IMG/VR virus record: IMGVR_UViG_3300049596_000539
Coordinates: 1-57,384 of that record
Reading direction: 5' to 3' (one strand)
Source of the DNA: a virus
Length of the DNA stretch: 57,384 bases
Shown here: one piece after another, positions 1 through 57,384 of the stretch
Position numbering within the stretch: position 1 is the first letter of the stretch
Layout of the letters: every line of letters begins with the position of its first letter
Made by a program: the position numbers and the translations under genes
The notes under the pieces: generated by a model
Databases searched by the model: none
What the model saw: only the letters and a program-made list of their open reading frames with translations
What the model was told of the DNA's origin: nothing

Positions 1-127
1 TTGATTTTGTGCGAGATGACTTCACGAATCAGGTGTTCGGAAACATCAACGGTGCTCGAATTTACGATAAGAAATCCAGGCGTTGGTACCGGGTGCGCTC
101 GGGTACGGCAACGGCAGATCGCATTTC
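1..127. repeat. Terminal overlap, left copy
   Basis: Bases 1-127 are identical to bases 57258-57384. The overlap lies inside a tail gene and keeps its reading frame. A length of exactly 127 is a common assembler k-mer size, so this most likely marks a circular contig rather than a biological terminal repeat. The unique genome length is then 57,257 bp. Confidence 0.95.
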
Positions 128-263
128 TTTCTCGGCAGATGATGACCTGACACACGGCGACGTGGACGCTTTCCATTCCTCCCGCACATACGGTGATGTG
201 CAACTAATCCTTGGTTCTTTGACGTACAAGCAAGCGGAGTTGGTGGGTCTTTATGCAGGTTGA
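1..263 (+). CDS. Minor tail protein, C-terminal end (continues from 55829)
   Basis: This is the 3' end of the gene that starts at 55829 and crosses the circular junction. Base 1 is the second base of a codon and the frame continues from base 3 to a TGA at 261-263. Joined, the protein is 563 aa. The segment contains the end of the duplicated region of the last third and a short mixed-charge C-terminus ending LVGLYAG. The ATG at position 9 is internal, not a real start. The next tail gene overlaps the stop by 11 bases, as expected for translational coupling in a tail operon. Confidence 0.85.
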   Translation, partial: DFVRDDFTNQVFGNINGARIYDKKSRRWYRVRSGTATADRISFSADDDLTHGDVDAFHSSRTYGDVQLILGSLTYKQAELVGLYAG

Positions 264-918
264 TGATGTTTTCCCGCGCCGGAATCTTCCCGGTGAGGCG
301 GAGGTTTGGGGGCGAGACATAGAGGTCGCGACGAAGGATAATGCCCGGGGGGTCGCGATTGTCTCCCAGGAACTTGCGGGTCTTAACCGCTCCACGGCGT
401 CTTCTCTGGAGAGTCTTGCCCGGCAACTAGACCTCATCGCGGAACAGCAGGCGGGTATTGCCGCAGCCCAAGCAACCGCAGCGACCGCCCTTGCCGCAGT
501 ACCCATCGCTTCTCTTAACACCGCGAGTGCCTCCGGATTCACCCCCACGACTAGCTGGCAAACCATCGCCACAACTTCCGTTTCTTTTCCCGCCGATAAG
601 TCAACAGCTTCAGCACAGGCGGTGTCTACGGTGTCGATTATCTGGGACACCTCGGGTTCTGGATACCCCATACTTGCTACCCGCACTTTGATTTCTGGGG
701 CCGCAGGTGTCGAGATGGGGGTTGCGGGTCTTATCACGAGCGCAGAAACGACTACGGGGCGGCAAGCTGGTACATCCCAGGCGGGACGGATTTATAGTGG
801 GTCGGGTAGTGTAACCGCGGAAACACAGGTTCTCATCTCCGGCTACATCGGGAGTCCAGGATCTTTCAGTTGGACAACCAATGCGCAAGTCGTTCTGAAC
901 GCGACATTCACAACCTGA
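253..918 (+). CDS. Minor tail protein
   Basis: A 221-aa protein starting at an ATG that overlaps the end of the preceding tail gene by 11 bases. The first 75 residues are polar with an alanine-rich, probably helical stretch (residues about 55-85, QQAGIAAAQATAATALAAV). The rest is rich in Ser, Thr, Gly and Val, as in beta-rich fibre or tip proteins. No enzymatic motif is visible. Its position between the tail-tip gene and the lysis genes points to a distal tail or receptor-contacting role. The name rests on context, not on a recognised domain. Confidence 0.65.
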   Translation: MQVDDVFPRRNLPGEAEVWGRDIEVATKDNARGVAIVSQELAGLNRSTASSLESLARQLDLIAEQQAGIAAAQATAATALAAVPIASLNTASASGFTPTTSWQTIATTSVSFPADKSTASAQAVSTVSIIWDTSGSGYPILATRTLISGAAGVEMGVAGLITSAETTTGRQAGTSQAGRIYSGSGSVTAETQVLISGYIGSPGSFSWTTNAQVVLNATFTT

Positions 919-924
919 TAAACT
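916..924 (+). promoter_or_regulatory. Extended -10 motif before the 943 tail gene
   Basis: TGATAAACT overlaps the TGA stop of the preceding gene and is followed by GGATAA and a TGGAGG ribosome-binding site. It matches the recurrent late motif of this genome (TGATAAACT/TGATAGACT). Confidence 0.5.
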
Positions 925-942
925 GGATAATGGAGGCTCCCC

Positions 943-1629
943 ATGATAACCAGCCCAGACAATCTCTATTCGCCCGATTCCGCAGACGGTTATGATCTTA
1001 TTGCCGACTGGGCGACGAGCATGGATTCCGTACAGGATGCTCTTAATTCCCGGAATGCTCTTTCGGGAATTGCTTCGGCACGTCCCACCGCGGGAGTAGC
1101 CGGGCGGCGCTGGTATTCGACGGACACGGATGTTTCGTGGATTGACGACGGGACAGACTGGCTCCCGACTTCGTGGACCACGTACACTCCCACTTGGGCG
1201 GCAGCTACAACCGCACCCGCTCTGAACAACGGCACGCTCCTTGGCCGGTACCGCTACACGGATATCCACACCGTAGAACTCCGTGTGATGCTTACGTTCG
1301 GCTCCTCCACCACGGGCGGGGCGGGGGCATACACCTTCACGCTTCCATCAGGTGTTTCGGGTCAGACGGCGGGTGAGCAAATTGTCAGCGCGAAGACGTA
1401 CCAGGCAACGATCAACCGCAACTACTGGGGTTACGCTCAGGTTGCTACGGGATCCCCGACGCTCCTTCGCCCTCACTTCCCGGTAGGTCCCGAGGTTTCC
1501 GATTATGCGGCCATGCAGAACGCGAACTCTGGCGGCGGCAGTAGCACAGGTGTCCCGGTGGTTACAGGAAACTACTCGTACCTTTCCGGGTCAACCCTCG
1601 TCATTCAGGGCTTCATCGAGGTTTCGTAA
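943..1629 (+). CDS. Minor tail or tail-tip protein
   Basis: A 228-aa protein with a good ribosome-binding site (GGAGG, 6 bases before ATG). The N-terminus (about residues 1-70) resembles the attachment segments that precede phage fibre domains, with the phrase SARPTAGVAGRRWYSTDT, a common phage tail-protein motif around a WYSTDTD core. The remainder is beta-rich, with many Gly, Thr and Ser and a Gly-Gly-Gly-Ser linker near residue 200. Its stop overlaps the endolysin start (TAATG). I infer that it is a virion tip protein; no catalytic residues are recognisable. Confidence 0.65.
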   Translation: MITSPDNLYSPDSADGYDLIADWATSMDSVQDALNSRNALSGIASARPTAGVAGRRWYSTDTDVSWIDDGTDWLPTSWTTYTPTWAAATTAPALNNGTLLGRYRYTDIHTVELRVMLTFGSSTTGGAGAYTFTLPSGVSGQTAGEQIVSAKTYQATINRNYWGYAQVATGSPTLLRPHFPVGPEVSDYAAMQNANSGGGSSTGVPVVTGNYSYLSGSTLVIQGFIEVS

Positions 1630-2540
1630 TGGCTTTCGCGGATCTCGTTGAGTTCTGGCGGGAAGTAAACTGGCGGCGTCCCTACGGGTTTCGATCTGCG
1701 GAGTACGGTACCGGGTACCACCGCGGTAAGGATCTCGCAGGGGGATACGCCAAGCCTGTTTACGCTCTGACTTCCGGAACTATTGTCAAGACCGGGTTTA
1801 GTTCCAGCATCGGTCACTACATTGTGGTTGATACGGGGCGGACAGGTGTTGAGCGGTACGAAATCTACTGTCATATGTTCGACGGGGAAGGCCCTAAGTC
1901 AGGACGAATTAACGCGGGGGACTGGATCGGTCGGCTTGCCGTTAAAGGGGAACGCACCGGAAGTTCTTGGATCGGAGCCCACCTTCACTTTGTTGTCACC
2001 GGCTTCATTGACGGAGCGTACAACACGAACCGGACCACAATTAATCCGGACCCTTACATCATTAGCGCTCTTACCGGAACGTCCGGTGGGGGCTCGGTAC
2101 CATTTGAACCGGAAGGATTTCTCATGGCTCTTGCACCCGCCCAGCAGGGACAGGTCTACGACGCCCTCATTAAGCACGGCCCCACGGGGGATTATTTCTC
2201 CACGGACGCCCTTATCGACATTGAGCGGAAAGAGAATCAGCCGCGCCTTGACGGGATTGTTGCGCGAACGGATGCAGCAAACACTCGCCTTGACGCGATT
2301 ATCGAAATGCTGAAGGTTCTGGACCCTGCGAAGGCAACCGATATCGAGGCGTTTGACGCGAAGCTCCGGGAGTCGGAGGCTCGGACAATCGCCGCAACTC
2401 AGAAGGCGGTAGAGGACTCCTCGAAAGCCCTCCGGACGGAACTGATTACTGCGCTCTCGAATGACCTGGAACTGGACACTGAGGCTATCACCGCCGCGGT
2501 GGACGACGCCTTCAGCAAGGTCTTCGTTCAGCCCACCTGA
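1629..2540 (+). CDS. Endolysin with M23 metallopeptidase domain
   Basis: A 303-aa cell-wall hydrolase. Residues about 20-125 form an M23 (LytM/lysostaphin-type) peptidase: YHRGKDLA supplies the first zinc ligands (H31, D35) and AHLHF supplies the last pair (H118, H120). M23 enzymes cut peptide crosslinks in peptidoglycan. The C-terminal half (about 155-303) is charged and helical, with no recognised wall-binding repeat, and may be a coiled-coil or binding region. There is no signal peptide, so release would depend on the holin encoded next. The start overlaps the stop of the tail gene (TAATG). A virion-associated role in DNA injection is an alternative, but proximity to the holin favours lysis. 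Confidence 0.88.
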   Translation: MAFADLVEFWREVNWRRPYGFRSAEYGTGYHRGKDLAGGYAKPVYALTSGTIVKTGFSSSIGHYIVVDTGRTGVERYEIYCHMFDGEGPKSGRINAGDWIGRLAVKGERTGSSWIGAHLHFVVTGFIDGAYNTNRTTINPDPYIISALTGTSGGGSVPFEPEGFLMALAPAQQGQVYDALIKHGPTGDYFSTDALIDIERKENQPRLDGIVARTDAANTRLDAIIEMLKVLDPAKATDIEAFDAKLRESEARTIAATQKAVEDSSKALRTELITALSNDLELDTEAITAAVDDAFSKVFVQPT

Positions 2541-2554
2541 AGAGCACTTTCCGG

Positions 2555-2563
2555 TGATAAACT
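2555..2563 (+). promoter_or_regulatory. Extended -10 motif before the holin
   Basis: TGATAAACT followed by AGTAGAGACAG and a strong AGAAGGAG ribosome-binding site before the holin ATG. It belongs to the recurrent late-motif family and would allow holin expression independent of read-through from the tail operon. Confidence 0.55.
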
Positions 2564-2585
2564 AGTAGAGACAGAAGGAGAAACT

Positions 2586-2855
2586 ATGGCACAGGCCCCC
2601 GAAATTTGGTTCAAGACACAGCGCGTGCTCCGAACCGCTTTCACGACCGTACTCACCGCACTTCCGCTTATCCCCCAGATCATTCAGATTATCCAGGGCC
2701 AGTGGGATGCGGAGTGGCTGACGGCTATCGGTGTTCAGGCTATCGCAATCAACTCGGCCCTTACGGCGATTATCGCGATTCCGACCGTGAACACTTGGCT
2801 GACATACATCGGTCTTGGCTCGGTTCCGAAGAGTTACATCGAGCCGGTCGAATAA
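2586..2855 (+). CDS. Holin
   Basis: An 89-aa membrane protein directly after the endolysin. It has two hydrophobic segments, about residues 15-37 and 45-75, separated by a short polar QGQWDAEW turn, and a short polar C-terminus. Size, topology and position fit a class II-like phage holin that permeabilises the cytoplasmic membrane to release the endolysin. AGAAGGAG lies at a good distance from the ATG and the gene has its own promoter-like motif. No sequence family name can be assigned by eye. Confidence 0.75.
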   Translation: MAQAPEIWFKTQRVLRTAFTTVLTALPLIPQIIQIIQGQWDAEWLTAIGVQAIAINSALTAIIAIPTVNTWLTYIGLGSVPKSYIEPVE

Positions 2856-2970
2856 ACTTCCGACAAGGAAGAGAGGGCCTCGCTACCCCTCTAGGATGGT
2901 TCACAAAACGAACACGAAAGGAGATCATCATTACGTTCCCACAAAAGTGAGCGGAGGTGGCTGATCTCGA

Positions 2971-3004
2971 AAGGCCCCTAACCTGATTATTGGTTAGGGG
3001 CCTT
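2971..3004. terminator. Bidirectional terminator between convergent blocks
   Basis: A 13-bp perfect stem (AAGGCCCCTAACC at 2971-2983 pairing with 2992-3004) closes an 8-base loop. It sits between the last rightward gene (holin) and the last leftward gene (exonuclease), so it can end both transcripts. The following T tract is weak, but the stem is very stable. The 2856-2970 stretch before it holds an AGGAG-like sequence but no credible reading frame. Confidence 0.85.
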
Positions 3005-3021
3005 CTCGTGCGCGAGGGGGT

Positions 3022-3756
3022 TTAGTTCGCGATCTTCACGTCACCGACCGCAGTCCGTGTGCGTCCATCATTCCACGTACCGCAGGTCTGACACTGGTAG
3101 CGGGGGTATTCGCCGTTGAGAGTCTTTGCGGTTCCCCGACTCTGCATATGAGTTCCGCCACAGTTACGACAAACGATCCCCGGCTTGTTAGTTACCGGAT
3201 GAGGCATCTTAATCCACGGCTTCAGAACCTCAAACAGTTTCTCCAGAAGATCAACGTCCCCCTTCTGGTATCGCCGCATCTTGTTCCAGGACTTCTCATC
3301 ACCGGCCATAACACCACGCCAAAGATCAAAGCCCCCGGTATCGACCTTCCGGCCCACTCCAAGCTCCTGTGCAACTGAATCCAATTTGTTCGAGGCAAAG
3401 GCAAATCGCTGCTTAACTACGCGCATGAGATCCACCTCTTTGTAAGGTGCGGGTGGCGTCAAGCCCTCCCGGATAAACTCCCGGTTTGCCATGCGGGTGT
3501 CGTACTTCGCACCATTCCATGAAACCACCATATCGGCTTCCAGGAGTGTGTCCCGGAGCGTGGCGAGCATTTCCTTCCGGCCCGCACGTTCATCTACGAC
3601 AACCGTCTTCTTTCCGTACCACTTAGTTCCAAAACAAAGCATTCGCTGAGTCTCATCTACAAACGTGTACGGGATGTTCTGATCCCACAGGCCCCAGAAG
3701 TAGCCCCGGTTGGGTGTAAACTCGGTATCCCAAAATAGAATCTTGGCGTCAGTCAT
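3022..3756 (-). CDS. 3'-5' exonuclease (DEDD type) with C-terminal zinc ribbon
   Basis: A 244-aa protein starting at ATG 3756, which overlaps the upstream stop (ATGA). Exonuclease motif I is WDTEF (D10, E12), motif II is in VSWNGAKYDTRM and motif III in YQKGDVDLL, as in DnaQ/RNase H-like 3'-5' exonucleases. The C-terminal 50 residues carry CRNC and CQTC pairs, a probable zinc ribbon for nucleic-acid contact. The domain pattern resembles the RNase H-like exonucleases often annotated in actinobacteriophages. It lies at the distal end of the leftward replication operon and probably assists DNA processing or repair. An upstream in-frame ATG at 3795 exists but lies deep in the preceding gene. Confidence 0.8.
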   Translation of the reverse strand: MTDAKILFWDTEFTPNRGYFWGLWDQNIPYTFVDETQRMLCFGTKWYGKKTVVVDERAGRKEMLATLRDTLLEADMVVSWNGAKYDTRMANREFIREGLTPPAPYKEVDLMRVVKQRFAFASNKLDSVAQELGVGRKVDTGGFDLWRGVMAGDEKSWNKMRRYQKGDVDLLEKLFEVLKPWIKMPHPVTNKPGIVCRNCGGTHMQSRGTAKTLNGEYPRYQCQTCGTWNDGRTRTAVGDVKIAN

Positions 3757-3986
3757 TCGGTTTCCTCCGAGACGTTCAGGACCGTACTTGTCCACCGGCC
3801 TAGGGCACCGTTGGGGAATTCTTCAAAATGGGCATATGCGGGCCTGCCCACACTGTCTAGCGTAAACCCGCCTCTAACCCACTCGTTATCAAAATCGTGA
3901 GGGTGGGACTCTGAAATACGTTTCCAACGATGCAGTTCGCGGTCCACGAGATAGACGGCGTTTTTAGTCTCGACTCTTAACGTCAT
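3753..3986 (-). CDS. Conserved hypothetical protein, 77 aa
   Basis: A small soluble protein rich in aromatic and charged residues, without a recognised family. It begins at ATG 3986 with GGAGG 7 bases upstream and a TGATAGGCT promoter motif at 4005-4013, and overlaps the exonuclease start by four bases (ATGA). It is therefore the first gene of a two-gene leftward unit with the exonuclease. The sequence reads like the small single-domain proteins that bind substrate conditionally (RVETKNAVYLVDRELHRW), but no function should be assigned. Confidence 0.75.
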   Translation of the reverse strand: MTLRVETKNAVYLVDRELHRWKRISESHPHDFDNEWVRGGFTLDSVGRPAYAHFEEFPNGALGRWTSTVLNVSEETE

Positions 3987-4004
3987 GTAGTTCCTCCAGT
4001 TTTA

Positions 4005-4013
4005 AGCCTATCA
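4005..4013 (-). promoter_or_regulatory. Leftward extended -10 motif
   Basis: The reverse strand reads TGATAGGCT, followed by TAAAACTGGAGG and the ATG of the 77-aa gene. It is the same motif family that precedes late rightward genes, here in opposite orientation and back-to-back with the NrdH promoter motif at 4025. Confidence 0.5.
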
Positions 4014-4024
4014 GAAGGTTCCGC

Positions 4025-4033
4025 TGGTAGACT
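4025..4033 (+). promoter_or_regulatory. Rightward extended -10 motif before NrdH
   Basis: TGGTAGACT, a one-base variant of the recurrent motif, lies 39 bases before the TTG start of the glutaredoxin gene. It forms a divergent promoter pair with the motif at 4005. Confidence 0.5.
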
Positions 4034-4071
4034 GGTATGTGCTGTCTTCAATCTCATAAGGAGTCTTTTCG

Positions 4072-4290
4072 TTGGTCACAATTTACACGAATCCCCAGTG
4101 CCAGCCTTGCCGGTTTACGAAAAAGCGACTGGATGACAGGGGGATTGAGTACCGGGTAGTTGATTTGTCGGAAGATCCCGAAGCACTGAAATACGTTACC
4201 GAGGAGTTGGGGCACCGGGAAGCACCTGTTGTCGTGGCGAACGGACTTCACTGGTCGGGACTTCGCGTAGACCTTATTGACGCGATCTAA
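4072..4290 (+). CDS. NrdH-like glutaredoxin
   Basis: A 72-aa thioredoxin-fold protein. The active site is CQPC (C10, C13) in the TNPQCQPC context, and the cis-proline segment is APVVV. NrdH redoxins supply electrons to class I ribonucleotide reductases; no reductase gene was seen here, so it presumably serves the host enzyme. It starts at TTG 4072 with AAGGAG 7 bases upstream. It is the only rightward gene in the surrounding replication block, has its own promoter motif, and its stop overlaps that of the convergent gene at 4287. Confidence 0.85.
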   Translation: MVTIYTNPQCQPCRFTKKRLDDRGIEYRVVDLSEDPEALKYVTEELGHREAPVVVANGLHWSGLRVDLIDAI

Positions 4291-4469
4291 ATGTCCTGCC
4301 AAATGACGGAGAACGAGTGCATCCCCTGTGAGTGCTCGATGATCCGGTAGGTTTCCATCTCCACCGCGTCCTTTGTCGTAGCTGTTACCGTAAGGTCCAG
4401 GAACGGGATGTAGCTCAACCACTCCCCTCGGGCTACGTTGCTGATGTCTACCCGCACGTACGTTGTCAT
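4287..4469 (-). CDS. Hypothetical protein, 60 aa
   Basis: No family recognised. It starts at ATG 4469 in an ATGA overlap with the preceding leftward gene and ends in a three-base convergent overlap with NrdH. It is rich in Thr, Val and aromatic residues and looks like a small beta-rich fold. An upstream ATG at 4481 would overlap the neighbour more and lacks a better ribosome-binding site. Confidence 0.65.
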   Translation of the reverse strand: MTTYVRVDISNVARGEWLSYIPFLDLTVTATTKDAVEMETYRIIEHSQGMHSFSVIWQDI

Positions 4470-4705
4470 TCGATTTCCCACCCTTCCGCTTGAATAACCT
4501 CGGTAAGCAACAGGAGCGCTTCTCCCGCGTGTTCTGCCGTTCGACTCATATTCACGTCCTCACCTGTTGATAGCGCTCCGTAGAGTTCCGCAGTCCACGA
4601 AGATGTTGTGTGGTCCGTTCTCATGCCGTCCAACTCCACGTCATAGAGTTCCCGGCGGCTCTCGGTAAGCGTGATGTCCTTACGACGGACTGTTGGCTTG
4701 CTCAC
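4466..4705 (-). CDS. Hypothetical protein, 79 aa
   Basis: Starts at GTG 4705 with AAGGAGG 7 bases upstream, inside the end of the preceding gene (26-base overlap). The sequence is hydrophilic, with a helical C-terminal half (HAGEALLLLTEVIQAEGWEI). It is part of the tightly packed leftward run below the RuvC-like gene. No function can be assigned. Confidence 0.7.
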   Translation of the reverse strand: MSKPTVRRKDITLTESRRELYDVELDGMRTDHTTSSWTAELYGALSTGEDVNMSRTAEHAGEALLLLTEVIQAEGWEIE

Positions 4706-4844
4706 GAAGAGCCTCCTTGATCTTGATGTCTACGTGCTCTTGAACAATTCGGAGAATAACCCCCATATCAAGTCCAATCATGGAGGGACTTTCAAAGTAA
4801 TACTCCGGCATCCCGTTCTCGGCCCATTCTTCTAGGAGCGTCAT
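4680..4844 (-). CDS. Small hypothetical protein, 54 aa
   Basis: A short gene beginning MTLLEEWAENGM at ATG 4844, in an ATGA overlap with the gene at 4841. The N-terminal half reads like a short helix followed by PEYYFESPSM. The C-terminal part is helical and charged (EHVDIKIKEALREQ). Support comes from the overlapping start and the lack of any other frame in this stretch. Unknown function. Confidence 0.65.
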   Translation of the reverse strand: MTLLEEWAENGMPEYYFESPSMIGLDMGVILRIVQEHVDIKIKEALREQANSPS

Positions 4845-5005
4845 CCTAAACTCCACCTCTCTTGTCCCGCCAGTATCGCGGCTTCAATCGCCCGCTGTTC
4901 GCTAGTGTAGTTCTCGCCCGCGGAATAGGCAACCCCGTTGTACTCCACGGTGAAATCGTACAGCGCGTATTCGTTCTCGTCTACTGTGATCGTCAGCTTA
5001 GCCAT
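4841..5005 (-). CDS. Small hypothetical protein, 54 aa
   Basis: Begins MAKLTITVDENEY at ATG 5005, overlapping the stop of the RuvC-like gene by 8 bases, and ends in an ATGA overlap with the next gene. It reads as a beta-hairpin-like N-terminus followed by a helix (SEQRAIEAAILAGQERW). It is translationally coupled on both sides. No family recognised. Confidence 0.7.
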   Translation of the reverse strand: MAKLTITVDENEYALYDFTVEYNGVAYSAGENYTSEQRAIEAAILAGQERWSLG

Positions 5006-5684
5006 TCGCTTCCGTCCAATCGGTAATGAGGTTCCAGGTAGGCTTGTGTTTCACTTCACGGGCCAAGTAGTTCAGACCGTGTGAGATCGCGGACCTTGCG
5101 TCATTTGCGTCCGGTGCTCCCAGTTCCTTAGGCGTCACGTAGAAACCGGACTCTTTCAAGAACCGATCCCGGCGCTTCTTCTTGTCCGCCAAGTCTTTGC
5201 CACCTACAAGGTACTGGAGATTGGGGTCACGATACCGCTTCTCTGAGGGGCTATAGTCCGGCATCAATCCCTCCCAGACAAGTCCGCCTTCTACCCGGAG
5301 AGCCTCAAGACTCGCCGTCGTGTAAGAAAAGCCTTTCGTGTTCCGAGCCGTGAACTTCTCTGCAATAACAATGACGTTTCCAGGGACCTCCGCCTCCCAG
5401 TCATCTTCATTGTCACTCTCGTAGTTGTGCTCGATGTGGCCGTCAAAATCCAAAGGTCCGTCAACGCCCATTTTCCAGGAATAGAACCCCCGGGTGTTGG
5501 GCTCATCGTTGTAGCTATCCCAAAACGATCCCGACCAATATTTACGAATCCACGCCTTCATGCCCGCTACGCCGGTGCCAAACTGCCACGCCTTCTCCAA
5601 CCACGGAGCCTTATCCGGCTCGTACCCGATGAGCGCCACGCCACTTGAAAGGCCGGGATCAATGCTGAGAATGTATTCAGTCAT
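4998..5684 (-). CDS. RuvC-like Holliday junction resolvase
   Basis: A 228-aa protein starting at ATG 5684, overlapping the upstream stop. The RNase H-fold acidic residues are visible: D9 in SIDPGLSSGVAL, E109 in VIVIAEKF, and D192/D195 in PDANDARSAISHG. This is the arrangement of RuvC-family crossover junction endonucleases, which cut four-way DNA junctions and in phages help resolve replicative intermediates before packaging. A longer in-frame start at 5795 lies inside the upstream gene. It sits in the leftward DNA-metabolism operon downstream of the polymerase. Confidence 0.82.
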   Translation of the reverse strand: MTEYILSIDPGLSSGVALIGYEPDKAPWLEKAWQFGTGVAGMKAWIRKYWSGSFWDSYNDEPNTRGFYSWKMGVDGPLDFDGHIEHNYESDNEDDWEAEVPGNVIVIAEKFTARNTKGFSYTTASLEALRVEGGLVWEGLMPDYSPSEKRYRDPNLQYLVGGKDLADKKKRRDRFLKESGFYVTPKELGAPDANDARSAISHGLNYLAREVKHKPTWNLITDWTEANG

Positions 5685-5907
5685 AAACTCTAACCTCCAC
5701 CTCTTGGTCCTCCCAAACAGATGTTCCACCGCCGTCGATAAGAATGTAGTAGCGGGGGTATCTGGGGTCTTCGGCGTATACCTGCGTCCCGCCAAATGTA
5801 CCGTTTACCCAGTAATCCTCCCACCCGTCTGACCAATTGAAAGAGATTTTCTTGCCGGTCAGGTCGTCCCAGTCAGCGTGCCCCCGTTTGATTACGGTCC
5901 TACTCAT
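5677..5907 (-). CDS. Hypothetical protein, 76 aa
   Basis: Starts at ATG 5907 overlapping the stop of the preceding gene and ends overlapping the RuvC-like start. The sequence (SFNWSDGWEDYWVNGTFGG) is aromatic and acidic and suggests a small beta-barrel. It may be a resolvase accessory given the coupling, but that is inference only. Confidence 0.65.
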   Translation of the reverse strand: MSRTVIKRGHADWDDLTGKKISFNWSDGWEDYWVNGTFGGTQVYAEDPRYPRYYILIDGGGTSVWEDQEVEVRVYD

Positions 5908-6073
5908 TAAGAGCCCTCCACTTGATATTCCAAAGGTTGAATAGATCCCAGCTGGTGAGTCCCCTGAAGTTTGCAATCGCTCCCAAGCGAACAGTCTCCT
6001 CCACGTCATCAGGTGTCAAACCCAACTGCATGCACAGTGTTCCCATCGCCACGATATCCGCTCGACTAGTCAA
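5900..6073 (-). CDS. Hypothetical protein, 57 aa
   Basis: The likely start is TTG 6073 (LTSRADIVAMGTL), which overlaps the stop of the preceding gene and has GAGGGGCGG just upstream. A later ATG at VAMGTL gives a shorter product. The sequence is helical, with the segment LGLTPDDVEETVRLGAIANFR resembling a short helix-turn-helix but too short to call. Unknown function. Confidence 0.55.
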   Translation of the reverse strand: MTSRADIVAMGTLCMQLGLTPDDVEETVRLGAIANFRGLTSWDLFNLWNIKWRALNE

Positions 6074-6317
6074 TGACTTTCCGCCCCTCGACAAATCGCT
6101 GAAGATCCCACGAATAGACAACGCCGCCATGCGGAACTCCCCCACAAGCCTCACGGTATCCCCCCGTCTCGTGATTGTAACGACGACCCTCGCAGATCAT
6201 CATGGTTTGCCCCGCCATGAATTTTTCCAAGCGCTTAACGGTATCTACGTCAAAGATAGCATCAATCTGACTCCACGGGTATCCGCCTTCACATTCGGGG
6301 TCGGGTAGCTTGTTCAC
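6066..6317 (-). CDS. Hypothetical protein, 83 aa
   Basis: ATGA-coupled to the gene at 6314. It has an acidic N-terminus with a helical segment (VDTVKRLEKFMAGQ), two cysteines (C43, C59) and a Gly-His-rich middle. It belongs to the small genes following the DNA polymerase. No family recognised. Confidence 0.65.
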   Translation of the reverse strand: MNKLPDPECEGGYPWSQIDAIFDVDTVKRLEKFMAGQTMMICEGRRYNHETGGYREACGGVPHGGVVYSWDLQRFVEGRKVID

Positions 6318-6472
6318 AGTTGCCCTCCCAGTCGGACCTTAATCGCGTAGTCTCGGAACGCCGTCCACGCTTCGATAGCCTCATCCATAGCATTGATGTC
6401 GTGGATTTCATCCTCATCGAATGACCAGTTTCCAACCCAGTAAATCCCGTTGTCGTACCGTACTTCAGCCAT
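6314..6472 (-). CDS. Hypothetical protein, 52 aa
   Basis: Starts MAEVRYDNGIYWVG at ATG 6472, overlapping the polymerase stop by 8 bases. The product is acidic with a helical C-terminus. Tight coupling to the polymerase suggests co-expression. Function unknown. Confidence 0.6.
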   Translation of the reverse strand: MAEVRYDNGIYWVGNWSFDEDEIHDINAMDEAIEAWTAFRDYAIKVRLGGQL

Positions 6473-8303
6473 GCGAAGCTCCAAACCAGTCGGTTGCATC
6501 CAAAGGCCCCACCCCAAGAGTAAAGTCGATAGGCTGCGAAACGTTTGTCTTCGGGTCGAACGTCATCGTCATCTTCTCCAGAATGTACTTCACTTCCGCC
6601 TCCACAACGTCTTTCGGGATAGACCACACTAGGGCGTCGTGCACTGTAACTTTAAGCCACCGTAGCACAGAAGGCCGGTCCCCTGCAATCTTAATGAGGC
6701 CCTCGAACAGAATTTCTCTCGTAGTGGACTGGCCGTGCAACGCTGAACTCTGGGTAAAGGAGCGCTCCGGGTCAACAACCATGCGGCGTCCCCATGCGTT
6801 CGTAACGTAACCCCGGTCCCCCTCTTCTGTAACCCGGTTCTGCCAGCGGTGAAGCCACGGGTAAGCCTTTTGGTAGTTCTCAATGAACGTCTTAGCCTCT
6901 GCAACCGAGACATCCAGCGACGTAGCGAGTTTCTTAGCTCCGACGCGGTAGGCTAGCGCATGGCCCCCCTGTTTCGCCACCGGCCTAAGTCTCGTCCGGT
7001 CTGCGTGATAGTCCTCAGCGCCAAAGAAAATCTCACCCGTCACGTCATGGGCATCAACACCGGGAAGTAACCGCTTAGCGAATTCTTCATCCCCTGAAAG
7101 CGCGGCAACTGCCCGAGCATCCGCGGCGGAGAAATCCATCTCCACCATCACGCATCCCGGGTCTGCCACGAAGTACCGCTTCTCAACGGCTCCCGGCCCT
7201 CGCGCAGTCCACACAGTAAGCCCCGGGCGGGTAACAGAGAGACGCCCCGAGCGCTGGAGGGCGGTAATCTCCGGGTGGGCACGTCCGTCCTCGTAGCAGG
7301 AATCAAGGGCGAGTTGCGCCAAGGAGCGCTGTCCCTGAAGCTCGGCCAAAGCGGTACCGAGTTCCTCCGCTTCAGTACCCTCCGAGATCGTCTTCATTGT
7401 CTCGCCCGAAAATGAGGGGGCATCCCCGGCGGTTCGAGTCCAGGTCTTGTTCTTCTCAGGCACGATACCGAAAGATTCGAACGCCTTAATGATGGCACCC
7501 TTGCCCGCGTTGGTCTTCCAGGGTTGCTTAGATTCAGTCGGCATGTCGAACTGCTCAACCAGCCACGCCATAATTTCTTCGCGGCGCTTACCCAACTCAT
7601 CAACGCGGGCCTGCGCTTCCTCGCGGTTGACGACTATTCCATTCCGGGTAATCTGGGCGTTGATGGCCCATACAAGCTGTTCACGCCACAGGTAGTCCCC
7701 CGGGTACTTCTGCCACTTCTGCATCGAAAGAAGACTCTGGTAGAGATCCCGAACAACTTCTACGTCCTGGACCGCGTACGCCCGGAACTCTTCATCGTTT
7801 ATGTCGGTAGCGCCGTAGTCGAGTTTGCTCTTGGGGGTCTTCGGCGGGTTGTACCTTGCGGCAATTTCCGACAGGTCTCCGAGCTTACCCGAGAGCCCCA
7901 GGTTGAACGCTTGGTTATCGAGACTCAGCCACTTAAGCGCCTTTTCGGGCTTAGCGCCATCGAAGAACGTGTGTCCCGCCCGGGTTGTAAAAGAGTAAGG
8001 GGCCGGGTTTAGCAGTGCGGCCAAGCACATCGTGTCGATCACGCGGTTCTGGAGCGTCATTTCCAGCGGCTCCATCGAGTCCACTCCAAAGAGCACCGAC
8101 AAATCAAAACTATGGATATTATGCCCAATCACATAATCCGCAGATCGGAGCACAGAAATGATCTCATCGTAGTCTTCGGTGAGAATCACAGGACCCCCGT
8201 TGATCGCGTACTGGTAGAGCCTCCCGAACTCACGGGGGGACATGCTGTAGCGCTTCTCCACGCCGTGCGACTCGATGTCGAAGAATACGTGACGCTTACT
8301 CAC
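6465..8303 (-). CDS. Family A DNA polymerase with 3'-5' exonuclease
   Basis: A 612-aa replicative polymerase. The N-terminal proofreading exonuclease shows FFDIESHG, GHNIHSFDLS and YAVQDVEVV (motifs I-III). The polymerase domain shows motif A (EMDFSAADAR), the O-helix motif B (RPVAKQGGHALAYRVG) and motif C (VHDALV). Motif C carries Ala where most PolA enzymes have Glu after the catalytic Asp (HDE becomes HDA), an unusual change. There is no 5' nuclease domain, as in T7-like and many actinophage enzymes. GTG start 8303 overlaps the upstream gene (GTGA). It acts with the primase-helicase at 10675 to replicate the phage genome. Confidence 0.93.
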   Translation of the reverse strand: MSKRHVFFDIESHGVEKRYSMSPREFGRLYQYAINGGPVILTEDYDEIISVLRSADYVIGHNIHSFDLSVLFGVDSMEPLEMTLQNRVIDTMCLAALLNPAPYSFTTRAGHTFFDGAKPEKALKWLSLDNQAFNLGLSGKLGDLSEIAARYNPPKTPKSKLDYGATDINDEEFRAYAVQDVEVVRDLYQSLLSMQKWQKYPGDYLWREQLVWAINAQITRNGIVVNREEAQARVDELGKRREEIMAWLVEQFDMPTESKQPWKTNAGKGAIIKAFESFGIVPEKNKTWTRTAGDAPSFSGETMKTISEGTEAEELGTALAELQGQRSLAQLALDSCYEDGRAHPEITALQRSGRLSVTRPGLTVWTARGPGAVEKRYFVADPGCVMVEMDFSAADARAVAALSGDEEFAKRLLPGVDAHDVTGEIFFGAEDYHADRTRLRPVAKQGGHALAYRVGAKKLATSLDVSVAEAKTFIENYQKAYPWLHRWQNRVTEEGDRGYVTNAWGRRMVVDPERSFTQSSALHGQSTTREILFEGLIKIAGDRPSVLRWLKVTVHDALVWSIPKDVVEAEVKYILEKMTMTFDPKTNVSQPIDFTLGVGPLDATDWFGASHG

Positions 8304-8464
8304 TTGATAACCCCCAGCAAGCCTGAATCATAGTCGGCGGTCCAAATCCCCATGCAGGGGTGCGGGTACCTGCAATACGGGCTCACGCACTCTGCCCAGG
8401 AGGTGTTGACCATGAGGATTCCGGCCTTACAGTTGGGGCACACGCCATCATAGTTTTTCGTCAC
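8300..8464 (-). CDS. Small zinc-ribbon protein, 54 aa
   Basis: Starts at GTG 8464 in a GTGA overlap and ends in a GTGA overlap with the polymerase. It contains five cysteines: VCPNCKAG forms CxxC, followed by ECVSPYCRYPHPC, giving a probable zinc-binding ribbon. Small zinc proteins next to phage polymerases may contact DNA or the polymerase; that role is inferred. Confidence 0.7.
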   Translation of the reverse strand: MTKNYDGVCPNCKAGILMVNTSWAECVSPYCRYPHPCMGIWTADYDSGLLGVIK

Positions 8465-8727
8465 GTCTTCCCCCTCCTCGTGCTCATGTTACCGTGATTG
8501 TCGATCCGCCGCAAGTCCTGATTTACCTGCCGGATGATCTGGGCTTCTCCGCCCCCGCCTACTCTAAAAGGGCGATAGTCTGGAAAATGCCTGCGAACGC
8601 TACGGTAATCGATGCCTAAAGTCCGACGAATTTCAGTCAAACTGACACCGCTCGCCACCAGTTCTTGAAGCGCCTTCCACTTTTCAGGGTTGCGGCGGAT
8701 GTCCTGCGAATTGATCTTTTCACTCAT
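8461..8727 (-). CDS. Helix-turn-helix DNA-binding protein
   Basis: An 88-aa protein with a Trp-rich N-terminal helix and a clear helix-turn-helix at about residues 21-50 (ELVASGVSLTEIRRTLGI then SVRRHFPDYR), the form seen in Hin/resolvase-type and phage regulatory DNA-binding domains. The basic C-terminus ends STRRGKT. Coupled by start-stop overlap to the PcfJ-like gene and to the zinc-ribbon gene. It may regulate the replication operon or act at an origin; neither can be shown here. Confidence 0.75.
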   Translation of the reverse strand: MSEKINSQDIRRNPEKWKALQELVASGVSLTEIRRTLGIDYRSVRRHFPDYRPFRVGGGGEAQIIRQVNQDLRRIDNHGNMSTRRGKT

Positions 8728-9944
8728 CAGAACTCGTCGCCCCAGCCGTTACCCTGCCACCCACCGGCTACGTTTGCGTTCGGCCACTGAGCCTTAACCG
8801 CGGCGTGAACAGCCTCAACACAAGCCTTATCCGCTACGGGGGCGTTGTGCTTGCCCAAAAGCTGACGAATGTCGCCGTTCTTCGGGTTGATTTCCATGTT
8901 ACCGAGGAGAGTAGAGCCCTGGTAAACACCGTAGAGAAGTGAAGTTCCAGTGCTCGCAGCATACCCATACCCGCCGATGCAGTTATTCATGTCCTGGCCC
9001 CAGTCGATCAGGTCATACGTCGTACGCGGGGCAACAATTCGGTAGTCTCCGTACTCTCCAGCGAGTGCCTTCCCGCGCTTCCTGTAGGCCACGGGTACTT
9101 CGGGCTCTCGGAGCTTACGCTGATCCCGGCTAAGAGCGTCGTGGAGTTCCTTAAAGGAGGTGAACTGAATATCCTCCAAGGCATAATCCAGCTTCTGCGC
9201 GCGGATAAGTTGGAAAGACCGAATAGAGTCGTGAAGCCCATACAGGGTTCCATCCGTTGTTACAAGGCGGCGCAACTGCTTTGTGTTGGCAGTACGAAGC
9301 ATTCTGCGAAGCACGGGGTAACTTACTCCAGAATTATTACCTGGATTGAATTCCCGAGCAACGGACGGCAACCAGTCCACGAGCCAGTCTGTAGGTACGA
9401 GTCCGGAAAGAGAGCGGGCGGCACTAATTGCTGCGGCAGTAGAAACGTTAGGAGCGTATTCGAATACACCACCTACCGCCCGGACAAGATCCTTCCGAGT
9501 GTGGCGTACTCCGAAAAGACTCTTCGTGAACGTCGTGGCGTCTGAATGGCGAAGGTGTGCGGTGATCCCCGGTAGCGCATAGCAATTCACCGACAAGGGG
9601 TACTCGCGCCGAAAAACCGCATTAGGCTCCTCTCCGCGGGCGGAAAGAAATGCCTCCTTTATGCTTTTCGGAGTCCAAAAGGAGGGCTCAGTCAAAACCC
9701 CCGCGGTAACATCGTTGAAGTGACGCTGACCACGGATTCGGTATGCGTGGTAGACCCGGAGGCGGTCGTTACGCTTCCAAGAAAAGATCGTGGAGTCTAG
9801 GTTCTCAAAGCGGGAGTAGGTCTTGCCGCTGTGTCGGTTTACACCCTTCACTTGCTTTGACTGAGAACGCGCAATTACGTCGTCCTTGACGGTCAGGGTC
9901 TCCCATAGTCCCCCGCCTTTCTCAGTCACCGTTACGTTATTCAT
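8727..9944 (-). CDS. PcfJ-like domain protein
   Basis: A 405-aa protein; GGAGGAG lies 6 bases before ATG 9944, which is preferred to the upstream 9962 start. The C-terminal portion contains MNNCIGGYGYAAS, then LLYGVY, LGNMEIN and QLLGKHNAPV. This pattern characterises the PcfJ-like domain, found on conjugative plasmids and in actinobacteriophages, of unknown biochemical role. The N-terminal 270 residues are basic and unrecognised. It is flanked by replication genes, so a DNA-related role is plausible. Confidence 0.7.
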   Translation of the reverse strand: MNNVTVTEKGGGLWETLTVKDDVIARSQSKQVKGVNRHSGKTYSRFENLDSTIFSWKRNDRLRVYHAYRIRGQRHFNDVTAGVLTEPSFWTPKSIKEAFLSARGEEPNAVFRREYPLSVNCYALPGITAHLRHSDATTFTKSLFGVRHTRKDLVRAVGGVFEYAPNVSTAAAISAARSLSGLVPTDWLVDWLPSVAREFNPGNNSGVSYPVLRRMLRTANTKQLRRLVTTDGTLYGLHDSIRSFQLIRAQKLDYALEDIQFTSFKELHDALSRDQRKLREPEVPVAYRKRGKALAGEYGDYRIVAPRTTYDLIDWGQDMNNCIGGYGYAASTGTSLLYGVYQGSTLLGNMEINPKNGDIRQLLGKHNAPVADKACVEAVHAAVKAQWPNANVAGGWQGNGWGDEF

Positions 9945-10254
9945 TGGTCTCCTCCGGTTCAATCACAGTGTACCCACGAGACCGAAGGATGTCAACTACC
10001 GAAGTCAAAAGGATCTTATCTTCAATAGCCCAAGCCTTCGAGGTTAGATCAGAAACCGTCTCTTGCATCTTTAGAGTGATGGCATCATTTTCCTTGTTTA
10101 CCAGCGTCTCAAAAGCCCACTCAGGCCGCTTGATGACATATTCCCAGCCCGTATCCGTCTTGAAGCATCCCCACTCGCCTGAGAACTTAGGCTCTTCCCG
10201 CCACATCTTGTGCGGTCCCTCGGAAATGAATCCGCCGTTGTGTCGCTCACTCAC
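9937..10254 (-). CDS. Hypothetical protein, 105 aa
   Basis: Starts at GTG 10254 within a GTGAGTGA overlap and ends overlapping the PcfJ-like gene by 8 bases. The N-terminal half is aromatic (EEPKFSGEWGCFKTDTGWEYV). The C-terminal half is helical (VNKENDAITLKMQETVSDLTSKAWAIEDK by residue spacing, with heptad-like hydrophobics). Unknown function. Confidence 0.7.
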   Translation of the reverse strand: MSERHNGGFISEGPHKMWREEPKFSGEWGCFKTDTGWEYVIKRPEWAFETLVNKENDAITLKMQETVSDLTSKAWAIEDKILLTSVVDILRSRGYTVIEPEETNE

Positions 10255-10408
10255 CCGAAACCTCCCGAATCGCCAAGCCTAGTTCCCGCGCTACTCGAAC
10301 GGGGATAACGATGCCGTCACGGGACTCGACACCGATGCGAATGTAAACGCCGCGATCATCCCTTGCGATATGCCAAAAACCGTCGTCGGCTCTCCGTACT
10401 TCAGTCAT
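10247..10408 (-). CDS. Small hypothetical protein, 53 aa
   Basis: Starts MTEVRRADDGFWHIAR at ATG 10408, overlapping the upstream stop by 8 bases, and ends in an 8-base overlap with the 105-aa gene. The pattern FWHIARDDRGVYIRIGVESRD suggests a small beta-sheet. Coupled on both sides, so very likely translated. No family. Confidence 0.7.
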   Translation of the reverse strand: MTEVRRADDGFWHIARDDRGVYIRIGVESRDGIVIPVRVARELGLAIREVSGE

Positions 10409-10643
10409 TGCCCGCCGACGTAATCATAACCGGATACGCGTTGCGGTGATAGGGCTCCATCACAAGGATATGGAAGTGTCGCAGATATCGGCCATCGCGG
10501 ACCAACATCTTCTCAACCGCCGTGTAAATGCTTAGCTCATCGTAAAAGTCCGACATGTCGTGAGCCTCAGTCATGTACCACTTACCAGACTCTTTGAAGT
10601 AGTCCACCCGAACCATGCCGGGGTTGTCGTTGTAGTGTGTCAT
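10401..10643 (-). CDS. Hypothetical protein, 80 aa (predicted leaderless)
   Basis: First gene of the unit that leads into the PcfJ-like protein, HTH protein and DNA polymerase. Its ATG lies 6 bases after a -10 box (GAGGAT) with TTGACT 17 bases further upstream, and no ribosome-binding site fits in that space, so the mRNA is predicted to start at the ATG. The protein is rich in Tyr, His and Asp (HYNDNPG, DFYDELS, YLRHFHILVMEPYH) and has no recognised family. Confidence 0.75.
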   Translation of the reverse strand: MTHYNDNPGMVRVDYFKESGKWYMTEAHDMSDFYDELSIYTAVEKMLVRDGRYLRHFHILVMEPYHRNAYPVMITSAGND

Positions 10644-10649
10644 AACTCG

Positions 10650-10678
10650 ATCCTCTCATGCGCTTCAGAAAAAGTCAA
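10650..10678 (-). promoter_or_regulatory. TTGACT-N17-GAGGAT leaderless promoter
   Basis: Reverse strand: -35 TTGACT (10673-10678), 17-bp spacer, -10 GAGGAT (10650-10655), then 6 bases to the ATG at 10643. It would start the operon containing the DNA polymerase. Confidence 0.65.
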
Positions 10679-13080
10679 CTACCCGACCCGTTCAAACTAT
10701 ACGTCGTCGTCCCATCCTTGCGGTCTGGGTTAATGCGCCCGGAGTTTACCAGGAAGCTGATCCGGTCGTCAAGCTCTCTCGGGCTTCGCTGAATCATTGC
10801 CCGGAAGCGGTGGAGGAGCTTCGTGGCCGTTACCGAACCACCTTGAGTGCGGATATAAGCCTCAATCTCGTTGGCAGAACGGCTGAACTCAGACTCAGAG
10901 GTTTCTTCAACCACCCGGAGGAAGTTGTAGAACCAATCCGTCCCGTACCAAATCGCAATGAGTGCATCGGTTTCTGTGAACTGCGTGCGTCCATCGTAGA
11001 GAGCCGTGAGAGCCGCACACTTGACCAGGGTTTCCGTCAGGCGGGTAAGAGGGCCTTGCAGAACGTCGTATCGCTCATGGGACCGGCACATAGCATCGTA
11101 AGCCAGAGCCGCCTTACTGAGACGCGCCCAGCCCTCATCCGTTGCCCCCACAACCGTTTCGCCCGGGAACATGTACGCGGTGTACAACAGATCCGATGCC
11201 AGATCAAACACCGCGGGGTGCGTGCGGGTGCGTGCGTCCACCTCAGTAGGACCCAGGTTAAAGCGCTCTTCATCCCCTTCATCCCGATCCGGTGCCCACG
11301 TCCAGTTCACACGGCTCATGAAGCCTGATTCGAACATCCCTGTTGTGACAAGGCTCAGCAACTTATCCGGAGTAGCCGACATGTTCAGCCCGAAAGAGGT
11401 TGTCGCTCTCTTCCCTCGGATTTCTTTGGGCAACCGGACCTTGTTGGAGGGCTCCACATCGCCGTCGTAGAACCTAGAGAAGTGGTGCTCAAGGGTTTTC
11501 ATCCACTGACTGTCGTGAAGGTCGCTGAAGAAAGACGCCGCTTCGTCGTGGTGGATCATGCTCGCCAGGCCATCCCGCATCAGCAACTCTTCGTGAATCG
11601 CCGTGGGAGATGAGGAAGCACCCACGTTGTAATAGCCCTGCTCGTCGTACGCCACGATGTCTAGAAGTGAGCGGAGAAACTTCATCGAACTGGTTTTTCC
11701 CGTCCCCGTCCCGCCCATCTCAATGAACCACAAATTAATCCCCAGCCCGTTATAGGCCAGGACAACCTTCGTCCCAAATGCCATACTCAAAGCCGTCCAC
11801 GCAGCGGGAACATCGTACGCCGGAACAGAGAAGCCCTTCTTAAGTGATGCCTCAAGGTATTCGTCAATGAACGTGCGAGTCCTCTTGACGACAGTTACCT
11901 CTTCGTCGGTGAGGAAGGCGTGTGTTCCGTGTTCCACCGTATCCGGAATCTGTACTTTTGTGGAACGGTCGGGAAGCGAGGGGTTCTCCCGGATCGGTTC
12001 TGGCTTTGACCTAGCAGATAGCACCCGTTCATGAACGAACTCCAGGCTCCACTCGCGGGAAATATCCCTGGTCCTAGGTGAATTCCAAAGAACAGAGGTT
12101 ACGAAAAGGTCATCATCTGTAGCGCGCTGAAGCTCCCGCAGTAAGGCACTAAACTCCGCCTTGCCCCCGGGCGCTCCGGTAAGGAGGTTGTCGGGGACGG
12201 ATGCAGGGACTTTGTTGATGTCATAGGCGGGGAGGCTTTTTCGTAGCTCAATAGAGTCACCGTATCGCTCAATGCCCGATGACAGCGCTTCATGAAACTT
12301 CCACTCCCACCGATCTTCCGGCGTGGTGTGCCCTCCGGGGTCACGGGAAAGCCAAGCATCCTCAAGTGCCGACAGCAGTTCCGGCACGCCTGTTGCGGCC
12401 TCAGCACCCAGCCGGATAGCTTCGTAGGTGGCCGACACCATTTCCTGATGCGACATATCGTTATTGACGCGCTCTATTGCCCGGCGGACAGCGACGTTCG
12501 GGGGACCAACTTCAAGTGTGTCGTACCACTCTTTCAGCCCACCTGAAAATGACTCGGAGGACTTTACGGTTTTTTCATCCAGCATCCACTCAGGCGCCGG
12601 TGAGAACTCTTCACGACTCTTCGGAACATCGCCGTTCCATAGTACCCAAGAGGACCCGGCGCGGATGTCTACGCCCTGCATCCCCCGGTAGTTAGTCGCG
12701 GGAGCCAGGTTCTTTCCCTCGGGTGCTGTGTAGATGAGGTGCGTTCCGCCAGAGGGGGTCTCATAGCTGAACGTGCTCGGGATCTCGTACCAGGATTTCT
12801 CCAGAGAATCCCAACCCGACTTGCCGTTCTTCTCGTCTACGTCTAGCCCAATAAGCCCGGCGGCTCCCAGGTACGCACCGACTCGTGCGGACTTGTTCTC
12901 AGTGAACCAATCCTCGACAAGACCGGGGTCAAGGGATGCTTCGAGATGGCCGTTCTTGTGGCCCCACGGCTCCTTAACGCCTTCTGACGTAATGCGCGCT
13001 TTAAACACGGGAATGCCCAGTGCTACAAGCCCCCGGGCGATATCAACCGAACGGTGTTCCATAGGTAGTTCGGTCTTCAA
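10675..13080 (-). CDS. Primase-polymerase/helicase fusion
   Basis: An 801-aa replication protein. Residues about 10-165 form a bifunctional primase-polymerase domain: LIGLDVDEKNG carries the acidic pair (D80, D82) and SGGTHLIYTAP the conserved His. A helicase or ATPase domain follows, with Walker A GGTGTGKTS at 456-464 and further ATPase segments (IHHDEAASFF). The C-terminal 70 residues look like a winged helix. Such proteins prime and unwind DNA for the phage polymerase. The start is TTG 13080, with GAGGGAGC 8 bases upstream; an ATG six codons later is the alternative. It ends at 10675, overlapping the -35 box of the downstream promoter. Confidence 0.87.
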   Translation of the reverse strand: MKTELPMEHRSVDIARGLVALGIPVFKARITSEGVKEPWGHKNGHLEASLDPGLVEDWFTENKSARVGAYLGAAGLIGLDVDEKNGKSGWDSLEKSWYEIPSTFSYETPSGGTHLIYTAPEGKNLAPATNYRGMQGVDIRAGSSWVLWNGDVPKSREEFSPAPEWMLDEKTVKSSESFSGGLKEWYDTLEVGPPNVAVRRAIERVNNDMSHQEMVSATYEAIRLGAEAATGVPELLSALEDAWLSRDPGGHTTPEDRWEWKFHEALSSGIERYGDSIELRKSLPAYDINKVPASVPDNLLTGAPGGKAEFSALLRELQRATDDDLFVTSVLWNSPRTRDISREWSLEFVHERVLSARSKPEPIRENPSLPDRSTKVQIPDTVEHGTHAFLTDEEVTVVKRTRTFIDEYLEASLKKGFSVPAYDVPAAWTALSMAFGTKVVLAYNGLGINLWFIEMGGTGTGKTSSMKFLRSLLDIVAYDEQGYYNVGASSSPTAIHEELLMRDGLASMIHHDEAASFFSDLHDSQWMKTLEHHFSRFYDGDVEPSNKVRLPKEIRGKRATTSFGLNMSATPDKLLSLVTTGMFESGFMSRVNWTWAPDRDEGDEERFNLGPTEVDARTRTHPAVFDLASDLLYTAYMFPGETVVGATDEGWARLSKAALAYDAMCRSHERYDVLQGPLTRLTETLVKCAALTALYDGRTQFTETDALIAIWYGTDWFYNFLRVVEETSESEFSRSANEIEAYIRTQGGSVTATKLLHRFRAMIQRSPRELDDRISFLVNSGRINPDRKDGTTTYSLNGSGS

Positions 13081-13106
13081 GCTGTGCTCCCTCGTCCTCG
13101 AATATC

Positions 13107-13115
13107 AGTCTATCG
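13107..13115 (-). promoter_or_regulatory. Extended -10 motif before the primase
   Basis: The reverse strand reads CGATAGACT, followed by GATATTCGAGG and the primase start 27 bases on. One mismatch to the recurrent TGATAGACT motif. Confidence 0.45.
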
Positions 13116-13161
13116 CGTCTCCCCGTACGCCTCAATAAATTTCACATCAGTTTCGTAAACG

Positions 13162-13216
13162 CGCAACGGGGAGGATTCGAACCTCAAACCAAATTAACCA
13201 GTGCCACTGGCGTTGC
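13162..13216 (-). ncRNA. tRNA-like fragment with T-arm
   Basis: Reverse-strand 55-nt element. The ends GCAACG and CGTTGC pair (6 bp), enclosing a CCAG/CTGG hairpin and a T-arm-like hairpin GAGG-TTCGAAT-CCTC. It has the TTCGAAT loop typical of a tRNA T-loop, but there is no anticodon arm, and the total is some 20 nt too short for a tRNA. It could be a decayed tRNA or a tRNA-like structure. Confidence 0.4.
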
Positions 13217-13275
13217 CACCCCTCGATCATTCCCGCTTGCATACGGCTACGGCTTGGAGATGAGGATTCTCCGCG

Positions 13276-13355
13276 TGGAAGTGGGGCGGATCGAACGCCC
13301 GTCTTGCAGAGTCCAACTTGTGGTTTTGTTCTGCAATCGACACCATTTCACTCCC
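13276..13355 (-). ncRNA. tmRNA-like tRNA-like domain (80 nt)
   Basis: Reverse-strand element with three good helices. A 7-bp acceptor stem pairs GGGAGTG (13349-13355) with CACTTCC (13277-13283) and leaves an unpaired A73. A 5-bp T-arm has stem GGGCG/CGCCC and loop TTCGATC. A 7-bp stem pairs TTGCAGA with TCTGCAA around a 19-nt loop. Between the acceptor and this long stem lies ATGGTGTCGATT, which has no D-stem but matches the TGG..TCGA signature of the D-loop of tmRNA. The layout is that of a tmRNA tRNA-like domain with its P2 stem but without the mRNA part. It is not a canonical tRNA. The RNA identity is inferred; the helices are directly visible. Confidence 0.5.
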
Positions 13356-13484
13356 GTACGTCAGATAGTTTTACAACCCGAGGGCCTTCGTCCTCCACCT
13401 GACGGGTGTTTCTTCTACACGCGACTCGGCAAGGTCGCAATATTCACCGATGTAGAAGCCGGGTTATCGCCTCCCGGGTCTTTC
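13356..13484 (-). ncRNA. Structured RNA leader region
   Basis: No reading frame is supported here. On the transcript starting from the motif at 13485-13493, an 8-bp stem (CTTCTACA with TGTAGAAG, bases 13412-13419 and 13451-13458) encloses a second 5-bp stem (GCGAC with GTCGC at 13421-13425 and 13434-13438). A GAGG/CCTC hairpin lies at 13380-13395. Together with the two tRNA-like elements this fills the roughly 370 bases between the SSB-like and primase genes. Confidence 0.4.
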
Positions 13485-13493
13485 AGTCTATCA
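13485..13493 (-). promoter_or_regulatory. Extended -10 motif before the structured RNA region
   Basis: Reverse strand TGATAGACT; its first three bases are the stop codon of the SSB-like gene. It would launch a transcript through the tRNA-like elements into the primase gene. Confidence 0.5.
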
Positions 13494-13790
13494 GAAAGGC
13501 TCCGATCCGTCATCCTCTGCGGTCTCGAACCGGGCGGAGTTCAGCACGATATCTGCCACCGCACGAGGCTCTCCGTCATCGGGCGTCCAGATGCGAGCCT
13601 TCACACCCGTAAGCCCGGATACGTTGCCCACAGCGCCCTCAGAGAGCCCGTGAGGCGCATCAAACCACGCCGTGTACTTGGCTGATCCTTCGCTACCGTC
13701 CTGTTTCTGGAACGTCTCCACGAACTCCGCTCCCTTGCCTTCGTAAAAGACTCGGGACACCTTTGCGTTTCGAATATAGGTCAATGCCAT
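13491..13790 (-). CDS. Probable single-stranded DNA-binding protein
   Basis: A 99-aa protein starting MALTYIRNAKVSRVF at ATG 13790, with AGGAGAAG upstream; the longer 13820 start is unlikely. The beta-rich body with aromatic residues (FYEGKGAEFVETF, YTAWFDAP) fits an OB-fold, and the acidic tail ends DDGSEPF. That ending resembles the conserved SSB tip (DDDIPF-like) that recruits partner proteins. It lies between recombination genes (nuclease, ERF) and the primase, where an SSB is expected. The assignment rests on tail, size and context rather than a clear family match. Confidence 0.6.
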   Translation of the reverse strand: MALTYIRNAKVSRVFYEGKGAEFVETFQKQDGSEGSAKYTAWFDAPHGLSEGAVGNVSGLTGVKARIWTPDDGEPRAVADIVLNSARFETAEDDGSEPF

Positions 13791-13791
13791 T

Positions 13792-13968
13792 TTACTTCTC
13801 CTCCTTGTTGATGAGTTCACTAAGAATATACGCTACTGCGTCATTGAAGTCAAGTTGCTGATACGCCTTCATTGCGAAAGGCCGGTTATCAACGGCATCT
13901 GACAGCACACGAAGGGCCGCAGCCCGCTTGGCTTTCTTGCTCTTGTAGGCGTCCATGTAACTTACCAT
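13792..13968 (-). CDS. Small basic hypothetical protein, 58 aa
   Basis: Starts MVSYMDAYKSKKAKRAAALRV at ATG 13968, overlapping the TGA of the preceding gene (TGATG). The N-terminus is strongly basic and the rest is helical and acidic. It directly precedes the SSB-like gene. Unknown function. Confidence 0.65.
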   Translation of the reverse strand: MVSYMDAYKSKKAKRAAALRVLSDAVDNRPFAMKAYQQLDFNDAVAYILSELINKEEK

Positions 13969-14099
13969 CAGTCCCACGCCTCTCCTTCAATGCTAATCAG
14001 ATTCTCGACAGGCTCTCCCACGTCATCGTAAATGAAACGGCCAATCGCCGCAGGAAGGTCCCTTGCCTCCACGACAATGCTCACTCGGTACTTGCTCAC
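13968..14099 (-). CDS. Small hypothetical protein, 43 aa
   Basis: Starts at GTG 14099 in a GTGA overlap with the nuclease gene (VSKYRVSIVVEARDLPAAI) and ends in a TGATG overlap. The sequence predicts a beta-alpha-beta unit. Coupling on both sides supports translation. No family. Confidence 0.65.
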   Translation of the reverse strand: MSKYRVSIVVEARDLPAAIGRFIYDDVGEPVENLISIEGEAWD

Positions 14100-15016
14100 G
14101 ATTCCTCCTTCTCAGCCATCTTCATAAGTCGCTGTCCCTTTCGAACCTGTAGCGCTCCTCGAAACATTTCCCAGCCCGCGTCAACCTTAGCAGAACTTAC
14201 CGGCTTCAGCGTGCAGAACGCATCTCGGCGTCCGGAAGGTAGCAGGTCCGTGGGCCGCAAGTGCAAGATCGCATACTCCGAGAATGCTGGAATAGGCTCC
14301 TCCCGCCAATACGACTTCCCGCCCTCCTTCGGCAATTCATACTCTACCGCACCTTCGGCCCCTTCCGCAACCTCTCGGATAATGGATTCTGCGGCTCCCA
14401 GGGCTGCAAGCTGTGCGTAGTGCTCCCCGCGCGTGTTCTTCGAGGTCTTAAGATCCACGAGAGTTGCAACGCCATCCACAATCCACAGGTGATCGAGAGT
14501 CCCAGCATACCCATCCCCGACAACCGTAACCTCTGTTTCCAGGACCGTTACTTCATGGCTGTTCCACCAATCCACGAACTCGGTAATCATCTCCTCTTGC
14601 TCAGGCCGGAAAATATCCTCCGGGAATAAATCATTGATGAAATCCGCTACCCAGTCGTGGGTCTTAGTCCCGAGGTTCGCCAGGTCATCGAGTACGCCTG
14701 CGGAATAGTCGTGCGGGTCGGTTTCCGGGTTATCGAAGTCGAACTTCCGCTTGTGATACCACCGCCCCATGTGGTAGGTCTGTTCAGCCGTCCGGTTCAG
14801 CACCGCATCAATGTTGGCTGCATAAAAAGCACAGGTATTATCGACAGCCCACTGAACCACCCCGCCCTTTTCAATGGCCCCCAAAACCGTTGTGACGCCT
14901 GGGACCAAGAGCGGCTTTCCGTCTTCTCCTAGCCGTGTCGGGATGCGGTAACCGCTACCAGAGTAACCAGAGGCGGCGACACGAAGTTTGGGAGCCCAGC
15001 GGTCGTGAGTATCCAC
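14096..15016 (-). CDS. Cas4/RecB-type PD-(D/E)XK exonuclease
   Basis: A 306-aa nuclease. The conserved residues are visible in order: H120 (GTKTHDW), E160-E162 (VLETEV), D175 (GTLDHLW) and the D188-x-K190 pair (LVDLKTSK), followed by a QL motif (YAQLAALG). This is the RecB/Cas4-like nuclease fold used by phages for 5'-3' resection. Its start codon shares bases with the stop of the ERF-like gene, giving a classic exonuclease plus annealing-protein recombination pair. No iron-sulfur cysteine cluster is evident. Confidence 0.85.
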   Translation of the reverse strand: MDTHDRWAPKLRVAASGYSGSGYRIPTRLGEDGKPLLVPGVTTVLGAIEKGGVVQWAVDNTCAFYAANIDAVLNRTAEQTYHMGRWYHKRKFDFDNPETDPHDYSAGVLDDLANLGTKTHDWVADFINDLFPEDIFRPEQEEMITEFVDWWNSHEVTVLETEVTVVGDGYAGTLDHLWIVDGVATLVDLKTSKNTRGEHYAQLAALGAAESIIREVAEGAEGAVEYELPKEGGKSYWREEPIPAFSEYAILHLRPTDLLPSGRRDAFCTLKPVSSAKVDAGWEMFRGALQVRKGQRLMKMAEKEES

Positions 15017-15663
15017 TAGACCTTCTTCAGTTCGGGGATCTTCTTCTCTGCGATAACCGTCTCCCGAGCCTTCAGAGCGCTAGAGCCCTCCTTCTTCAAC
15101 TCTTCGATCCGGTCATTCACTTCCTTCTTCCGAGTTGCGTCCCCATCAATCCACACCCGGATACGGTCATTAGCCTCCGCCAACTCTCCCCGACCCGACG
15201 CCGGTACGGACGCCTGGTTTGTCGGCTGTGGGGGCTTAGGAGCGGCGTTGGCAATGGCGCGTTCAGCAGCACTCGGCTGTGACGCTGCGTTTCCGTCATC
15301 GTCCCCATCCGCAACCACTCCGGTGAGAGACGCCAAAGCATACCGCCGGTAATAACTGATCGCTGAACCAACCTTTTGCGGGTTAGTCTCGGTGATCGGG
15401 AACTGCATGCTCCGAGAAGTGCCGGATTCGTGCATAAGGTGGGCGTCCAGAATCATTACGCCGTTTTCCACGAAGGCCCCGGTTGAGAATGCAAGTCCGT
15501 GTTCGCTCAGCTTCGGCAAAACAATCGTGCTCATGTTCGCCAGCGTTGCAAACTTGCTCTTGAAATGCGGATTAATCGCATCCATGTCTACCCGGGGGGC
15601 ATCCGCCTGAAACGCTGCCAGTGCCTCAGTCAGAGAGCCGTACTTTTTCGTTGCGTTAACCAT
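15016..15663 (-). CDS. ERF-family single-strand annealing protein
   Basis: A 215-aa protein starting MVNATKKYGSLTEALAAF at ATG 15663, with AAGGAG upstream; the long extension to 15921 is inside the HNH gene. Residues about 30-150 match the ERF family: HFKSKFATLANM, LSEHGLAFST, and the hallmark GSAISYYRRYALASLTGVVA followed by an acidic DGDDDG. The C-terminus is a Pro/Ala linker plus a charged helix. ERF proteins anneal complementary single strands and work with the nuclease encoded next. The N-terminus has a diverged 24-codon copy on the other side of the HNH gene (16176-16250). Confidence 0.87.
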   Translation of the reverse strand: MVNATKKYGSLTEALAAFQADAPRVDMDAINPHFKSKFATLANMSTIVLPKLSEHGLAFSTGAFVENGVMILDAHLMHESGTSRSMQFPITETNPQKVGSAISYYRRYALASLTGVVADGDDDGNAASQPSAAERAIANAAPKPPQPTNQASVPASGRGELAEANDRIRVWIDGDATRKKEVNDRIEELKKEGSSALKARETVIAEKKIPELKKV

Positions 15664-16183
15664 TCGTTTTCTCCTTCTTAGATTTGTGATAGAAAAGTCG
15701 TTTGCATTCCCTGCATCCTCTGTAGCCGTTAGGGTAGAGGTACAGATTATCACCTGAGTAGGGGTGACCATGCGCGCAATGTGTCTTATGAGATTGTCGG
15801 TTGTAATCCTGCCCATTTCTAAGGGCGTCCTGAATGTTATCCTGTTGCGTGCCCCAAAGCAAGTTCTGCACTGAATTATTGTCTTTGTCGTCATCCCAAT
15901 GCCGAACAACGGGATAACCATTTGGATTCGGGATAAATGCTCTGGCCACTAGGCGGTGAATCTCTCGGGACATCTGATTCCCGTCCTTGTGCAAACTCAC
16001 GCGGTAATGCCCTTTAGAGCCCTTGTTCGGCTTCAGAACTCGGCCCCTCCAAAGAACCTTTTGCCCCGACCGCCGCAAGACATAGTGATCGTAACTCCGA
16101 ACACGACCCAAATTGGAGACTTCATAGAGGCCCTCATAACCCACAACCGGTAGCCATTCCTCTAGATCATTCACGCTACCCAT
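15656..16183 (-). CDS. HNH homing endonuclease (NUMOD4-HNH)
   Basis: A 175-aa protein. The N-terminus EEWLPVVGYEGLYEVSNLGRVRS is the NUMOD4 DNA-binding motif. The centre (REIHRLVARAFIPNPNGYPVVRHWDDDKDNNSVQNLLWGT, by segments) is the HNH_3 nuclease core. The C-terminus has CAHGHP and CRECKR, a possible zinc pair. It is a freestanding mobile endonuclease lying exactly between a 24-codon copy of the ERF N-terminus and the intact ERF gene, and it overlaps the ERF start by 8 bases. Confidence 0.88.
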   Translation of the reverse strand: MGSVNDLEEWLPVVGYEGLYEVSNLGRVRSYDHYVLRRSGQKVLWRGRVLKPNKGSKGHYRVSLHKDGNQMSREIHRLVARAFIPNPNGYPVVRHWDDDKDNNSVQNLLWGTQQDNIQDALRNGQDYNRQSHKTHCAHGHPYSGDNLYLYPNGYRGCRECKRLFYHKSKKEKTNG

Positions 16184-16250
16184 CAAGCGTTACCGCCGGA
16201 AGGTCTGCCTGAAAGGCGGCGAGTGCCTTGGTGAGTGCGTTTTCTGTCAT
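16176..16250 (-). pseudogene. 24-codon remnant resembling the ERF N-terminus
   Basis: An ORF MTENALTKALAAFQADLPAV, ending after four more residues at a TAG. It starts in a TAATG overlap with the upstream gene. It aligns with the ERF start (SLTEALAAFQADAPRV) at about 60-70 percent identity by eye. Its stop lies at the very start of the HNH gene. It looks like the stump left when the endonuclease gene entered an ERF-type gene, although a short functional peptide cannot be excluded. Confidence 0.6.
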
Positions 16251-16462
16251 TATTTCTCTCCCTGTGAGTCGATCCAACGCTGCAAAAGCGTGTCTAGTTC
16301 TTCGTTGGCAAGTTTGTATACGTCGTCTAGGAAATCTGCGTTCCCTTCAATCTCCGCGCTTACCTCGCTGTGAGATATCCCCTCAGAGAAAAAGTCTAGC
16401 ACGACAATACGAACCGCCTCTGCTAGGGCTTCGTCATAAATTTCCTCTGCCGTCTTAGTCAT
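16250..16462 (-). CDS. Hypothetical protein, 70 aa
   Basis: An acidic, all-helical protein (MTKTAEEIYDEALAEAVRIVV, with AEIEGNADFLDDVYKLANEELDTLL later). Coupled by single-base overlaps at both ends. No recognised family; the amphipathic helices suggest a protein-protein interaction role, which is inference. Confidence 0.7.
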   Translation of the reverse strand: MTKTAEEIYDEALAEAVRIVVLDFFSEGISHSEVSAEIEGNADFLDDVYKLANEELDTLLQRWIDSQGEK

Positions 16463-16803
16463 CAGTCAATCCCCTGCCCTTCGGGCGATTCGCCCATCTC
16501 CGCGATAAAGTCCGCAATCTCTTCCTCCGTGATCGGATCATCCGCGTCATAGTCTACCGCGTCGTGATCGTGGCTCGGGTCGGTGCAATCCAGATCGGTC
16601 GTCGGGATGTAGAAACCGGCGAGTGCGTACTGCCCCAGCATATCCAGGGCTGTTGCAATCGTAGGCTCCTCCGCGTTATCCGGGTAAGCAATCATAGCCC
16701 CGATCCCTGAAACAACCTGATCATGTGGTGCGTGGTGGAGTGCGTGAATGAACAACCAATTATGGCTATAGATCCCGTAGTGGTCCGGGTCAAGACTTTC
16801 CAT
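16462..16803 (-). CDS. Acidic hypothetical protein, 113 aa
   Basis: Starts MESLDPDHYGIYSHNW at ATG 16803, overlapping the WhiB-like gene stop; the longer 16914 start is antisense to coding potential of its neighbour. The C-terminal third is very acidic (DHDAVDYDADDPITEEE). The N-terminal part has several His and Trp residues (HNWLFIHALHHAPH). It is co-translated with the WhiB-like gene. Unknown function. Confidence 0.65.
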   Translation of the reverse strand: MESLDPDHYGIYSHNWLFIHALHHAPHDQVVSGIGAMIAYPDNAEEPTIATALDMLGQYALAGFYIPTTDLDCTDPSHDHDAVDYDADDPITEEEIADFIAEMGESPEGQGID

Positions 16804-17140
16804 CCTGCTCTCCCTCAATCTCAAAGTTCTTCGAAACCCCAGCATACACCCCATGCGCGGGCCTTGCAACCAGCCGGTAGATATCGCAGGCGGTCCAGGA
16901 TTTGCAGGACGCACAAGCTAGTTCCGCATCCTCGCCGGTCAATAGCGTGTCGCTGTCACCGCTGAACTCATCCGCCCGTCCCACACAGTTCGCCCCGTTC
17001 TCTTTCACGGACTTCCGGAGTTTATCGAGTGCATGAGCGGCTTCTGTTTTCAGTTCTAAATAGGCGTACGACAACTCCCTCGCAGGCTTAGGTCGATCTC
17101 CAACGATGCGGAATCCTGGAACGCTCGGATAATCAGGCAT
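16790..17140 (-). CDS. WhiB-like iron-sulfur transcription factor
   Basis: A 116-aa protein with the WhiB cysteine pattern: C52, then C76-x2-C79-x5-C85 (ELACASCKSWTACDIY), which binds a 4Fe-4S cluster. It is followed by a GVYAG turn equivalent to the G[VI]WGG motif near DNA- and sigma-contacting residues. WhiB proteins occur only in Actinobacteria and their phages, where they bind the principal sigma factor. The N-terminal 50 residues are an atypical helical extension. It could redirect host RNA polymerase between promoter classes; that link is inference. Confidence 0.8.
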   Translation of the reverse strand: MPDYPSVPGFRIVGDRPKPARELSYAYLELKTEAAHALDKLRKSVKENGANCVGRADEFSGDSDTLLTGEDAELACASCKSWTACDIYRLVARPAHGVYAGVSKNFEIEGEQDGKS

Positions 17141-17327
17141 TAATCTCTTCCGGAAAGTGAATGGCGAGGTAGTCTTCGATCTCGGACAGATCCTTATACG
17201 AAACGACCGGAGTTCCCGAAATCAGAAGAAGGTAATCATCGGGAGATTCGATAAGTCCGCGCGGGATAATCTCGACTTCTTCCCCAATTCGGGCGGCCCA
17301 AAAGCTCTCGACATCGTTAGTTTTCAT
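17133..17327 (-). CDS. Hypothetical protein, 64 aa
   Basis: Overlaps the WhiB-like start by 8 bases and begins at the last base of the LPXTG gene. It is an acidic soluble protein, beta-rich in the middle (EEVEIIPRGLIESPDDYLLLISG). No family recognised. Confidence 0.65.
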   Translation of the reverse strand: MKTNDVESFWAARIGEEVEIIPRGLIESPDDYLLLISGTPVVSYKDLSEIEDYLAIHFPEEINA

Positions 17328-18277
17328 CAGTCCTCCTTACGCATTCCCAGGTTGACCGCGACGATCCCGGCCCCCATCAAAAGGATACCGCCGATCATCC
17401 ACCATGTCCAATCGAACTCTCCACCTGTTTCGGGCAAGCGCTCAACGGTCACCTTCGAGACCGGCTGGGTTGCCACGGGTTCCTCTGCCGGGATAGGCAC
17501 AAGAGGCGTCTCAACGGTAACAGGCGGTTCCGTAACCACGGGCGGCACAACTACCGGGGGCTCAACGGGCGGGGTAACCACGGGAGGCTCCTCAACAGGG
17601 GGTTCGACCGGGGGAACCGTGCAATCCTTGGCGGGGACTGTGATAACCTCGTAGTCATGAGGCTCCAGCGTTGCGTCATCCGCGCCAGAGTTCAGCACGG
17701 TAAGAGCCAGCCAATAAGCCTCATCCGTTTCGTCTCGCACCCAATACTTATCCGTTTGCACACGAATATCTACGCACTCAGGCACCGGGAGGAAACCGCA
17801 CTCACGAGAAAGCAACGTCTGATTCGGCCAGATTTCCGGGGCGGGAGCGTTAATCAACCACGTCGCACACACCTCGTACGCTTCAAACGGGGGATCTACG
17901 ACGACGGGAGGTTCTTCCGGTGCGCAAACAGGTTCCTGTCCGCCTTCCCCGAAATGCTCGTTGAACTGGGAAATTTGTACCCACGTAATACATTCCCCCG
18001 GCGAAAGTTCAATCGGGAAGAAGGATGCTCCAATGAACGCCCCTCCCGGCTGATTATTGTTCGGGTCAAAGTGCGTCCCGCCGTTTCGCAAAGTTGTTCG
18101 GAAATTGACGTGGCCGTTCGCCTCGAAGGTTGCGCCGTTCAGCAGCGTTACGCCCGTCACATCAACCGAGTACGGAAGTTCGCCGTCTGACCCGTTCGCG
18201 AGTGCTGCCGAAGGACTGAACATAATCGTCAGCGCGGACAGGGCTACCACAAGCAACCCGATAATCATTTTCTTCAT
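17327..18277 (-). CDS. LPXTG-anchored surface protein
   Basis: A 316-aa secreted protein with the full set of wall-anchoring signals. The signal peptide (residues 1-27) has a hydrophobic core and an ALA cleavage site. The folded region (about 28-220) has six cysteines. A Pro/Val/Glu-rich stalk follows (about 220-275). The sortase motif LPETG at 281-285 is followed by a membrane segment (about 291-311) and a charged MRKED tail. Host sortase would link it to peptidoglycan. It is made from the leftward, replication-side operon, not with virion genes. A role in altering the infected cell surface, such as blocking superinfection, is plausible but inferred. It starts at ATG with AGGGAGAAG upstream. 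Confidence 0.88.
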   Translation of the reverse strand: MKKMIIGLLVVALSALTIMFSPSAALANGSDGELPYSVDVTGVTLLNGATFEANGHVNFRTTLRNGGTHFDPNNNQPGGAFIGASFFPIELSPGECITWVQISQFNEHFGEGGQEPVCAPEEPPVVVDPPFEAYEVCATWLINAPAPEIWPNQTLLSRECGFLPVPECVDIRVQTDKYWVRDETDEAYWLALTVLNSGADDATLEPHDYEVITVPAKDCTVPPVEPPVEEPPVVTPPVEPPVVVPPVVTEPPVTVETPLVPIPAEEPVATQPVSKVTVERLPETGGEFDWTWWMIGGILLMGAGIVAVNLGMRKED

Positions 18278-18423
18278 CGTTCTTCTCCCTCAATCCATGT
18301 TCGAAATTTCGGTTGTCCTACTGTGAGCGTACCATCCCCGCGGGAGAAAAGATAGCCTACGATGCGAGGAATATTTACGTGTGCGAGGGCAAGTCCTACG
18401 AGAAGGCCGATTGTGAATTTCAC
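18274..18423 (-). CDS. Small secreted or membrane protein, 49 aa
   Basis: Starts at GTG 18423 in a GTGA overlap and ends in an ATGA overlap with the LPXTG gene. The N-terminus MKFTIGLLVGLALAHVNIP is a short hydrophobic signal or anchor. The rest is polar (SRGDGTLTVGQPKFRTWIEG). Tight coupling to the surface protein suggests a joint envelope function. Confidence 0.7.
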   Translation of the reverse strand: MKFTIGLLVGLALAHVNIPRIVGYLFSRGDGTLTVGQPKFRTWIEGEER

Positions 18424-18569
18424 CACTGAATCCTCAGATCCCGCACTTCGTCACTTATTGCGTCCTCGATAGGATAGCCGCTGTACAGCGCGTTTACAAT
18501 CTTCTCCAGGGCAGCCGCAAGTTTTGACTCAACGATTTGCTCGACCGTTTCGTAGTCATCTGAGTTCAT
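18420..18569 (-). CDS. Small helical protein, 49 aa
   Basis: Starts MNSDDYETVEQIVESKLAA at ATG 18569, preceded by TAGGAGGAAG; the upstream TTG at 18608 lies in the neighbouring gene. Acidic and fully helical. First of the three coupled genes ending with the LPXTG protein. Unknown function. Confidence 0.65.
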   Translation of the reverse strand: MNSDDYETVEQIVESKLAAALEKIVNALYSGYPIEDAISDEVRDLRIQW

Positions 18570-18579
18570 ATTCTTCCTC

Positions 18580-19170
18580 CTAAAATTTAGTCTTAACCCA
18601 CTGAGCAATGTCTCCCAGGTTCACAAGCCTACGCCAAGCGTCCCACGAAACGCACATCTCCCGGCCCGTGTAAGAGCCCTCGAATGCGTCTGTGTGGTGC
18701 GTGTGGGCATGAACAAGTAGCCCGCCGTAGTCAGGCAATCGGTACTGCTCGTAGCGGCTTCCGTAGCGTCCTGGTCCGTCTCCCGAGCTTGCGTAAGGGT
18801 AGTGGGAGAGCAACACATCCCTGCCCTCAATGCGAATGCGTGCGAAATCCTGGATACGCTCGAACACATTACGGAACTGCTCAAGGTGAGGTGAGGGCTT
18901 GCGGTGAATGCTGGAAACGCTGTCGTGGTTCCCGGAAATCAGAACTTTACGCCCGGGTAGGTTAGCAAGAATCTCTAGGGCGTGCGCCTCTCCAGTACGC
19001 GAGCCCCCGGATATGTCACCTAAGATATAAACAAGGTCGTCGGCTTTTACCTGCCTGTTCCACGCTCGCTGAATGGCAAGGTCGTGAAAATCTATGTCGG
19101 CAAATCCTCGAATCTCCGAAACCTTCGCGTGACCAAAATGGGTGTCACCGATAAACCAAATCGCGGGCAT
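18580..19170 (-). CDS. Calcineurin-like metallophosphoesterase
   Basis: A 196-aa enzyme with the full metal-binding series: GDTHFGH (D9, H11), ILGDISGG, ISGNHDS, LLSHYPY and HAHTHH. These coordinate a two-metal centre that hydrolyses phosphomono- or diesters. Many phages encode such enzymes and substrates are rarely known; nucleic acid or nucleotide turnover is possible. AGGAGGAG precedes ATG 19170, with a motif of the TGATA class 20 bases upstream. Confidence 0.88.
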   Translation of the reverse strand: MPAIWFIGDTHFGHAKVSEIRGFADIDFHDLAIQRAWNRQVKADDLVYILGDISGGSRTGEAHALEILANLPGRKVLISGNHDSVSSIHRKPSPHLEQFRNVFERIQDFARIRIEGRDVLLSHYPYASSGDGPGRYGSRYEQYRLPDYGGLLVHAHTHHTDAFEGSYTGREMCVSWDAWRRLVNLGDIAQWVKTKF

Positions 19171-19189
19171 GTTCTCTCCTCCTGTAAGT

Positions 19190-19198
19190 AACGTATCA
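19190..19198 (-). promoter_or_regulatory. Extended -10-like motif before the phosphoesterase
   Basis: Reverse strand TGATACGTT followed by ACTTACAGGAGGAG. It shares the TGATA core but is weaker in the second half than other members of the family. Confidence 0.3.
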
Positions 19199-19203
19199 GA
19201 CTT

Positions 19204-20655
19204 TTACGCGGCGCGCAAGCTGCGGTTCAAAAGAAGGCGACGCTCAACCGCCTCCGAAAAACGACCCTCACTGAGCCCTAAATCGTCGTGCAGGTATACC
19301 CTAAGAATTTGCTTGGTCTGTCCGCTGCGGTCTGTTCTCCCGGCGGCTTGCTCGTTGATTGTTTCATCTGTTGACCGGCTGAGCCAAATCTCATTATTGG
19401 CTACATGCTGAATTCCGTCAACGCCCTCGGCAATGGCGGCAAGGACCCCGACGACAACTCGGTACTTAGTGCCAAGCTGGGAAAGCATTACATCCCGTTC
19501 TCCGCGGGTCTGCCCCGAGAATTCAAAGGCGGAGATGCCCACCTCATTCAGCCGGGCCGTTACAACCGCGGCGAACTTCTGAGAATCTGTGAACACAACT
19601 ACGCATTCATTTTCCATCTCATCCGTCAGCAAATCAATCGCGCGATCAAGGGCCGGGGAAGCGCAATCTTCCGCGAACGTCACGACTGGGTTGTCCTCAA
19701 CGTATTCAATCGAAGGAACCGCGAGAGCGATTTGACGGATGCGCTGGGCCTGAGTCAAAGGGATGTCCGCTACCATCGGGTTATCCTCAAGGTAAGTCAT
19801 CATGTGAGACTCCATCTCCTTGATAGCCTTCTTCTGAGCGGGCAAGAGTGGAATAGTCTCATGGCGCACCGTGGGCTCATCTACCGGCATAAATCCGTTG
19901 GGGTGGAATTCGCAGCACTTCTCACGCTTAAAGTGAGTGATAATTAGGGGTGACTCTTTCAGCCACTTACCCGGGATTGTCTCACCGTAATACTGCTTGA
20001 CCTTCTTCGGCTGGCCCTGAGCGTCCTTCTGAGCGGTGTATACCTCTTTGTAATCCATCCACTGAGAAAGCCACCCCCAGTAGTTGTCGTATGCTACCTG
20101 ACCGGAGAGGTTTAGTTCGGGCCACAGGAACCTGGAGATCGACCAAGCCAACTCGAACTTGTTACGGAGCGACGTTCCAGAGAGCATCATCCGGCCATCA
20201 AAGCGCTTAGACAAAGGCTCGCCGTCCTTTATGGAAAAACCTCCGAGCTTACGCTGTCCCTTAGATCCCGGCGCGGAAACTTTGTGGCTCTCATCCACCA
20301 GAATCAGATCCCCACTCCAGTCCGACACGTCCGCACGGGTTAGGAACTGAGGGGTAGCCAAGTAGACTCCCGGGTATCCGAGGGTCATGTCCGCAAGGGC
20401 TTGCTTCTTCGCCTTGCCCGTGTTACCGATAACCCGGCCCTCAAGTCCCACCTTCTCAAGCGTCGGCAACCAGGCGGTGCCGTGGGTCTGATCGGGTGCG
20501 ATAACGAGAGTGACGTTAGAACCAGATTCAATATGCGAGAACACGCCGGTCGCAGTCTTGCCAGACCCTGTTTCCTGGTTGAGTAGACCGCGGTAGTTGT
20601 GCGTCTTCAACAGGTCAAGGTCATGGCGCTGGAAGGGGCGGGGTGTGAAGCTCAT
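19204..20655 (-). CDS. SNF2/DEXH-type helicase (predicted leaderless)
   Basis: A 483-aa superfamily 2 helicase. Motif I is GSGKT near residue 31 (NQETGSGKTATG), motif II is VDESHK and motif VI is QAAGRTDRSGQTK. The compact form without extra domains matches phage DNA translocases and recombination helicases. Its ATG is 6 bases from a TAGGAT -10 box with TTGACT 17 bases upstream, so the transcript probably begins at the start codon. It heads the operon that runs on to the LPXTG and recombination genes, unless the motif at 19190 restarts transcription. Confidence 0.9.
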   Translation of the reverse strand: MSFTPRPFQRHDLDLLKTHNYRGLLNQETGSGKTATGVFSHIESGSNVTLVIAPDQTHGTAWLPTLEKVGLEGRVIGNTGKAKKQALADMTLGYPGVYLATPQFLTRADVSDWSGDLILVDESHKVSAPGSKGQRKLGGFSIKDGEPLSKRFDGRMMLSGTSLRNKFELAWSISRFLWPELNLSGQVAYDNYWGWLSQWMDYKEVYTAQKDAQGQPKKVKQYYGETIPGKWLKESPLIITHFKREKCCEFHPNGFMPVDEPTVRHETIPLLPAQKKAIKEMESHMMTYLEDNPMVADIPLTQAQRIRQIALAVPSIEYVEDNPVVTFAEDCASPALDRAIDLLTDEMENECVVVFTDSQKFAAVVTARLNEVGISAFEFSGQTRGERDVMLSQLGTKYRVVVGVLAAIAEGVDGIQHVANNEIWLSRSTDETINEQAAGRTDRSGQTKQILRVYLHDDLGLSEGRFSEAVERRLLLNRSLRAA

Positions 20656-20661
20656 GCTTAA

Positions 20662-20690
20662 ATCCTAGCGGTGACCTGCGGAAAAGTCAA
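20662..20690 (-). promoter_or_regulatory. TTGACT-N17-TAGGAT leaderless promoter
   Basis: Reverse strand: TTGACT at 20685-20690, 17-bp spacer, TAGGAT at 20662-20667, then 6 bases to the helicase ATG (20655). Confidence 0.7.
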
Positions 20691-20692
20691 CC

Positions 20693-20866
20693 TCAGAAGT
20701 CCCAAGGATCAACAACTCCAAGAGTTTCCTGAACTAACTCGAACGTAATCTCGGGAGACTCCTCTTCCACGGAACGCAGGAAATTTACAGCGTCATGTTC
20801 GATCATAAACCAGGCAAACGCAAAGCCGGAATCTTTGTCGTAGATGGACCATCGAGACTTGTTCAC
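20693..20866 (-). CDS. Small hypothetical protein, 57 aa
   Basis: Starts at GTG 20866 in a GTGA overlap (MNKSRWSIYDKDSGFAFAWF) and ends just before the helicase promoter. It has an aromatic N-terminus and an acidic C-terminus (VEEESPEITFELVQE). Last gene of a chain of coupled genes reaching back to 22.5 kb. Unknown function. Confidence 0.7.
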   Translation of the reverse strand: MNKSRWSIYDKDSGFAFAWFMIEHDAVNFLRSVEEESPEITFELVQETLGVVDPWDF

Positions 20867-20985
20867 AATTCTTCACCCTCTTCCAAAGGAGCAATCCCCG
20901 AGCCCTTCAAAATAGATTCCGCCTCCGTAAAAGATAGGTCGGCAAAGTAATGCAAGTTCGTGCGGGCGGTTTCGAACGGGGTCAT
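20863..20985 (-). CDS. Small hypothetical protein, 40 aa
   Basis: Starts MTPFETARTNLHYFADLSF at ATG 20985 in an ATGA overlap and ends in a GTGA overlap. Mixed helical, acidic tail. Supported by coupling on both sides; no family. Confidence 0.6.
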   Translation of the reverse strand: MTPFETARTNLHYFADLSFTEAESILKGSGIAPLEEGEEL

Positions 20986-21224
20986 GATTCCTTACCAAAC
21001 TCTCGCATCGTACGGTTATAAGAACGCCCGGCTACAGTCCAGAGCGGCGGAGCTTTGAAACCCAGCCACGTTGCGTAAAGCATCTCCTTAAACCGCCACC
21101 AAGGCGACCGGAGTTCATCATCAGTTGCACGCTCAGCACGGATAATAAGCCCGTCCATATCCAGAATTGCTAGCCACGCACCCAGATTTTCTTTTTGAAC
21201 CTTAGTCTTTTTCACGGCGTCCAC
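20982..21224 (-). CDS. Hypothetical protein, 80 aa
   Basis: Basic N-terminus (MDAVKKTKVQKENLGAW) and Trp-rich C-terminal half (SPWWRFKEMLYATWLGFK). It overlaps the preceding gene by 13 bases. It may associate with membranes through the Trp-rich segment, but there is no clear transmembrane helix. Unknown. Confidence 0.65.
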   Translation of the reverse strand: MDAVKKTKVQKENLGAWLAILDMDGLIIRAERATDDELRSPWWRFKEMLYATWLGFKAPPLWTVAGRSYNRTMREFGKES

Positions 21225-21478
21225 GTTCCTTTCGCGTAATGGTGGATCAAATAGCGTACTTGGGCTACGTGATCTTGTGTGTCGGACAGCGCCACCGAAA
21301 TAGCGTGCCCCCGTGCTTTTACAGCGTAGCCTAGATCGTGCAAGTATACAAGGACCCCCGGTTGGAAACCTACAGGCACGTATGCTCCGAACACCGTTAC
21401 GTACGGGGAATTGAAGGAGCCGTAATCTTTCTTAAGCGGAGCCGTTGCACCGATTGCTTTTGTGTTCACGCGACCCAC
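21212..21478 (-). CDS. Hypothetical protein, 88 aa
   Basis: Overlaps both neighbours by 13 bases. The sequence is beta-rich (SPYVTVFGAYVPVGFQPGV) with a His-rich end (QVRYLIHHYAKG). No recognised family. Confidence 0.65.
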   Translation of the reverse strand: MGRVNTKAIGATAPLKKDYGSFNSPYVTVFGAYVPVGFQPGVLVYLHDLGYAVKARGHAISVALSDTQDHVAQVRYLIHHYAKGTWTP

Positions 21479-21678
21479 CCCTTCTCATCATAAATAGCGT
21501 CGTTGTTCCTGCAAATTACGTCCGCGATCCCCTCTCCGGGATTTGTATAACCTTCCGCCTTCGTCACGAACCAACCCTCTGCGTTATACAGAGAGGTGTG
21601 AACGTAACCGTCCGGCCAGAACGTGTGAGTCAGCGTGTGGTTATACAGCGCCTTTTGACTGCTTGATTCGTAGCTCAT
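21466..21678 (-). CDS. Hypothetical protein, 70 aa
   Basis: ATGA-coupled to the 96-aa gene upstream. Rich in Tyr, Trp and Asn, probably beta-rich (HTFWPDGYVHTSLYNAEGWFV). Unknown function. Confidence 0.65.
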   Translation of the reverse strand: MSYESSSQKALYNHTLTHTFWPDGYVHTSLYNAEGWFVTKAEGYTNPGEGIADVICRNNDAIYDEKGWVA

Positions 21679-21965
21679 GACTCCACCCTAACAACTTCTG
21701 TCGAGATCCGCCAGCCCGAATCGCCGTACGTTTGAATGTAAAGATGTTCGCCCACCACCGGTAAGTCCGCGATGGAGAGACTCCTTAGCCACTCCCAGCC
21801 GTCTTCATCCAAATATTTCGGGGCCTCCTCCATGAGGAAGGAACGGAGAACGGGATTGTGGTAATAGTCGCGTCCTATCCTGGGGCTCTCCACAAGGATT
21901 CCGGAACTTTCCTCCTTACGGGTGTACTTGGCCCCTGATGCGGTGTACGCAACAAACGGTTTCAT
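21675..21965 (-). CDS. Hypothetical protein, 96 aa
   Basis: Starts MKPFVAYTASGAKYTRKEES in an ATGA overlap. Polar and probably mixed alpha/beta (KYLDEDGWEWLRSLSIADLPVV). Part of the coupled small-gene run. No family recognised. Confidence 0.65.
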   Translation of the reverse strand: MKPFVAYTASGAKYTRKEESSGILVESPRIGRDYYHNPVLRSFLMEEAPKYLDEDGWEWLRSLSIADLPVVGEHLYIQTYGDSGWRISTEVVRVES

Positions 21966-22063
21966 CTTCGTCCCAGTCCGTCGAGTTTGTCAAGCCTACT
22001 ATACTCCGGGTTCGGATCATCCGCAATAAACCACGCGATGAATTTTCGAATTGTGTTTCTCAT
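21962..22063 (-). CDS. Micro-protein, 33 aa
   Basis: Starts MRNTIRKFIAWFIADDPNPE at ATG 22063 in an ATGA overlap and ends in another. The N-terminal 14 residues form a short amphipathic, cationic helix (RNTIRKFIAWFI), followed by a polar tail. A possible membrane-interface peptide. Its coding region contains a TTGCGG-N17-TATAGT promoter-like sequence on the same strand. Confidence 0.6.
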   Translation of the reverse strand: MRNTIRKFIAWFIADDPNPEYSRLDKLDGLGRR

Positions 22064-22536
22064 CGTGAAGCCTCCCGCGTAGCTTCTACCGCTTCAAGAG
22101 CAGCGCGCATACGGGCCTTGCGGTAGTCGTAGAAGCTGACGTACTCGACAGAATCCGCGAACTCCCGAGTCGTCTTCTCTGCCAGTTCGACATCGGCGTC
22201 GGTGATGGGTTGGGGTTCTGTGGTCGCTTCACGAGAACGACGGAAACCCGCAGCGAGGACCGTTGCTGTCAACCTCGGGATCAGATCCCCCGAGTTGAAC
22301 GCCACCCCAGCGTCGTACAGGGTGCGGAACAACGCTTGTGCGAGATCCGTCTCGTCGGGTGCGGTCGGGCTAACACCACCAGCCGCCAGCGCCGTGACTA
22401 CCGCCTCGGTTAGCTTCTTCCGCAGCGGCCCCATATCCTGCCCGAGCAGCCGGGCTTGCACCTTCTCGGGGAAGTTGATGACGTTGCGTACGACCTCCCC
22501 GATTGCCAGGTCGATTAGTTCCTCCCGCGTCTTCAT
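22060..22536 (-). CDS. Hypothetical protein, 158 aa
   Basis: A mostly helical protein (KTREELIDLAIGEVVRNVIN; LTEAVVTALAAGG). It starts the GC-rich stretch from about 22.06 to 24.3 kb, where codon use differs from the neighbouring genes. Coupled by four-base overlaps at both ends. No family recognised. Confidence 0.68.
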   Translation of the reverse strand: MKTREELIDLAIGEVVRNVINFPEKVQARLLGQDMGPLRKKLTEAVVTALAAGGVSPTAPDETDLAQALFRTLYDAGVAFNSGDLIPRLTATVLAAGFRRSREATTEPQPITDADVELAEKTTREFADSVEYVSFYDYRKARMRAALEAVEATREASR

Positions 22537-22793
22537 GGTTTCTCTCCGTTCTTCGGTCGGACATCAGGGGACGGAATGGACGGATGGACCGGTTTCACCA
22601 CGCCGATGTTCTGGGCGAGTGTGCTCGCCGGGATTCCATCGCCGTCGAACGCTCGATACCAGAAGTCCAGATAGCGCGACTTCTGCCACGCGTCGCCGTA
22701 TGCATCGATGACGACAGCTCGGTCCGGCAGGGCATCGAGCTTCTCCCGAGCACGAGCGATGTCCGGACGCCACGAACTCAACTTCCCGCTCAT
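22533..22793 (-). CDS. Hypothetical protein, 86 aa
   Basis: Soluble, with an N-terminal helix (RPDIARAREKLDALPDRAVVI) and a Pro-rich C-terminus (KPVHPSIPSPDVRP). In the GC-rich module and overlapping its neighbours. Unknown function. Confidence 0.65.
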   Translation of the reverse strand: MSGKLSSWRPDIARAREKLDALPDRAVVIDAYGDAWQKSRYLDFWYRAFDGDGIPASTLAQNIGVVKPVHPSIPSPDVRPKNGEKP

Positions 22794-23164
22794 TATTCAG
22801 ACTCCGATCCGGTCGGCATCGGTTCGATCGCCCAGAACTGGCGCGCCTCTAGCCCATCTTGAGAAGGGTGCGGATCGTGGATCAGCCCCTCGGGACCCCA
22901 CACAACGACATGCTCGACGTTCCGAGGGGACATCCCGATCGCCAAGCATTCGCGGTCGATGTTGCCAGCGGCCATCGGGTGCATCGTGAGTCCGCGCGAC
23001 CGCAGCCACATCGTGAATGCTGTGAACCAGTCGCGGTCGTAGAGAACGAAGTGCGGGACAGCCTCAGTAGGCAGGTCAAGCAGTGACGCAACGGCGGTGC
23101 GCATGCAGTCGCCGGGTATGCCGCGCGGGTCGTTGACGAAGATCGTCTGTGTGTGCCGAATCAC
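22793..23164 (-). CDS. Papain-fold-like protein, 123 aa
   Basis: The order GIPGDCMRTAVASLLDLP (C20 at the start of a helix), then EHVVVWG (H85), then LIHDPHPS (D97) matches the Cys-His-Asp arrangement of compact C39/NlpC-like cysteine-peptidase folds. Similar small proteins are common in actinobacteriophage accessory regions and have no established substrate. Function as a peptidase or amidase is therefore only a structural inference. Confidence 0.55.
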   Translation of the reverse strand: MIRHTQTIFVNDPRGIPGDCMRTAVASLLDLPTEAVPHFVLYDRDWFTAFTMWLRSRGLTMHPMAAGNIDRECLAIGMSPRNVEHVVVWGPEGLIHDPHPSQDGLEARQFWAIEPMPTGSESE

Positions 23165-23598
23165 TGCTCAACCCCGTTCGTCTCCTGTTTGGCTTCGGGG
23201 TTGTCCTGCGGGACAGGAACAGCAGGAGCGGAGAGGATGAGACGCATCCATTCACGAGCGAACCCGTCTGTTACTTCCTGCCTCTCGGCATCAAGAGCAT
23301 CCGCGATCCGTGCGTCCCGGTCAGCGACCTCGGCTCGGAGTGTGGTGATCTCGTCCAACAGGGCAAGCACCACGTCAGGCGAGGCGGCGGCGATGAACTC
23401 GGCATCCGGGTCCGTGTAGACGTGAGCGACCGGATTGCAGTCCTCCGCCTCACCGTCCGCGAGCAACTGCCGGTACGACTCGGCATCCCCCACCGTCTTG
23501 AATCCCTGGTAATCCAGGTCGTGCCAGATCGCCCAAGGCCCTTCGACCGCGACCGCCTCGGCTAGTGCCCGCAACCCCACAACATCGGAATCGGTCAT
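23161..23598 (-). CDS. Ead/Ea22-like accessory protein, 145 aa
   Basis: The segment AEFIAAASPDVVLALLDEITTLRAEVADRDARI is the widely shared phage Ead/Ea22-type motif, a helix pair followed by a coiled coil. Such early accessory proteins vary greatly between phages and their role is unknown. A 30-base stretch encoding DEITTLRA is repeated exactly in the gene at 23998. It lies in the GC-rich module. Confidence 0.7.
   Translation of the reverse strand: MTDSDVVGLRALAEAVAVEGPWAIWHDLDYQGFKTVGDAESYRQLLADGEAEDCNPVAHVYTDPDAEFIAAASPDVVLALLDEITTLRAEVADRDARIADALDAERQEVTDGFAREWMRLILSAPAVPVPQDNPEAKQETNGVEQ
23330..23359. repeat. 30-bp direct repeat, copy 1
   Basis: Identical over 30 bases to 24176-24205. 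Both copies encode the DEITTLRA segment of two different leftward genes, so it reflects exchange or duplication inside coding DNA. Confidence 0.9.
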
Positions 23599-23747
23599 GC
23601 GTCCGTGCTCCTAATCTCGTGATCCCGCTTACGTTGTGCCGCAGCACCGGCCGCGAACACTGCTCGCAGTCCGGCATCGTGGTCCTGGATCGTCCAGACG
23701 TTGCGGTCCCGGAAGGCGGCGAGGTAGATGTCGTGAAGCTCAGGCAT
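23595..23747 (-). CDS. Small hypothetical protein, 50 aa
   Basis: Starts MPELHDIYLAAFRDRNVWT at ATG 23747 and ends RDHEIRSTDA in an ATGA overlap. Its last residues (HEIRSTDA) resemble the end of the 35-aa gene (HEIRRHDA), and the nucleotides CTCCTAATCTCGTG are shared. Unknown function. Confidence 0.65.
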   Translation of the reverse strand: MPELHDIYLAAFRDRNVWTIQDHDAGLRAVFAAGAAAQRKRDHEIRSTDA

Positions 23748-23901
23748 CTTGTGCACCCATATCGACATTCACGGTGACCGAAGTCGGCCGTCCGTCATCG
23801 CGCCAGACCGACGTCGGGAGGTCGACGCGGACCACGCCTTCGTTCGTGAAGGTGGCGCGCTCCTTATCGAGCGCGCTCAGGGTAAGTGCATACCTACGCA
23901 T
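23740..23901 (-). CDS. Small hypothetical protein, 53 aa
   Basis: Starts MRRYALTLSALDKERATFT at ATG 23901 inside the end of the preceding gene and overlaps the next by 8 bases. Beta-rich (SVTVNVDMGA). It is in the GC-rich module. No family. Confidence 0.65.
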   Translation of the reverse strand: MRRYALTLSALDKERATFTNEGVVRVDLPTSVWRDDGRPTSVTVNVDMGAQDA

Positions 23902-24001
23902 CGTGTCTCCTAATCTCGTGGTTTGTGGTCATGTCCCAGCGCCGGTCACCTGGCCGGACCACCTCGTATTCGGTCACTTCGATGGGCTCCATGCCGGTCA
24001 T
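23894..24001 (-). CDS. Micro-protein, 35 aa
   Basis: Starts MTGMEPIEVTEYEVVRPGD at ATG 24001 in an ATGA overlap and ends NHEIRRHDA. Short and charged. The 24088 start is antisense-like and deep inside the neighbour. Unknown function. Confidence 0.55.
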   Translation of the reverse strand: MTGMEPIEVTEYEVVRPGDRRWDMTTNHEIRRHDA

Positions 24002-24309
24002 TCTCCCACCGCTTTGGGTTCGTCGATCTGCCATCTGAGGGACCGGAGTTCGTGTCCTCCACGCCAGACCATTTCGCATGCCCGGCACATTCCGCGTGCG
24101 TGGCGCAGGACGTCGTCTTCGGGCCCTTCCCGGTATTCGACGCGGACGGGGTGGCGGTACACGATCCCGTCGATGTCGGCTCGGAGTGTGGTGATCTCGT
24201 CCAACGTCTCCTCCAAAGCGAATGCTAGGCGGTCGGCATCTACTATAGTGACATAGGTCGCTGAAAGGTTGTTGTACTCGTCCAGAACCTTACGGGCATC
24301 AGAACTCAC
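23998..24309 (-). CDS. Hypothetical protein with coiled coil, 103 aa
   Basis: The N-terminal 50 residues contain ALEETLDEITTLRADID, related to the Ead/Ea22-like coiled coil of the gene at 23161. The C-terminal half has CRACEMVW, a possible CxxC metal site, and several His and Arg residues. The exact 30-base repeat shared with 23330-23359 suggests recombination between the two genes. Unknown function. Confidence 0.65.
   Translation of the reverse strand: MSSDARKVLDEYNNLSATYVTIVDADRLAFALEETLDEITTLRADIDGIVYRHPVRVEYREGPEDDVLRHARGMCRACEMVWRGGHELRSLRWQIDEPKAVGE
24176..24205. repeat. 30-bp direct repeat, copy 2
   Basis: Exact copy of 23330-23359, about 850 bp away, in the same orientation. Confidence 0.9.
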
Positions 24310-24556
24310 GGTAACCCTCCATCGGTTCGCCCTGTGCGTAATCAGGATCGTAGTTGAAAGAATCCATCACCATGTCCTCTACTTCGGACTCTACAGGCGC
24401 ATAGTCCAGGTTCGTCGGGTAACCGCGCTGAACGTGAAGAGTCTCCGAATGGGACTGGATAAGCGCGTCGATGTCGAGAATGTCGGGCGTCTTGCCGTAA
24501 CTAACCAGTCGGTCGTGAATCCGGTTTGAAAGCTCGGGGTGTAGCAGATCAAGCAT
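24299..24556 (-). CDS. Hypothetical protein, 85 aa
   Basis: An acidic protein (VESEVEDMVMDSFNYDPDYA) preceded by GAGAGGAAA and a strong promoter at 24585-24613. It marks the start of the transcription unit that runs through the GC-rich module. No family recognised. Confidence 0.68.
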   Translation of the reverse strand: MLDLLHPELSNRIHDRLVSYGKTPDILDIDALIQSHSETLHVQRGYPTNLDYAPVESEVEDMVMDSFNYDPDYAQGEPMEGYREF

Positions 24557-24584
24557 GATGTTTCCTCTCGTTGCTGATAGGACA

Positions 24585-24613
24585 AGACTACGGGGTTAGG
24601 GCTCGGGTGTCAA
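24585..24613 (-). promoter_or_regulatory. TTGACA-N17-TAGTCT promoter
   Basis: Reverse strand: TTGACA at 24608-24613 (overlapping the stop codon of the preceding gene), 17-bp spacer, TAGTCT at 24585-24590. A leader of about 28 bases with GAGAGGAAA follows. Confidence 0.7.
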
Positions 24614-24786
24614 TACTCGGAAAGACAATTCTCAATCCAACTCAAAGCCTCAGGTTTGTTAGCCTCAAGCCAGAAAAACAATTCCTCGGGCATCGTAATC
24701 CACGGGTGCCAGTGAGAAGAACACACGCCCTCGTCGTCCCAGTGCCCAGCCGATTTAGTACACCAATGAATTACATTCTCAGTCAT
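24610..24786 (-). CDS. Small hypothetical protein, 58 aa
   Basis: Starts MTENVIHWCTKSAGHWDDEG at ATG 24786 in an ATGA overlap. Rich in Trp, His and Cys (C9, C22, C54), so possibly metal-binding. The stop codon overlaps the next promoter. No family. Confidence 0.65.
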   Translation of the reverse strand: MTENVIHWCTKSAGHWDDEGVCSSHWHPWITMPEELFFWLEANKPEALSWIENCLSEY

Positions 24787-25064
24787 CAGATCGGCCTCAC
24801 AGACCAGCAGATTTCCATGTCGCGGTCACAATGGGCGCATTCGTAGTCGCCGTCAGCAATGTATACATTAGCCAACTCCCCGACGTTCGTGCAAACTCGC
24901 AAGTCCTGCCGCGTACAATCAACCGAGAGCAAGTAAGCAACATCATGTGAACAAGTCGTGTCCCCGCCGATGTGCGTTTCCGATTCGCATTTCAGCGGCT
25001 CGGCGTTCATGATGAGGGTGAGCGTGTCCAAATCAACATCGGTACGGGTTAGCGTTTGGTTCAT
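24786..25064 (-). CDS. Cysteine-rich hypothetical protein, 92 aa
   Basis: Seven cysteines, including a CAHC pair near the C-terminus, and several His residues (HIGGDTTCSH, YECAHCDRDMEIC), suggest one or two zinc sites. Coupled at both ends to neighbours. Small zinc proteins of this kind often act as host-takeover or nucleic-acid-binding proteins, but nothing specific is supported. Confidence 0.65.
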   Translation of the reverse strand: MNQTLTRTDVDLDTLTLIMNAEPLKCESETHIGGDTTCSHDVAYLLSVDCTRQDLRVCTNVGELANVYIADGDYECAHCDRDMEICWSVRPI

Positions 25065-25234
25065 TGGATCAATCCGCCTTCAGTCTGAATTTGCTTTACA
25101 TACTCCAGAAAACCCTCTAAGGTGTTTCGAGTTACCCGGCCCATGTAAGGATAGCCCTGGTCATTTGCAAGTTTCTGGCATTCTTCGATAAAGATTTCCG
25201 CCAGTCGTTGCAGTTCTTCGTGTGAGTAGGTCAT
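25061..25234 (-). CDS. Small hypothetical protein, 57 aa
   Basis: Starts MTYSHEELQRLAEIFIEECQ at ATG 25234 in an ATGA overlap and ends in another. Largely helical. Coupling on both sides supports translation. Unknown function. Confidence 0.68.
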   Translation of the reverse strand: MTYSHEELQRLAEIFIEECQKLANDQGYPYMGRVTRNTLEGFLEYVKQIQTEGGLIQ

Positions 25235-25572
25235 CACGCCTCCAATGCGGCAAGGCGGGTAAGGACTCGACGGGCGTGGTCTACCTGAGAATCGTCAATC
25301 TGAGTCTGATACGCATAACCTGTTTCCGCGATGAAAGATTCGTCATCCAGTGCCTTAACCCACATCTCCGCAATCCCACTAAATTCTCGGAACTCAAGGA
25401 TCAGCGGGTTAGCGCCTTCCGTAGCGACGGGGACGTGATCGAACTCGGGGCGTTCATCGCGAGCCAGATCGACAATCGGACGACTGCTAAACGGATAGGC
25501 GTAGCGCGTGCCATAGAAGTCGGTCCACGGCATCGGGTCGGTGTTCGGAACACGGCTAGAGTAAAGTTTCAT
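25234..25572 (-). CDS. Hypothetical protein, 112 aa
   Basis: GAGGAGG precedes ATG 25572, with a promoter at 25617-25645. The sequence has a beta-rich N-terminus (PWTDFYGTRYAYPF) and a helical C-terminus (DDSQVDHARRVLTRLAALEA). First gene of a coupled run. No family recognised. Confidence 0.7.
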   Translation of the reverse strand: MKLYSSRVPNTDPMPWTDFYGTRYAYPFSSRPIVDLARDERPEFDHVPVATEGANPLILEFREFSGIAEMWVKALDDESFIAETGYAYQTQIDDSQVDHARRVLTRLAALEA

Positions 25573-25616
25573 GATTCCTCCTCACAAGTAGATTCGCCAG
25601 GATAGGCGTTAGAACT

Positions 25617-25645
25617 AGTATGACCTAGCGGGGAGCGGAAGTCAA
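25617..25645 (-). promoter_or_regulatory. TTGACT-N17-CATACT promoter
   Basis: Reverse strand: TTGACT at 25640-25645, 17-bp spacer, CATACT at 25617-25622, followed by a roughly 40-base leader with GAGGAGG. Confidence 0.7.
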
Positions 25646-25908
25646 GCCACGAACAAAAAGAAAACCAAGACCCCCCACAAACCGAACGCAACGCCCACAC
25701 CGATAGCAAAAACAGGAGGCGGGCCTAACGCTGTATACTCGGTATCTAGCGCCCAGTTCCAAAAGCGCGCCAGCTTAGAACGCCCTGGCGCATGAAAGCG
25801 GGATTGAGTACCGGCCCATACCCGCAAAGCGTCTAGCTCGTCCTCAGTGGCACCCTCTGCGAGCTTTACAGCGGCATTTAGGCGTTCATCCCGTGCTGTG
25901 TCGTCCAT
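25642..25908 (-). CDS. Tail-anchored membrane protein, 88 aa
   Basis: The N-terminal 55 residues are soluble and helical (TARDERLNAAVKLAEGATEDELDALRV by residue spacing). The C-terminal 25 residues are a membrane segment (VFAIGVGVAFGLWGVLVFFLFV). This places a cytoplasmic domain at the membrane. The stop lies within the next promoter. Role unknown. Confidence 0.72.
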   Translation of the reverse strand: MDDTARDERLNAAVKLAEGATEDELDALRVWAGTQSRFHAPGRSKLARFWNWALDTEYTALGPPPVFAIGVGVAFGLWGVLVFFLFVA

Positions 25909-26183
25909 CAGTTCTTCTCCTTAAAAGGGACATAAACGCCTCGGGAAGCTCCGGCTTCGGGAAAGGCACGGGAAGGGGTAAAGCGGAAAGAAACCACGCC
26001 GTGACCGGTTACATGGATATCTACGGGGGTTCCTGAGTCGATGACCTTCTTATTCAGCACGTAAGCAACCACCTTGATTTGGTGCTCTTTCGGCATCATC
26101 TCCAGCGGGAACATGCTCAGCGCATCGCCGTGCATCTCACGGGCGGACGGCATGTGCATCGGGATCTTCTTGACTTCTTGCAT
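25908..26183 (-). CDS. Hypothetical protein, 91 aa
   Basis: Met- and His-rich N-terminus (MHMPSAREMHGDALSMFP) and a beta-rich C-terminus (HVTGHGVVSFRFTPSRAFP). The start overlaps nothing but lies one base after the preceding stop. No recognised family. Confidence 0.68.
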   Translation of the reverse strand: MQEVKKIPMHMPSAREMHGDALSMFPLEMMPKEHQIKVVAYVLNKKVIDSGTPVDIHVTGHGVVSFRFTPSRAFPEAGASRGVYVPFKEKN

Positions 26184-26184
26184 G

Positions 26185-26778
26185 TTAGTTCTCCTTGCTC
26201 GGGGCGGTGAAAGTACCTGCCGTAATTGCTCGTTCGATCTCGTCGGAAATGAAACGGATCAGGCCGTCCCTCTCCCGCAAAAGGATGTCGAATGCTCGCT
26301 CCCCTTCGGCAGTCGTGGCGTCGATAACCCACACGTTCCGGCCATAGCGTACCGTGGATAGGTCAAGCTCCACAATAGGATCGAACGCATTACCCGCCCC
26401 GTCCTTCTTAAGGTAAAGGATTCCGGCGTCAAGATCCCAAACGAACGCGGCCTTTTCGTCTGCCTCGGCCTTTCGGGCGTTCTCGATAGTAACGCGCTCA
26501 GGCTCAATTTCCGCGAGATCACGCCACTTCGTCCAGCGCTCCCAATCATTTGTCTTGAGAACGTTCTTTCGGATTACCCCGCCGGGAACCCCCGCCGCAG
26601 AGGCCATCTTCAACCGGAGGGCAAAATCTGCCTCAATGCTCGCAGTACGCTCCGAAATCTCACGCAGAATCCGTCCTTCGTACTCCGCCCGAACCTGTTC
26701 AGCAATCACTTTCTTAGCGATCCGCATACGGGATTTGGCCTCGACCAGTTCGATAACGTACTGCGTGAAGTCAGGCAC
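26185..26778 (-). CDS. Hypothetical protein, 197 aa
   Basis: The likely start is GTG 26778 (MPDFTQYVIELVEAKSRM), an 8-base overlap with the preceding gene; the 26811 start would overlap by 41 bases. The N-terminal half is a long charged helix (RIAKKVIAEQVRAEYEGRIL and onward). The C-terminal half is mixed, with VWDLDAGILYLKKDG. It is the largest unknown in the 24-27 kb unit. No function can be assigned. Confidence 0.7.
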   Translation of the reverse strand: MPDFTQYVIELVEAKSRMRIAKKVIAEQVRAEYEGRILREISERTASIEADFALRLKMASAAGVPGGVIRKNVLKTNDWERWTKWRDLAEIEPERVTIENARKAEADEKAAFVWDLDAGILYLKKDGAGNAFDPIVELDLSTVRYGRNVWVIDATTAEGERAFDILLRERDGLIRFISDEIERAITAGTFTAPSKEN

Positions 26779-27025
26779 GAAAACCTCGCAGGGTTGCGGT
26801 CGAAACCTCAATGAACTCCGCCAGGTCTGAGAGGGCTCCCATAAGCTCGTCTATAAGTTTCGGGTCAGACTCATCGGAGAGGACATCCATAACTCGCTGC
26901 ATCTCGCTCACAGCCACCTCCAGGGCGTCAGCATCTCCCGGGTCGGATCCGGTAACGGACGTGTCCAGGATAGTGATTCCCGGAGAGGATGTGACCTCTT
27001 CTTTCGCGAACAATACATAAGCCAT
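26771..27025 (-). CDS. Hypothetical protein, 84 aa
   Basis: An acidic protein, beta-like at the N-terminus and helical afterwards (LIDELMGALSDLAEFIEV). First gene of its unit, with a TGATAGGCT promoter motif at 27064-27072. Unknown function. Confidence 0.7.
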   Translation of the reverse strand: MAYVLFAKEEVTSSPGITILDTSVTGSDPGDADALEVAVSEMQRVMDVLSDESDPKLIDELMGALSDLAEFIEVSTATLRGFRA

Positions 27026-27414
27026 TGCGTGTTTCCCTTCTCGTAGTTTTCGGTCTTACCCTCAGCCTATCACTACTTTTCACGAGATCCTTGGTTGTTA
27101 CCTAATCGTTATAAAGGGAAACTAACCCAAAAAAGTGTGGCCCAGTAGGCTAAAAAACTAACTATTTTGGCGTCGGTTTAGTGGGTAAATCGGGGTGTCC
27201 GGAGGTCCTCGACGTACTTTTAGGGTCTTTGGGACGGTTTTGAATGAGTGTGAAACCCTGATTTTATGCGGAATACGACGGAGAGTTGTGGCCCTAAACA
27301 TGATACATCTATAACTCACTCATCTATATTACTAGGGTTAGGGATTTACGGTTGTTACTGCTCTGCACTGGGAGACTTCATCGGTAGGCTCTAGTTATGT
27401 GGTAGGTTTATTTT
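27026..27414. other. AT-richer intergenic region, possible origin or control region
   Basis: About 390 bases without a supported gene, the longest such stretch in the window, between divergent genes. It is locally AT-rich against a GC-rich genome, with A- and T-runs (CCAAAAAAGTG, GGCTAAAAAACTAACTATTTTGG), a repeated AAACTAAC, and a TATAACTCACTCATCTATATTACTAGG stretch in the second half by segments. A leftward TGATAGGCT motif is at 27064. A replication origin is possible, but no iteron set was identified by eye. Confidence 0.4.
27064..27072 (-). promoter_or_regulatory. Extended -10 motif before the 27025 gene
   Basis: Reverse strand TGATAGGCT, identical to the motif at 4005 (reverse) and 41528 (forward). 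Confidence 0.5.
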
Positions 27415-27915
27415 ATGGATACCTTCAATCATGGCACATATGCCACCTACACAAACCGGAATTGTCGGTGCGATCTTTGCAAGAAAGCGGCCTCTGAATA
27501 TGCCAAGGCTAAGAAACTAAAAGGCTTACCAGAGGGGGATAAGAGGCACGGCACTCGGAACGGATATTTCAACTGGGGTTGTCGGTGTGATGACTGCAAA
27601 CTGATCGGCAAGGAATATGCCTCATCCCGTCCAGATGGAGCACGATCAGCTAGCTTGAAACGTAACTACGGACTGACATCGGAAGACTGGGATGAACTGT
27701 TTGAGTCCCAGGAGGGCCTCTGTGCGTCTTGTGGGGAGCCCCCTGCAAAAGATGCCAAGCGCCGGTTTCATCTGGATCACAACCACATTACCGGACAAAA
27801 CAGGGGCATCCTGTGCCATGGCTGTAACGTCGCTCTTGGTTTGTTGAAAGAGGACCGCACTAAGATTCGGGCGTTGATTGATTACCTGAACAAGTGGGAT
27901 GACGATTACTTCTAG
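27415..27915 (+). CDS. HNH endonuclease (endonuclease VII-like)
   Basis: A 166-aa protein. The C-terminal core contains CASC, LDHNHITGQNRGILCHGCNVALG and LLKEDR, which is the zinc-bound HNH fold of the recombination endonuclease VII family. The N-terminal half has two CxCDxC-type pairs (CRCDLC, CRCDDC), probably extra zinc fingers for DNA contact. It is a lone rightward gene in a leftward block, typical of a mobile freestanding endonuclease. There is no ribosome-binding site before the ATG; a TAGGTT hexamer lies 6 bases upstream. Confidence 0.88.
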   Translation: MDTFNHGTYATYTNRNCRCDLCKKAASEYAKAKKLKGLPEGDKRHGTRNGYFNWGCRCDDCKLIGKEYASSRPDGARSASLKRNYGLTSEDWDELFESQEGLCASCGEPPAKDAKRRFHLDHNHITGQNRGILCHGCNVALGLLKEDRTKIRALIDYLNKWDDDYF

Positions 27916-28000
27916 AGCGCTCTATACTTCGGAGCATTCTCTCCTCCCTTTGGCGTAGCCGAACCCAGTTCAGGGGGTAAGATATTCCTTCGGACTCGTT

Positions 28001-28018
28001 GATAGCGGTGCTATCAGG
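28001..28018. terminator. Palindromic hairpin between convergent genes
   Basis: TGATAGC and GCTATCA pair as a 7-bp stem around GGT, followed by CAGGCCGGG. It lies between the convergent HNH gene and the gene ending at 28033. There is no T tract, so it may be a terminator or a paired copy of the TGATAG motif. Confidence 0.35.
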
Positions 28019-28032
28019 CCGGGTGTTCATCG

Positions 28033-28227
28033 TCAGTAGTAAAGCGTTGTGCGACCGTTGACGGTGGGCTCTAGTACCGGGTCACCTGAATCGTCTTGCA
28101 CGGCGTAACCTTCGTAGGCCGTGGCGTGGTGCATGCTGTAGGAAACGTTCCGGTGGAACCAGGCCAGGACTTCGGACTCGGTAGTAGCGGTGGCGATGGG
28201 CTGTCCGTCGCGAGTGATGGTGAACAT
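28033..28227 (-). CDS. Hypothetical protein, 64 aa
   Basis: Starts MFTITRDGQPIATATTESE at ATG 28227 with GGGAGG upstream and ends after NGRTTLYY. It looks like a small beta-rich domain followed by YEGYAVQDDSGDPVLEP. A diverged fragment of the same motif (YEGYSVKDDAGRDVLV) lies at 29112-29180. Function unknown. Confidence 0.68.
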   Translation of the reverse strand: MFTITRDGQPIATATTESEVLAWFHRNVSYSMHHATAYEGYAVQDDSGDPVLEPTVNGRTTLYY

Positions 28228-28280
28228 TGGGTGCCTCCCGGCGTCTCGGTGAAAGCTGCTTTGCAGCGGGTCTTAGGTCA

Positions 28281-28309
28281 AGTATGCCGGTTGCGAGGGA
28301 GGAAGTCAA
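28281..28309 (-). promoter_or_regulatory. TTGACT-N17-CATACT promoter
   Basis: Reverse strand: TTGACT at 28304-28309, 17-bp spacer, CATACT at 28281-28286, followed by a roughly 53-base leader with GGGAGG before the 64-aa gene. Confidence 0.7.
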
Positions 28310-28360
28310 GCGTTTTATCAAAAGACTTTGCAAGCGCTAGAAGGCGTTTTAAGACGACGA

Positions 28361-28399
28361 AACCCCCGCCTAGGCTACCGACACCTAGAACAGGGGTTA
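28361..28399 (-). terminator. Leftward terminator after the 69-aa gene
   Basis: On the reverse strand, AACCCC ... TAGG pairs with CCTA ... GGGGTT as an interrupted stem, followed by TTTCGTCGTCTT. It would separate the 69-aa gene from the next promoter. Confidence 0.5.
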
Positions 28400-28427
28400 A
28401 GTGGCTGAGAATTGATCCTGTGCGTTC

Positions 28428-28637
28428 TCAGAGGGCTTTAGCGAGCATAAGGGACAGGCCCGTAGGCTCAGTACCCTTGCGATAGGTGCCGGTAGTCCAG
28501 CCGTGATCCTTGCGGGACTTCTCTTCTCGGGTACAGTCGCGGATAGAGCCGATAGCGAGCTTGATGAGGTAAGGCTTATCGTCCTGCCCTACATAGCTCG
28601 GGTGAAAGCCCCACAGGATGTACTCTGTCTTTGTCAT
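28428..28637 (-). CDS. Hypothetical protein, 69 aa (predicted leaderless)
   Basis: Starts MTKTEYILWGFHPSYVGQDD. Its ATG is 6 bases from a GAGACT -10 box with TTGACT 17 bases upstream, leaving no space for a ribosome-binding site. The product is basic and mixed alpha/beta. Flanked by its own promoter and terminator, so it is a single-gene unit. No family. Confidence 0.7.
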   Translation of the reverse strand: MTKTEYILWGFHPSYVGQDDKPYLIKLAIGSIRDCTREEKSRKDHGWTTGTYRKGTEPTGLSLMLAKAL

Positions 28638-28643
28638 GGGATA

Positions 28644-28672
28644 AGTCTCTCAGTTCGTCTAGCAAAAGTCAA
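28644..28672 (-). promoter_or_regulatory. TTGACT-N17-GAGACT leaderless promoter
   Basis: Reverse strand: TTGACT at 28667-28672, 17-bp spacer, GAGACT at 28644-28649, then 6 bases to the ATG (28637). Confidence 0.7.
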
Positions 28673-28771
28673 GCAGAAAAACCGAAAGGCCCTTAAGAGA
28701 ATCCCCATCCCCTAAGAGCCCCGCTTCCCTGCCCCGGATTCATTCGGTAAGGGGCGTTTTTGGTTGTTCAG

Positions 28772-28921
28772 TTATTCGGATTCAAGCGGCTCGATTCGGA
28801 GCAATACCCTGTCATACGCATCACAGTTTCGGATGAACTCGGTAAGCTCGTTGAGTCCCTGTTTGAAAGTGGTTCGCACATACCCGTCTCGCGAGTAGGT
28901 GATAACGAATTTGTTGTTCAT
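28772..28921 (-). CDS. Small hypothetical protein, 49 aa (predicted leaderless)
   Basis: Starts MNNKFVITYSRDGYVRTTFK at ATG 28921 and ends LLRIEPLESE. The promoter geometry (TTGACT, 17 bp, GAGGAT, 6 bp, ATG) supports the start. Probably a small beta-alpha fold. No recognised family. Confidence 0.7.
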   Translation of the reverse strand: MNNKFVITYSRDGYVRTTFKQGLNELTEFIRNCDAYDRVLLRIEPLESE

Positions 28922-28927
28922 GTCCCA

Positions 28928-28956
28928 ATCCTCTCACTCTCTACGCGAAAAGTCAA
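28928..28956 (-). promoter_or_regulatory. TTGACT-N17-GAGGAT leaderless promoter
   Basis: Reverse strand: TTGACT at 28951-28956, 17-bp spacer, GAGGAT at 28928-28933, then 6 bases to the ATG (28921). Same boxes as at 10650. Confidence 0.7.
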
Positions 28957-28989
28957 GTGAGCAAAGCGAACGTGTGAGGCGTTAGCCGA

Positions 28990-29112
28990 TCAAGCCCTAC
29001 GCGAAAGATGTTCTAAGTGTTCTTGAAATCGTTTGGCCGCGTCAATCTGTGCCTGTTTTACAGCTAACAGGTAAATTGTCGCACCTGAATTCGTGCGGGT
29101 TAGCGTGAGCAT
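28990..29112 (-). CDS. Small hypothetical protein, 40 aa
   Basis: Starts MLTLTRTNSGATIYLLAVKQ at ATG 29112, overlapping the upstream TAA (TAATG), and ends HLSRRA. The C-terminal half is a charged helix (QIDAAKRFQEHLEHLSRR). Coupled to the remnant upstream. Unknown function. Confidence 0.55.
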   Translation of the reverse strand: MLTLTRTNSGATIYLLAVKQAQIDAAKRFQEHLEHLSRRA

Positions 29113-29180
29113 TAGACCAACACGTCTCGTCCGGCGTCGTCCTTGACGGAGTAGCCCTCATACGGCGGTTGAGGTACGCA
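29112..29180 (-). pseudogene. Start-less fragment related to the 64-aa gene
   Basis: An open frame of about 22 codons ending PPYEGYSVKDDAGRDVLV and a TAA. It has no start codon after the TGA that opens the frame. The segment matches YEGYAVQDDSGDPVLEP in the gene at 28033. It appears to be the 3' remnant of a second copy. Confidence 0.5.
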
Positions 29181-29184
29181 TCAG

Positions 29185-29436
29185 TCAAACCCGATACAGA
29201 TTGCCAGTATGTGTCATGGATTCAGGGTACGACCAGGAATGCTGCATCGCGGAACACGGCTCACCTTGCGGGTCTAGATCACCCTCGCATCGCATCCATG
29301 TATATTCGATGACTTTGCCCGCAAGCCCCGGATTCAGAAAGCCGTTGAAATGCGCGGTTTCTGACTCTGAGTAGTGGTGGGACACTAAGTGTCCGCAAGT
29401 GCATCGAGCGTAGGACCCATCACTTGCATCAGTCAT
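29185..29436 (-). CDS. Cysteine/histidine-rich protein, 83 aa
   Basis: An N-terminal CTCGHLVSHHYSE resembles a small zinc site; further Cys residues (C50, C61) lie in the middle. ATGA-coupled to the 81-aa gene. Possibly a small zinc-binding protein; role unknown. Confidence 0.65.
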   Translation of the reverse strand: MTDASDGSYARCTCGHLVSHHYSESETAHFNGFLNPGLAGKVIEYTWMRCEGDLDPQGEPCSAMQHSWSYPESMTHTGNLYRV

Positions 29437-29678
29437 ACGCCCGCCCTCGCAAACTCAACTTCCCGGACGTATTCGATATGCGTGCATCGCGGCCCGCAAT
29501 AGATGCCGTAGGCGTCACTGTGCGCCCCGCCAACGCCCGCGAGCGCGTGTGTAGCGCAATCCGGCGCGTCCATGCGAACGAAAGTGGCAGGTGACCCACA
29601 GACGTCACAGGGATAGGTGCTGAAGGCCCCCTCGCGAGCGGTCCAGCCCAACTCGATTAGATTGCTAAGAGTGCTCAT
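29433..29678 (-). CDS. Putative zinc-binding protein, 81 aa
   Basis: Contains YPCDVCGSPAT (CxxC) and DCATHA, then YCGPRCTH, giving a plausible zinc ribbon with four to six ligands. AGGTCGGGAGGCC precedes the start by segments. Function unknown; such proteins are common in early phage regions. Confidence 0.65.
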   Translation of the reverse strand: MSTLSNLIELGWTAREGAFSTYPCDVCGSPATFVRMDAPDCATHALAGVGGAHSDAYGIYCGPRCTHIEYVREVEFARAGV

Positions 29679-29714
29679 GATGGCCTCCCGACCTACCGGT
29701 GCGGGTTAGGGTTC

Positions 29715-29930
29715 TCATGCGAACGGCTCCCCCCTCTTCCAGATAACGCGCATCCCCTGGGGGTAGACGATAAGCCCGGCCTCTGCCGCATTCTCTAGGG
29801 CAATGGGTCGATAAGTCTTTTGCCAGTCTCGGCTAAGTTCCGCCCACTCCACTACAGTAGGTCCCTGTACCACGATGCGGTCGCCATCAGAGTTAATAAC
29901 GGTAGCGAATGTTTCGGTGTATTCGTTCAT
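29715..29930 (-). CDS. Hypothetical protein, 71 aa (predicted leaderless)
   Basis: Starts MNEYTETFATVINSDGDRIV. The ATG is 6 bases from a GAGAAT -10 box, with TTGACT 17 bases upstream. Mixed alpha/beta, with no recognised family. Confidence 0.7.
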   Translation of the reverse strand: MNEYTETFATVINSDGDRIVVQGPTVVEWAELSRDWQKTYRPIALENAAEAGLIVYPQGMRVIWKRGEPFA

Positions 29931-29936
29931 GTCTCT

Positions 29937-29965
29937 ATTCTCCTACGCGATGGTGTGTAAGTCAA
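29937..29965 (-). promoter_or_regulatory. TTGACT-N17-GAGAAT leaderless promoter
   Basis: Reverse strand: TTGACT at 29960-29965, 17-bp spacer, GAGAAT at 29937-29942, then GTCTCT-complement and the ATG (29930), 6 bases in all. Confidence 0.7.
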
Positions 29966-30014
29966 GCGGCGAGCGCTAATTGATAATGATTCTCAAGTAA
30001 AGACAAACGCAGAT

Positions 30015-30236
30015 TCAGTCATTAACCTCAGCATGCACCATCCACGCACCCAGCCCGGCAAGCGCCAGCACGAACGCGGTGCCCACAACGTGGACGTTGG
30101 TGGATGAGATAGCGGCGAGGTCCAGCACGACGTAGAGCGCAATGAGCCCTGCGAGCGTGAGAGCGGCGAACGCGATGGCCCCGGCGTACTGTACGGCGAG
30201 TCGCTGTACGCGGGTGAGGATGGCGGCGGTGTTCAT
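30015..30236 (-). CDS. Membrane protein, 73 aa
   Basis: Starts MNTAAILTRVQRLAVQYAG at ATG 30236, overlapping the upstream TAA (TAATG). Two membrane segments (about residues 16-40 and 48-68), with a short acidic tail (HAEVND). Coupled to another tiny membrane protein. Possibly modifies the host membrane early in infection; inferred. Confidence 0.7.
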   Translation of the reverse strand: MNTAAILTRVQRLAVQYAGAIAFAALTLAGLIALYVVLDLAAISSTNVHVVGTAFVLALAGLGAWMVHAEVND

Positions 30237-30337
30237 TAGATGCTCCAGTGAATAGCGGTGTGGATGAATGCGATGAGCAATGCCGATGCGAGAAGGGCAC
30301 ATGCGGTGTCGATCACGGGGCGACGGCGGGTCATCAT
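30236..30337 (-). CDS. Membrane micro-protein, 33 aa
   Basis: Starts MMTRRRPVIDTACALLASAL in an ATGA overlap with the 97-aa gene and ends in a TAATG overlap. Three arginines precede one membrane segment (about residues 9-28), giving a positive-inside single-pass topology. Too short for most gene callers, but coupled on both sides. Confidence 0.7.
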   Translation of the reverse strand: MMTRRRPVIDTACALLASALLIAFIHTAIHWSI

Positions 30338-30627
30338 GCACCCATCCGCATAGCGCGTGCAATGACGGTACGGATAACGGACACCGAGTCAGCACCGCGG
30401 AACATAGCACCTGCCTGCCCCCGCTTGCGCGTGTCGCCTACGGCTGTGGTGCCTAGGTAGTTGGGGAAGATGCTACGCGCGGTGTCCGTCAGGGGATTGA
30501 TGGTAACGGTGGCCCACGGCGTGCCGTTCTCGGTAGCGGTGAACGTGGTGCGAGTCTCGTGCGGCAATGCGGCCAACATCGTGGCGAATGCGGCGACTGA
30601 CTTAGCTTCAACCGTTTGCGTGTTCAT
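30334..30627 (-). CDS. Hypothetical protein, 97 aa (predicted leaderless)
   Basis: First leftward gene from the divergent control region. Its ATG is 6 bases from a CATACT -10 box with TTGACC 17 bases upstream. The sequence has a helical start (SVAAFATMLAALPHE) and a beta-rich middle (TTFTATENGTPWATVTI), with a basic C-terminus. Likely an early protein. No family. Confidence 0.72.
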   Translation of the reverse strand: MNTQTVEAKSVAAFATMLAALPHETRTTFTATENGTPWATVTINPLTDTARSIFPNYLGTTAVGDTRKRGQAGAMFRGADSVSVIRTVIARAMRMGA

Positions 30628-30633
30628 GTCTCT

Positions 30634-30662
30634 AGTATGGCGCAGCTAGGGGGTAGGGTCAA
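30634..30662 (-). promoter_or_regulatory. TTGACC-N17-CATACT leaderless promoter
   Basis: Reverse strand: TTGACC at 30657-30662, 17-bp spacer, CATACT at 30634-30639, then 6 bases to the ATG (30627). Likely the leading leftward (early) promoter. Confidence 0.72.
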
Positions 30663-30866
30663 CCCTTTATTTCGTTTGTTACATGATCGTAACATAAGCA
30701 TGGGCCTAGCACACGCGGGGTGGGGTGTCAAGGGGGTTGCGCGGTGGATGTTTGTTGGGTAGGGCAACGAAAGGTCTCAGTTTCTCCCGAAGGGATACCC
30801 GTCTCCTGGGTCGCGGTCCCACCGTAGGCGCATCGAATCAACAAAGGTCCCACAGGTTGAAAACTC

Positions 30867-30875
30867 TGATAAACT
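30867..30875 (+). promoter_or_regulatory. Extended -10 motif, leaderless start of the HNH gene
   Basis: TGATAAACT followed by TGTAGT and then the ATG at 30882. With TAAACT as the -10 box, the start codon is 6 bases downstream, so translation would begin at the 5' end of the mRNA. Confidence 0.6.
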
Positions 30876-30881
30876 TGTAGT

Positions 30882-31721
30882 ATGAACCAAATTTTTTGTA
30901 ATTCACCCGAATGCCCCAACCCCGCCCGCGCTGGAGGTCTTTGCTCAAAGCACTACGAACAGGGTAGAAAGGGCTCGAAAGACCAAACCCGTAACGACAA
31001 CCCCTACCCGACCTGCGCCGTAAGTCACTGTGACGTTCTCGCTATAAGCCGGAAAGAAGGTGCTTTATGCGCCCCACATTTCCAAAAGAAGTACCGCGGA
31101 ATAGATCCCGAGACCTACTTACTCCCCGTGGATCACCCAGCCCGGTTTGCTAAGACTTGTGCGGAACCGGGGTGCCAGCGTAACGCGGTGACGAAAGGGG
31201 TTTGTGGGTACCATAGGAAACGTGCTCAGATGGGGAAGACCACCGTTGCCCATCCTGTCAAGGTTCGACCGCCGTGTTCCTTCGAGGGGTGCAATTCCCT
31301 CACCGAGACCGCGGGCTTGTGCCACAGTCATTACGAGCAACTTAGAACCCAGGGAGAACTTAAACCGCTCCGAGACTACGGTAAATACGTGGACGGTAAA
31401 CTCAGGTGCCCCGTACCGGGATGCCGCAAGCCACAGATGACCCGCGGGGTTTGTGACAGGCACTTTATAGCGATGTCAAAGTACGGCGTTACTCTTGAGG
31501 ACCTTATCCGAATTTGGGACGATCCGAAATGCAGTAACCCCGGCTGCACAAACACGACGAGACTTCATATGGACCATGACCACGAAACCGGAAAGTTTAG
31601 GGCTCTCCTGTGTTCGGGCTGCAATACGGGCCTCGGACATCTGAAGGAAGATCGCCAGCGCATTCTAGGGCTTGTTGCTTACTTGGATCTTTTCACGGAT
31701 AAAGAGGGGCTGATAAACTAG
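30882..31721 (+). CDS. HNH endonuclease with zinc-finger repeats
   Basis: A 279-aa protein. The first 200 residues hold five related modules of the form C-x3-5-C-x6-8-C-x2-H (CNSPECPNPARAGGLCSKHY, CAEPGCQRNAVTKGVCGYH, CSFEGCNSLTETAGLCHSHY and others), probably a string of zinc fingers. The C-terminus has LHMDHDHETGKFRALLCSGCNTGLG, the endonuclease VII-type HNH core. The repeat array is unusual for this family and may provide long-site DNA recognition. It is probably a mobile endonuclease and is the first gene of the rightward block. Confidence 0.87.
   Translation: MNQIFCNSPECPNPARAGGLCSKHYEQGRKGSKDQTRNDNPYPTCAVSHCDVLAISRKEGALCAPHFQKKYRGIDPETYLLPVDHPARFAKTCAEPGCQRNAVTKGVCGYHRKRAQMGKTTVAHPVKVRPPCSFEGCNSLTETAGLCHSHYEQLRTQGELKPLRDYGKYVDGKLRCPVPGCRKPQMTRGVCDRHFIAMSKYGVTLEDLIRIWDDPKCSNPGCTNTTRLHMDHDHETGKFRALLCSGCNTGLGHLKEDRQRILGLVAYLDLFTDKEGLIN
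31711..31719 (+). promoter_or_regulatory. Extended -10 motif inside the end of the HNH gene
   Basis: TGATAAACT lies in the last codons of the HNH gene (GLIN stop) and 9 bases before the next ATG. Confidence 0.5.
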
Positions 31722-31728
31722 AAAGGCA

Positions 31729-32166
31729 ATGAGGAAAAGACAGAAACGCGAGCCGACCCGGGATAACCCCCCGATCATTGTGCCGCGGTTTTTGCTGACT
31801 GCCAAGTACCTGTTGCTTGCCGTCCTCGGTCTTTCCGTCTTTATCGCTACGTCCCCTTCGCTGAACCTGACCGGCGGGGATTACCTCTCCCCTATTTGGG
31901 GCGCGTTGATGGTGATTGCGTCTTTGGTCGCGGCTGTTGGGTCGGTGTCGATTGAGACGGAGGCGCTGGAGCGGTGGAGTAGTTCAGCGGTTGTTATCCT
32001 GTTGATCGTTTATGCGTTCTCCCCCGTTGCTATTATCCTCACGACGGGCGATGCTGACCGGTTGGCGTATTCTGTTACGGCGCTGGCGTTAACGGGGGTT
32101 CCGAGTGCTCGGGCGTGGTATTTGCTGCGTCGTACGGGTTTGAAAATGTCTAGCGAGGTCAAGTGA
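31729..32166 (+). CDS. Multi-pass membrane protein, 145 aa
   Basis: A basic N-terminus (MRKRQKREPTRDN) is followed by four hydrophobic segments (about residues 22-42, 52-75, 85-106 and 112-132). The C-terminus is basic. No channel or enzyme motif is recognisable. It is encoded just before another membrane protein and far from the lysis genes, so a holin role is unlikely. A function in membrane remodelling or exclusion is inference. Confidence 0.72.
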   Translation: MRKRQKREPTRDNPPIIVPRFLLTAKYLLLAVLGLSVFIATSPSLNLTGGDYLSPIWGALMVIASLVAAVGSVSIETEALERWSSSAVVILLIVYAFSPVAIILTTGDADRLAYSVTALALTGVPSARAWYLLRRTGLKMSSEVK

Positions 32167-32595
32167 ATGACGGGCGAGGAAATCCGCGGGTGGGCGGCGA
32201 TTGTACTGGGAGCGATTGCCACTCTAGGTGTTGCGTGGATTGCGGCTCGTGCTGCGTGGAAGAACTCAAGGAAATCCACTGAAGAACAAGCGGCCATGCG
32301 CCGGGAGCCGTCCTGGACTGAGTTGGTAGGGGAGAACCGCTCGCTGAGGAAAGACTTGACGGATCTGTCGAAAGAGTTTGATAGTTATAAGAAGCACACC
32401 GACGAGGCTATTGACAAGCTGGAAGACAACAACCGCGTCACCGCCCGCCGGGAAGTGCTTTTGTATTGGTATACCCGCACGCTTCGCGATCACGTCACCG
32501 GAGGGTTCCCACCCCCGCCTCCTGAGCCTCCCGTGGAACTTTCTGACTGGTTTGACCGGTTTGAAGAGACCGCGCCTTCGGGACTGTTTCGTTAG
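32167..32595 (+). CDS. Membrane-anchored coiled-coil protein, 142 aa
   Basis: One N-terminal membrane segment (about residues 8-30, IVLGAIATLGVAWIAARAAW) is followed by a charged coiled coil (about 45-95, ENRSLRKDLTDLSKEFDSYK and on). Next comes a proline stretch (GFPPPPPEPP) and an acidic aromatic end (WFDRFEE). The start is immediately after the previous stop. Topology resembles small bitopic accessory lysis or exclusion proteins, but no family is recognised. Confidence 0.7.
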   Translation: MTGEEIRGWAAIVLGAIATLGVAWIAARAAWKNSRKSTEEQAAMRREPSWTELVGENRSLRKDLTDLSKEFDSYKKHTDEAIDKLEDNNRVTARREVLLYWYTRTLRDHVTGGFPPPPPEPPVELSDWFDRFEETAPSGLFR

Positions 32596-32607
32596 CCCTC
32601 TTTCACT

Positions 32608-32636
32608 TTGACTCCCAGTCAATTCACAGCATAATT
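32608..32636 (+). promoter_or_regulatory. TTGACT palindrome and rightward promoter
   Basis: TTGACTCCCAGTCAA (32608-32622) is a perfect inverted repeat whose left arm is a -35 box; ATAATT lies 17 bases later (32631-32636). An operator over the -35 box is possible. Confidence 0.5.
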
Positions 32637-32669
32637 TCCCGCCTCACAGGCTAATTCGCTCTTTTCCCG

Positions 32670-32678
32670 TGATAGATT
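32670..32678 (+). promoter_or_regulatory. Extended -10-like motif before the DUF3310 gene
   Basis: TGATAGATT, two mismatches to TGATAAACT, followed by GTAAGGGAGGAGAGG before the GTG start at 32703. Confidence 0.4.
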
Positions 32679-32702
32679 GTAAGGGAGGAGAGGGGATTTA
32701 TC

Positions 32703-33119
32703 GTGGAAGATCGCAAGTTTCAGGTCGGGGATATTGTTCAGAGAACGTCGCAGTTTTCCCCCAGTTATCGAGTTGGAACTAAGCCTTTCGAGGTTCGAGA
32801 GATACGGGTTCCCGCCGGCGTAAACGAGGATTACATCATTGATGTCTACGGTCAGGAGCATTGGCCTGGGATGCTTACCTTAGTTAAAACCGCTGAGCCC
32901 GACACTAACGCAGTATCACCCGCCCACTACAGGTTCGGAGACGCCCAGGTCATTGATATCACCCGCCACCTGGACTTCCTTTCTGGATCGGCAATCAAGT
33001 ACATTGCGCGGGCAGGTCGCAAGGGAGACCGTTTGACCGATTTGAAAAAGGCTCGTCAGTTCGTTGATTGGTTGATCGAGGATGCAGAGAAGGCGAACCG
33101 AAATGGTAGCGATGCCTGA
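32703..33119 (+). CDS. DUF3310 domain protein
   Basis: A 138-aa protein. The N-terminal 60 residues look like a small SH3-like barrel (VGDIVQRTSQFSPSYRVGT, PGMLTLV). The C-terminal segment VSPAHYRFG ... VIDITRHLDFLSGSAIKYIARAGRKG ... DLKKARQFVDWLIE matches DUF3310, a domain widespread in phages and sometimes called SaV-like or nucleotide-kinase-associated, of unproven activity. GTG start with GGGAGGAGAGG upstream. Confidence 0.82.
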   Translation: MEDRKFQVGDIVQRTSQFSPSYRVGTKPFEVREIRVPAGVNEDYIIDVYGQEHWPGMLTLVKTAEPDTNAVSPAHYRFGDAQVIDITRHLDFLSGSAIKYIARAGRKGDRLTDLKKARQFVDWLIEDAEKANRNGSDA

Positions 33120-33321
33120 CCGACACATTACGATCAAGGTTGACGAAGAGGCTCTTAAGGCGCAGATTGACGCGGTTATTGAAGAGGCGCTGAAGGAGGC
33201 GAGTCTGAAGTTGCGGTGGGCTGCTGATGCTCTTGATACTAAGTTCTATGATGAGCAGGTCAAGGCTCATGACGAGTGGATAAAGTCTGAGGTGGAGCGA
33301 CGGCTGAAGGAGCGCGAATGA
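33103..33321 (+). CDS. Coiled-coil hypothetical protein, 72 aa
   Basis: The start is probably ATG 33103 (MVAMPDRHITIKVDEEALK) or ATG 33112. The product is a beta strand followed by long charged helices (AQIDAVIEEALKEASLKL; HDEWIKSEVERRLKERE). It overlaps the DUF3310 gene by 17 bases and the next gene by four (ATGA). Unknown function. Confidence 0.65.
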   Translation: MVAMPDRHITIKVDEEALKAQIDAVIEEALKEASLKLRWAADALDTKFYDEQVKAHDEWIKSEVERRLKERE

Positions 33322-33458
33322 CGCAGACAACCTTCGTTACATGGCACGATGATCGCCCGTTCATTCATTTCGGCTCTCCCGCGGACGCAACGTATTGGGT
33401 GAAACCTGAAGAGAAGCCTAAGAAAAAGTCTAAGAAGCGAAAGAAGAAAAAGCGATGA
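33318..33458 (+). CDS. Lysine/arginine-tailed micro-protein, 46 aa
   Basis: Starts MTQTTFVTWHDDRPFIHFGS in an ATGA overlap and ends in another. The last 18 residues are almost all Lys and Arg (KPEEKPKKKSKKRKKKKR). A short folded head with a highly basic tail suggests binding to nucleic acid or to acidic surfaces. Unrecognised. Confidence 0.7.
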   Translation: MTQTTFVTWHDDRPFIHFGSPADATYWVKPEEKPKKKSKKRKKKKR

Positions 33459-33634
33459 CGCTCGAACAGGTAGAAAAAGCGATCTACGATTACTACCAGG
33501 GCATGACGAAGCAGATCAACCGCTTGTACCCCGATGATCCGGTCAGGGCACAGAGCATTCGGGTTAGGGAAGAGGGGCGGCTGGCTCAGTTGTGGAGCCT
33601 TTTCGATAGGATGATTTGGGAGAAGACGGCGTGA
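33455..33634 (+). CDS. Small hypothetical protein, 59 aa
   Basis: Starts MTLEQVEKAIYDYYQGMTKQ in an ATGA overlap and ends in a GTGA overlap. Entirely helical with aromatic residues. Unknown function. Confidence 0.68.
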   Translation: MTLEQVEKAIYDYYQGMTKQINRLYPDDPVRAQSIRVREEGRLAQLWSLFDRMIWEKTA

Positions 33635-33906
33635 ACAGCAACAGCTATATCGAGGTTTACCCCGTAGGTGTTCTTATGGACCTCAAGCACCGTAAGATCC
33701 AGAGATCCATCCGTTATCTCCATTACCAGTTCAAGGCTCGGAACTGGCGGGCGATTAAAAGTTCGTTTAACGGGTATCTTGCGGAGTGGCATTATCCGCC
33801 CGAGATGCGCCATTCCCGGTGCGGTCACGGATGGACCAAGCGACGCGCACTAAGGGACCTGGGGCGGCATATCGTGGAGAGTAATGTTGGAGGGGGTAAC
33901 CGATGA
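33631..33906 (+). CDS. Basic hypothetical protein, 91 aa
   Basis: Starts at GTG 33631 (MNSNSYIEVYPVGVLMDLK) with GGGAG 8 bases upstream; TTG 33616 is a weaker alternative. Rich in Arg, His and Trp (RHSRCGHGWTKRRALRDLGRH), with one Cys. It may bind nucleic acid. Coupled at both ends. No family. Confidence 0.68.
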   Translation: MNSNSYIEVYPVGVLMDLKHRKIQRSIRYLHYQFKARNWRAIKSSFNGYLAEWHYPPEMRHSRCGHGWTKRRALRDLGRHIVESNVGGGNR

Positions 33907-34112
33907 AAGAAGTAATTCAGCGTCTTCAAGAGGATCAGATTAAGCAATACCTGCTTTCCGAGATGGCGGCGGAGCAACTTGTTTCTCGGGAGCCTGGCGG
34001 GTTTGTTTACGTGGGAGAAAAGAACTCCTACTGGGTTGAACTGAAGTTGTTTAAGCGGGAGAGCGAGAAGGTTCGTTTGATGGAGCGAGACGAGGGGTTG
34101 GGGTACGACTGA
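33903..34112 (+). CDS. Hypothetical protein, 69 aa
   Basis: Starts in an ATGA overlap (MKEVIQRLQEDQIKQYLLSE). N-terminal helix, then a beta-like part (GGFVYVGEKNSYWVELKLF) and an acidic tail. Last gene before the terminator at 34169. Unknown function. Confidence 0.68.
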   Translation: MKEVIQRLQEDQIKQYLLSEMAAEQLVSREPGGFVYVGEKNSYWVELKLFKRESEKVRLMERDEGLGYD

Positions 34113-34168
34113 GAAATAAGCCCTACCCTGATAACCCGCAAAATATCAGTCCGAGCCCTCGTTCCTCC

Positions 34169-34187
34169 CCCCCGGAGCGGGGGTTTT
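34169..34187 (+). terminator. Rho-independent terminator before the packaging genes
   Basis: CCCCCG (34169-34174) pairs with CGGGGG (34178-34183) around GAG, followed by TTTT. It separates the small-gene run from the terminase operon. Confidence 0.75.
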
Positions 34188-34198
34188 CGGTTTCCCCC

Positions 34199-34206
34199 TG
34201 TAAACT
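34199..34206 (+). promoter_or_regulatory. -10 motif before small terminase
   Basis: TGTAAACT followed by AGAGAGCGGAGG and the GTG start at 34224. It has the TAAACT core of the late motif family, with TG directly adjacent. Confidence 0.5.
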
Positions 34207-34223
34207 AGAGAGCGGAGGTAATT

Positions 34224-34736
34224 GTGGCTGACGAGGTAGAAGTTGTAGAGGATGCTCGCGTTCAGCGTTACGTCCTGCGGTACATCGGCAAGAAGAGTGC
34301 GCGAGAGATGGCGTCCGAGCTTGGCGTTACCCCAGAGGAGATTCTGCGGGCGAAGCGAGAACTTATCGAGTTTGTAGATCCGCTAACCCTTCAACTCCAG
34401 AGACTACAACTCCTTACGAAACTCCAAGAGCTTGCGGATATGGCCTACGAAAAGGCCGCACAGATTAGTGATGAAAGAAATTTCTCAGGTGCAATAAATT
34501 CGAGCGTAGGTGCTATTAAGACGCTCCTGATCGAATACAACCGGGCCTCTGCGAAGGACGACGTTGCGGTCTCATCCCTGAATCAGTTGCGCGTTCGAGA
34601 GCTATTCAGCCTGATGGTCGAAGTTATCGAGGCCGGTGTTCGGGAAATATCTGACGAGCACGGACTGGACGAACAGGAACTCTACGGGGTGTTCAACCGG
34701 AACCTATCCGAAGCGGCGGCAAAGCGGGAGTCATAA
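34224..34736 (+). CDS. terS: Terminase small subunit
   Basis: A 170-aa protein at the head of the packaging genes. The N-terminal region has a helix-turn-helix (residues about 25-55, SAREMASELGVTPEEILRAKREL). A long helical middle and an acidic C-terminus (DEHGLDEQELYG) follow. Small terminases recognise the packaging site and recruit the large subunit. GTG start with GCGGAGG upstream. The gene is separated from the large subunit by an inserted GIY-YIG gene. Confidence 0.78.
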   Translation: MADEVEVVEDARVQRYVLRYIGKKSAREMASELGVTPEEILRAKRELIEFVDPLTLQLQRLQLLTKLQELADMAYEKAAQISDERNFSGAINSSVGAIKTLLIEYNRASAKDDVAVSSLNQLRVRELFSLMVEVIEAGVREISDEHGLDEQELYGVFNRNLSEAAAKRES

Positions 34737-34759
34737 CCTCCAGTACGAGCATGTACGTA

Positions 34760-34768
34760 TGATAAGCT
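34760..34768 (+). promoter_or_regulatory. Motif giving a leaderless GIY-YIG transcript
   Basis: TGATAAGCT followed by TGGATT and the ATG at 34775, so the -10 core TAAGCT is 6 bases from the start codon. No ribosome-binding site is present. Confidence 0.55.
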
Positions 34769-34774
34769 TGGATT

Positions 34775-35713
34775 ATGGAGCGACGAAACCTCATCTACGG
34801 AATCTTGGACATCCGAGATCCGGAACGAATCCGATATGTAGGTAAGACAGTAACGAACCTGTCTAATAGGATGCGCAACCACTGGACTTACGCCCGAAAC
34901 TCCGCACGCCCCACAAGGATTCAGGGTTGGCTACGGTCAAGGATAGATAATCCTGAGGTCGTGGAGATTCGCGAACTCTGTGAAGCCGATGATGAGAACG
35001 AACTGAATGAATTGGAAGTTTTCTGGATTTCCAATTTACGTAGTGCGGGGCAAGCTGACCTGAACCTTACGGACGGCGGCGACGGAGGTAGGGGTTCGGT
35101 CCATTCACCGGAGTCCAGGACAGCGCTATCGGAGAAGTACCGTGCATCGGGTGGGCCATCTGCTAAGTTGAACTGGGCCACGGTGCATGAAATCAGGGCA
35201 CGGAGGCAAGCCCTGTACCAAGAGGCAACTGTTTTAGCCGCAGACTATGGAGTAACCCGAACAGCTATCGACCGAATACTTAAAAATCAACTTTGGTTCG
35301 ATCCGACGTTTAACCCCGAAAGCATAGCCTCCCGCCCAGCAGGCAGCCATCATCGCACTAAGCTGACGATGGATGAGGTACGTGAACTTCGAAATCTTAG
35401 ACTGTCTGAGTGGGTGTCGAGTCGTTCACTGGCTGATAAATTCCGGATGTCCGAATCCGCGATTCAACACCTTCTTGAGAATAAAACGTACCGAGATCCC
35501 GAGTATGATCCCGCAAGGCTTGCAAAGAGGGGGCAAACGGATTTTACAGCCCCTAACAAAGGTCGAAGGCAACTTAGTGCTTTAGAGGCGAGGGATATTA
35601 AAGCGAGGGCTCTAAAAGGTGAGCCAGTATCCCAGATAGCTGAGGAGTACGGCCTTACCCACAGTCATGTTTATGCTATACGCCGGGGCGATGTTTGGAA
35701 GGACCTCCCATGA
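34775..35713 (+). CDS. GIY-YIG homing endonuclease
   Basis: A 312-aa protein. The N-terminal domain has LIYGILDIRDPERIRYVGKT (GIY-YIG variant), then an Arg-containing helix (SNRMRNHW) and a catalytic-type Glu in NELNELEVFWI. The C-terminal 180 residues carry three helix-turn-helix modules (VLAADYGVTRTAIDRILKN; SLADKFRMSESAIQHLLEN; QIAEEYGLTHSHVYAIRRG) for DNA binding. It sits between the two terminase genes and ends in an ATGA overlap with the large subunit. A typical freestanding mobile endonuclease. Confidence 0.9.
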   Translation: MERRNLIYGILDIRDPERIRYVGKTVTNLSNRMRNHWTYARNSARPTRIQGWLRSRIDNPEVVEIRELCEADDENELNELEVFWISNLRSAGQADLNLTDGGDGGRGSVHSPESRTALSEKYRASGGPSAKLNWATVHEIRARRQALYQEATVLAADYGVTRTAIDRILKNQLWFDPTFNPESIASRPAGSHHRTKLTMDEVRELRNLRLSEWVSSRSLADKFRMSESAIQHLLENKTYRDPEYDPARLAKRGQTDFTAPNKGRRQLSALEARDIKARALKGEPVSQIAEEYGLTHSHVYAIRRGDVWKDLP

Positions 35714-37308
35714 GCCTAATCGAAGTCGCTAATGAAGTGCTTGCAGAGATTCGTCTAAAGAGCCAGAGAGACCTCTACCGGAATGATTATCATGCCTGGC
35801 GCAGCGATATTCTTGGGTACAATTCTTACGCCCGGATGAACCAGATCACCTGGGAGGCGTTGCACGGACCCTTGACGAAGACGGCAGTCGCCTCCGCTAA
35901 TGGCGTGTCAAAGTCCTGGGAGATGTCGTGCATGATTGCGTGGGCGTCCTCTGTGTTCGAGCCGGGAGATGTGACATCCATCGTTACCGCCCCCTCCATC
36001 CAGCAGGTCGAAAAGGTTATCTGGGCGTACCTGAAGAATCATTTCGGTCAAGCGTCGGCGCGACAAAACAGTCTCCCCGGGCGGCTCTCCGAGAAACTGG
36101 AATGGATTTACGACGGCGAGAATGGCAAGACCTTCCTGGCGTACGGACGTGTGCCCTCCAAGGGTAAAGAGATGGCTGTCTTCCAGGGTGTTCGAGGTGT
36201 TAAGGGTCGAGTCTACGTCTTCTCCGACGAGGGCGGCGCAATCGAGCGGGACATGTTCACGGCGATGGAGGCCGTGACGACGGGTTCCGGGTCACGAGCG
36301 GCAGTGTTCGGGAACCCTGACTATCCCCAGGCGTACTGGCGGCGATTCTGGGATAAGACAAAGCCCGAGGGCCGAACCTGGAATACGTTCAATATAAGTG
36401 CGTTCGAGTTGCCGACGATGACCGGAGAAGTTGTCTACCCGAACGATCCCGAAATGGAGGCTCGTTTCCGGTCAGCCATTACCTCTCGCGAGTGGATTGA
36501 GAATAAGAAAGAGATTTGGTCTGAGACTGAGGCCCGCTACCTCTCGAAGGTCATGGGGCAGTTCCCCGAAGATGACGATTTCGCTTTCTTTCCTCAGGCG
36601 GCGATCAACACAGCTTACGACGCAAGCATTGAAGATGACGGTGCCGCACCCCTGATTCTTGGAGTAGATATTGCTCGGTATGGTCAGGATGAATCAGTTA
36701 TTGCGGCTAACCGCGGCGGAAGAATTCGCGTCATAGATCACTGGGGCAAAACGGACACCGTAGAGACCTCCCGGCGCATTCATAAGTTCGCTCAAGAATC
36801 CGGAGCGGTGGAGGTTCGGATTGACTCTGGTGGAGTCGGCGGCGGTGTGTATGACATGTTGGATGAGTTGGATGAGTTCTTCCCGAAGAGTTATGTTCTG
36901 ATCGGCTGGGATAACGGCTCTGCCTCTCCCGACCTAACTCAGTGGGGTCGAAAACGAGCGTATGCCCATGACAGTCTCCGTAAGCAGATGACGAATGGTG
37001 AAATCGACCTGGATTACGACGATGAGGGCTTGCGCGAGGAATTGCAGGCTATTACGTACAAGTTCAACAGCCGTGGAGCCATCGAGATTACCGCGAAGGA
37101 CGAAATCAAGAAGGGCCTTTCCGGACAATCTCCCGACCGCCTAGATGCCGTGATTATGGCCGCGTGCGACATGAGCCCCTGGACCGGAAACCCGTGGAAT
37201 CAACTCCCGGTGGGAGCGGTAGTGTCCGAAGACAGGTCCGAAATCCCCGACTACGGCCTCTCCGAGTACCTCTCAGGTGCGGGAATGCCGATGAAGTGGC
37301 GCGGCTAA
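35710..37308 (+). CDS. terL: Terminase large subunit
   Basis: A 532-aa packaging motor and nuclease. The start is ATG 35710, with GGAAGGA 6 bases upstream, in an ATGA overlap. The ATPase has a Walker A variant (ANGVSKSW) and Walker B (VYVFSDEGG). The RNase H-like nuclease supplies D residues in LGVDIARYGQDESV, VRIDSGGVGGG and DRLDAVIMA. It translocates DNA into proheads and cuts it. Its ribosome-binding site lies inside the GIY-YIG gene, so the insertion preserved expression. Confidence 0.93.
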   Translation: MSLIEVANEVLAEIRLKSQRDLYRNDYHAWRSDILGYNSYARMNQITWEALHGPLTKTAVASANGVSKSWEMSCMIAWASSVFEPGDVTSIVTAPSIQQVEKVIWAYLKNHFGQASARQNSLPGRLSEKLEWIYDGENGKTFLAYGRVPSKGKEMAVFQGVRGVKGRVYVFSDEGGAIERDMFTAMEAVTTGSGSRAAVFGNPDYPQAYWRRFWDKTKPEGRTWNTFNISAFELPTMTGEVVYPNDPEMEARFRSAITSREWIENKKEIWSETEARYLSKVMGQFPEDDDFAFFPQAAINTAYDASIEDDGAAPLILGVDIARYGQDESVIAANRGGRIRVIDHWGKTDTVETSRRIHKFAQESGAVEVRIDSGGVGGGVYDMLDELDEFFPKSYVLIGWDNGSASPDLTQWGRKRAYAHDSLRKQMTNGEIDLDYDDEGLREELQAITYKFNSRGAIEITAKDEIKKGLSGQSPDRLDAVIMAACDMSPWTGNPWNQLPVGAVVSEDRSEIPDYGLSEYLSGAGMPMKWRG

Positions 37309-37319
37309 GAATAACGGGC

Positions 37320-37328
37320 TGATAAACT
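37320..37328 (+). promoter_or_regulatory. Extended -10 motif before portal
   Basis: TGATAAACT in the 56-base gap between terminase and portal, followed by AGGATTAAGCACC and GAGGA before the ATG. Confidence 0.55.
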
Positions 37329-37364
37329 AGGATTAAGCACCTATTAGCGCGAATTGAGGACTTA

Positions 37365-38939
37365 ATGCCCGCTGTGGACTGGGACAAGGCTACATACGAG
37401 GCCCTGCAAGAGGACACGCCCCGTTCTGTGGCTATTCTCAGCGACCAGCACATTGCTCGTTTGGAGACGCTGGAGAGTGAAAACTTCTCTTTGCGTGAGA
37501 GCCTTGACGAAGTTCGGATGCAATTCGCCCTGGAGGACAACGGCTGGCAGTTGATTTCGGCATTTGCCCAAGGCGAGCACCTTGAGGGACTTGACCTTGA
37601 CGAACTGAAAGAGATTTCTGAGAAGATCCGGCCGCATGTCGTAGGCGATGCTCTTCCCGCTCGCGGAGCCTCCCTCCACGCTGGATATGTCTGGAGCAAG
37701 GGCCTAAACATTGAGGGTGTGAAGGATTCGGGGGGAGCGGGGCGTAAGTCGGAACTAATCCGGTTCTATCAGAACGTCGTGAACCAGGAAAACCTTTTCT
37801 CGGCACTTGCTCACGAAGAGTTGCAGAGGGGTCGCTTCGCAGACGGCAATATCTTCATTGCGTGCGATAAGAGTACAAAGACCGCCCGCGTCATTCCGCT
37901 GAATCAGATCACGGCTCTTCGCGTTAACCCGGACCACCCCTCCGAAGTTTGGATGTATCAGCGCACCTGGGACCCGAAGGTTGATGAGAAGGGGCCGCGT
38001 GTTGTCTGGTATTACACGAATAGGTTCTCGGGCACAAAACGTAAGTCAGTTACGGTAAACGGCAAAACGCAGCCGATTGACCAGGATGTAACGCTTATCG
38101 ACCGGAAGTTTAACCGAGTACCCGGCTTCGTTCTCGGCCTCCCGGATGCAACAGCGGGCATGATTTGGGCGAGTGCTTACACCGAGATCCTTCAGTACGG
38201 CAAGGTCGTTAACGAATCCCTCGCGAAGATTCTGTTCAAGGTGGTTTCTAAGAAACCGGCGGGTGCGGCGTCAGCGGGCGTTAAGATCGCGGGTATGTCC
38301 GGCCACGGGAATGCGGCTACGATGACCGAAGGACAAGACCTTCAAGCGGTTTCTACGGCGGGTCGCGGTTACGACTTTGTTTCACCCCGACCAGTCGCAG
38401 CAATGGCGGCGGCGGCGTGGAACGTGTCCAACATGGACCTTCTCAACGACTCCTCCGCGGCTGGAAGTTCGTACGGAAGCGCTAATGCCCTGGCCCCCGC
38501 GAACAAGAACGCCATGCGCCTTATGCAGCGTGAATGGATTTCGCTCTTCGAAGAGATTTTCGATTTCTTCTCTCTTGGGCGACCCCGCATTTGGTTCGAG
38601 GAACTGGATGAGGTTGACCAGTATCGGGCCGCTCAGGGTCTTACGCTCCTCTCTCCCACGCTTTCGGACGAAGAGTACCGCTCGAAGGCTCTGGATCTTC
38701 TGGATATCCCGGGCGACCCGGGTAAGACACCCCCGACTCTCGTAGCACGCACTCAAGGAGCACAGCAAGCCGCATCGCCAGATCAGGGTCAGTCAAATGG
38801 CACGGGGGGTTCTGATTCGGGATCTCGGAATGATCTTCGTACCGACAATATCGAATCTGTCCGTGTTGCGATGGAGAATGAGAATTTCTTGGCTCGGTAC
38901 GAAGAATTAGTGATCCGGGCGGAAAACGCGAGTCGGTAA
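37365..38939 (+). CDS. Portal protein
   Basis: A 524-aa protein directly after the large terminase. Features of siphophage portals are visible: an N-terminal helical region, a beta-rich middle (EVWMYQRTWDPKVDEKGPRVVWYYTNRF), an alanine-rich helical core (PVAAMAAAAWNVSNMDLLNDSSAAGSS by segments) and an acidic helical C-terminus. It forms the dodecameric ring through which DNA enters and leaves the head. The order terminase, portal, protease, decoration, capsid is canonical. Confidence 0.9.
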   Translation: MPAVDWDKATYEALQEDTPRSVAILSDQHIARLETLESENFSLRESLDEVRMQFALEDNGWQLISAFAQGEHLEGLDLDELKEISEKIRPHVVGDALPARGASLHAGYVWSKGLNIEGVKDSGGAGRKSELIRFYQNVVNQENLFSALAHEELQRGRFADGNIFIACDKSTKTARVIPLNQITALRVNPDHPSEVWMYQRTWDPKVDEKGPRVVWYYTNRFSGTKRKSVTVNGKTQPIDQDVTLIDRKFNRVPGFVLGLPDATAGMIWASAYTEILQYGKVVNESLAKILFKVVSKKPAGAASAGVKIAGMSGHGNAATMTEGQDLQAVSTAGRGYDFVSPRPVAAMAAAAWNVSNMDLLNDSSAAGSSYGSANALAPANKNAMRLMQREWISLFEEIFDFFSLGRPRIWFEELDEVDQYRAAQGLTLLSPTLSDEEYRSKALDLLDIPGDPGKTPPTLVARTQGAQQAASPDQGQSNGTGGSDSGSRNDLRTDNIESVRVAMENENFLARYEELVIRAENASR

Positions 38940-38962
38940 TTTAGAACGTTTATTCTTCCCCG

Positions 38963-38971
38963 TGATAAACT
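38963..38971 (+). promoter_or_regulatory. Extended -10 motif before the protease-scaffold gene
   Basis: TGATAAACT followed by GGATATCAGG and the ATG (10 bases later). AGG would be the only ribosome-binding element, so the leader is very short. Confidence 0.55.
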
Positions 38972-38981
38972 GGATATCAGG

Positions 38982-39872
38982 ATGACCACTAAACTTCTCA
39001 CTGAATCCACGGCGGTTCCCACTAAGGCGGGTAATGGCCGGTGGAAGAGCGTTCTTATCACCCCTGGAGTCGGTTCCAGCGGTACTTATTCGGAGTCGGT
39101 TCTTAAGGAATACGGCCCGGTTGCCCTTCGTAAGGGTGCGAAGTCTTTTGTGACGCATAACCGCACGGAGAACGGCGAGCCCGATCCTTTCGCTATGTGG
39201 GGATTTCTCGCAGAGGATTCCTACTACGAAGAGGGCGTGGGTCTCGTTGGACTTATTGAAGTCCTCCCGTCTTGGCGCGAAAAGGTTGAGGAAGTTGCAC
39301 CTCACGTAGCTCTATCTGTTTATGTGGCCGGTGAACTCGATGAAGAGGGAAACGTCACCAAGTTTGTAGAAGATGTTCAGAACGGGGTCGATATGGTTTC
39401 GTACCCCGGAAGGCCAGGAAGTTCTCTCGTAGAGCAGATGGTTGAAAGCGCAGCCCAGATGGCGCGTGAATCTGGAGAGCCAACAGTCACCTCGGCTGTG
39501 GAGAAAGAAACGGAAATCAAAATGGAAAAGGACGTTGAGGAGCGGTTTGCCGCTCTTGAGGCGCTTCTGACCCGTTTGGTAACCAAGGAGAACGCCGCTC
39601 AGGCAGAGGCCATGCAGGCCGAGGCTGATGAAAAGGTTGTCGAGGCGCGAGTCAGTGCCTACGATGCCGCGGTGGACGCGATTGAGGCAGCAGAGCTTCC
39701 GGTTGACGCCGCGAAGACCCTGCGGGCCGAGGCGCGTAAGGGTGTCGATGTGACGCCTCTCATTGAGTTTGCCAAGACGGTTAAGACTGCCGCTCTTACC
39801 GAATCCTCGAACGGACGCCTCTTCGGCGCTTCGGGAGACGAGGACTGGACTGTTACGGGGGTGCGTGTCTGA
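38982..39872 (+). CDS. Capsid maturation protease with scaffold domain
   Basis: A 296-aa protein. The N-terminal half has the pattern of the prohead protease fold: His in FVTHNRT and Ser in HVALSVYVAGELD. The C-terminal half is a long charged coiled coil (about residues 150-265) that fits a fused scaffolding domain. It assembles and then processes the procapsid. Its stop overlaps the decoration gene start. Confidence 0.82.
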   Translation: MTTKLLTESTAVPTKAGNGRWKSVLITPGVGSSGTYSESVLKEYGPVALRKGAKSFVTHNRTENGEPDPFAMWGFLAEDSYYEEGVGLVGLIEVLPSWREKVEEVAPHVALSVYVAGELDEEGNVTKFVEDVQNGVDMVSYPGRPGSSLVEQMVESAAQMARESGEPTVTSAVEKETEIKMEKDVEERFAALEALLTRLVTKENAAQAEAMQAEADEKVVEARVSAYDAAVDAIEAAELPVDAAKTLRAEARKGVDVTPLIEFAKTVKTAALTESSNGRLFGASGDEDWTVTGVRV

Positions 39873-40312
39873 TGGCCGAGAACATGGTGCTCAAATATTC
39901 CCGTACCGAGGTGTGGCCGGTTGTTGACGGTACGCTCAGCGGCGCAGCAGTTGTTTCTACGGCGGCTTCAGGGCATCAGCCGGGCGTTGCCCTCGTCTCT
40001 GAAGGCGGCGCAACGAAGTCGGAGACTGTCGGACCCTACACGATCAGCGGAATTCCCGCTGGCGGCGTTGGCCTCCCCGACAACTACGCGACGGTTGCTA
40101 TCGACGGAGCCTTCCGGTTCCCCGTCACAGGCGCTTCGTCTTCGACCGCTGTCAACACCCCGGTTTACGCAGTGCTCTCCTCGGACACTGTTGCAAGCCT
40201 CACCCTCACCGCTAGCACGAACCCTCCGTTCGGAAAGATCCACCGTCACATCGGTGAGACCTCTTCGACTGAGTGCTCCGTGATTATCGGTGACTTCGTG
40301 GATGCGACCTGA
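39872..40312 (+). CDS. Head decoration protein
   Basis: A 146-aa beta-rich protein just before the major capsid gene. Gly/Ala/Ser/Thr-rich with short strands (TVAIDGAFRFPVTG, TPVYAVLSS), in the style of capsid-cementing (DUF2190-like) proteins. TGATG overlap with the protease and again with the capsid gene indicates coupled translation. The name rests mainly on size, composition and order. Confidence 0.72.
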   Translation: MAENMVLKYSRTEVWPVVDGTLSGAAVVSTAASGHQPGVALVSEGGATKSETVGPYTISGIPAGGVGLPDNYATVAIDGAFRFPVTGASSSTAVNTPVYAVLSSDTVASLTLTASTNPPFGKIHRHIGETSSTECSVIIGDFVDAT

Positions 40313-41463
40313 TGATGGACGACAAGATGATTGAATACAAGGACCCGTTCACCGCGGACAACCGCCTGAAGCCGGGTGCTCATGTCACCAAGGCTAAGGT
40401 TGCCAAGGTCAAGTCGCTCATGGAAGCCGCACTGCGCGGTGACCGTGTTGCGAACGCTACGCTCGCTGAGACCATCTCCACCTCGGATGCGGTCTGGAAT
40501 GCGGCGTACCTCACGAACCTCCAGGTTCTGCCCCAGTTCGACCGTCTGCCCCGTACGTGGAGCCAGATTGCCGGGGTTCGGACCCTTCCCGACTTCCGCC
40601 CCGCGGTCCTTACCGGCCTGTTTGGCGAGTTCGAGGGTCTTGAGCGTCAGGGCATCGCGGGTCTGAACAACCCCGAGGGCATCGCGCCGATTGTTCCGGA
40701 ACTCTCGGAGTACCCCTACGCGACGGTTGGCTCGGTTGAGTCGGCTTACGGTCGTCTGGCTAAGCGAGGGTTCGGCGTGGCGTGGTCATGGGAAGCGCAG
40801 GTCAACGACAATGCCGCTGACTTCTTCTCGCAGATCCCGGGCGAAATGATCCAGACGATGCTCGACACGGAAGAGTGGGAAGTCTACTCGGCTCTCATCA
40901 ACGGTGTCGGTGCTGGTCAGCAGCTTGACGGCGGCACGACCTATACGGGTGCCACTGTTCCCGCTAACGCTCCGATCAGCAAGGACGCCATTGTTCAGGC
41001 GATCTTCGAGCTTTCGCAGCGTACGGTCAACGGTCGCCTCGTGGGTCGTTCGTCCAACGGCGTGAACATCATCGTCCCGGTTGGTACCGGACCCGCGGTG
41101 GAGTTCCTGCTTAGCCAGGCCATCATCGAGATCCAGGACGGCTCGTTCGTTCTCTCGGCGCAGGAGCTTGGTCTGGGCACGGTTACTGTTATCGAGTCGG
41201 AGTACGTTACCGGCACGAACTGGTACCTCCTCCCGAAGCCCGGTGGAGTTCGTCGCCCGGTGCTTGAGCTTGGTCGTCTGCGCGGTCACGAGGCTCCCCA
41301 GCTTCGGGTCAAGGCAAACGCCCAGCCGGTCAACGGTTCGAGCGTCCTCCACCCGTTCGCCTCCTATGAGGTTGACGACATTTCGATGGAAATTCGCTAT
41401 CCTCTCGCGGGTTTGCTCTGGTTTGCAAACTTCGTCGTCTGGAGTACTGGAGCGGGCGCTTAA
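40312..41463 (+). CDS. Major capsid protein
   Basis: A 383-aa protein, probably of the HK97 fold. The N-terminal 100 residues are helical; the middle has characteristic segments (WEAQVNDNAADFFSQIPGEM, MLDTEEWEVYSALINGVGAG). Codon use is the most biased in the window, rich in C-ending codons, as expected for the most abundant product. It is followed by a strong terminator. The first two codons are both ATG. Confidence 0.92.
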   Translation: MMDDKMIEYKDPFTADNRLKPGAHVTKAKVAKVKSLMEAALRGDRVANATLAETISTSDAVWNAAYLTNLQVLPQFDRLPRTWSQIAGVRTLPDFRPAVLTGLFGEFEGLERQGIAGLNNPEGIAPIVPELSEYPYATVGSVESAYGRLAKRGFGVAWSWEAQVNDNAADFFSQIPGEMIQTMLDTEEWEVYSALINGVGAGQQLDGGTTYTGATVPANAPISKDAIVQAIFELSQRTVNGRLVGRSSNGVNIIVPVGTGPAVEFLLSQAIIEIQDGSFVLSAQELGLGTVTVIESEYVTGTNWYLLPKPGGVRRPVLELGRLRGHEAPQLRVKANAQPVNGSSVLHPFASYEVDDISMEIRYPLAGLLWFANFVVWSTGAGA

Positions 41464-41488
41464 CTCTAAGCCCCTTTTCCAACAGAAG

Positions 41489-41513
41489 CCCTCGCTCACA
41501 AGGCGGGGGTTTT
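41489..41513 (+). terminator. Terminator after the major capsid gene
   Basis: CCCTCGC (41489-41495) pairs with GCGGGGG (41503-41509, one G-T pair) around a 7-base loop, followed by TTTT. Confidence 0.85.
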
Positions 41514-41527
41514 CTGCGTCTAAGGTG

Positions 41528-41536
41528 TGATAGGCT
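41528..41536 (+). promoter_or_regulatory. Extended -10 motif before the second GIY-YIG gene
   Basis: TGATAGGCT, the same sequence as the leftward motifs at 4005 and 27064, located between the capsid terminator and the GIY-YIG gene. Confidence 0.5.
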
Positions 41537-41575
41537 TAGGTGAATTGAAGTTTCGGTTGAATCGAGGGGTTCCGC

Positions 41576-42250
41576 ATGGCGATTGTTTACGGGCTGAGTT
41601 GCATCTGCCACCCCGAGGCCGGTGTGCGCTATGTTGGGCAGACGGCACAGGAGTTGAATGTCCGGTTGACAAACCATAGGTGCCACGCTCGATTCGGAAC
41701 TAAAACCCCGGTCTACCATTGGATTCGAAAGCACGCCCCGAACAATATCAAGGCGGAGGTGCTGGAGGAAGCGGCTCTTGAAGACTTGGATGAGGCAGAG
41801 CGGAGGGTGATTGCCCGATACGGGCTCGACAGCCTCTTGAACATCTCCGTGGGCGGAGTGGACGGAACTACGCTTGGAAGAAAGCGACCTGAGTTTTCGG
41901 AACAGATTAGGGGTGATGGACACCCGTCAAAAGTTCTGAGCGGAGAAGTTGTTGCGGAACTTCGTAAGATCTACACGGGGGCTCGCGGGGAAATCTCGGA
42001 ACTAGCTGAAAAGTATGGAACCTCGTTAACAACAATCTCGGATGCTATATCAGGTAAAACGTGGTCTCACCTTCCACTCGGGGTAGAACGGCCCAAGAAA
42101 CGTGTGCGTCTGGTTGCCGAGGACGTTCGTAATATCCGGGAGCGTCACACCGCCGGAGAAAGACTCCCGGACCTGGCGATTGAGTATTCTCTTACCCTAA
42201 CCAATATGTACTTCATTGTTAACCGGAAAACCTGGAAGAACGTCGAGTAA
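41576..42250 (+). CDS. GIY-YIG homing endonuclease
   Basis: A 224-aa protein. Residues 1-90 form the nuclease (VYGLSCICHPEAGVRYVGQT, with LDEAERRVIARYGLD supplying the Glu). The C-terminus has two helix-turn-helix modules (ISELAEKYGTSLTTISDAISG; LPDLAIEYSLTLTNMYFIVN). The same architecture as the gene at 34775, but only moderately similar. Placed right after the capsid gene, a common target of mobile endonucleases in phages. Confidence 0.9.
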   Translation: MAIVYGLSCICHPEAGVRYVGQTAQELNVRLTNHRCHARFGTKTPVYHWIRKHAPNNIKAEVLEEAALEDLDEAERRVIARYGLDSLLNISVGGVDGTTLGRKRPEFSEQIRGDGHPSKVLSGEVVAELRKIYTGARGEISELAEKYGTSLTTISDAISGKTWSHLPLGVERPKKRVRLVAEDVRNIRERHTAGERLPDLAIEYSLTLTNMYFIVNRKTWKNVE

Positions 42251-42251
42251 C

Positions 42252-42260
42252 TGATAAGAT
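42252..42260 (+). promoter_or_regulatory. Extended -10-like motif before the 71-aa gene
   Basis: TGATAAGAT (one to two mismatches to TGATAAACT) in the 45-base gap, followed by ATCGGAG before the ATG at 42296. Confidence 0.4.
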
Positions 42261-42295
42261 TGATAGTAAGCATGCTCACCTAGATCGGAGCCCCA

Positions 42296-42511
42296 ATGGT
42301 TTCCCCCAAGCCCATCACCCTCGTTAGCGGAGACGCAGCAGACTTCCAGGCCGACGCACAACCCTTCGCAGTAATCGGGTCCGTCCCAGTCGCAGCAGGA
42401 GACGTTACAGCCCTCACCGCAGTCCCTGCCTCTTTCGCGGACCTTGCAGCCGTTCGCACGTACCTGAACACGTTGGTCACCGAGCTTAAGTCCTCCGACT
42501 ACTTCTCGTAA
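42296..42511 (+). CDS. Possible head fibre protein, 71 aa
   Basis: A small protein MVSPKPITLVSGDAADFQAD followed by SFADLAAVRTYLNTLVTELKSSDYF. The pattern of a short beta region, an Ala/Thr linker and the FADLAAV-type helix is common in small actinophage genes near fibre genes, some annotated as head fibre proteins. It lies between the capsid module and the large fibre genes. Function uncertain. Confidence 0.5.
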   Translation: MVSPKPITLVSGDAADFQADAQPFAVIGSVPVAAGDVTALTAVPASFADLAAVRTYLNTLVTELKSSDYFS

Positions 42512-42560
42512 GCCGTAAGTTACGGGGCTCATCCGCATGCATAGTCAAAGGATCTTCTGA

Positions 42561-44021
42561 GTGGTTTCCATCACAGTCCCCACGCGAGGCCAAGAGCCTT
42601 ATGACGTGACGTTGAATACCGCTCTGAACACGTTGGCTGCGGCAATTCCAGCGGACATCGTAACGGACGCCGCCCTTGACACCTCGGTTACGTCGCTGAT
42701 TGAGGATCCCGCGTCTGATGCGGCTGTGGCCCTTAATGCCACTATTGGTGTGGCTGTCGAGCCCCTCGCCCCCCGCGTGACCGACGCGGCTGTGAACCCT
42801 TTCGCCGTGACGCTCTGGACGAGTACCAGCGTTCAGTGCATCGGGTACTCGCCCGAGGACGGGCGGATGTTCTACGTCGGTTCTGATCTCTATGCGTCGG
42901 ATGATTTCGGGGCCACGTTTAGCCCAGCTAAGGGCCTTCCGGCCTCCGGTGGAACCGTCCTGAAAATCGTCCGGTTCAACGGGTACAACTTCGCAATCAC
43001 GGCTCAGGGGAAGGTGTGGCGATCGCCTCTCACCACGCGCGACGCGGCATTCACGTGGACCGACACGGGCCTGACGATGACGAGCGGATCGGCGGGATTC
43101 CCGACCGCGTTTTTCGCCGACACGGTTGGCGGCTATCTCTACGCGGGCGAGTACGCCGACCCCACGGGACAGCGGCCCAAGCTGTGGCGAGTGAGTGCCG
43201 CGTCCGCGGTCAGCGGCGGTCCGACATGGGAAGTCTCCTGGCAGCCGGGATTCAACACCCGCCACCATCACTCAGTCGCGCGCGATCCGTTCGCTGAGGA
43301 CACCCTGTATCTCTGTGGTGGGGACGGCCAGGGGTACGCGATCATGCGCTCTGTCGATAACGGGGCAACGTGGTCGGAAGTGCAAGCATCGGCCAACTAT
43401 CAGGCCGTGCAGATCAGCTTCGATGAGAAATGGGTGTACTTCGCATGTGACGGGCCATTCGCAACCGTGCTCGTTATGGACCGCGAGACCCTCGCATTCC
43501 AGTCTATGTCTTCCGACTGGCACGCCCTCACTCCGGTCCCGTTCCCGACGCGCACACCGCGTGTCGTGACCGACGCTGTATTCACAGGCGGGCAGACGAC
43601 CTTCACGTCTGCCACGGCGGCATTTACTGCTGACGACGTGGGTCGGCAGATCGGCGGACTTCCGACCAGTCAAGCCGTTCAGCCGAACGCCTACATCCAG
43701 TCGGTAACGAACGGGACGACGGCAGTCATGAGCGCCTTCCCCCGATACTCCGCGTCCGGTCAGACGGTGGGCATCCGCGGCGACGCCTTTTATCGGAGGG
43801 CCCTCTACGGGGCTGTGGACCCTGCCACGGGTGTCTATTACTGCGTGGCGAACGACACGACGGGCGGCGGAACGACGTACGGGCTATTCGCCATCCCGTA
43901 CGTCGGCGGGCCGTGCATCCTGCTCGACGCGATGGCAATTCGCGGTCCGGGCCAGATGTACATCGCGGGCGGTTATCTGCACTTCCATCAGCACCGACGC
44001 CCGCTCATGGCCCCCGCCTGA
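42561..44021 (+). CDS. Fibre protein with BNR/sialidase-like beta-propeller
   Basis: A 486-aa protein. The N-terminal 85 residues are Ala/Thr-rich and helical, an attachment-like segment. Residues about 90-330 contain Asp-box-like turns (YASDDFGATFS, MRSVDNGATWS, and a weaker AAFTWTDTG), typical of six-bladed beta-propellers that bind or cleave glycans. Later, DAVFTGGQTTFTSATAAF begins a small phage adhesin module. GTG start with AAAGGA upstream. GC content is higher than in the flanking genes. Probably a virion-borne glycan-binding fibre; true sialidase residues are not evident. Confidence 0.72.
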   Translation: MVSITVPTRGQEPYDVTLNTALNTLAAAIPADIVTDAALDTSVTSLIEDPASDAAVALNATIGVAVEPLAPRVTDAAVNPFAVTLWTSTSVQCIGYSPEDGRMFYVGSDLYASDDFGATFSPAKGLPASGGTVLKIVRFNGYNFAITAQGKVWRSPLTTRDAAFTWTDTGLTMTSGSAGFPTAFFADTVGGYLYAGEYADPTGQRPKLWRVSAASAVSGGPTWEVSWQPGFNTRHHHSVARDPFAEDTLYLCGGDGQGYAIMRSVDNGATWSEVQASANYQAVQISFDEKWVYFACDGPFATVLVMDRETLAFQSMSSDWHALTPVPFPTRTPRVVTDAVFTGGQTTFTSATAAFTADDVGRQIGGLPTSQAVQPNAYIQSVTNGTTAVMSAFPRYSASGQTVGIRGDAFYRRALYGAVDPATGVYYCVANDTTGGGTTYGLFAIPYVGGPCILLDAMAIRGPGQMYIAGGYLHFHQHRRPLMAPA

Positions 44022-44054
44022 CCCACCGCTTTAGAACACACTTTGGGCCTGTTG

Positions 44055-44063
44055 CGCTAAACT
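44055..44063 (+). promoter_or_regulatory. Motif giving a leaderless GH71-like transcript
   Basis: CGCTAAACT followed by GGAGTA and the ATG at 44070; the TAAACT core is 6 bases from the start codon. Confidence 0.5.
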
Positions 44064-44069
44064 GGAGTA

Positions 44070-45737
44070 ATGGGAATCCACGAGGACGCAGAAGCCGCAC
44101 GACGTAAAATCTATGACGATGCTTTTGCCGAGGAGACGCGCCGGGCGGACGAAGCGGAAGTAGTTGCGGATACTCGTCAGGCGGAGATTTCACGTCTGAC
44201 CGCAGAGCGAAACGCCCTTACCGCATCCCTTGCGAGTCAAGGCGTAGAACTCAGTACAGCCCGCACGAAGATCGCGGAGCTTGAAGAGCGCATTGCAGAA
44301 CTAAAAGCAAACCCCGTCCCCGCCGCAGAGCCAAGCGCAGGGCTCCCCTTCTTTGCCGATCCCGGAGAACTAACAACGTCGGAACGTAAGTGGCTGGATC
44401 ACTATTTCCCGCTCTTCCCTCCCAGCATTGAAAATGGCAACCCCGCAACCGACTACTACGCTCGGAATTGGTTGACCCGAGATGGGGAGGGCGGTATTCA
44501 CGCTTCTACCGGCGGACGTTTGCGGGATCGACCCCTAACGAACGCACCATATGCGGGAGACTGGAGACGTGCCGCTGCGGCAGAGGAAATCCGGAGTGCT
44601 CAGAAGTATCTCCGCGACGGGTTCTTCGTAAACCTCATGTCCACGGCAACGAGTCATTCGAACTTCTATAACGCGCTCCGGGACGGAGCCAACGCGAACT
44701 TCCCCGGCTTTCTCGTTGTGCCGATGATTGATACGAACGGTTCTATTGCAAACGTCTCTAACCCGACCGCGATGCCTACGACGACTCTTGTCAACACCGT
44801 AGCCTCATTTCTTCGAACACGGAACACCTGGGATCTCCCGGACGGCTCGGTTGTCGTAGGGTCCTATAAGGCGAACGGTCGTACGGGTGCGTGGTGGGCG
44901 GACCTGGCCGGAAAACTTAAGACGGCGACGGGCAAGACCGTAACCTTCATCCACGTCTACAACAACTCTCCTTCAGTTTCCGACATTCAGTCCCGCCCCG
45001 CGTACGCATCCGGAGCCTGGAGCGTTGGTACCGACCCCGCCGTTATCAAAGCGTCAGGCAGCGCATCTACCTACAAGGCGGCAGGGCGTTTCCTGTTCGG
45101 TGTCCAACCTCAGAACATCCGCCCCGGCACAGGGTACGGCCCGTGGTTTGATGAAGCCAACAATACCGAGGCGCTCCGAGCAGGACTTGCGAAAGCCATT
45201 AGCGACGGTGCGGACGTAGTGCAGGGCGTGACGTGGAATGACCTGACTGAAGGTGGGCATTTCGTGCCGTCCGTTATGCGGGGAACCGCCGCGTTGGAAA
45301 TCAGCGCCGCGGGAATCTACGAGTGGAAGACGGGGCAAAAGCCTGAAATCCTCCGGGACCACCTCATTGTTTCTTACCGCAACCAACTCTTGAACGCAAG
45401 CATCAACCCCGATCAACAGATTCTCATGAATCAGAACACGTCCCGCGGTAACCGCTCACCTGTCCGTGAGAAGGTGGAGATCCTCACTTACCTGACGAAG
45501 CCCGATACGGTAACCGTCACAGTAGGCGGAATTGTCACCACGTACGATGCGCCTGCCGGGGAATTCCAGAAACTTGTGGATGTCCGCCCGGGTAAGGTTA
45601 CTGTCCGCACAGGACGCGGTGAGAGCGTCGATTCTCCTATTCAGATTAGATCCGTTTCCGGTAATCAGGACCGACAGTATGTGATGCTTTCGAACATAGG
45701 ACCCACGGACAAGCAATACGACCCCACACCGACTTGA
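44070..45737 (+). CDS. Glycoside hydrolase, GH71-like (alpha-1,3-glucanase type)
   Basis: A 555-aa protein. Residues about 5-82 form a coiled coil, a likely trimerising or anchoring stalk, ending in a Pro-rich linker. The catalytic region (about 95-410) starts with an FADPGELTTSERKWLDHYFP segment and ends near GVTWNDLTEGGHFVPS. The WND-x-E segment near the barrel end and the preceding layout resemble GH71 enzymes, which cleave alpha-1,3-glucans. The C-terminal 120 residues are a beta domain. It would attack alpha-glucan or capsule on the host surface. The family assignment is by motif and layout only. Confidence 0.65.
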   Translation: MGIHEDAEAARRKIYDDAFAEETRRADEAEVVADTRQAEISRLTAERNALTASLASQGVELSTARTKIAELEERIAELKANPVPAAEPSAGLPFFADPGELTTSERKWLDHYFPLFPPSIENGNPATDYYARNWLTRDGEGGIHASTGGRLRDRPLTNAPYAGDWRRAAAAEEIRSAQKYLRDGFFVNLMSTATSHSNFYNALRDGANANFPGFLVVPMIDTNGSIANVSNPTAMPTTTLVNTVASFLRTRNTWDLPDGSVVVGSYKANGRTGAWWADLAGKLKTATGKTVTFIHVYNNSPSVSDIQSRPAYASGAWSVGTDPAVIKASGSASTYKAAGRFLFGVQPQNIRPGTGYGPWFDEANNTEALRAGLAKAISDGADVVQGVTWNDLTEGGHFVPSVMRGTAALEISAAGIYEWKTGQKPEILRDHLIVSYRNQLLNASINPDQQILMNQNTSRGNRSPVREKVEILTYLTKPDTVTVTVGGIVTTYDAPAGEFQKLVDVRPGKVTVRTGRGESVDSPIQIRSVSGNQDRQYVMLSNIGPTDKQYDPTPT

Positions 45738-45746
45738 AGGAGTGAT

Positions 45747-47117
45747 ATGACCTACCTTGAAGATATTCAAGCCATCGTAGAAAACTACGTCTCATCCCAG
45801 ACCGACCCGCTTAACGATGAGATCGAAACGCTGAAGGCCCGTATCGCGGAGCTTGAATCTACCCCCGAGCCGGAACCCGATCCTGAGCCCGTCCTTACTA
45901 ACCCCCAGGCACGGGTTATTTCAGATGCCGCAGTAGAGGTAAGTTGGACGGCGGTTCCAGGTGCTACCGGATACCTTGTGGGCCGGGATGCGGCAGGCGG
46001 CGAGTCTTCCGAATGGTCTACTACCGACCCGGCAGGCACTTCATCTCGCCAGTTCCGTTATCTGAAGCCCAACACGACCTACACATTCTCCGTACAGGCG
46101 CTTCCGAATGGTTCCGTTGAGACGGTTCAGGCGAAAACACAAACCGCTACTACACCCCCCGCCGATCCCGACCCTGATCCTCAGCCCGAACAGCCCCAGG
46201 ATGAAGTTCCCGGCTTGCCGATCCTGGGCATTGGAATCAACGGCGATGCAGGCCCCCAGGACGATGCTCACCTTCGAAACCTCCGTGCCCTTACGCCCGG
46301 TTCTATGTGGTACCGACAGGGTATCGGCTACACAAGCGGTAACGCATACCAAGGTGCCCGCGATCTTCTGCGGCGTCTACGGTCCTTCGACTTCAAGATT
46401 CTTCTGCGAATTTCTCTGGGCTCGAACCCCGGCAGTGTGACCGCATCCCAGTACGCCCAGCACACCCGGAACCTTGTGCAGGCGGCAAAGGATGAAGGTC
46501 TTACCCCTGAGGAAGTTGTGTTCGAGTATCACAACGAGTACAACGGTAACGATGCATCCGCAGTCCACTACGTCAACATGGCAAAGGCGGCGTACCCCGT
46601 CATTAAGTCCATCGACCCGAACTACAAGGTCATTGGCGGCTCGGAGAACGTCTACAAGTCTGGATGGCAGGCGTGGCTTGACCGCATCTACGCGCTCGGG
46701 TTCGGAGATGTCACGGACGGTCTGTCGTGGCATGACTACGCACCGCAGAGCGCCTACAGCCGAACGAACGATATGTACGCGATCCTGAAAAAGTATGGTC
46801 AGCAGAATAAGATGATCTGGATGACCGAGACAGGCGCAAGCACTCGTACAAGCGGTGGTAGCGATGGAGGCCCTAACAGCGGCGAGGGCGGCGTTTCCTA
46901 TCAGGGTCAGGCTACTCGAATCACGGGACTCCTCCGGGATCTGGGTAAGGATTGGCCGCAGATCACGCATGTAATCCTGTACGTGGATCTTGACCGCCCG
47001 AACATCGGAGCCTCCAACCCGCACGAGGCGTACTTCGGTCTCTGGGAGAACACCTCCAACTGGGTCCGGACCCCTAAGCCTGCGGTGGAAGCCATCAAGA
47101 ATCTGTACCGGGCATAG
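45747..47117 (+). CDS. FnIII-linked glycoside hydrolase (clan GH-A type)
   Basis: A 456-aa protein. Residues 1-37 are a short coiled coil, then a PEPEPDPEP linker. A fibronectin type III domain follows (about 50-135, VEVSWTAVPGATGYLVGRD, TTYTFSVQAL), then a second Pro/Asp linker and a TIM-barrel hydrolase (about 157-456). The acid/base is E264 in YHNEYN and the nucleophile E361 in WMTETG, with H329 between, the clan GH-A arrangement (GH5/GH39-like). It probably degrades host surface polysaccharide. No signal peptide; the coiled-coil start suggests assembly into the virion. Confidence 0.75.
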   Translation: MTYLEDIQAIVENYVSSQTDPLNDEIETLKARIAELESTPEPEPDPEPVLTNPQARVISDAAVEVSWTAVPGATGYLVGRDAAGGESSEWSTTDPAGTSSRQFRYLKPNTTYTFSVQALPNGSVETVQAKTQTATTPPADPDPDPQPEQPQDEVPGLPILGIGINGDAGPQDDAHLRNLRALTPGSMWYRQGIGYTSGNAYQGARDLLRRLRSFDFKILLRISLGSNPGSVTASQYAQHTRNLVQAAKDEGLTPEEVVFEYHNEYNGNDASAVHYVNMAKAAYPVIKSIDPNYKVIGGSENVYKSGWQAWLDRIYALGFGDVTDGLSWHDYAPQSAYSRTNDMYAILKKYGQQNKMIWMTETGASTRTSGGSDGGPNSGEGGVSYQGQATRITGLLRDLGKDWPQITHVILYVDLDRPNIGASNPHEAYFGLWENTSNWVRTPKPAVEAIKNLYRA

Positions 47118-47125
47118 GATAAACT
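47117..47125 (+). promoter_or_regulatory. Motif initiating a candidate small RNA
   Basis: GGATAAACT directly after the GH gene stop. No gene follows within the next 150 bases; instead three hairpins and a terminator follow. Confidence 0.5.
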
Positions 47126-47232
47126 GGAGTTAAGGGCTTTCGAGCCCGCAAACGTAGCCGGGAACTCCTCCCTCTCGACTCGGCTACGGCCCCCTAGTTG
47201 TAGGCTTATGTCTCCTAGGGGGCTTTCCCTTT
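47126..47232 (+). ncRNA. Candidate structured small RNA with own promoter and terminator
   Basis: About 100 nt between a TAAACT motif and a terminator. Hairpin 1 is GGGCT-TTCG-AGCCC (47134-47147). Hairpin 2 is CGTAGCCG/CGGCTACG, 8 bp (47153-47160 with 47181-47188), with an inner GGA/TCC. Hairpin 3 is GCCCCCTAG/CTAGGGGGC, 9 bp (47189-47197 with 47215-47223), ending TTTCCCTTT. No credible reading frame is present. A leader or processing site is the alternative. Confidence 0.5.
47189..47232 (+). terminator. Terminator before the connector genes
   Basis: A 9-bp perfect stem with a 17-base loop, followed by TTTCCCTTT. It closes the fibre-gene module. Confidence 0.75.
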
Positions 47233-47241
47233 GACTTCGGC

Positions 47242-47250
47242 TGATAAACT
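47242..47250 (+). promoter_or_regulatory. Extended -10 motif before the head-tail connector
   Basis: TGATAAACT, followed by AGAATAGAAGACTTTAGGAG before ATG 47275. TTGACT occurs 5 bases upstream of the motif but at non-standard spacing for TAAACT. Confidence 0.55.
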
Positions 47251-47274
47251 AGAATAGAAGACTTTAGGAGAGCA

Positions 47275-47724
47275 ATGGTTAATCGCGGGGTCACCCCTCC
47301 CGACTTCTCTACGAAGATCGGCATGTTCCGTGCGGCCTACCCGGACCTAGAGTACGTGGATCTTGACCCGGTAGAGGCAGGGTACGGTGACTACACGGAA
47401 CTTTCGGATATCGAGGTCGAGGGATTCCTGGCCCTTGGAGGAGACTCAGTAAACCGCGCCATTGGCTACTACTACATGCAGCTTTCAGGTGCTGCGGCTA
47501 AACTCTCGAAGAGTACAAAAGACTTCGATTTGGCGACCGACCTCACAAAAAGGGCGGCGGATCTCCGCGCAACGGCGCAGTTCTATTTCGACCGGGCGGA
47601 TGCTGATGACGCGGCAGACGCGGATTACTTCGACATTGTTTCGATGGGTAATACGTGCGATGTGACCCCCGAGCTTACGATGCCTGAGTGGGGCCGCTAC
47701 TACACCGGGGGACGGGTGTGCTGA
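47275..47724 (+). CDS. Head-to-tail connector
   Basis: A 149-aa protein with an acidic N-terminal half and a helical centre (AIGYYYMQLSGAAAKLSKS; LTKRAADLRATAQFYFDRAD). Size, helical content and position after the capsid module fit the gp6-like adaptor that binds the portal. AGGAG lies before the ATG. Confidence 0.7.
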   Translation: MVNRGVTPPDFSTKIGMFRAAYPDLEYVDLDPVEAGYGDYTELSDIEVEGFLALGGDSVNRAIGYYYMQLSGAAAKLSKSTKDFDLATDLTKRAADLRATAQFYFDRADADDAADADYFDIVSMGNTCDVTPELTMPEWGRYYTGGRVC

Positions 47725-48222
47725 GTGGCGTATCAATTCCCTGAGACTTTTGCTGATGAGATCGCAGAGGTTTCCACACTTCCCGAATACCAGACCGCAC
47801 GAGTTCGCATCGAAGACCCCTCGCAGGTCACGAAAACCTATGACGTGGATACCGCGACGTGGATCATCACGGGAGAGCCGGTCATTTACCCGGTGGGCGA
47901 TGAGGACGGTCGGGCAAGGCTGATCGGTGTGCGCTGGGGCGTATTTTCCGGCGGCGAGTCTCAGGCTAACTCCGCAACGATTTCCGCGGTTCGCCTTCAG
48001 ATCCCCCAGCACGCTTTGGGTCGTGTAAAGAAAGGCTGCAAAGTCTTTGTGGAGTCTGCCCCGAACGTAGCGCTTGAGAGCTTGATATTTACGGTAACGA
48101 GTGACTTGCAAGGGGCCTCTGCCGCTTCTCGCACGTTTGAACTGGCGCTTGACGGTGACGTTGCGTTTGATTCAGACGGATACGGACTCTCTCCCTTCGG
48201 ACTGGAGGAGTACGGTGAGTGA
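47725..48222 (+). CDS. Head-to-tail connector or stopper
   Basis: A 165-aa beta-rich protein starting at GTG right after the previous stop. Segments such as TYDVDTATWIITGEPVIYPVG and KKGCKVFVESAPNVALESL suggest a beta-barrel, as in stopper proteins that close the connector. Overlaps the next gene by 8 bases. Name inferred from position. Confidence 0.65.
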   Translation: MAYQFPETFADEIAEVSTLPEYQTARVRIEDPSQVTKTYDVDTATWIITGEPVIYPVGDEDGRARLIGVRWGVFSGGESQANSATISAVRLQIPQHALGRVKKGCKVFVESAPNVALESLIFTVTSDLQGASAASRTFELALDGDVAFDSDGYGLSPFGLEEYGE

Positions 48223-48604
48223 GAACATGCGGGGGGCGATACTAGCTTGGTTCAACGCCAAGGTGGACAAACTCGAAGGCGGGGTACGAGAAGCCGGGAT
48301 TGAAGCTCTTGAAGACGGGGAGCGCATTACCAAGAACTACATTGAAACTCGCGGAACGGCTAAGAGCGGCAAGCGCGGTCGTATTGAAACCGGAGCGATG
48401 CTGGATTCCGTAAATCACTCGATTCTGGAGAACAGCAAGGACGAATTCGTGGGCCGGTTCGGTTACGATGACGGGCCTTTCTACACGGTTTTCCAGGAAC
48501 TCGGGACCTCTCGAATCGAAGCTATGTACGCACTTACCGATGCCGCAGAGGAAGTCTTCGATGACCTGCGGAAAGAAATCGACAAGGCGGTAAGGAATGC
48601 CTAG
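48215..48604 (+). CDS. HK97 gp10-like tail completion protein
   Basis: A 129-aa protein starting at GTG 48215, with GGAGGAG 5 bases upstream; the long extension to 48101 is inside the previous gene. It shows the gp10-like pattern: an N-terminal helix, RGRIETGAMLDSVNHS, then the YTVFQELGTSRIEAMYAL motif and a C-terminal helix. Such proteins join head and tail. Confidence 0.78.
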   Translation: MSENMRGAILAWFNAKVDKLEGGVREAGIEALEDGERITKNYIETRGTAKSGKRGRIETGAMLDSVNHSILENSKDEFVGRFGYDDGPFYTVFQELGTSRIEAMYALTDAAEEVFDDLRKEIDKAVRNA

Positions 48605-49040
48605 TTCCGAAGAGACTATTCAAGAGGATATCCTCGCCTTCCTGAACGACGCAATTGCCCAGCCGGTCATCGAGCAATCTATCCCGGACTCCCAAACAGT
48701 TCTTCGGAACAGCGCCGGGGACATTCAGCCTTACGTGGCGGTCCAGTTTGGTGACTCCCAGCAACAGGGAAGCCGTGCTATGGCAGGACCTTTGGGGGAT
48801 GATTACGTTATCCCTATCTACACGCAGGCTATTGGTCCGACACCTAAGATTGCACGCCAAATTGCTAACCGGGTACGCGCGGCCCTGCTGGGGGCGGCGT
48901 TTGAGTGGTCAGGGACTTTGCGTAAGCGTCCTGGGGGCGGGATGTTCCCGATTACAAGTAGCAATGGCGCAACCGAGTGTTACCAGACGCCCGCCTCCTT
49001 TGGGCTGATGTATCAGTTTAAAGTAGATGCGAGTTCTTGA
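48597..49040 (+). CDS. Tail terminator
   Basis: A 147-aa protein overlapping the previous gene by 8 bases. An alpha/beta layout (EETIQEDILAFLNDAI; IQPYVAVQFGDSQQQ; RQIANRVRAALLGAAFEWSG) fits the lambda gpU-like terminator fold. It caps the tail tube and joins it to the head. Confidence 0.7.
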   Translation: MPSSEETIQEDILAFLNDAIAQPVIEQSIPDSQTVLRNSAGDIQPYVAVQFGDSQQQGSRAMAGPLGDDYVIPIYTQAIGPTPKIARQIANRVRAALLGAAFEWSGTLRKRPGGGMFPITSSNGATECYQTPASFGLMYQFKVDASS

Positions 49041-49044
49041 ATAC

Positions 49045-49053
49045 TGATAGAAT
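49045..49053 (+). promoter_or_regulatory. Extended -10-like motif before the 68-aa gene
   Basis: TGATAGAAT, followed by GGTATTAGG and ATG 49063 (9 bases). Confidence 0.45.
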
Positions 49054-49062
49054 GGTATTAGG

Positions 49063-49269
49063 ATGACTGAGAAAATTGCTGTACGAAACATCGAAACCGG
49101 CGAGGTCGGATTGATCCGCCGTAAGCTCTTCGATAACCCGCGAATCAACAACGGAATTCTCGTTGAAGTTGAACGGGACGCAAAGCCGTATGTTTCGGAA
49201 CTGTGGAAGTCCAAGATTGTAGAAGACGACGAGACCACTGAGGACTCCGAGACGGTAGAGGAAGATTAA
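49063..49269 (+). CDS. Hypothetical tail-region protein, 68 aa
   Basis: A small protein with a basic middle (LIRRKLFDNPRINNG) and a very acidic tail (VEDDETTEDSETVEED). It sits between the tail terminator and the tail-tube genes. Possibly an assembly factor. Unknown. Confidence 0.65.
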   Translation: MTEKIAVRNIETGEVGLIRRKLFDNPRINNGILVEVERDAKPYVSELWKSKIVEDDETTEDSETVEED

Positions 49270-49270
49270 T

Positions 49271-49837
49271 TTGGCTCTCCAGAGATTGTCCCGCGATCAG
49301 GTATATCGTTTCTACCTGGCTCACCCCCTTGCTTTTGCGGACTGGGAGAACCCCACCGCCGCGGAGATGAACGCTAACTCCTCGAACGACCCGAGTGGTT
49401 TGATCTTCAACCTGACCTGTGCTCTTAACCAGGACGGGACGACCTTCTCCCTCGGTGACCCGGAGCTTGACGAATCGCTCTCCTTCTGCCAGTCAGCGGG
49501 CAACCAGGAGCGTATGTCGGAAAACCCGGACATCGTTTTCGAGTTCTTCCGCTCACTGCTCCCGTGGGATGATGCAGACTCCGTTCTCGCCGCAGACGGC
49601 TTCAACTCCGCGAACCTCGCTTTCTCGCTTCTGGCCTGGCGGGGCATCGACTACTTCGCGATCCTTTCCGTTGGCGAGGACGAGGATGAGCCCTTCGACG
49701 CGGGAGATCGAATCAAGATGGCGGAAGTTTCTACCGACTGGGGCATGGACGTTCTCGGGACTGGCGAGAATATTAGGATGAACCAGACCTTCGCCAACCG
49801 CAGCCGGGTCAACTGGAACTACGAGATTGCGGCCTAG
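49271..49837 (+). CDS. Tail protein, possible second tube-like protein
   Basis: A 188-aa protein starting at TTG 49271. It is acidic and beta/alpha mixed (LAFSLLAWRGIDYFAILSVGEDED), with a C-terminus NRSRVNWNYEIAA. It precedes the major tail protein. It could be a tail-tube-related or initiator protein, but no family is recognised. Confidence 0.6.
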   Translation: MALQRLSRDQVYRFYLAHPLAFADWENPTAAEMNANSSNDPSGLIFNLTCALNQDGTTFSLGDPELDESLSFCQSAGNQERMSENPDIVFEFFRSLLPWDDADSVLAADGFNSANLAFSLLAWRGIDYFAILSVGEDEDEPFDAGDRIKMAEVSTDWGMDVLGTGENIRMNQTFANRSRVNWNYEIAA

Positions 49838-49847
49838 GGGATAAATT

Positions 49848-50657
49848 ATGCCTATTGACTACACGAAGCTTCCGTCCAATAGAAACGCCTCTAACGTCAC
49901 GGTTTATGTTGGACCCTCCGGTGGCTCTACTCTCGGTATTACAAATATCGCTGTCCCCCTTGCGGTGGAGCTGAACAACACGGGCGGCACCTCCGGAGTT
50001 CAGCCCGCTTCACAGAGCATTAGCTGGAATGATTGGGACTTTAACACTCAGGCTTCCGAGACGCTCAACGAGCCAAGCCTTGCAGATTCCGCATCCTACG
50101 AGGAGTTCGGACAGAACAACTTCGGCGGGTCGATCTCATTCTACTACCCGCTTGAGTACGATGACAACTCGAACATGCATAGTGTCATCTATGACCTCAC
50201 CGACACCCCTGGTGAGCTTAACGACATTGCCACCCGAATCGACGGCGACAAGCCTACGACTCAGGCCGCAGCGGATGGCGACTTCGTTAGCGCTTACCGC
50301 GTTGAAGTTGGTGGCGAGGACAACCCGTTTACTCCGGGCGAGTCCAAGCGCCGTACGGTTTCGTACCTCCAAAAGGGTGAGTTCGCTCACTACACGATTG
50401 TCGGCGCTCACACGATCACCGCGATTGTCCCGGCCACTACTCCTTGGGTTGCGGGAAATAAGGCACGTCTTCGCGCATCCGTCCAGAGCCGTGACTACAC
50501 GAACGCCCTCCGGTTCACGACTTCCGACCCCGATGTTGTTCAGATTTACCCGGGTGGCTTCTATGAGGTTACCGGCGTAGCCCTGGACACCGCAACGATC
50601 ACCATTTACGATGACGCTGCGGGCACTTCCGCTACGGTCTCGGTGACGGTCACGTAA
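49848..50657 (+). CDS. Major tail protein with C-terminal Ig-like domain
   Basis: A 269-aa protein. Residues 1-185 match the size and beta-rich style of a siphophage tail-tube subunit (GISFYYPLEY-like segments, YRVEVGGEDNPF). Residues about 190-269 form a bacterial Ig-like (Big2-type) domain (ALRFTTSDPDVVQIYPGGFYEVTGVALDTATITIYD by segments), which decorates tails and may bind cell-surface carbohydrate. It is followed by the chaperone genes, as usual. Confidence 0.82.
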   Translation: MPIDYTKLPSNRNASNVTVYVGPSGGSTLGITNIAVPLAVELNNTGGTSGVQPASQSISWNDWDFNTQASETLNEPSLADSASYEEFGQNNFGGSISFYYPLEYDDNSNMHSVIYDLTDTPGELNDIATRIDGDKPTTQAAADGDFVSAYRVEVGGEDNPFTPGESKRRTVSYLQKGEFAHYTIVGAHTITAIVPATTPWVAGNKARLRASVQSRDYTNALRFTTSDPDVVQIYPGGFYEVTGVALDTATITIYDDAAGTSATVSVTVT

Positions 50658-50660
50658 TCC

Positions 50661-50669
50661 TGATAGACT
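50661..50669 (+). promoter_or_regulatory. Extended -10 motif before the tail chaperones
   Basis: TGATAGACT, followed by AGAGATTGAGG, 72 bases before ATG 50742. The long leader contains CCAGTTCCTGAATTTACGGGG, with no clear hairpin. Confidence 0.55.
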
Positions 50670-50741
50670 AGAGATTGAGGTGAAGACCTCCAGTTCCTGA
50701 ATTTACGGGGCTGGGGGTTTTCCAAATTGGAGGAGAGAAAT

Positions 50742-51281
50742 ATGGCTGAAGAAATCGACGTTAAGACTTTCAACTTGGCTGATGTATTGGCTGGGCGCAC
50801 CTTTCCGACGACAACCGTTAAGGTGTCGTTCGATGAGGAGCGGATGTTCCAACTCTCGAAGCTGGAGAGGGGGCTTGCCGCAGACCCTAGTAACGAAGAA
50901 CTGGAAGCGCTCCGTGAGAAGTTCATGGAGGAGTTCAAGCCCCTTTTCTACACAGTTCACCTCAAGGGTGTTGACCGTGACACGCGCCGTGACGTTCTGA
51001 ATGCGGTACTGGCTGACTTCCCGGAGGAGACGGACTTCCTGGGTCGCCCCAAGCCTAACCCCGAGGGCGACGAGGCATACGCCAACAAGTCGTGGGCACT
51101 GTTCATCGAGAAACTGGAGCGTCCGGACGGTGCGGTTACAACCTTCACCGAAGTAGAGGCGAAGCTGTTCCGCGGTCGTGCTCCCGATGTTGCGATCAAC
51201 GCGGTTGAAGCCGCTATCCGAGAACTCTCAGAGGGTGCTAAGTCCGGGTTTGAGTCGGCGGTTCAAGACCTCGATTTTTGA
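50742..51281 (+). CDS. Tail assembly chaperone (upstream, G-type)
   Basis: A 179-aa protein starting at ATG 50742 with GGAGGAG upstream; the TTG at 50727 is part of that ribosome-binding site. The N-terminus has a beta-type region (DVKTFNLADVLAGRTFPTTTVKVSF), then helices. Located between the major tail protein and tape measure, as gpG-type chaperones are. It ends GATTTTTGA, where the next gene begins in the -1 frame, so a frameshifted G-T fusion is likely. Confidence 0.82.
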   Translation: MAEEIDVKTFNLADVLAGRTFPTTTVKVSFDEERMFQLSKLERGLAADPSNEELEALREKFMEEFKPLFYTVHLKGVDRDTRRDVLNAVLADFPEETDFLGRPKPNPEGDEAYANKSWALFIEKLERPDGAVTTFTEVEAKLFRGRAPDVAINAVEAAIRELSEGAKSGFESAVQDLDF

Positions 51282-51727
51282 TTGAGGCTCTGACCGCGGG
51301 AATTAGCAAAGGCTACGTTCCGGCAATCAGGGCCAGTAAAGAGTGGCATAAGCGTCCTACGTCCGTAATCATGCGGGACGACTGGTTCGGGCACCGAGAC
51401 CCGTTTACAGGAATGCCTACAGGAGACCGAGATGAGTGGACTTCGTGGGATCATTTGCTTGCGGATGCGCTTCAAACAATCGAGGACTACTCCGACCAGC
51501 ATGGTATCTTGCGCTGGATTCATGATGACGATTACGTTGAGATAAATGCCAACAAAAAGATCGACAAGTTTGAAGCTGCAAAAGCCATTGCCACCTCCGG
51601 GAATAAGTACAAGCCGACGCCGGGAGAATACTTTGTGCCCGATATCTTTACGCGGCGGAAGGTGGACGGAGTGGAGCAGTACCAAAGCTATAGGGAGTGG
51701 CTGAATTCCATTGTGGAGAAGGCTTAG
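51278..51727 (+). CDS. Tail assembly chaperone (frameshift product, T-type)
   Basis: A 149-aa frame in -1 relative to the upstream chaperone. The -1 frame opens only at 51254, so ribosomes can enter it only between 51254 and the upstream stop. The T run in GATTTTTGA allows -1 slippage of the Phe tRNA at the stop codon. An independent TTG start at 51278 is the alternative. The product has a conserved-looking aromatic set (DDWFGHRDPFTGMPTGDRDEWTSWDHLLAD by segments). Confidence 0.75.
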   Translation: MIEALTAGISKGYVPAIRASKEWHKRPTSVIMRDDWFGHRDPFTGMPTGDRDEWTSWDHLLADALQTIEDYSDQHGILRWIHDDDYVEINANKKIDKFEAAKAIATSGNKYKPTPGEYFVPDIFTRRKVDGVEQYQSYREWLNSIVEKA

Positions 51728-51729
51728 CC

Positions 51730-51738
51730 TGATAAACT
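51730..51738 (+). promoter_or_regulatory. Extended -10 motif before the tape measure gene
   Basis: TGATAAACT, followed by AGAATGAGGATACTG and GGCGGGG before TTG 51772. Confidence 0.55.
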
Positions 51739-51771
51739 AGAATGAGGATACTGTAGACTTTAGGCGGGGCT

Positions 51772-54700
51772 TTGGCGGATAATTTCAACTGGGACGTTGT
51801 AATCCAACTCGCCACAAAAGGCGCTAAGGGTTCTATTGACGATCTCAACCGGGTATCCGACGCTCAGGACCGGCTTAACCGTGAAGGTAAAATCACGGAG
51901 AAGGGCCTTCAGCAGAATACCCAGGCGATAAACCGGTATTCCCAGGCCACCGCACAAGGTGCTAAAACCAATCAGGGATATGCTCAGTCCCTAAACTCCG
52001 TCCGGTACGCGAACTACGATGTCGCGCAGACGATGTTTACCCTGGCTGCGGGAATCACGGCGGTCGGTGTTGCAACTGCGGCTGCGTTCGGTTCCCAAGA
52101 AGCGGCGTTCACTGAAGTTGAGCGTATCGTTGAAGGCTCCTCGAATCAAATCGGGGCGTTGCGGGCTGAACTTACCGCACTATCCACTGAGATTCCCCGT
52201 ACGTTCCAAGACCTCTCGGGCATCGCATCGCTCGGTGCCGCGCTAAACATCCCCGCAGAGTCGCTTGCGTCGTTCTCAGAGGTTGTGGCAAAGTTTGCCT
52301 CCACCACGGGCGTATCGCTGGATGCTGCGGCTACGGGCTTTGGTCGGCTCGCACAGTACCTTAAGATTCCGCAGGAAGAGTACGAGAACCTCGGCTCCGC
52401 GATCCTCCGGGCAGGTAACATCTCTGTTGCGACCGAAGAGCAAGTTCTTAAGTTCTCGCAAGCTCTTGCACTTCCTGCCGCCCGTGCGGGCCTTGCCACC
52501 GATCAGGTTGTGGCTTTGGGTGCGGCGATTGCATCGTTCGGTAACATCAACGTTGAAGGTGCCGGTTCTGCCCTTAACCGCATCTTCACGAACATTGACC
52601 GCTCCGTTCAAGAGGGCGGAAAGTCCCTTGAGAACTTCGCTACCGTGTCGAACAAGACGGCGGCTGAGTTCGGGCTCACCTGGAAGAGTGATGCAGGTGG
52701 AACATTCAACGATGTTCTTAAGGGTCTGGCCGGGGATGTCTCTAACCTTTCCCTGAACCTGGATGCCCTGGGCGTTCGTAACGTTCGTGACCGCCGTGTT
52801 ATCGAAGCCCTGGTCATCAACTACCAGGCGTACAGGAACATCCTCGGGGACACGTCCGCTGCATGGCGCGAGGGTACGTACATGAGCGAGGCTTACGGTC
52901 TTGTTCTGGATGACCTCAATACCAAGTGGGGCACGTTCATCAATGCGATCACTAATGCCGCCGCCGCGGTGGGCTCACAGATTGCCCCGGCCCTTAAGTC
53001 CCTGCTTGATATCTCCACGACCCTCCTTGTTCAGTTTGCAGGCTTTGTATCCTCCCCGCTTGGGCAGTATTTTGTAACTCTTGCCGGGGTTGTGGCGGGG
53101 CTGGTTGCAACCTTCGCGGCTCTTCGCGGTGGTCTGGCCCTCACTACAGCGGCGTGGTTGGCCTTGAACGCGGCGGGTGTTGGAGGCATCGGGCTCCGGG
53201 CGGGTGTTATGGGCCTCGCTTCCGCTATGGGAATCTACACCGCCGCCACGGTAGGAGGCGCTGCGGCTACATGGAACCTGTCCGCTGCAATGAAAGCGTT
53301 CGGTAGGGCGACGGTTATTCTCGCCGTACTCGGTGCCGTTGTTGCAGCGCTTATGGATGTTGGCTCCACGGCGATGTGGGCTGGAGATGTTCTTGCAGGT
53401 CTTGGGTCCTTCCTTGAAGGTGCGTCGGTTCTCCCTGCGTTCAAGAACGGTGCCAAGCAAATTCGCGAGGCTGGAGAGGCTCTTAACGGCTGGGGCAAGC
53501 AGAACCGGAACGCAACGGAAGAAACGTACGGTCTGAATAACGCGGTCTACGAGGGCACTGAAGTCTTCGGGGATCTCGATGAGGAACTTGACCAGTCCGC
53601 CCTTTCGATGGGGAACGTCGGAGGTGCGGCTGCGGGTGCTGCGGCGGAGGTTCGTACCCTTACGGATTATGCAACGGACCTGGCAAGTATCTGGAGCCGC
53701 GCGTTTGAGATTCGGTTCTCCGGGCAATCCACCCTGGACACGATCACATCATCGTTTATCTCAATGCAGGAAGCCGCTGAGGAGTCCGCCCGAACCATTC
53801 GGAGTCTCAAGGCGGATATCGCAGGGCTTAACTCGGATCTGAACATCCAGAAATACTTCCTCAGCATCGCCGTCGAATACGGGGACACCGCACGGGCGGA
53901 AGCTATCCAGGCGAATATCGCTAAACTCCAGGAAGAGTTGGCGGATAAGACTGCACAGGTAACCGAAGAGCAAAGCAAGAACAGCAAAACCCTTACGGGG
54001 AACTCGAAGGCCGCTATTGCCAACCGGACGACAATCACGGGACTTGTTCAGCAGTACCAGGCCCATGTTCAAGCCCTTGCCGCATCGGGGCTTTCTTCGG
54101 ATGAATTGGCCCGGCGGACAGAGGAACTTCGACAGGACTTTATCAATCAGGCAACTACCCTTGGATTTACTCGTGCGGAAGTTGAAAAGTACGCCGTCGC
54201 ATTTGATGACGTGAAGGTAGCCATCCAGGGCATCCCGCGAAACATCACCGTCACCGCGGATGCTAATCCCGCTCTCCAGGCCCTTAACGAATTCCGCGCC
54301 CGCGCACAGAACGCAATCGGCGGGGGCATCAACGTACCTATCACTTCCAACGCGGATGTCTCAGGTGTTATCAAGCAGTTGGAAGCCGAGATTGCGCTCC
54401 GGGAAGGACGTGCCGCCGCAGCCCGAGCCGAACGCTTGTTTGCTGCCGCCGCCGAACAGGACGCCGCTATCTCCGCCCTCCGCGGAAAGCTCTCCCAGGT
54501 GCGCGGATATGCGACAGGTGGCTTCACGGGTCAAGGTCCCAAGTACGCCCCTGCCGGTATCGTCCACAGGGGCGAGTACGTTGTGCCGAAGGAACAGGTC
54601 AACCAGCGAACGGGTCTTCCGTATGCGGACTCCCTGGGACGCCTCCAGAAGGGCTCTCCGGGGCGGTCCGGGTATGCCGGTGGGGGATTCGTTCAGGGTC

Positions 54701-54852
54701 GCGGGTTGGGTCGTCAGACGGTGGATCTGAGCGCTATGAGCATTCAGCAGATCGGTCAAGTAATGGAGAAGTTCATCGTGGTTGACGGAAAGATTGTAGC
54801 GCAAACCGCGTCCTCCCAGTACGCCACTCAGACCGCTCAGGGAGCCTTCTAA
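51772..54852 (+). CDS. Tape measure protein
   Basis: A 1026-aa protein, the longest in the window. It has long helical stretches, a conserved-type tape measure segment (AAFGSQEAAFTEVERIVEG and onward), several hydrophobic segments in the middle (about 430-540, ALTTAAWLALNAAGVGGIGL) and a Gly-rich C-terminus (GYATGGFTGQGPKYAPAGIVHRGEYVVPKEQV by segments), which is typical. At about 1.5 angstrom per residue the tail would be near 150 nm, an inference from the usual ratio. TTG start. Confidence 0.92.
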   Translation: MADNFNWDVVIQLATKGAKGSIDDLNRVSDAQDRLNREGKITEKGLQQNTQAINRYSQATAQGAKTNQGYAQSLNSVRYANYDVAQTMFTLAAGITAVGVATAAAFGSQEAAFTEVERIVEGSSNQIGALRAELTALSTEIPRTFQDLSGIASLGAALNIPAESLASFSEVVAKFASTTGVSLDAAATGFGRLAQYLKIPQEEYENLGSAILRAGNISVATEEQVLKFSQALALPAARAGLATDQVVALGAAIASFGNINVEGAGSALNRIFTNIDRSVQEGGKSLENFATVSNKTAAEFGLTWKSDAGGTFNDVLKGLAGDVSNLSLNLDALGVRNVRDRRVIEALVINYQAYRNILGDTSAAWREGTYMSEAYGLVLDDLNTKWGTFINAITNAAAAVGSQIAPALKSLLDISTTLLVQFAGFVSSPLGQYFVTLAGVVAGLVATFAALRGGLALTTAAWLALNAAGVGGIGLRAGVMGLASAMGIYTAATVGGAAATWNLSAAMKAFGRATVILAVLGAVVAALMDVGSTAMWAGDVLAGLGSFLEGASVLPAFKNGAKQIREAGEALNGWGKQNRNATEETYGLNNAVYEGTEVFGDLDEELDQSALSMGNVGGAAAGAAAEVRTLTDYATDLASIWSRAFEIRFSGQSTLDTITSSFISMQEAAEESARTIRSLKADIAGLNSDLNIQKYFLSIAVEYGDTARAEAIQANIAKLQEELADKTAQVTEEQSKNSKTLTGNSKAAIANRTTITGLVQQYQAHVQALAASGLSSDELARRTEELRQDFINQATTLGFTRAEVEKYAVAFDDVKVAIQGIPRNITVTADANPALQALNEFRARAQNAIGGGINVPITSNADVSGVIKQLEAEIALREGRAAAARAERLFAAAAEQDAAISALRGKLSQVRGYATGGFTGQGPKYAPAGIVHRGEYVVPKEQVNQRTGLPYADSLGRLQKGSPGRSGYAGGGFVQGRGLGRQTVDLSAMSIQQIGQVMEKFIVVDGKIVAQTASSQYATQTAQGAF

Positions 54853-55829
54853 TGGCCTATAACCCGCGGCGGTGCCTGTGGATCGGGACCCTGGAATATT
54901 CGAACTGGTTCCCCACGCCCCTTCGTGGAGCCGACATGTCCCCGCAAGCCTGGAGCGCTGGCGGGACGCTTCTTAACGGTGGCGGATATGAAGTAAGTTC
55001 TTGGGGCTCTCACAAGGTCTATTCGTTCGAATGGCCGGAGTCGTCGTCTCGCGAAGTGGCTCAGCTTCTCAAATCCTACGCTGACGGTACCTACGGGCGT
55101 GGTCTGATTTACCTGTTGGATCCATTGTCCTACAATCAGAACGTGCTCCCCGCGCGAATCGCGGACCCTAGCATGGCAGTTGACGACGAAGGCGCGTCGA
55201 TGGTCTACGGGCTGGACCCGACAGGGGTATCCACGTCCGGGTGGCAGACGAACAGGTTGCCGATCACGAGCGCTTACTACAACCTCGTGGACACAGACTC
55301 GGGATTCCGCGGTGTTGAAGACGCGACGTTCATCCCCATCCCCACCGGCTACACGCTGTTTCTCGGGGCGTTCTACTCTGCCACGGGTTCGGGCGGCATC
55401 TTCGTTTCTCCACAAGAGAGCGCAAGCGTTGTCGGTACGGCAGTCGCGCTGACCCCCAAGGGTGTTGCTGATACGTCGATTCTGGCCGATCAGTTCACGG
55501 GAATTCCCGGCGTCTGGATTTGGCTAGGTAAGACTTCCAGCGGCGCAGCAACGGTTACGGCTACGGCTCTTATCGGGCGCTTGATTGCCAACGAAGATAT
55601 CAACACGACAGGGCTCGGATACGGCCTTGAGCCTTACGGCGAGACCCCTTACGGCGGTTACTCTTCGGCCAAGATGGCGGCTCTCCTTCAAGGTCCCTGG
55701 ATCGGCGGCATGGGTAACAGCGGCGTTCGCTTTTCCGGGAAGCCGACGTGGATTGCAAACACGGGTGTTAACGGCGGGCAGATTGGGTTCGCGGCTTCGT
55801 TCCGCGAGGTTGGGTCGTATTTGTCATAA
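54852..55829 (+). CDS. Minor tail protein (distal tail type)
   Basis: A 325-aa protein right after the tape measure gene (TAATG overlap), the position of distal tail (Dit-like) proteins. It begins MAYNPRRCLWIGTLEYSNWF and is rich in Gly, Ser, Tyr and Trp. The middle has glycan-binding-like beta segments (FLGAFYSATGSGGIFVS). It overlaps the next gene by one base. Confidence 0.75.
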   Translation: MAYNPRRCLWIGTLEYSNWFPTPLRGADMSPQAWSAGGTLLNGGGYEVSSWGSHKVYSFEWPESSSREVAQLLKSYADGTYGRGLIYLLDPLSYNQNVLPARIADPSMAVDDEGASMVYGLDPTGVSTSGWQTNRLPITSAYYNLVDTDSGFRGVEDATFIPIPTGYTLFLGAFYSATGSGGIFVSPQESASVVGTAVALTPKGVADTSILADQFTGIPGVWIWLGKTSSGAATVTATALIGRLIANEDINTTGLGYGLEPYGETPYGGYSSAKMAALLQGPWIGGMGNSGVRFSGKPTWIANTGVNGGQIGFAASFREVGSYLS

Positions 55830-57384
55830 TGGGCATCCGCATCCAGCTAGGCACTTACGTCTTTGAAGCCACGGATTATTCAGTGGACGAACAGGCGACC
55901 CCGTTGGCGGCAGGAGATTCTTCGGGTAGCGTCGGCTCGATCACATTTACGATTCCCTCGCCTGACCCCTACGCACCCGGGGGCACGGCTAACACCGGCA
56001 ATAACGCCATTCGTGAGTTTGGCCCAGATATCCTGCTTGACCTGCCGGTTACGTTGACGGATTCTCGCAAAGGCTTCACTGTCGGAACGGTGACGGGGGT
56101 CAACCGGACGGATGATTCGGGAACTCTGGCCGTAACCTGCAACTCCCGGCTGGCGGCTCTCAACGTCTACGGGATTCAGGCTCAGCCCTTCGTCGGTACG
56201 TTGGCCGGTGCGTTCGAATACTACCTGGGCCTTGCGAACATTACAACCGATCTGTTCATTGATGACACAATTGCGTCAAGATCCGTAGTATTCCCCGGCT
56301 GGAATGGGGAGCTTTGGTTTTACCTGAAGCAAATGGCGGCGGCACAAGACTGTGATATCTCCCTGGTCTCGGGGATCATCCTCCTCCGCCCTATTCGGGT
56401 TCGCATCGCTTCTCGCGGTCGTGACATTTCTCGGGGTCGGGACATCTCTGCACAAACCCTTGCTCAGGCGGTGGAAGTCTACGAGTACAACAACCGGGCT
56501 ATTACGGGGGAACTTGTGTACCCGCCGGGGGGCTGGAACCCGGAAGTTCAGGTCATGAACGTGAACGCGGGGGAGACGGCAGAGTACACACTGGAATTGT
56601 CGGCGTCGGTGTCCTCCATTGAAGAGCCTGTCATGCAGACGTTCGTGGCTGAAGATTACTCGGCTTCCTCGGTTTACACGGTGGTTGCCAATGATGGGTT
56701 GCCGATTAGCTCCGCGGCCTGGATCAATCACGGGGGCTCTCTCACGGTTACCGTAAATCCGGACACGACCGGCTTGAATGTTGTGCTTCGGGGTGCGGTC
56801 GGTCTCCCCTTGACTACCGGGTCGGAGCCCGCGTCCAATTTCTCAATTGCTTTGGGCTCTGACACTACAGGTAACCGCTACTCCACGTTCCGGATTGTGG
56901 GGGACGGTGTTGCATTCACAAAGACGAAGAAGCGTATTCGGACGGGGGTTCCCGCGAGCAAAACGGCAACGGAAATCGGTGTCACAATCGATAACCCCTT
57001 TATCTCCTCCCGGGATGAACTCTACCGGGCCGGTATCCGAGCCGCCCGTAAGTTCTCAGGCCAAGTTCCCTCTCTCACTGGAACACTTTCGGCTATCAAC
57101 CGACGAGGTGATTCGGGTGTTGCAACCTACCCGACCTATGAGGAGGTGGCAACGGCTCTCGATACGGCACTTGGCGCTCCGACGTATGCGGATGTTAAGA
57201 CTCATTACGTAACCACCCTGGCATTGCCGACGTATGCGGATGTTCGATCCTACTGGGTTGATTTTGTGCGAGATGACTTCACGAATCAGGTGTTCGGAAA
57301 CATCAACGGTGCTCGAATTTACGATAAGAAATCCAGGCGTTGGTACCGGGTGCGCTCGGGTACGGCAACGGCAGATCGCATTTC
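55829..57384 (+). CDS. Minor tail protein (tail hub type), N-terminal part
   Basis: The first 518 codons of a 563-aa protein; the rest is at 1-263 because the contig is circular. It starts MGIRIQLGTYVFEATDYSV, overlaps the upstream gene (TAATG), and has a hub-like beta-rich N-terminal half. Internal repeats occur: SRGRDI twice in tandem near residue 195, and PTYADV twice near 450-475, encoded by repeated 18-base DNA. Probably the tail hub or a baseplate-like component. Confidence 0.82.
   Translation, partial: MGIRIQLGTYVFEATDYSVDEQATPLAAGDSSGSVGSITFTIPSPDPYAPGGTANTGNNAIREFGPDILLDLPVTLTDSRKGFTVGTVTGVNRTDDSGTLAVTCNSRLAALNVYGIQAQPFVGTLAGAFEYYLGLANITTDLFIDDTIASRSVVFPGWNGELWFYLKQMAAAQDCDISLVSGIILLRPIRVRIASRGRDISRGRDISAQTLAQAVEVYEYNNRAITGELVYPPGGWNPEVQVMNVNAGETAEYTLELSASVSSIEEPVMQTFVAEDYSASSVYTVVANDGLPISSAAWINHGGSLTVTVNPDTTGLNVVLRGAVGLPLTTGSEPASNFSIALGSDTTGNRYSTFRIVGDGVAFTKTKKRIRTGVPASKTATEIGVTIDNPFISSRDELYRAGIRAARKFSGQVPSLTGTLSAINRRGDSGVATYPTYEEVATALDTALGAPTYADVKTHYVTTLALPTYADVRSYWVDFVRDDFTNQVFGNINGARIYDKKSRRWYRVRSGTATADRI
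57258..57384. repeat. Terminal overlap, right copy
   Basis: Identical to bases 1-127. See the left copy. Confidence 0.95.

Follow-up and report, generated by a model that had tools for sequence, protein, structure and literature searches.

A fixed-geometry family of predicted leaderless promoters in a relative of Microbacterium phages

Results

The window analysed here (the complete 57,384-nt phage record) contains six leftward genes, each preceded at a constant distance by the same promoter-like element (Table 1; sites are named by the first position of their gene). Taking the A of the ATG as +1, TTGACY occupies positions -35 to -30 and NANNNT positions -12 to -7, with a 17-bp spacer between them and 6 bp before the ATG. 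All six are exactly as the initial annotation described them, and at all six the +1 of canonical sigma numbering falls on the A of the ATG. Homologues of the genes at 10643, 28637, and 30627 were sought in the phage collection and none were found.

Table 1. Positions of predicted promoters, their genes, and neighbouring features in the window
Feature	Position	Strand	Remark
Predicted leaderless promoter and ATG, TTGACT-17-GAGGAT-6-ATG	10641..10678	-	Overlaps primase stop codon
80-aa gene, predicted leaderless start	10401..10643	-	Weak match to phrog_19945, E 9e-6
Predicted leaderless promoter and ATG, TTGACT-17-TAGGAT-6-ATG	20653..20690	-	
DNA helicase, 483 aa, predicted leaderless start	19204..20655	-	
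Predicted leaderless promoter and ATG, TTGACT-17-GAGACT-6-ATG	28635..28672	-	Directly after terminator-like hairpin
69-aa gene, predicted leaderless start	28428..28637	-	No homologue found
Predicted leaderless promoter and ATG, TTGACT-17-GAGGAT-6-ATG	28919..28956	-	SD-like GAGAGGA
49-aa gene, predicted leaderless start	28772..28921	-	50% identity to A3Wally gp345
Predicted leaderless promoter and ATG, TTGACT-17-GAGAAT-6-ATG	29928..29965	-	
71-aa gene, predicted leaderless start	29715..29930	-	Homologue of Cassita gp128
Predicted leaderless promoter and ATG, TTGACC-17-CATACT-6-ATG	30625..30662	-	First gene of leftward arm
97-aa gene, predicted leaderless start	30334..30627	-	No homologue found
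Same class with leader, TTGACA-17-TAGTCT	24585..24613	-	SD leader to ATG at 24556
Same class with leader, TTGACT-17-CATACT	25617..25645	-	SD leader to ATG at 25572
Same class with leader, TTGACT-17-CATACT	28281..28309	-	SD leader to ATG at 28227
Terminator-like hairpin, 15 pairs, then T-rich tail	28686..28722	-	Adjoins promoter 28672 upstream
TGTTAC-N6-GTAACA inverted repeat, possible operator	30677..30694	.	Upstream of promoter 30662
Rightward leaderless geometry, TAAACT-6-ATG (within TGATAAACT)	30870..30884	+	Before HNH/endonuclease VII-like gene 30882
Rightward leaderless geometry, TAAGCT-6-ATG (within TGATAAGCT)	34763..34777	+	Before ORF 34775-35713
Rightward leaderless geometry, TAAACT-6-ATG	44058..44072	+	Before 555-aa gene 44070
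WhiB-like protein, candidate sigmaA modulator	16790..17140	-	40% identity to WaterT gp84 (annotated WhiB)

The -35 hexamers are close to TTGACA (TTGACT at five sites and TTGACC at one), and A-11, T-7, and the 17-bp spacer are present at every site. The consensus T of TANNNT at -12, a frequent but not essential base in sigmaA promoters, is mostly absent, as it occurs only at 20655, with G at four sites and C at the remaining one. TG at -15/-14, as a TGA adjoining the -10 box, is found at three sites only (10643, 28637, and 28921). The base at -1 is a pyrimidine at all six (five C and one T), compared to 36 of 82 other starts (p=0.01).

A whole-record pattern scan for TTGACY-17-NANNNT-6-ATG returned these six leftward sites as its only matches, and the reversed control returned none. 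In 300 Markov simulations of the sequence, the mean number of such sites was 0.037 and the maximum was 1. Similarly, TTGAC lies at -35 in 6 of the 87 called gene starts and in at most two at any other offset, and NANNNT follows TTGAC 22 times at a spacer of 17 bp, versus 2–9 times at each of the remaining spacers between 10 and 25 bp. The site density of 105 per Mb is approximately 127-fold that of 39 Actinomycetales chromosomes (0.8 per Mb; Poisson P ~1.5e-11), a comparison set whose taxonomic centre came from a genome-wide scan for TTGACT-17-TAGGAT-6-ATGA. The matches of that scan lay in scattered phyla, consistent with chance. An additional pattern scan of IMG/VR gave eight matches, to which no weight was given, as a rough chance estimate for so short a pattern was similar.

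Three further leftward promoters have the same boxes and an ordinary leader. Those listed in the initial annotation are real, but the positions it assigned to them (24585, 25617, and 28281) are the ends of the -10 boxes, and the -35 boxes begin at 24613, 25645, and 28309, respectively. The class is also common to the Microbacterium phages WaterT, BarnCat, Lifes, LeeroyJenkins, and Cassita, mostly with SD leaders, and the enrichment of NANNNT at spacer 17, which is genome-wide here, recurs in most relatives. These phage relatives point to a putative host in Microbacteriaceae or other Micrococcales. WaterT, BarnCat, Lifes, and LeeroyJenkins each have one leaderless copy, TTGACA-17-TAGACT-6-ATG, ahead of the helicase operon. 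It resembles the sites described here in class, spacing, leaderless geometry, and genome position, but has TTGACA rather than TTGACY, and the first gene of the operon encodes a 49-aa protein instead of the helicase. In Cassita, the helicase-operon promoter is kept, its ATG is replaced by ATC, and an SD-led start lies downstream. Therefore, the promoter class is shared, while the leaderless spacing comes and goes. For instance, Cassita gp128, the homologue of gp29930, keeps TTGACA-17-CATACT but has a 24-nt SD leader. In several related phages, some genes are also preceded by TANNNT at exactly -12. Single-protein scans of IMG/VR and GTDB with the primase, DNA polymerase, and terminase yielded no close relatives, and in P23-45, Giles, phiC31, and BFK20 the promoter class was not above control level.

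Rightward genes have a separate promoter family that lacks a -35 box, TGATAAACTRGA. The sequence TGATAAACT occurs eight times on the plus strand of the phage and is absent from the minus strand. Three rightward genes (30882, 34775, and 44070) have a TAARCT -10 box 6 bp before the ATG, without TTGAC.

The initial annotation stated that the geometry leaves no room for a ribosome-binding site. That is true only for a transcript whose first base is the A of the ATG, and SD-like sequences (GAGAGGA or GGAG) are present just upstream of 10643, 28921, and 29930. Predicted anti-SD pairing is strong at these three starts (-9.5, -10.8, and -7.3 kcal/mol, respectively), and 20655, 28637, and 30627 show weak pairing or none (-2.9 kcal/mol at 30627). 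The starts at 28637 and 20655 follow terminator-like hairpins, and 30627 has no upstream gene. No terminator was seen upstream of 28921 or 29930 in a scan of positions 19000–31000, or upstream of 10643, which was assessed by folding only.

WhiB proteins bind region 4 of sigmaA, and the window encodes a WhiB-like protein, with a Pfam match of 19.2 bits that is under the 23.6-bit cut-off. A phage-encoded sigma factor was rejected as a candidate, since an HMM search of the phage for a sigma region 2 or region 4 protein found none.

Discussion

From the boxes, their spacing, and their recurrence, we infer that the six sites are likely to be early promoters for the housekeeping sigmaA RNA polymerase of the host, making leaderless mRNAs. 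The near-consensus TTGACY would be bound by sigma region 4, and region 2, across an optimal 17-bp spacer, would capture A-11 and T-7 in a -10 box that is otherwise weak. RNA synthesis would then begin at the A of the start codon, and the host ribosome could initiate directly on the resulting leaderless mRNA, a common mode in actinobacteria. In this phage most copies would have moved to the leaderless spacing, whereas in the related Microbacterium phages most appear with a short SD leader. The promoter reading is supported by A-11 and T-7 at every site, the fixed spacer, the pyrimidine at -1, the recurrence in relatives, and the density relative to chromosomes. The geometry predicts leaderless mRNA, and the -1 pyrimidine fits a start at the A, as mapped starts in M. 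tuberculosis prefer C or T at -1 and +2 (PMC3898074). In M. tuberculosis, about a quarter of the genes that have a primary start are leaderless (PMC3898074), as is 33% of mRNA in C. glutamicum (PMC3890552), and an Actinobacteria-wide prediction gives 19% (PMC3160421).

It is conceivable that the sites are chance matches picked by eye. The weakness of the individual -10 boxes is all that favours this, and it is refuted by the counts, as both the simulations and the chromosome comparison leave it with a negligible probability. Alternatively, the genes could be ordinary SD-led genes transcribed from farther upstream, with TTGACY a repeated protein-binding site at a fixed distance from the ATG and not a -35 box. 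The SD-like sequences before 10643, 28921, and 29930 are compatible with this. However, the 17-bp spacing of NANNNT is common to all six sites and to leadered copies whose ATG is elsewhere, the spacer-17 enrichment extends across this genome and most relatives, and SD pairing is weak or absent at the other three starts. On the spacer counts this reading was rejected as very improbable. Longer mRNAs could nevertheless also serve translation of the three genes with SD-like sequence at usable spacing.

Two extensions of the sigmaA reading are more tentative. One is that the purine-rich -10 boxes (GAGGAT and GAGAAT) act both as promoters for leaderless mRNA and as ribosome-binding sites on read-through RNA from upstream promoters, so that one ATG would be translated in two ways. 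When a non-redundant set of six leaderless promoters, five of them in the window and one in WaterT, was compared to 35 leadered promoters from the phage and its relatives, G was found at -12 in 3/6 versus 0/35 (p=0.002), and an SD-like sequence within -18 to -7 in 4/6 versus 2/35 (p=0.002). Additionally, anti-SD pairing is strong where no upstream terminator was seen and weak after hairpins or without an upstream gene. However, the comparison is post hoc with small numbers, read-through is putative, the hairpin before 20655 is weak, and the TAGRAT boxes at leaderless genes of relatives may be nothing more than the -10 typical of actinobacteria. That several leaderless early genes have -10 boxes selected to double as SD sequences, giving two translation modes per start codon at different times of infection, is possible but doubtful. 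The other extension concerns regulation. The initial annotation took the weak -10 boxes as a hint of an activator or altered sigma use, but neither is required, since a strong -35, the 17-bp spacer, and TG at three sites can compensate. Still, TAnnnT is found at 97% of mapped starts in C. glutamicum (PMC3890552), and with G or C at -12 in five sites the promoters may be weak without help, which counts against the sigmaA reading. A phage or host regulator, such as the WhiB-like protein acting on sigmaA region 4, might tune the -35-dependent promoters relative to the rightward TGATAAACTRGA family. The division of the two families by strand and the presence of a WhiB-like protein in both this phage and WaterT are in line with this, and gp39 of Thermus phage P23-45 provides a precedent, in which sigma-4 remodelling favours extended -10 middle and late promoters (PMC7403470). 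The Pfam match is below its cut-off, and we regard such a regulator as a rather unlikely candidate.

The initial annotation considered such promoters striking for a phage, which is only partly borne out. Leaderless SigA promoters in phages are already known as predictions, and the evidence supports well that this phage is an unusually dense case. In Cluster O mycobacteriophages (the Corndog group), PL1, PR2, and PL2 were predicted (PMC4351075); these likewise include several leftward promoters within one arm, but they number three and belong to another host group, whereas this phage has six that all keep a single 17/6 geometry. In mycobacteriophage Adephagia, the putative leaderless promoter P90 is similarly predicted to start its transcript at the start codon (PMC11373665), but it is just one promoter, located ahead of a toxin-antitoxin gene. 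Leaderless genes of M. tuberculosis and C. glutamicum also have a -10 box shortly before an ATG or GTG that is the transcription start; theirs is TANNNT with a weak or absent -35, whereas this phage has a near-consensus -35 and a -10 that often begins with G. P23-45 also has promoter classes with and without -35 dependence, and its extended -10 resembles the rightward TGATAAACT, but its host is unrelated and no protein like gp39 was identified here.

If the starts are confirmed, these sites would constitute a natural promoter set in which the same boxes yield leaderless or leadered mRNAs, even between the homologues gp29930 and Cassita gp128. This would allow a direct test of the cost or gain of leaderless mRNA during infection. 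The SD-like -10 boxes offer a specific, testable idea, namely that one element may serve both transcription and translation. For annotation, promoter position can be used to call start codons in such phages.

Promoter units at six leftward gene starts

The initial annotation described six leftward genes with a TTGACY box, a 17-bp spacer, a NANNNT -10 box and exactly 6 bp before the ATG, and all six units were found, all on the minus strand (see table). With the A of the ATG numbered +1, TTGACY lies at -35 to -30 and the -10 hexamer at -12 to -7, which, as judged from the sequence, are the textbook places for transcription starting at that A. The strict pattern matches six times in the whole record, compared with none in the reversed control and a mean of 0.037 (maximum 1) in 300 first-order Markov simulations. 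Gene starts were predicted with a simple in-house script based on codon usage rather than a standard gene finder; among the 87 obtained, TTGAC is at -35 in six and at any other offset in two at most. In a separate test that makes no use of the ATG, NANNNT follows TTGAC in 22 cases when the spacer is 17 bp, and the other lengths between 10 and 25 give 2-9 cases each. Therefore, the six units are promoters rather than chance matches; they are real and significant.

Coordinates of promoter units and other features in the window and in Stenotrophomonas virus Jojan60
Feature	Position	Strand	Basis or remark
Promoter-ATG unit	10641-10678	-	Pattern match
Promoter-ATG unit	20653-20690	-	Pattern match
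Promoter-ATG unit	28635-28672	-	Pattern match
Promoter-ATG unit	28919-28956	-	Pattern match
Promoter-ATG unit	29928-29965	-	Pattern match
Promoter-ATG unit	30625-30662	-	Pattern match
WhiB-like protein	16790-17140	-	40% identity to WaterT gp84; CxxC and GVYAG motifs
TGATAAACT copies just upstream of rightward genes	916, 2555, 30867, 31711, 37320, 38963, 47242, 51730	+
Region with extra TTGACA and TGTTAC-N6-GTAACA palindrome	30663-30731	-	Poor -10, TAGGCC
Endonuclease VII/HNH-like gene	27415-27915	+	TAGGTT-6-ATG geometry
-12 boxes in Jojan60 (ON045087), examples	9304, 10779, 12335, 15409, 27440

The base at -1 is a pyrimidine in 6/6 units (5 C, 1 T) versus 36/82 other starts (p=0.01), in agreement with start sites mapped in M. 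tuberculosis, which most often have C or T at -1 and +2 (PMC3898074). The start codon of gp29930 (the product of the gene starting at 29930) is backed by alignment of its first residue with that of Cassita gp128. We infer that transcription starts at the A of the six ATGs. Upstream of the promoter at 30662, the extra TTGACA and a TGTTAC-N6-GTAACA palindrome between the two could possibly be a tandem promoter and operator.

The -10 boxes and ribosome binding

G occurs at -12 in 3/6 non-redundant leaderless promoters, five of the window and one of WaterT, versus 0/35 leadered ones of this phage and its relatives, which have the same class of boxes and a Shine-Dalgarno (SD) leader (p=0.002); counting the near-duplicate at 10678, it occurs in 4/7. 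This G yields GAGAGGAT or GGAGAAT, an SD-like sequence. Strong pairing with the general actinobacterial 16S tail is predicted at 28921, 10643 and 29930, where no terminator-like hairpin was found upstream. The predicted pairing is weak at 28637 and 20655, preceded by a 15-pair hairpin and a weak hairpin, respectively, and at background level at 30627, which has no gene upstream. This pattern would be accounted for if the -10 box doubled as an SD on read-through mRNA, although the idea was devised post hoc.

Phage identity and sigma factor use

Genes for a primase, DNA polymerase, helicase, terminase and tape measure are present in the record. Among sequenced phages, it is closest to the WaterT-group Microbacterium phages (primase ~45%, helicase 43-52% identity), followed by more distant Clavibacter, Arthrobacter and Curtobacterium phages, and thus the host is probably a Micrococcales actinobacterium. 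An exact 127-bp direct repeat at the record ends (1-127 and 57258-57384) suggests a complete circular assembly, of which such repeats are typical, so that the leftward arm (~3-30.7 kb) and rightward arm (from 30.9 kb past the record end to 2.9 kb) are probably the whole genome. The Endonuclease VII/HNH-like gene is reversed within the leftward arm.

No match to sigma region 2 or 4 was found in the phage proteins. WhiB proteins bind sigmaA region 4, and therefore the WhiB-like protein, whose WaterT relative is annotated as a WhiB family transcription factor, is a candidate switch, and only a candidate, between promoter classes. Rightward genes have TGATAAACT (8 on the plus strand, 0 on the minus), extended to TGATAAACTRG in 7/8 copies and also found in the WaterT group; lacking a matching -35, it is a promoter-like family that is probably late. 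TAARCT-6-ATG, again leaderless in geometry, is present at rightward genes 30882, 34775 and 44070. Separate promoter classes per arm recall Thermus phage P23-45, in which gp39 displaces sigma region 4 (PMC7403470).

Promoters in related phages and bacterial chromosomes

The TTGAC-17-NANNNT class is also present in related phages. Copies in the WaterT group chiefly precede small genes close to the end of the genome; they have an SD, and their inferred start-to-ATG distance is mostly 17-35 nt. One leaderless copy, TTGACAGGCGGTTTCTTTGCGTCTAGACT-6-ATG, precedes the helicase operon in WaterT, BarnCat, Lifes and LeeroyJenkins, the last three having a further match within their terminal repeats; the leaderless copy has a genome position comparable to that of the window's helicase promoter, although the first gene differs. 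In Cassita, the same helicase-operon promoter is followed by ATC instead of that ATG, and 21 nt downstream lies an ATG with an SD before it; in the gp29930 homologue of Cassita, TTGACA-17-CATACT is followed by an SD leader of 24 nt. Loss of the boxes in relatives keeping the genes, a concern of the initial annotation, was not seen where comparison was possible. In these comparisons, the boxes are conserved and leaderless spacing is gained and lost. In the much larger phage A3Wally, the gp28921 homologue instead sits within a tight gene row.

TANNNT exactly at -12, without TTGAC, precedes a few genes in further relatives, the excess being clear in CN1A, CMP1, Nonagon, Hubbs and Jojan60 (4-6 versus 0.3-0.9 expected) and smaller in ISF9 and Amigo/Molivia. 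Jojan60 has TAGAAT, TAAACT or TAGGAT there before six called genes (0.85 expected), an unexpected hint, given its Gram-negative host, of leaderless genes outside actinobacteria.

Across 39 chromosomes from the order of one Bifidobacterium genome, the leaderless pattern without the Y (TTGAC-N19-A-NNN-T-N6-ATG) occurs 112 times in 136 Mb (control 22); the window, at 105 per Mb, is ~127-fold denser. Bacterial leaderless genes usually have a -10 only: M. tuberculosis yielded no -35 motif (PMC3898074), and C. glutamicum has a weak one, with TAnnnT at 97% of mapped starts (PMC3890552). In contrast, the window's leaderless promoters have a near-consensus -35. Overall, the six units most likely are early promoters of the sigmaA type that give rise to leaderless mRNAs. 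The fixed geometry had seemed striking for a phage, but leaderless SigA promoters have been predicted before in actinophages (PMC4351075; PMC11373665) and the kind is thus already known; what is unusual here is how dense the promoters are, together with a -35 close to consensus and a -10 that resembles an SD.
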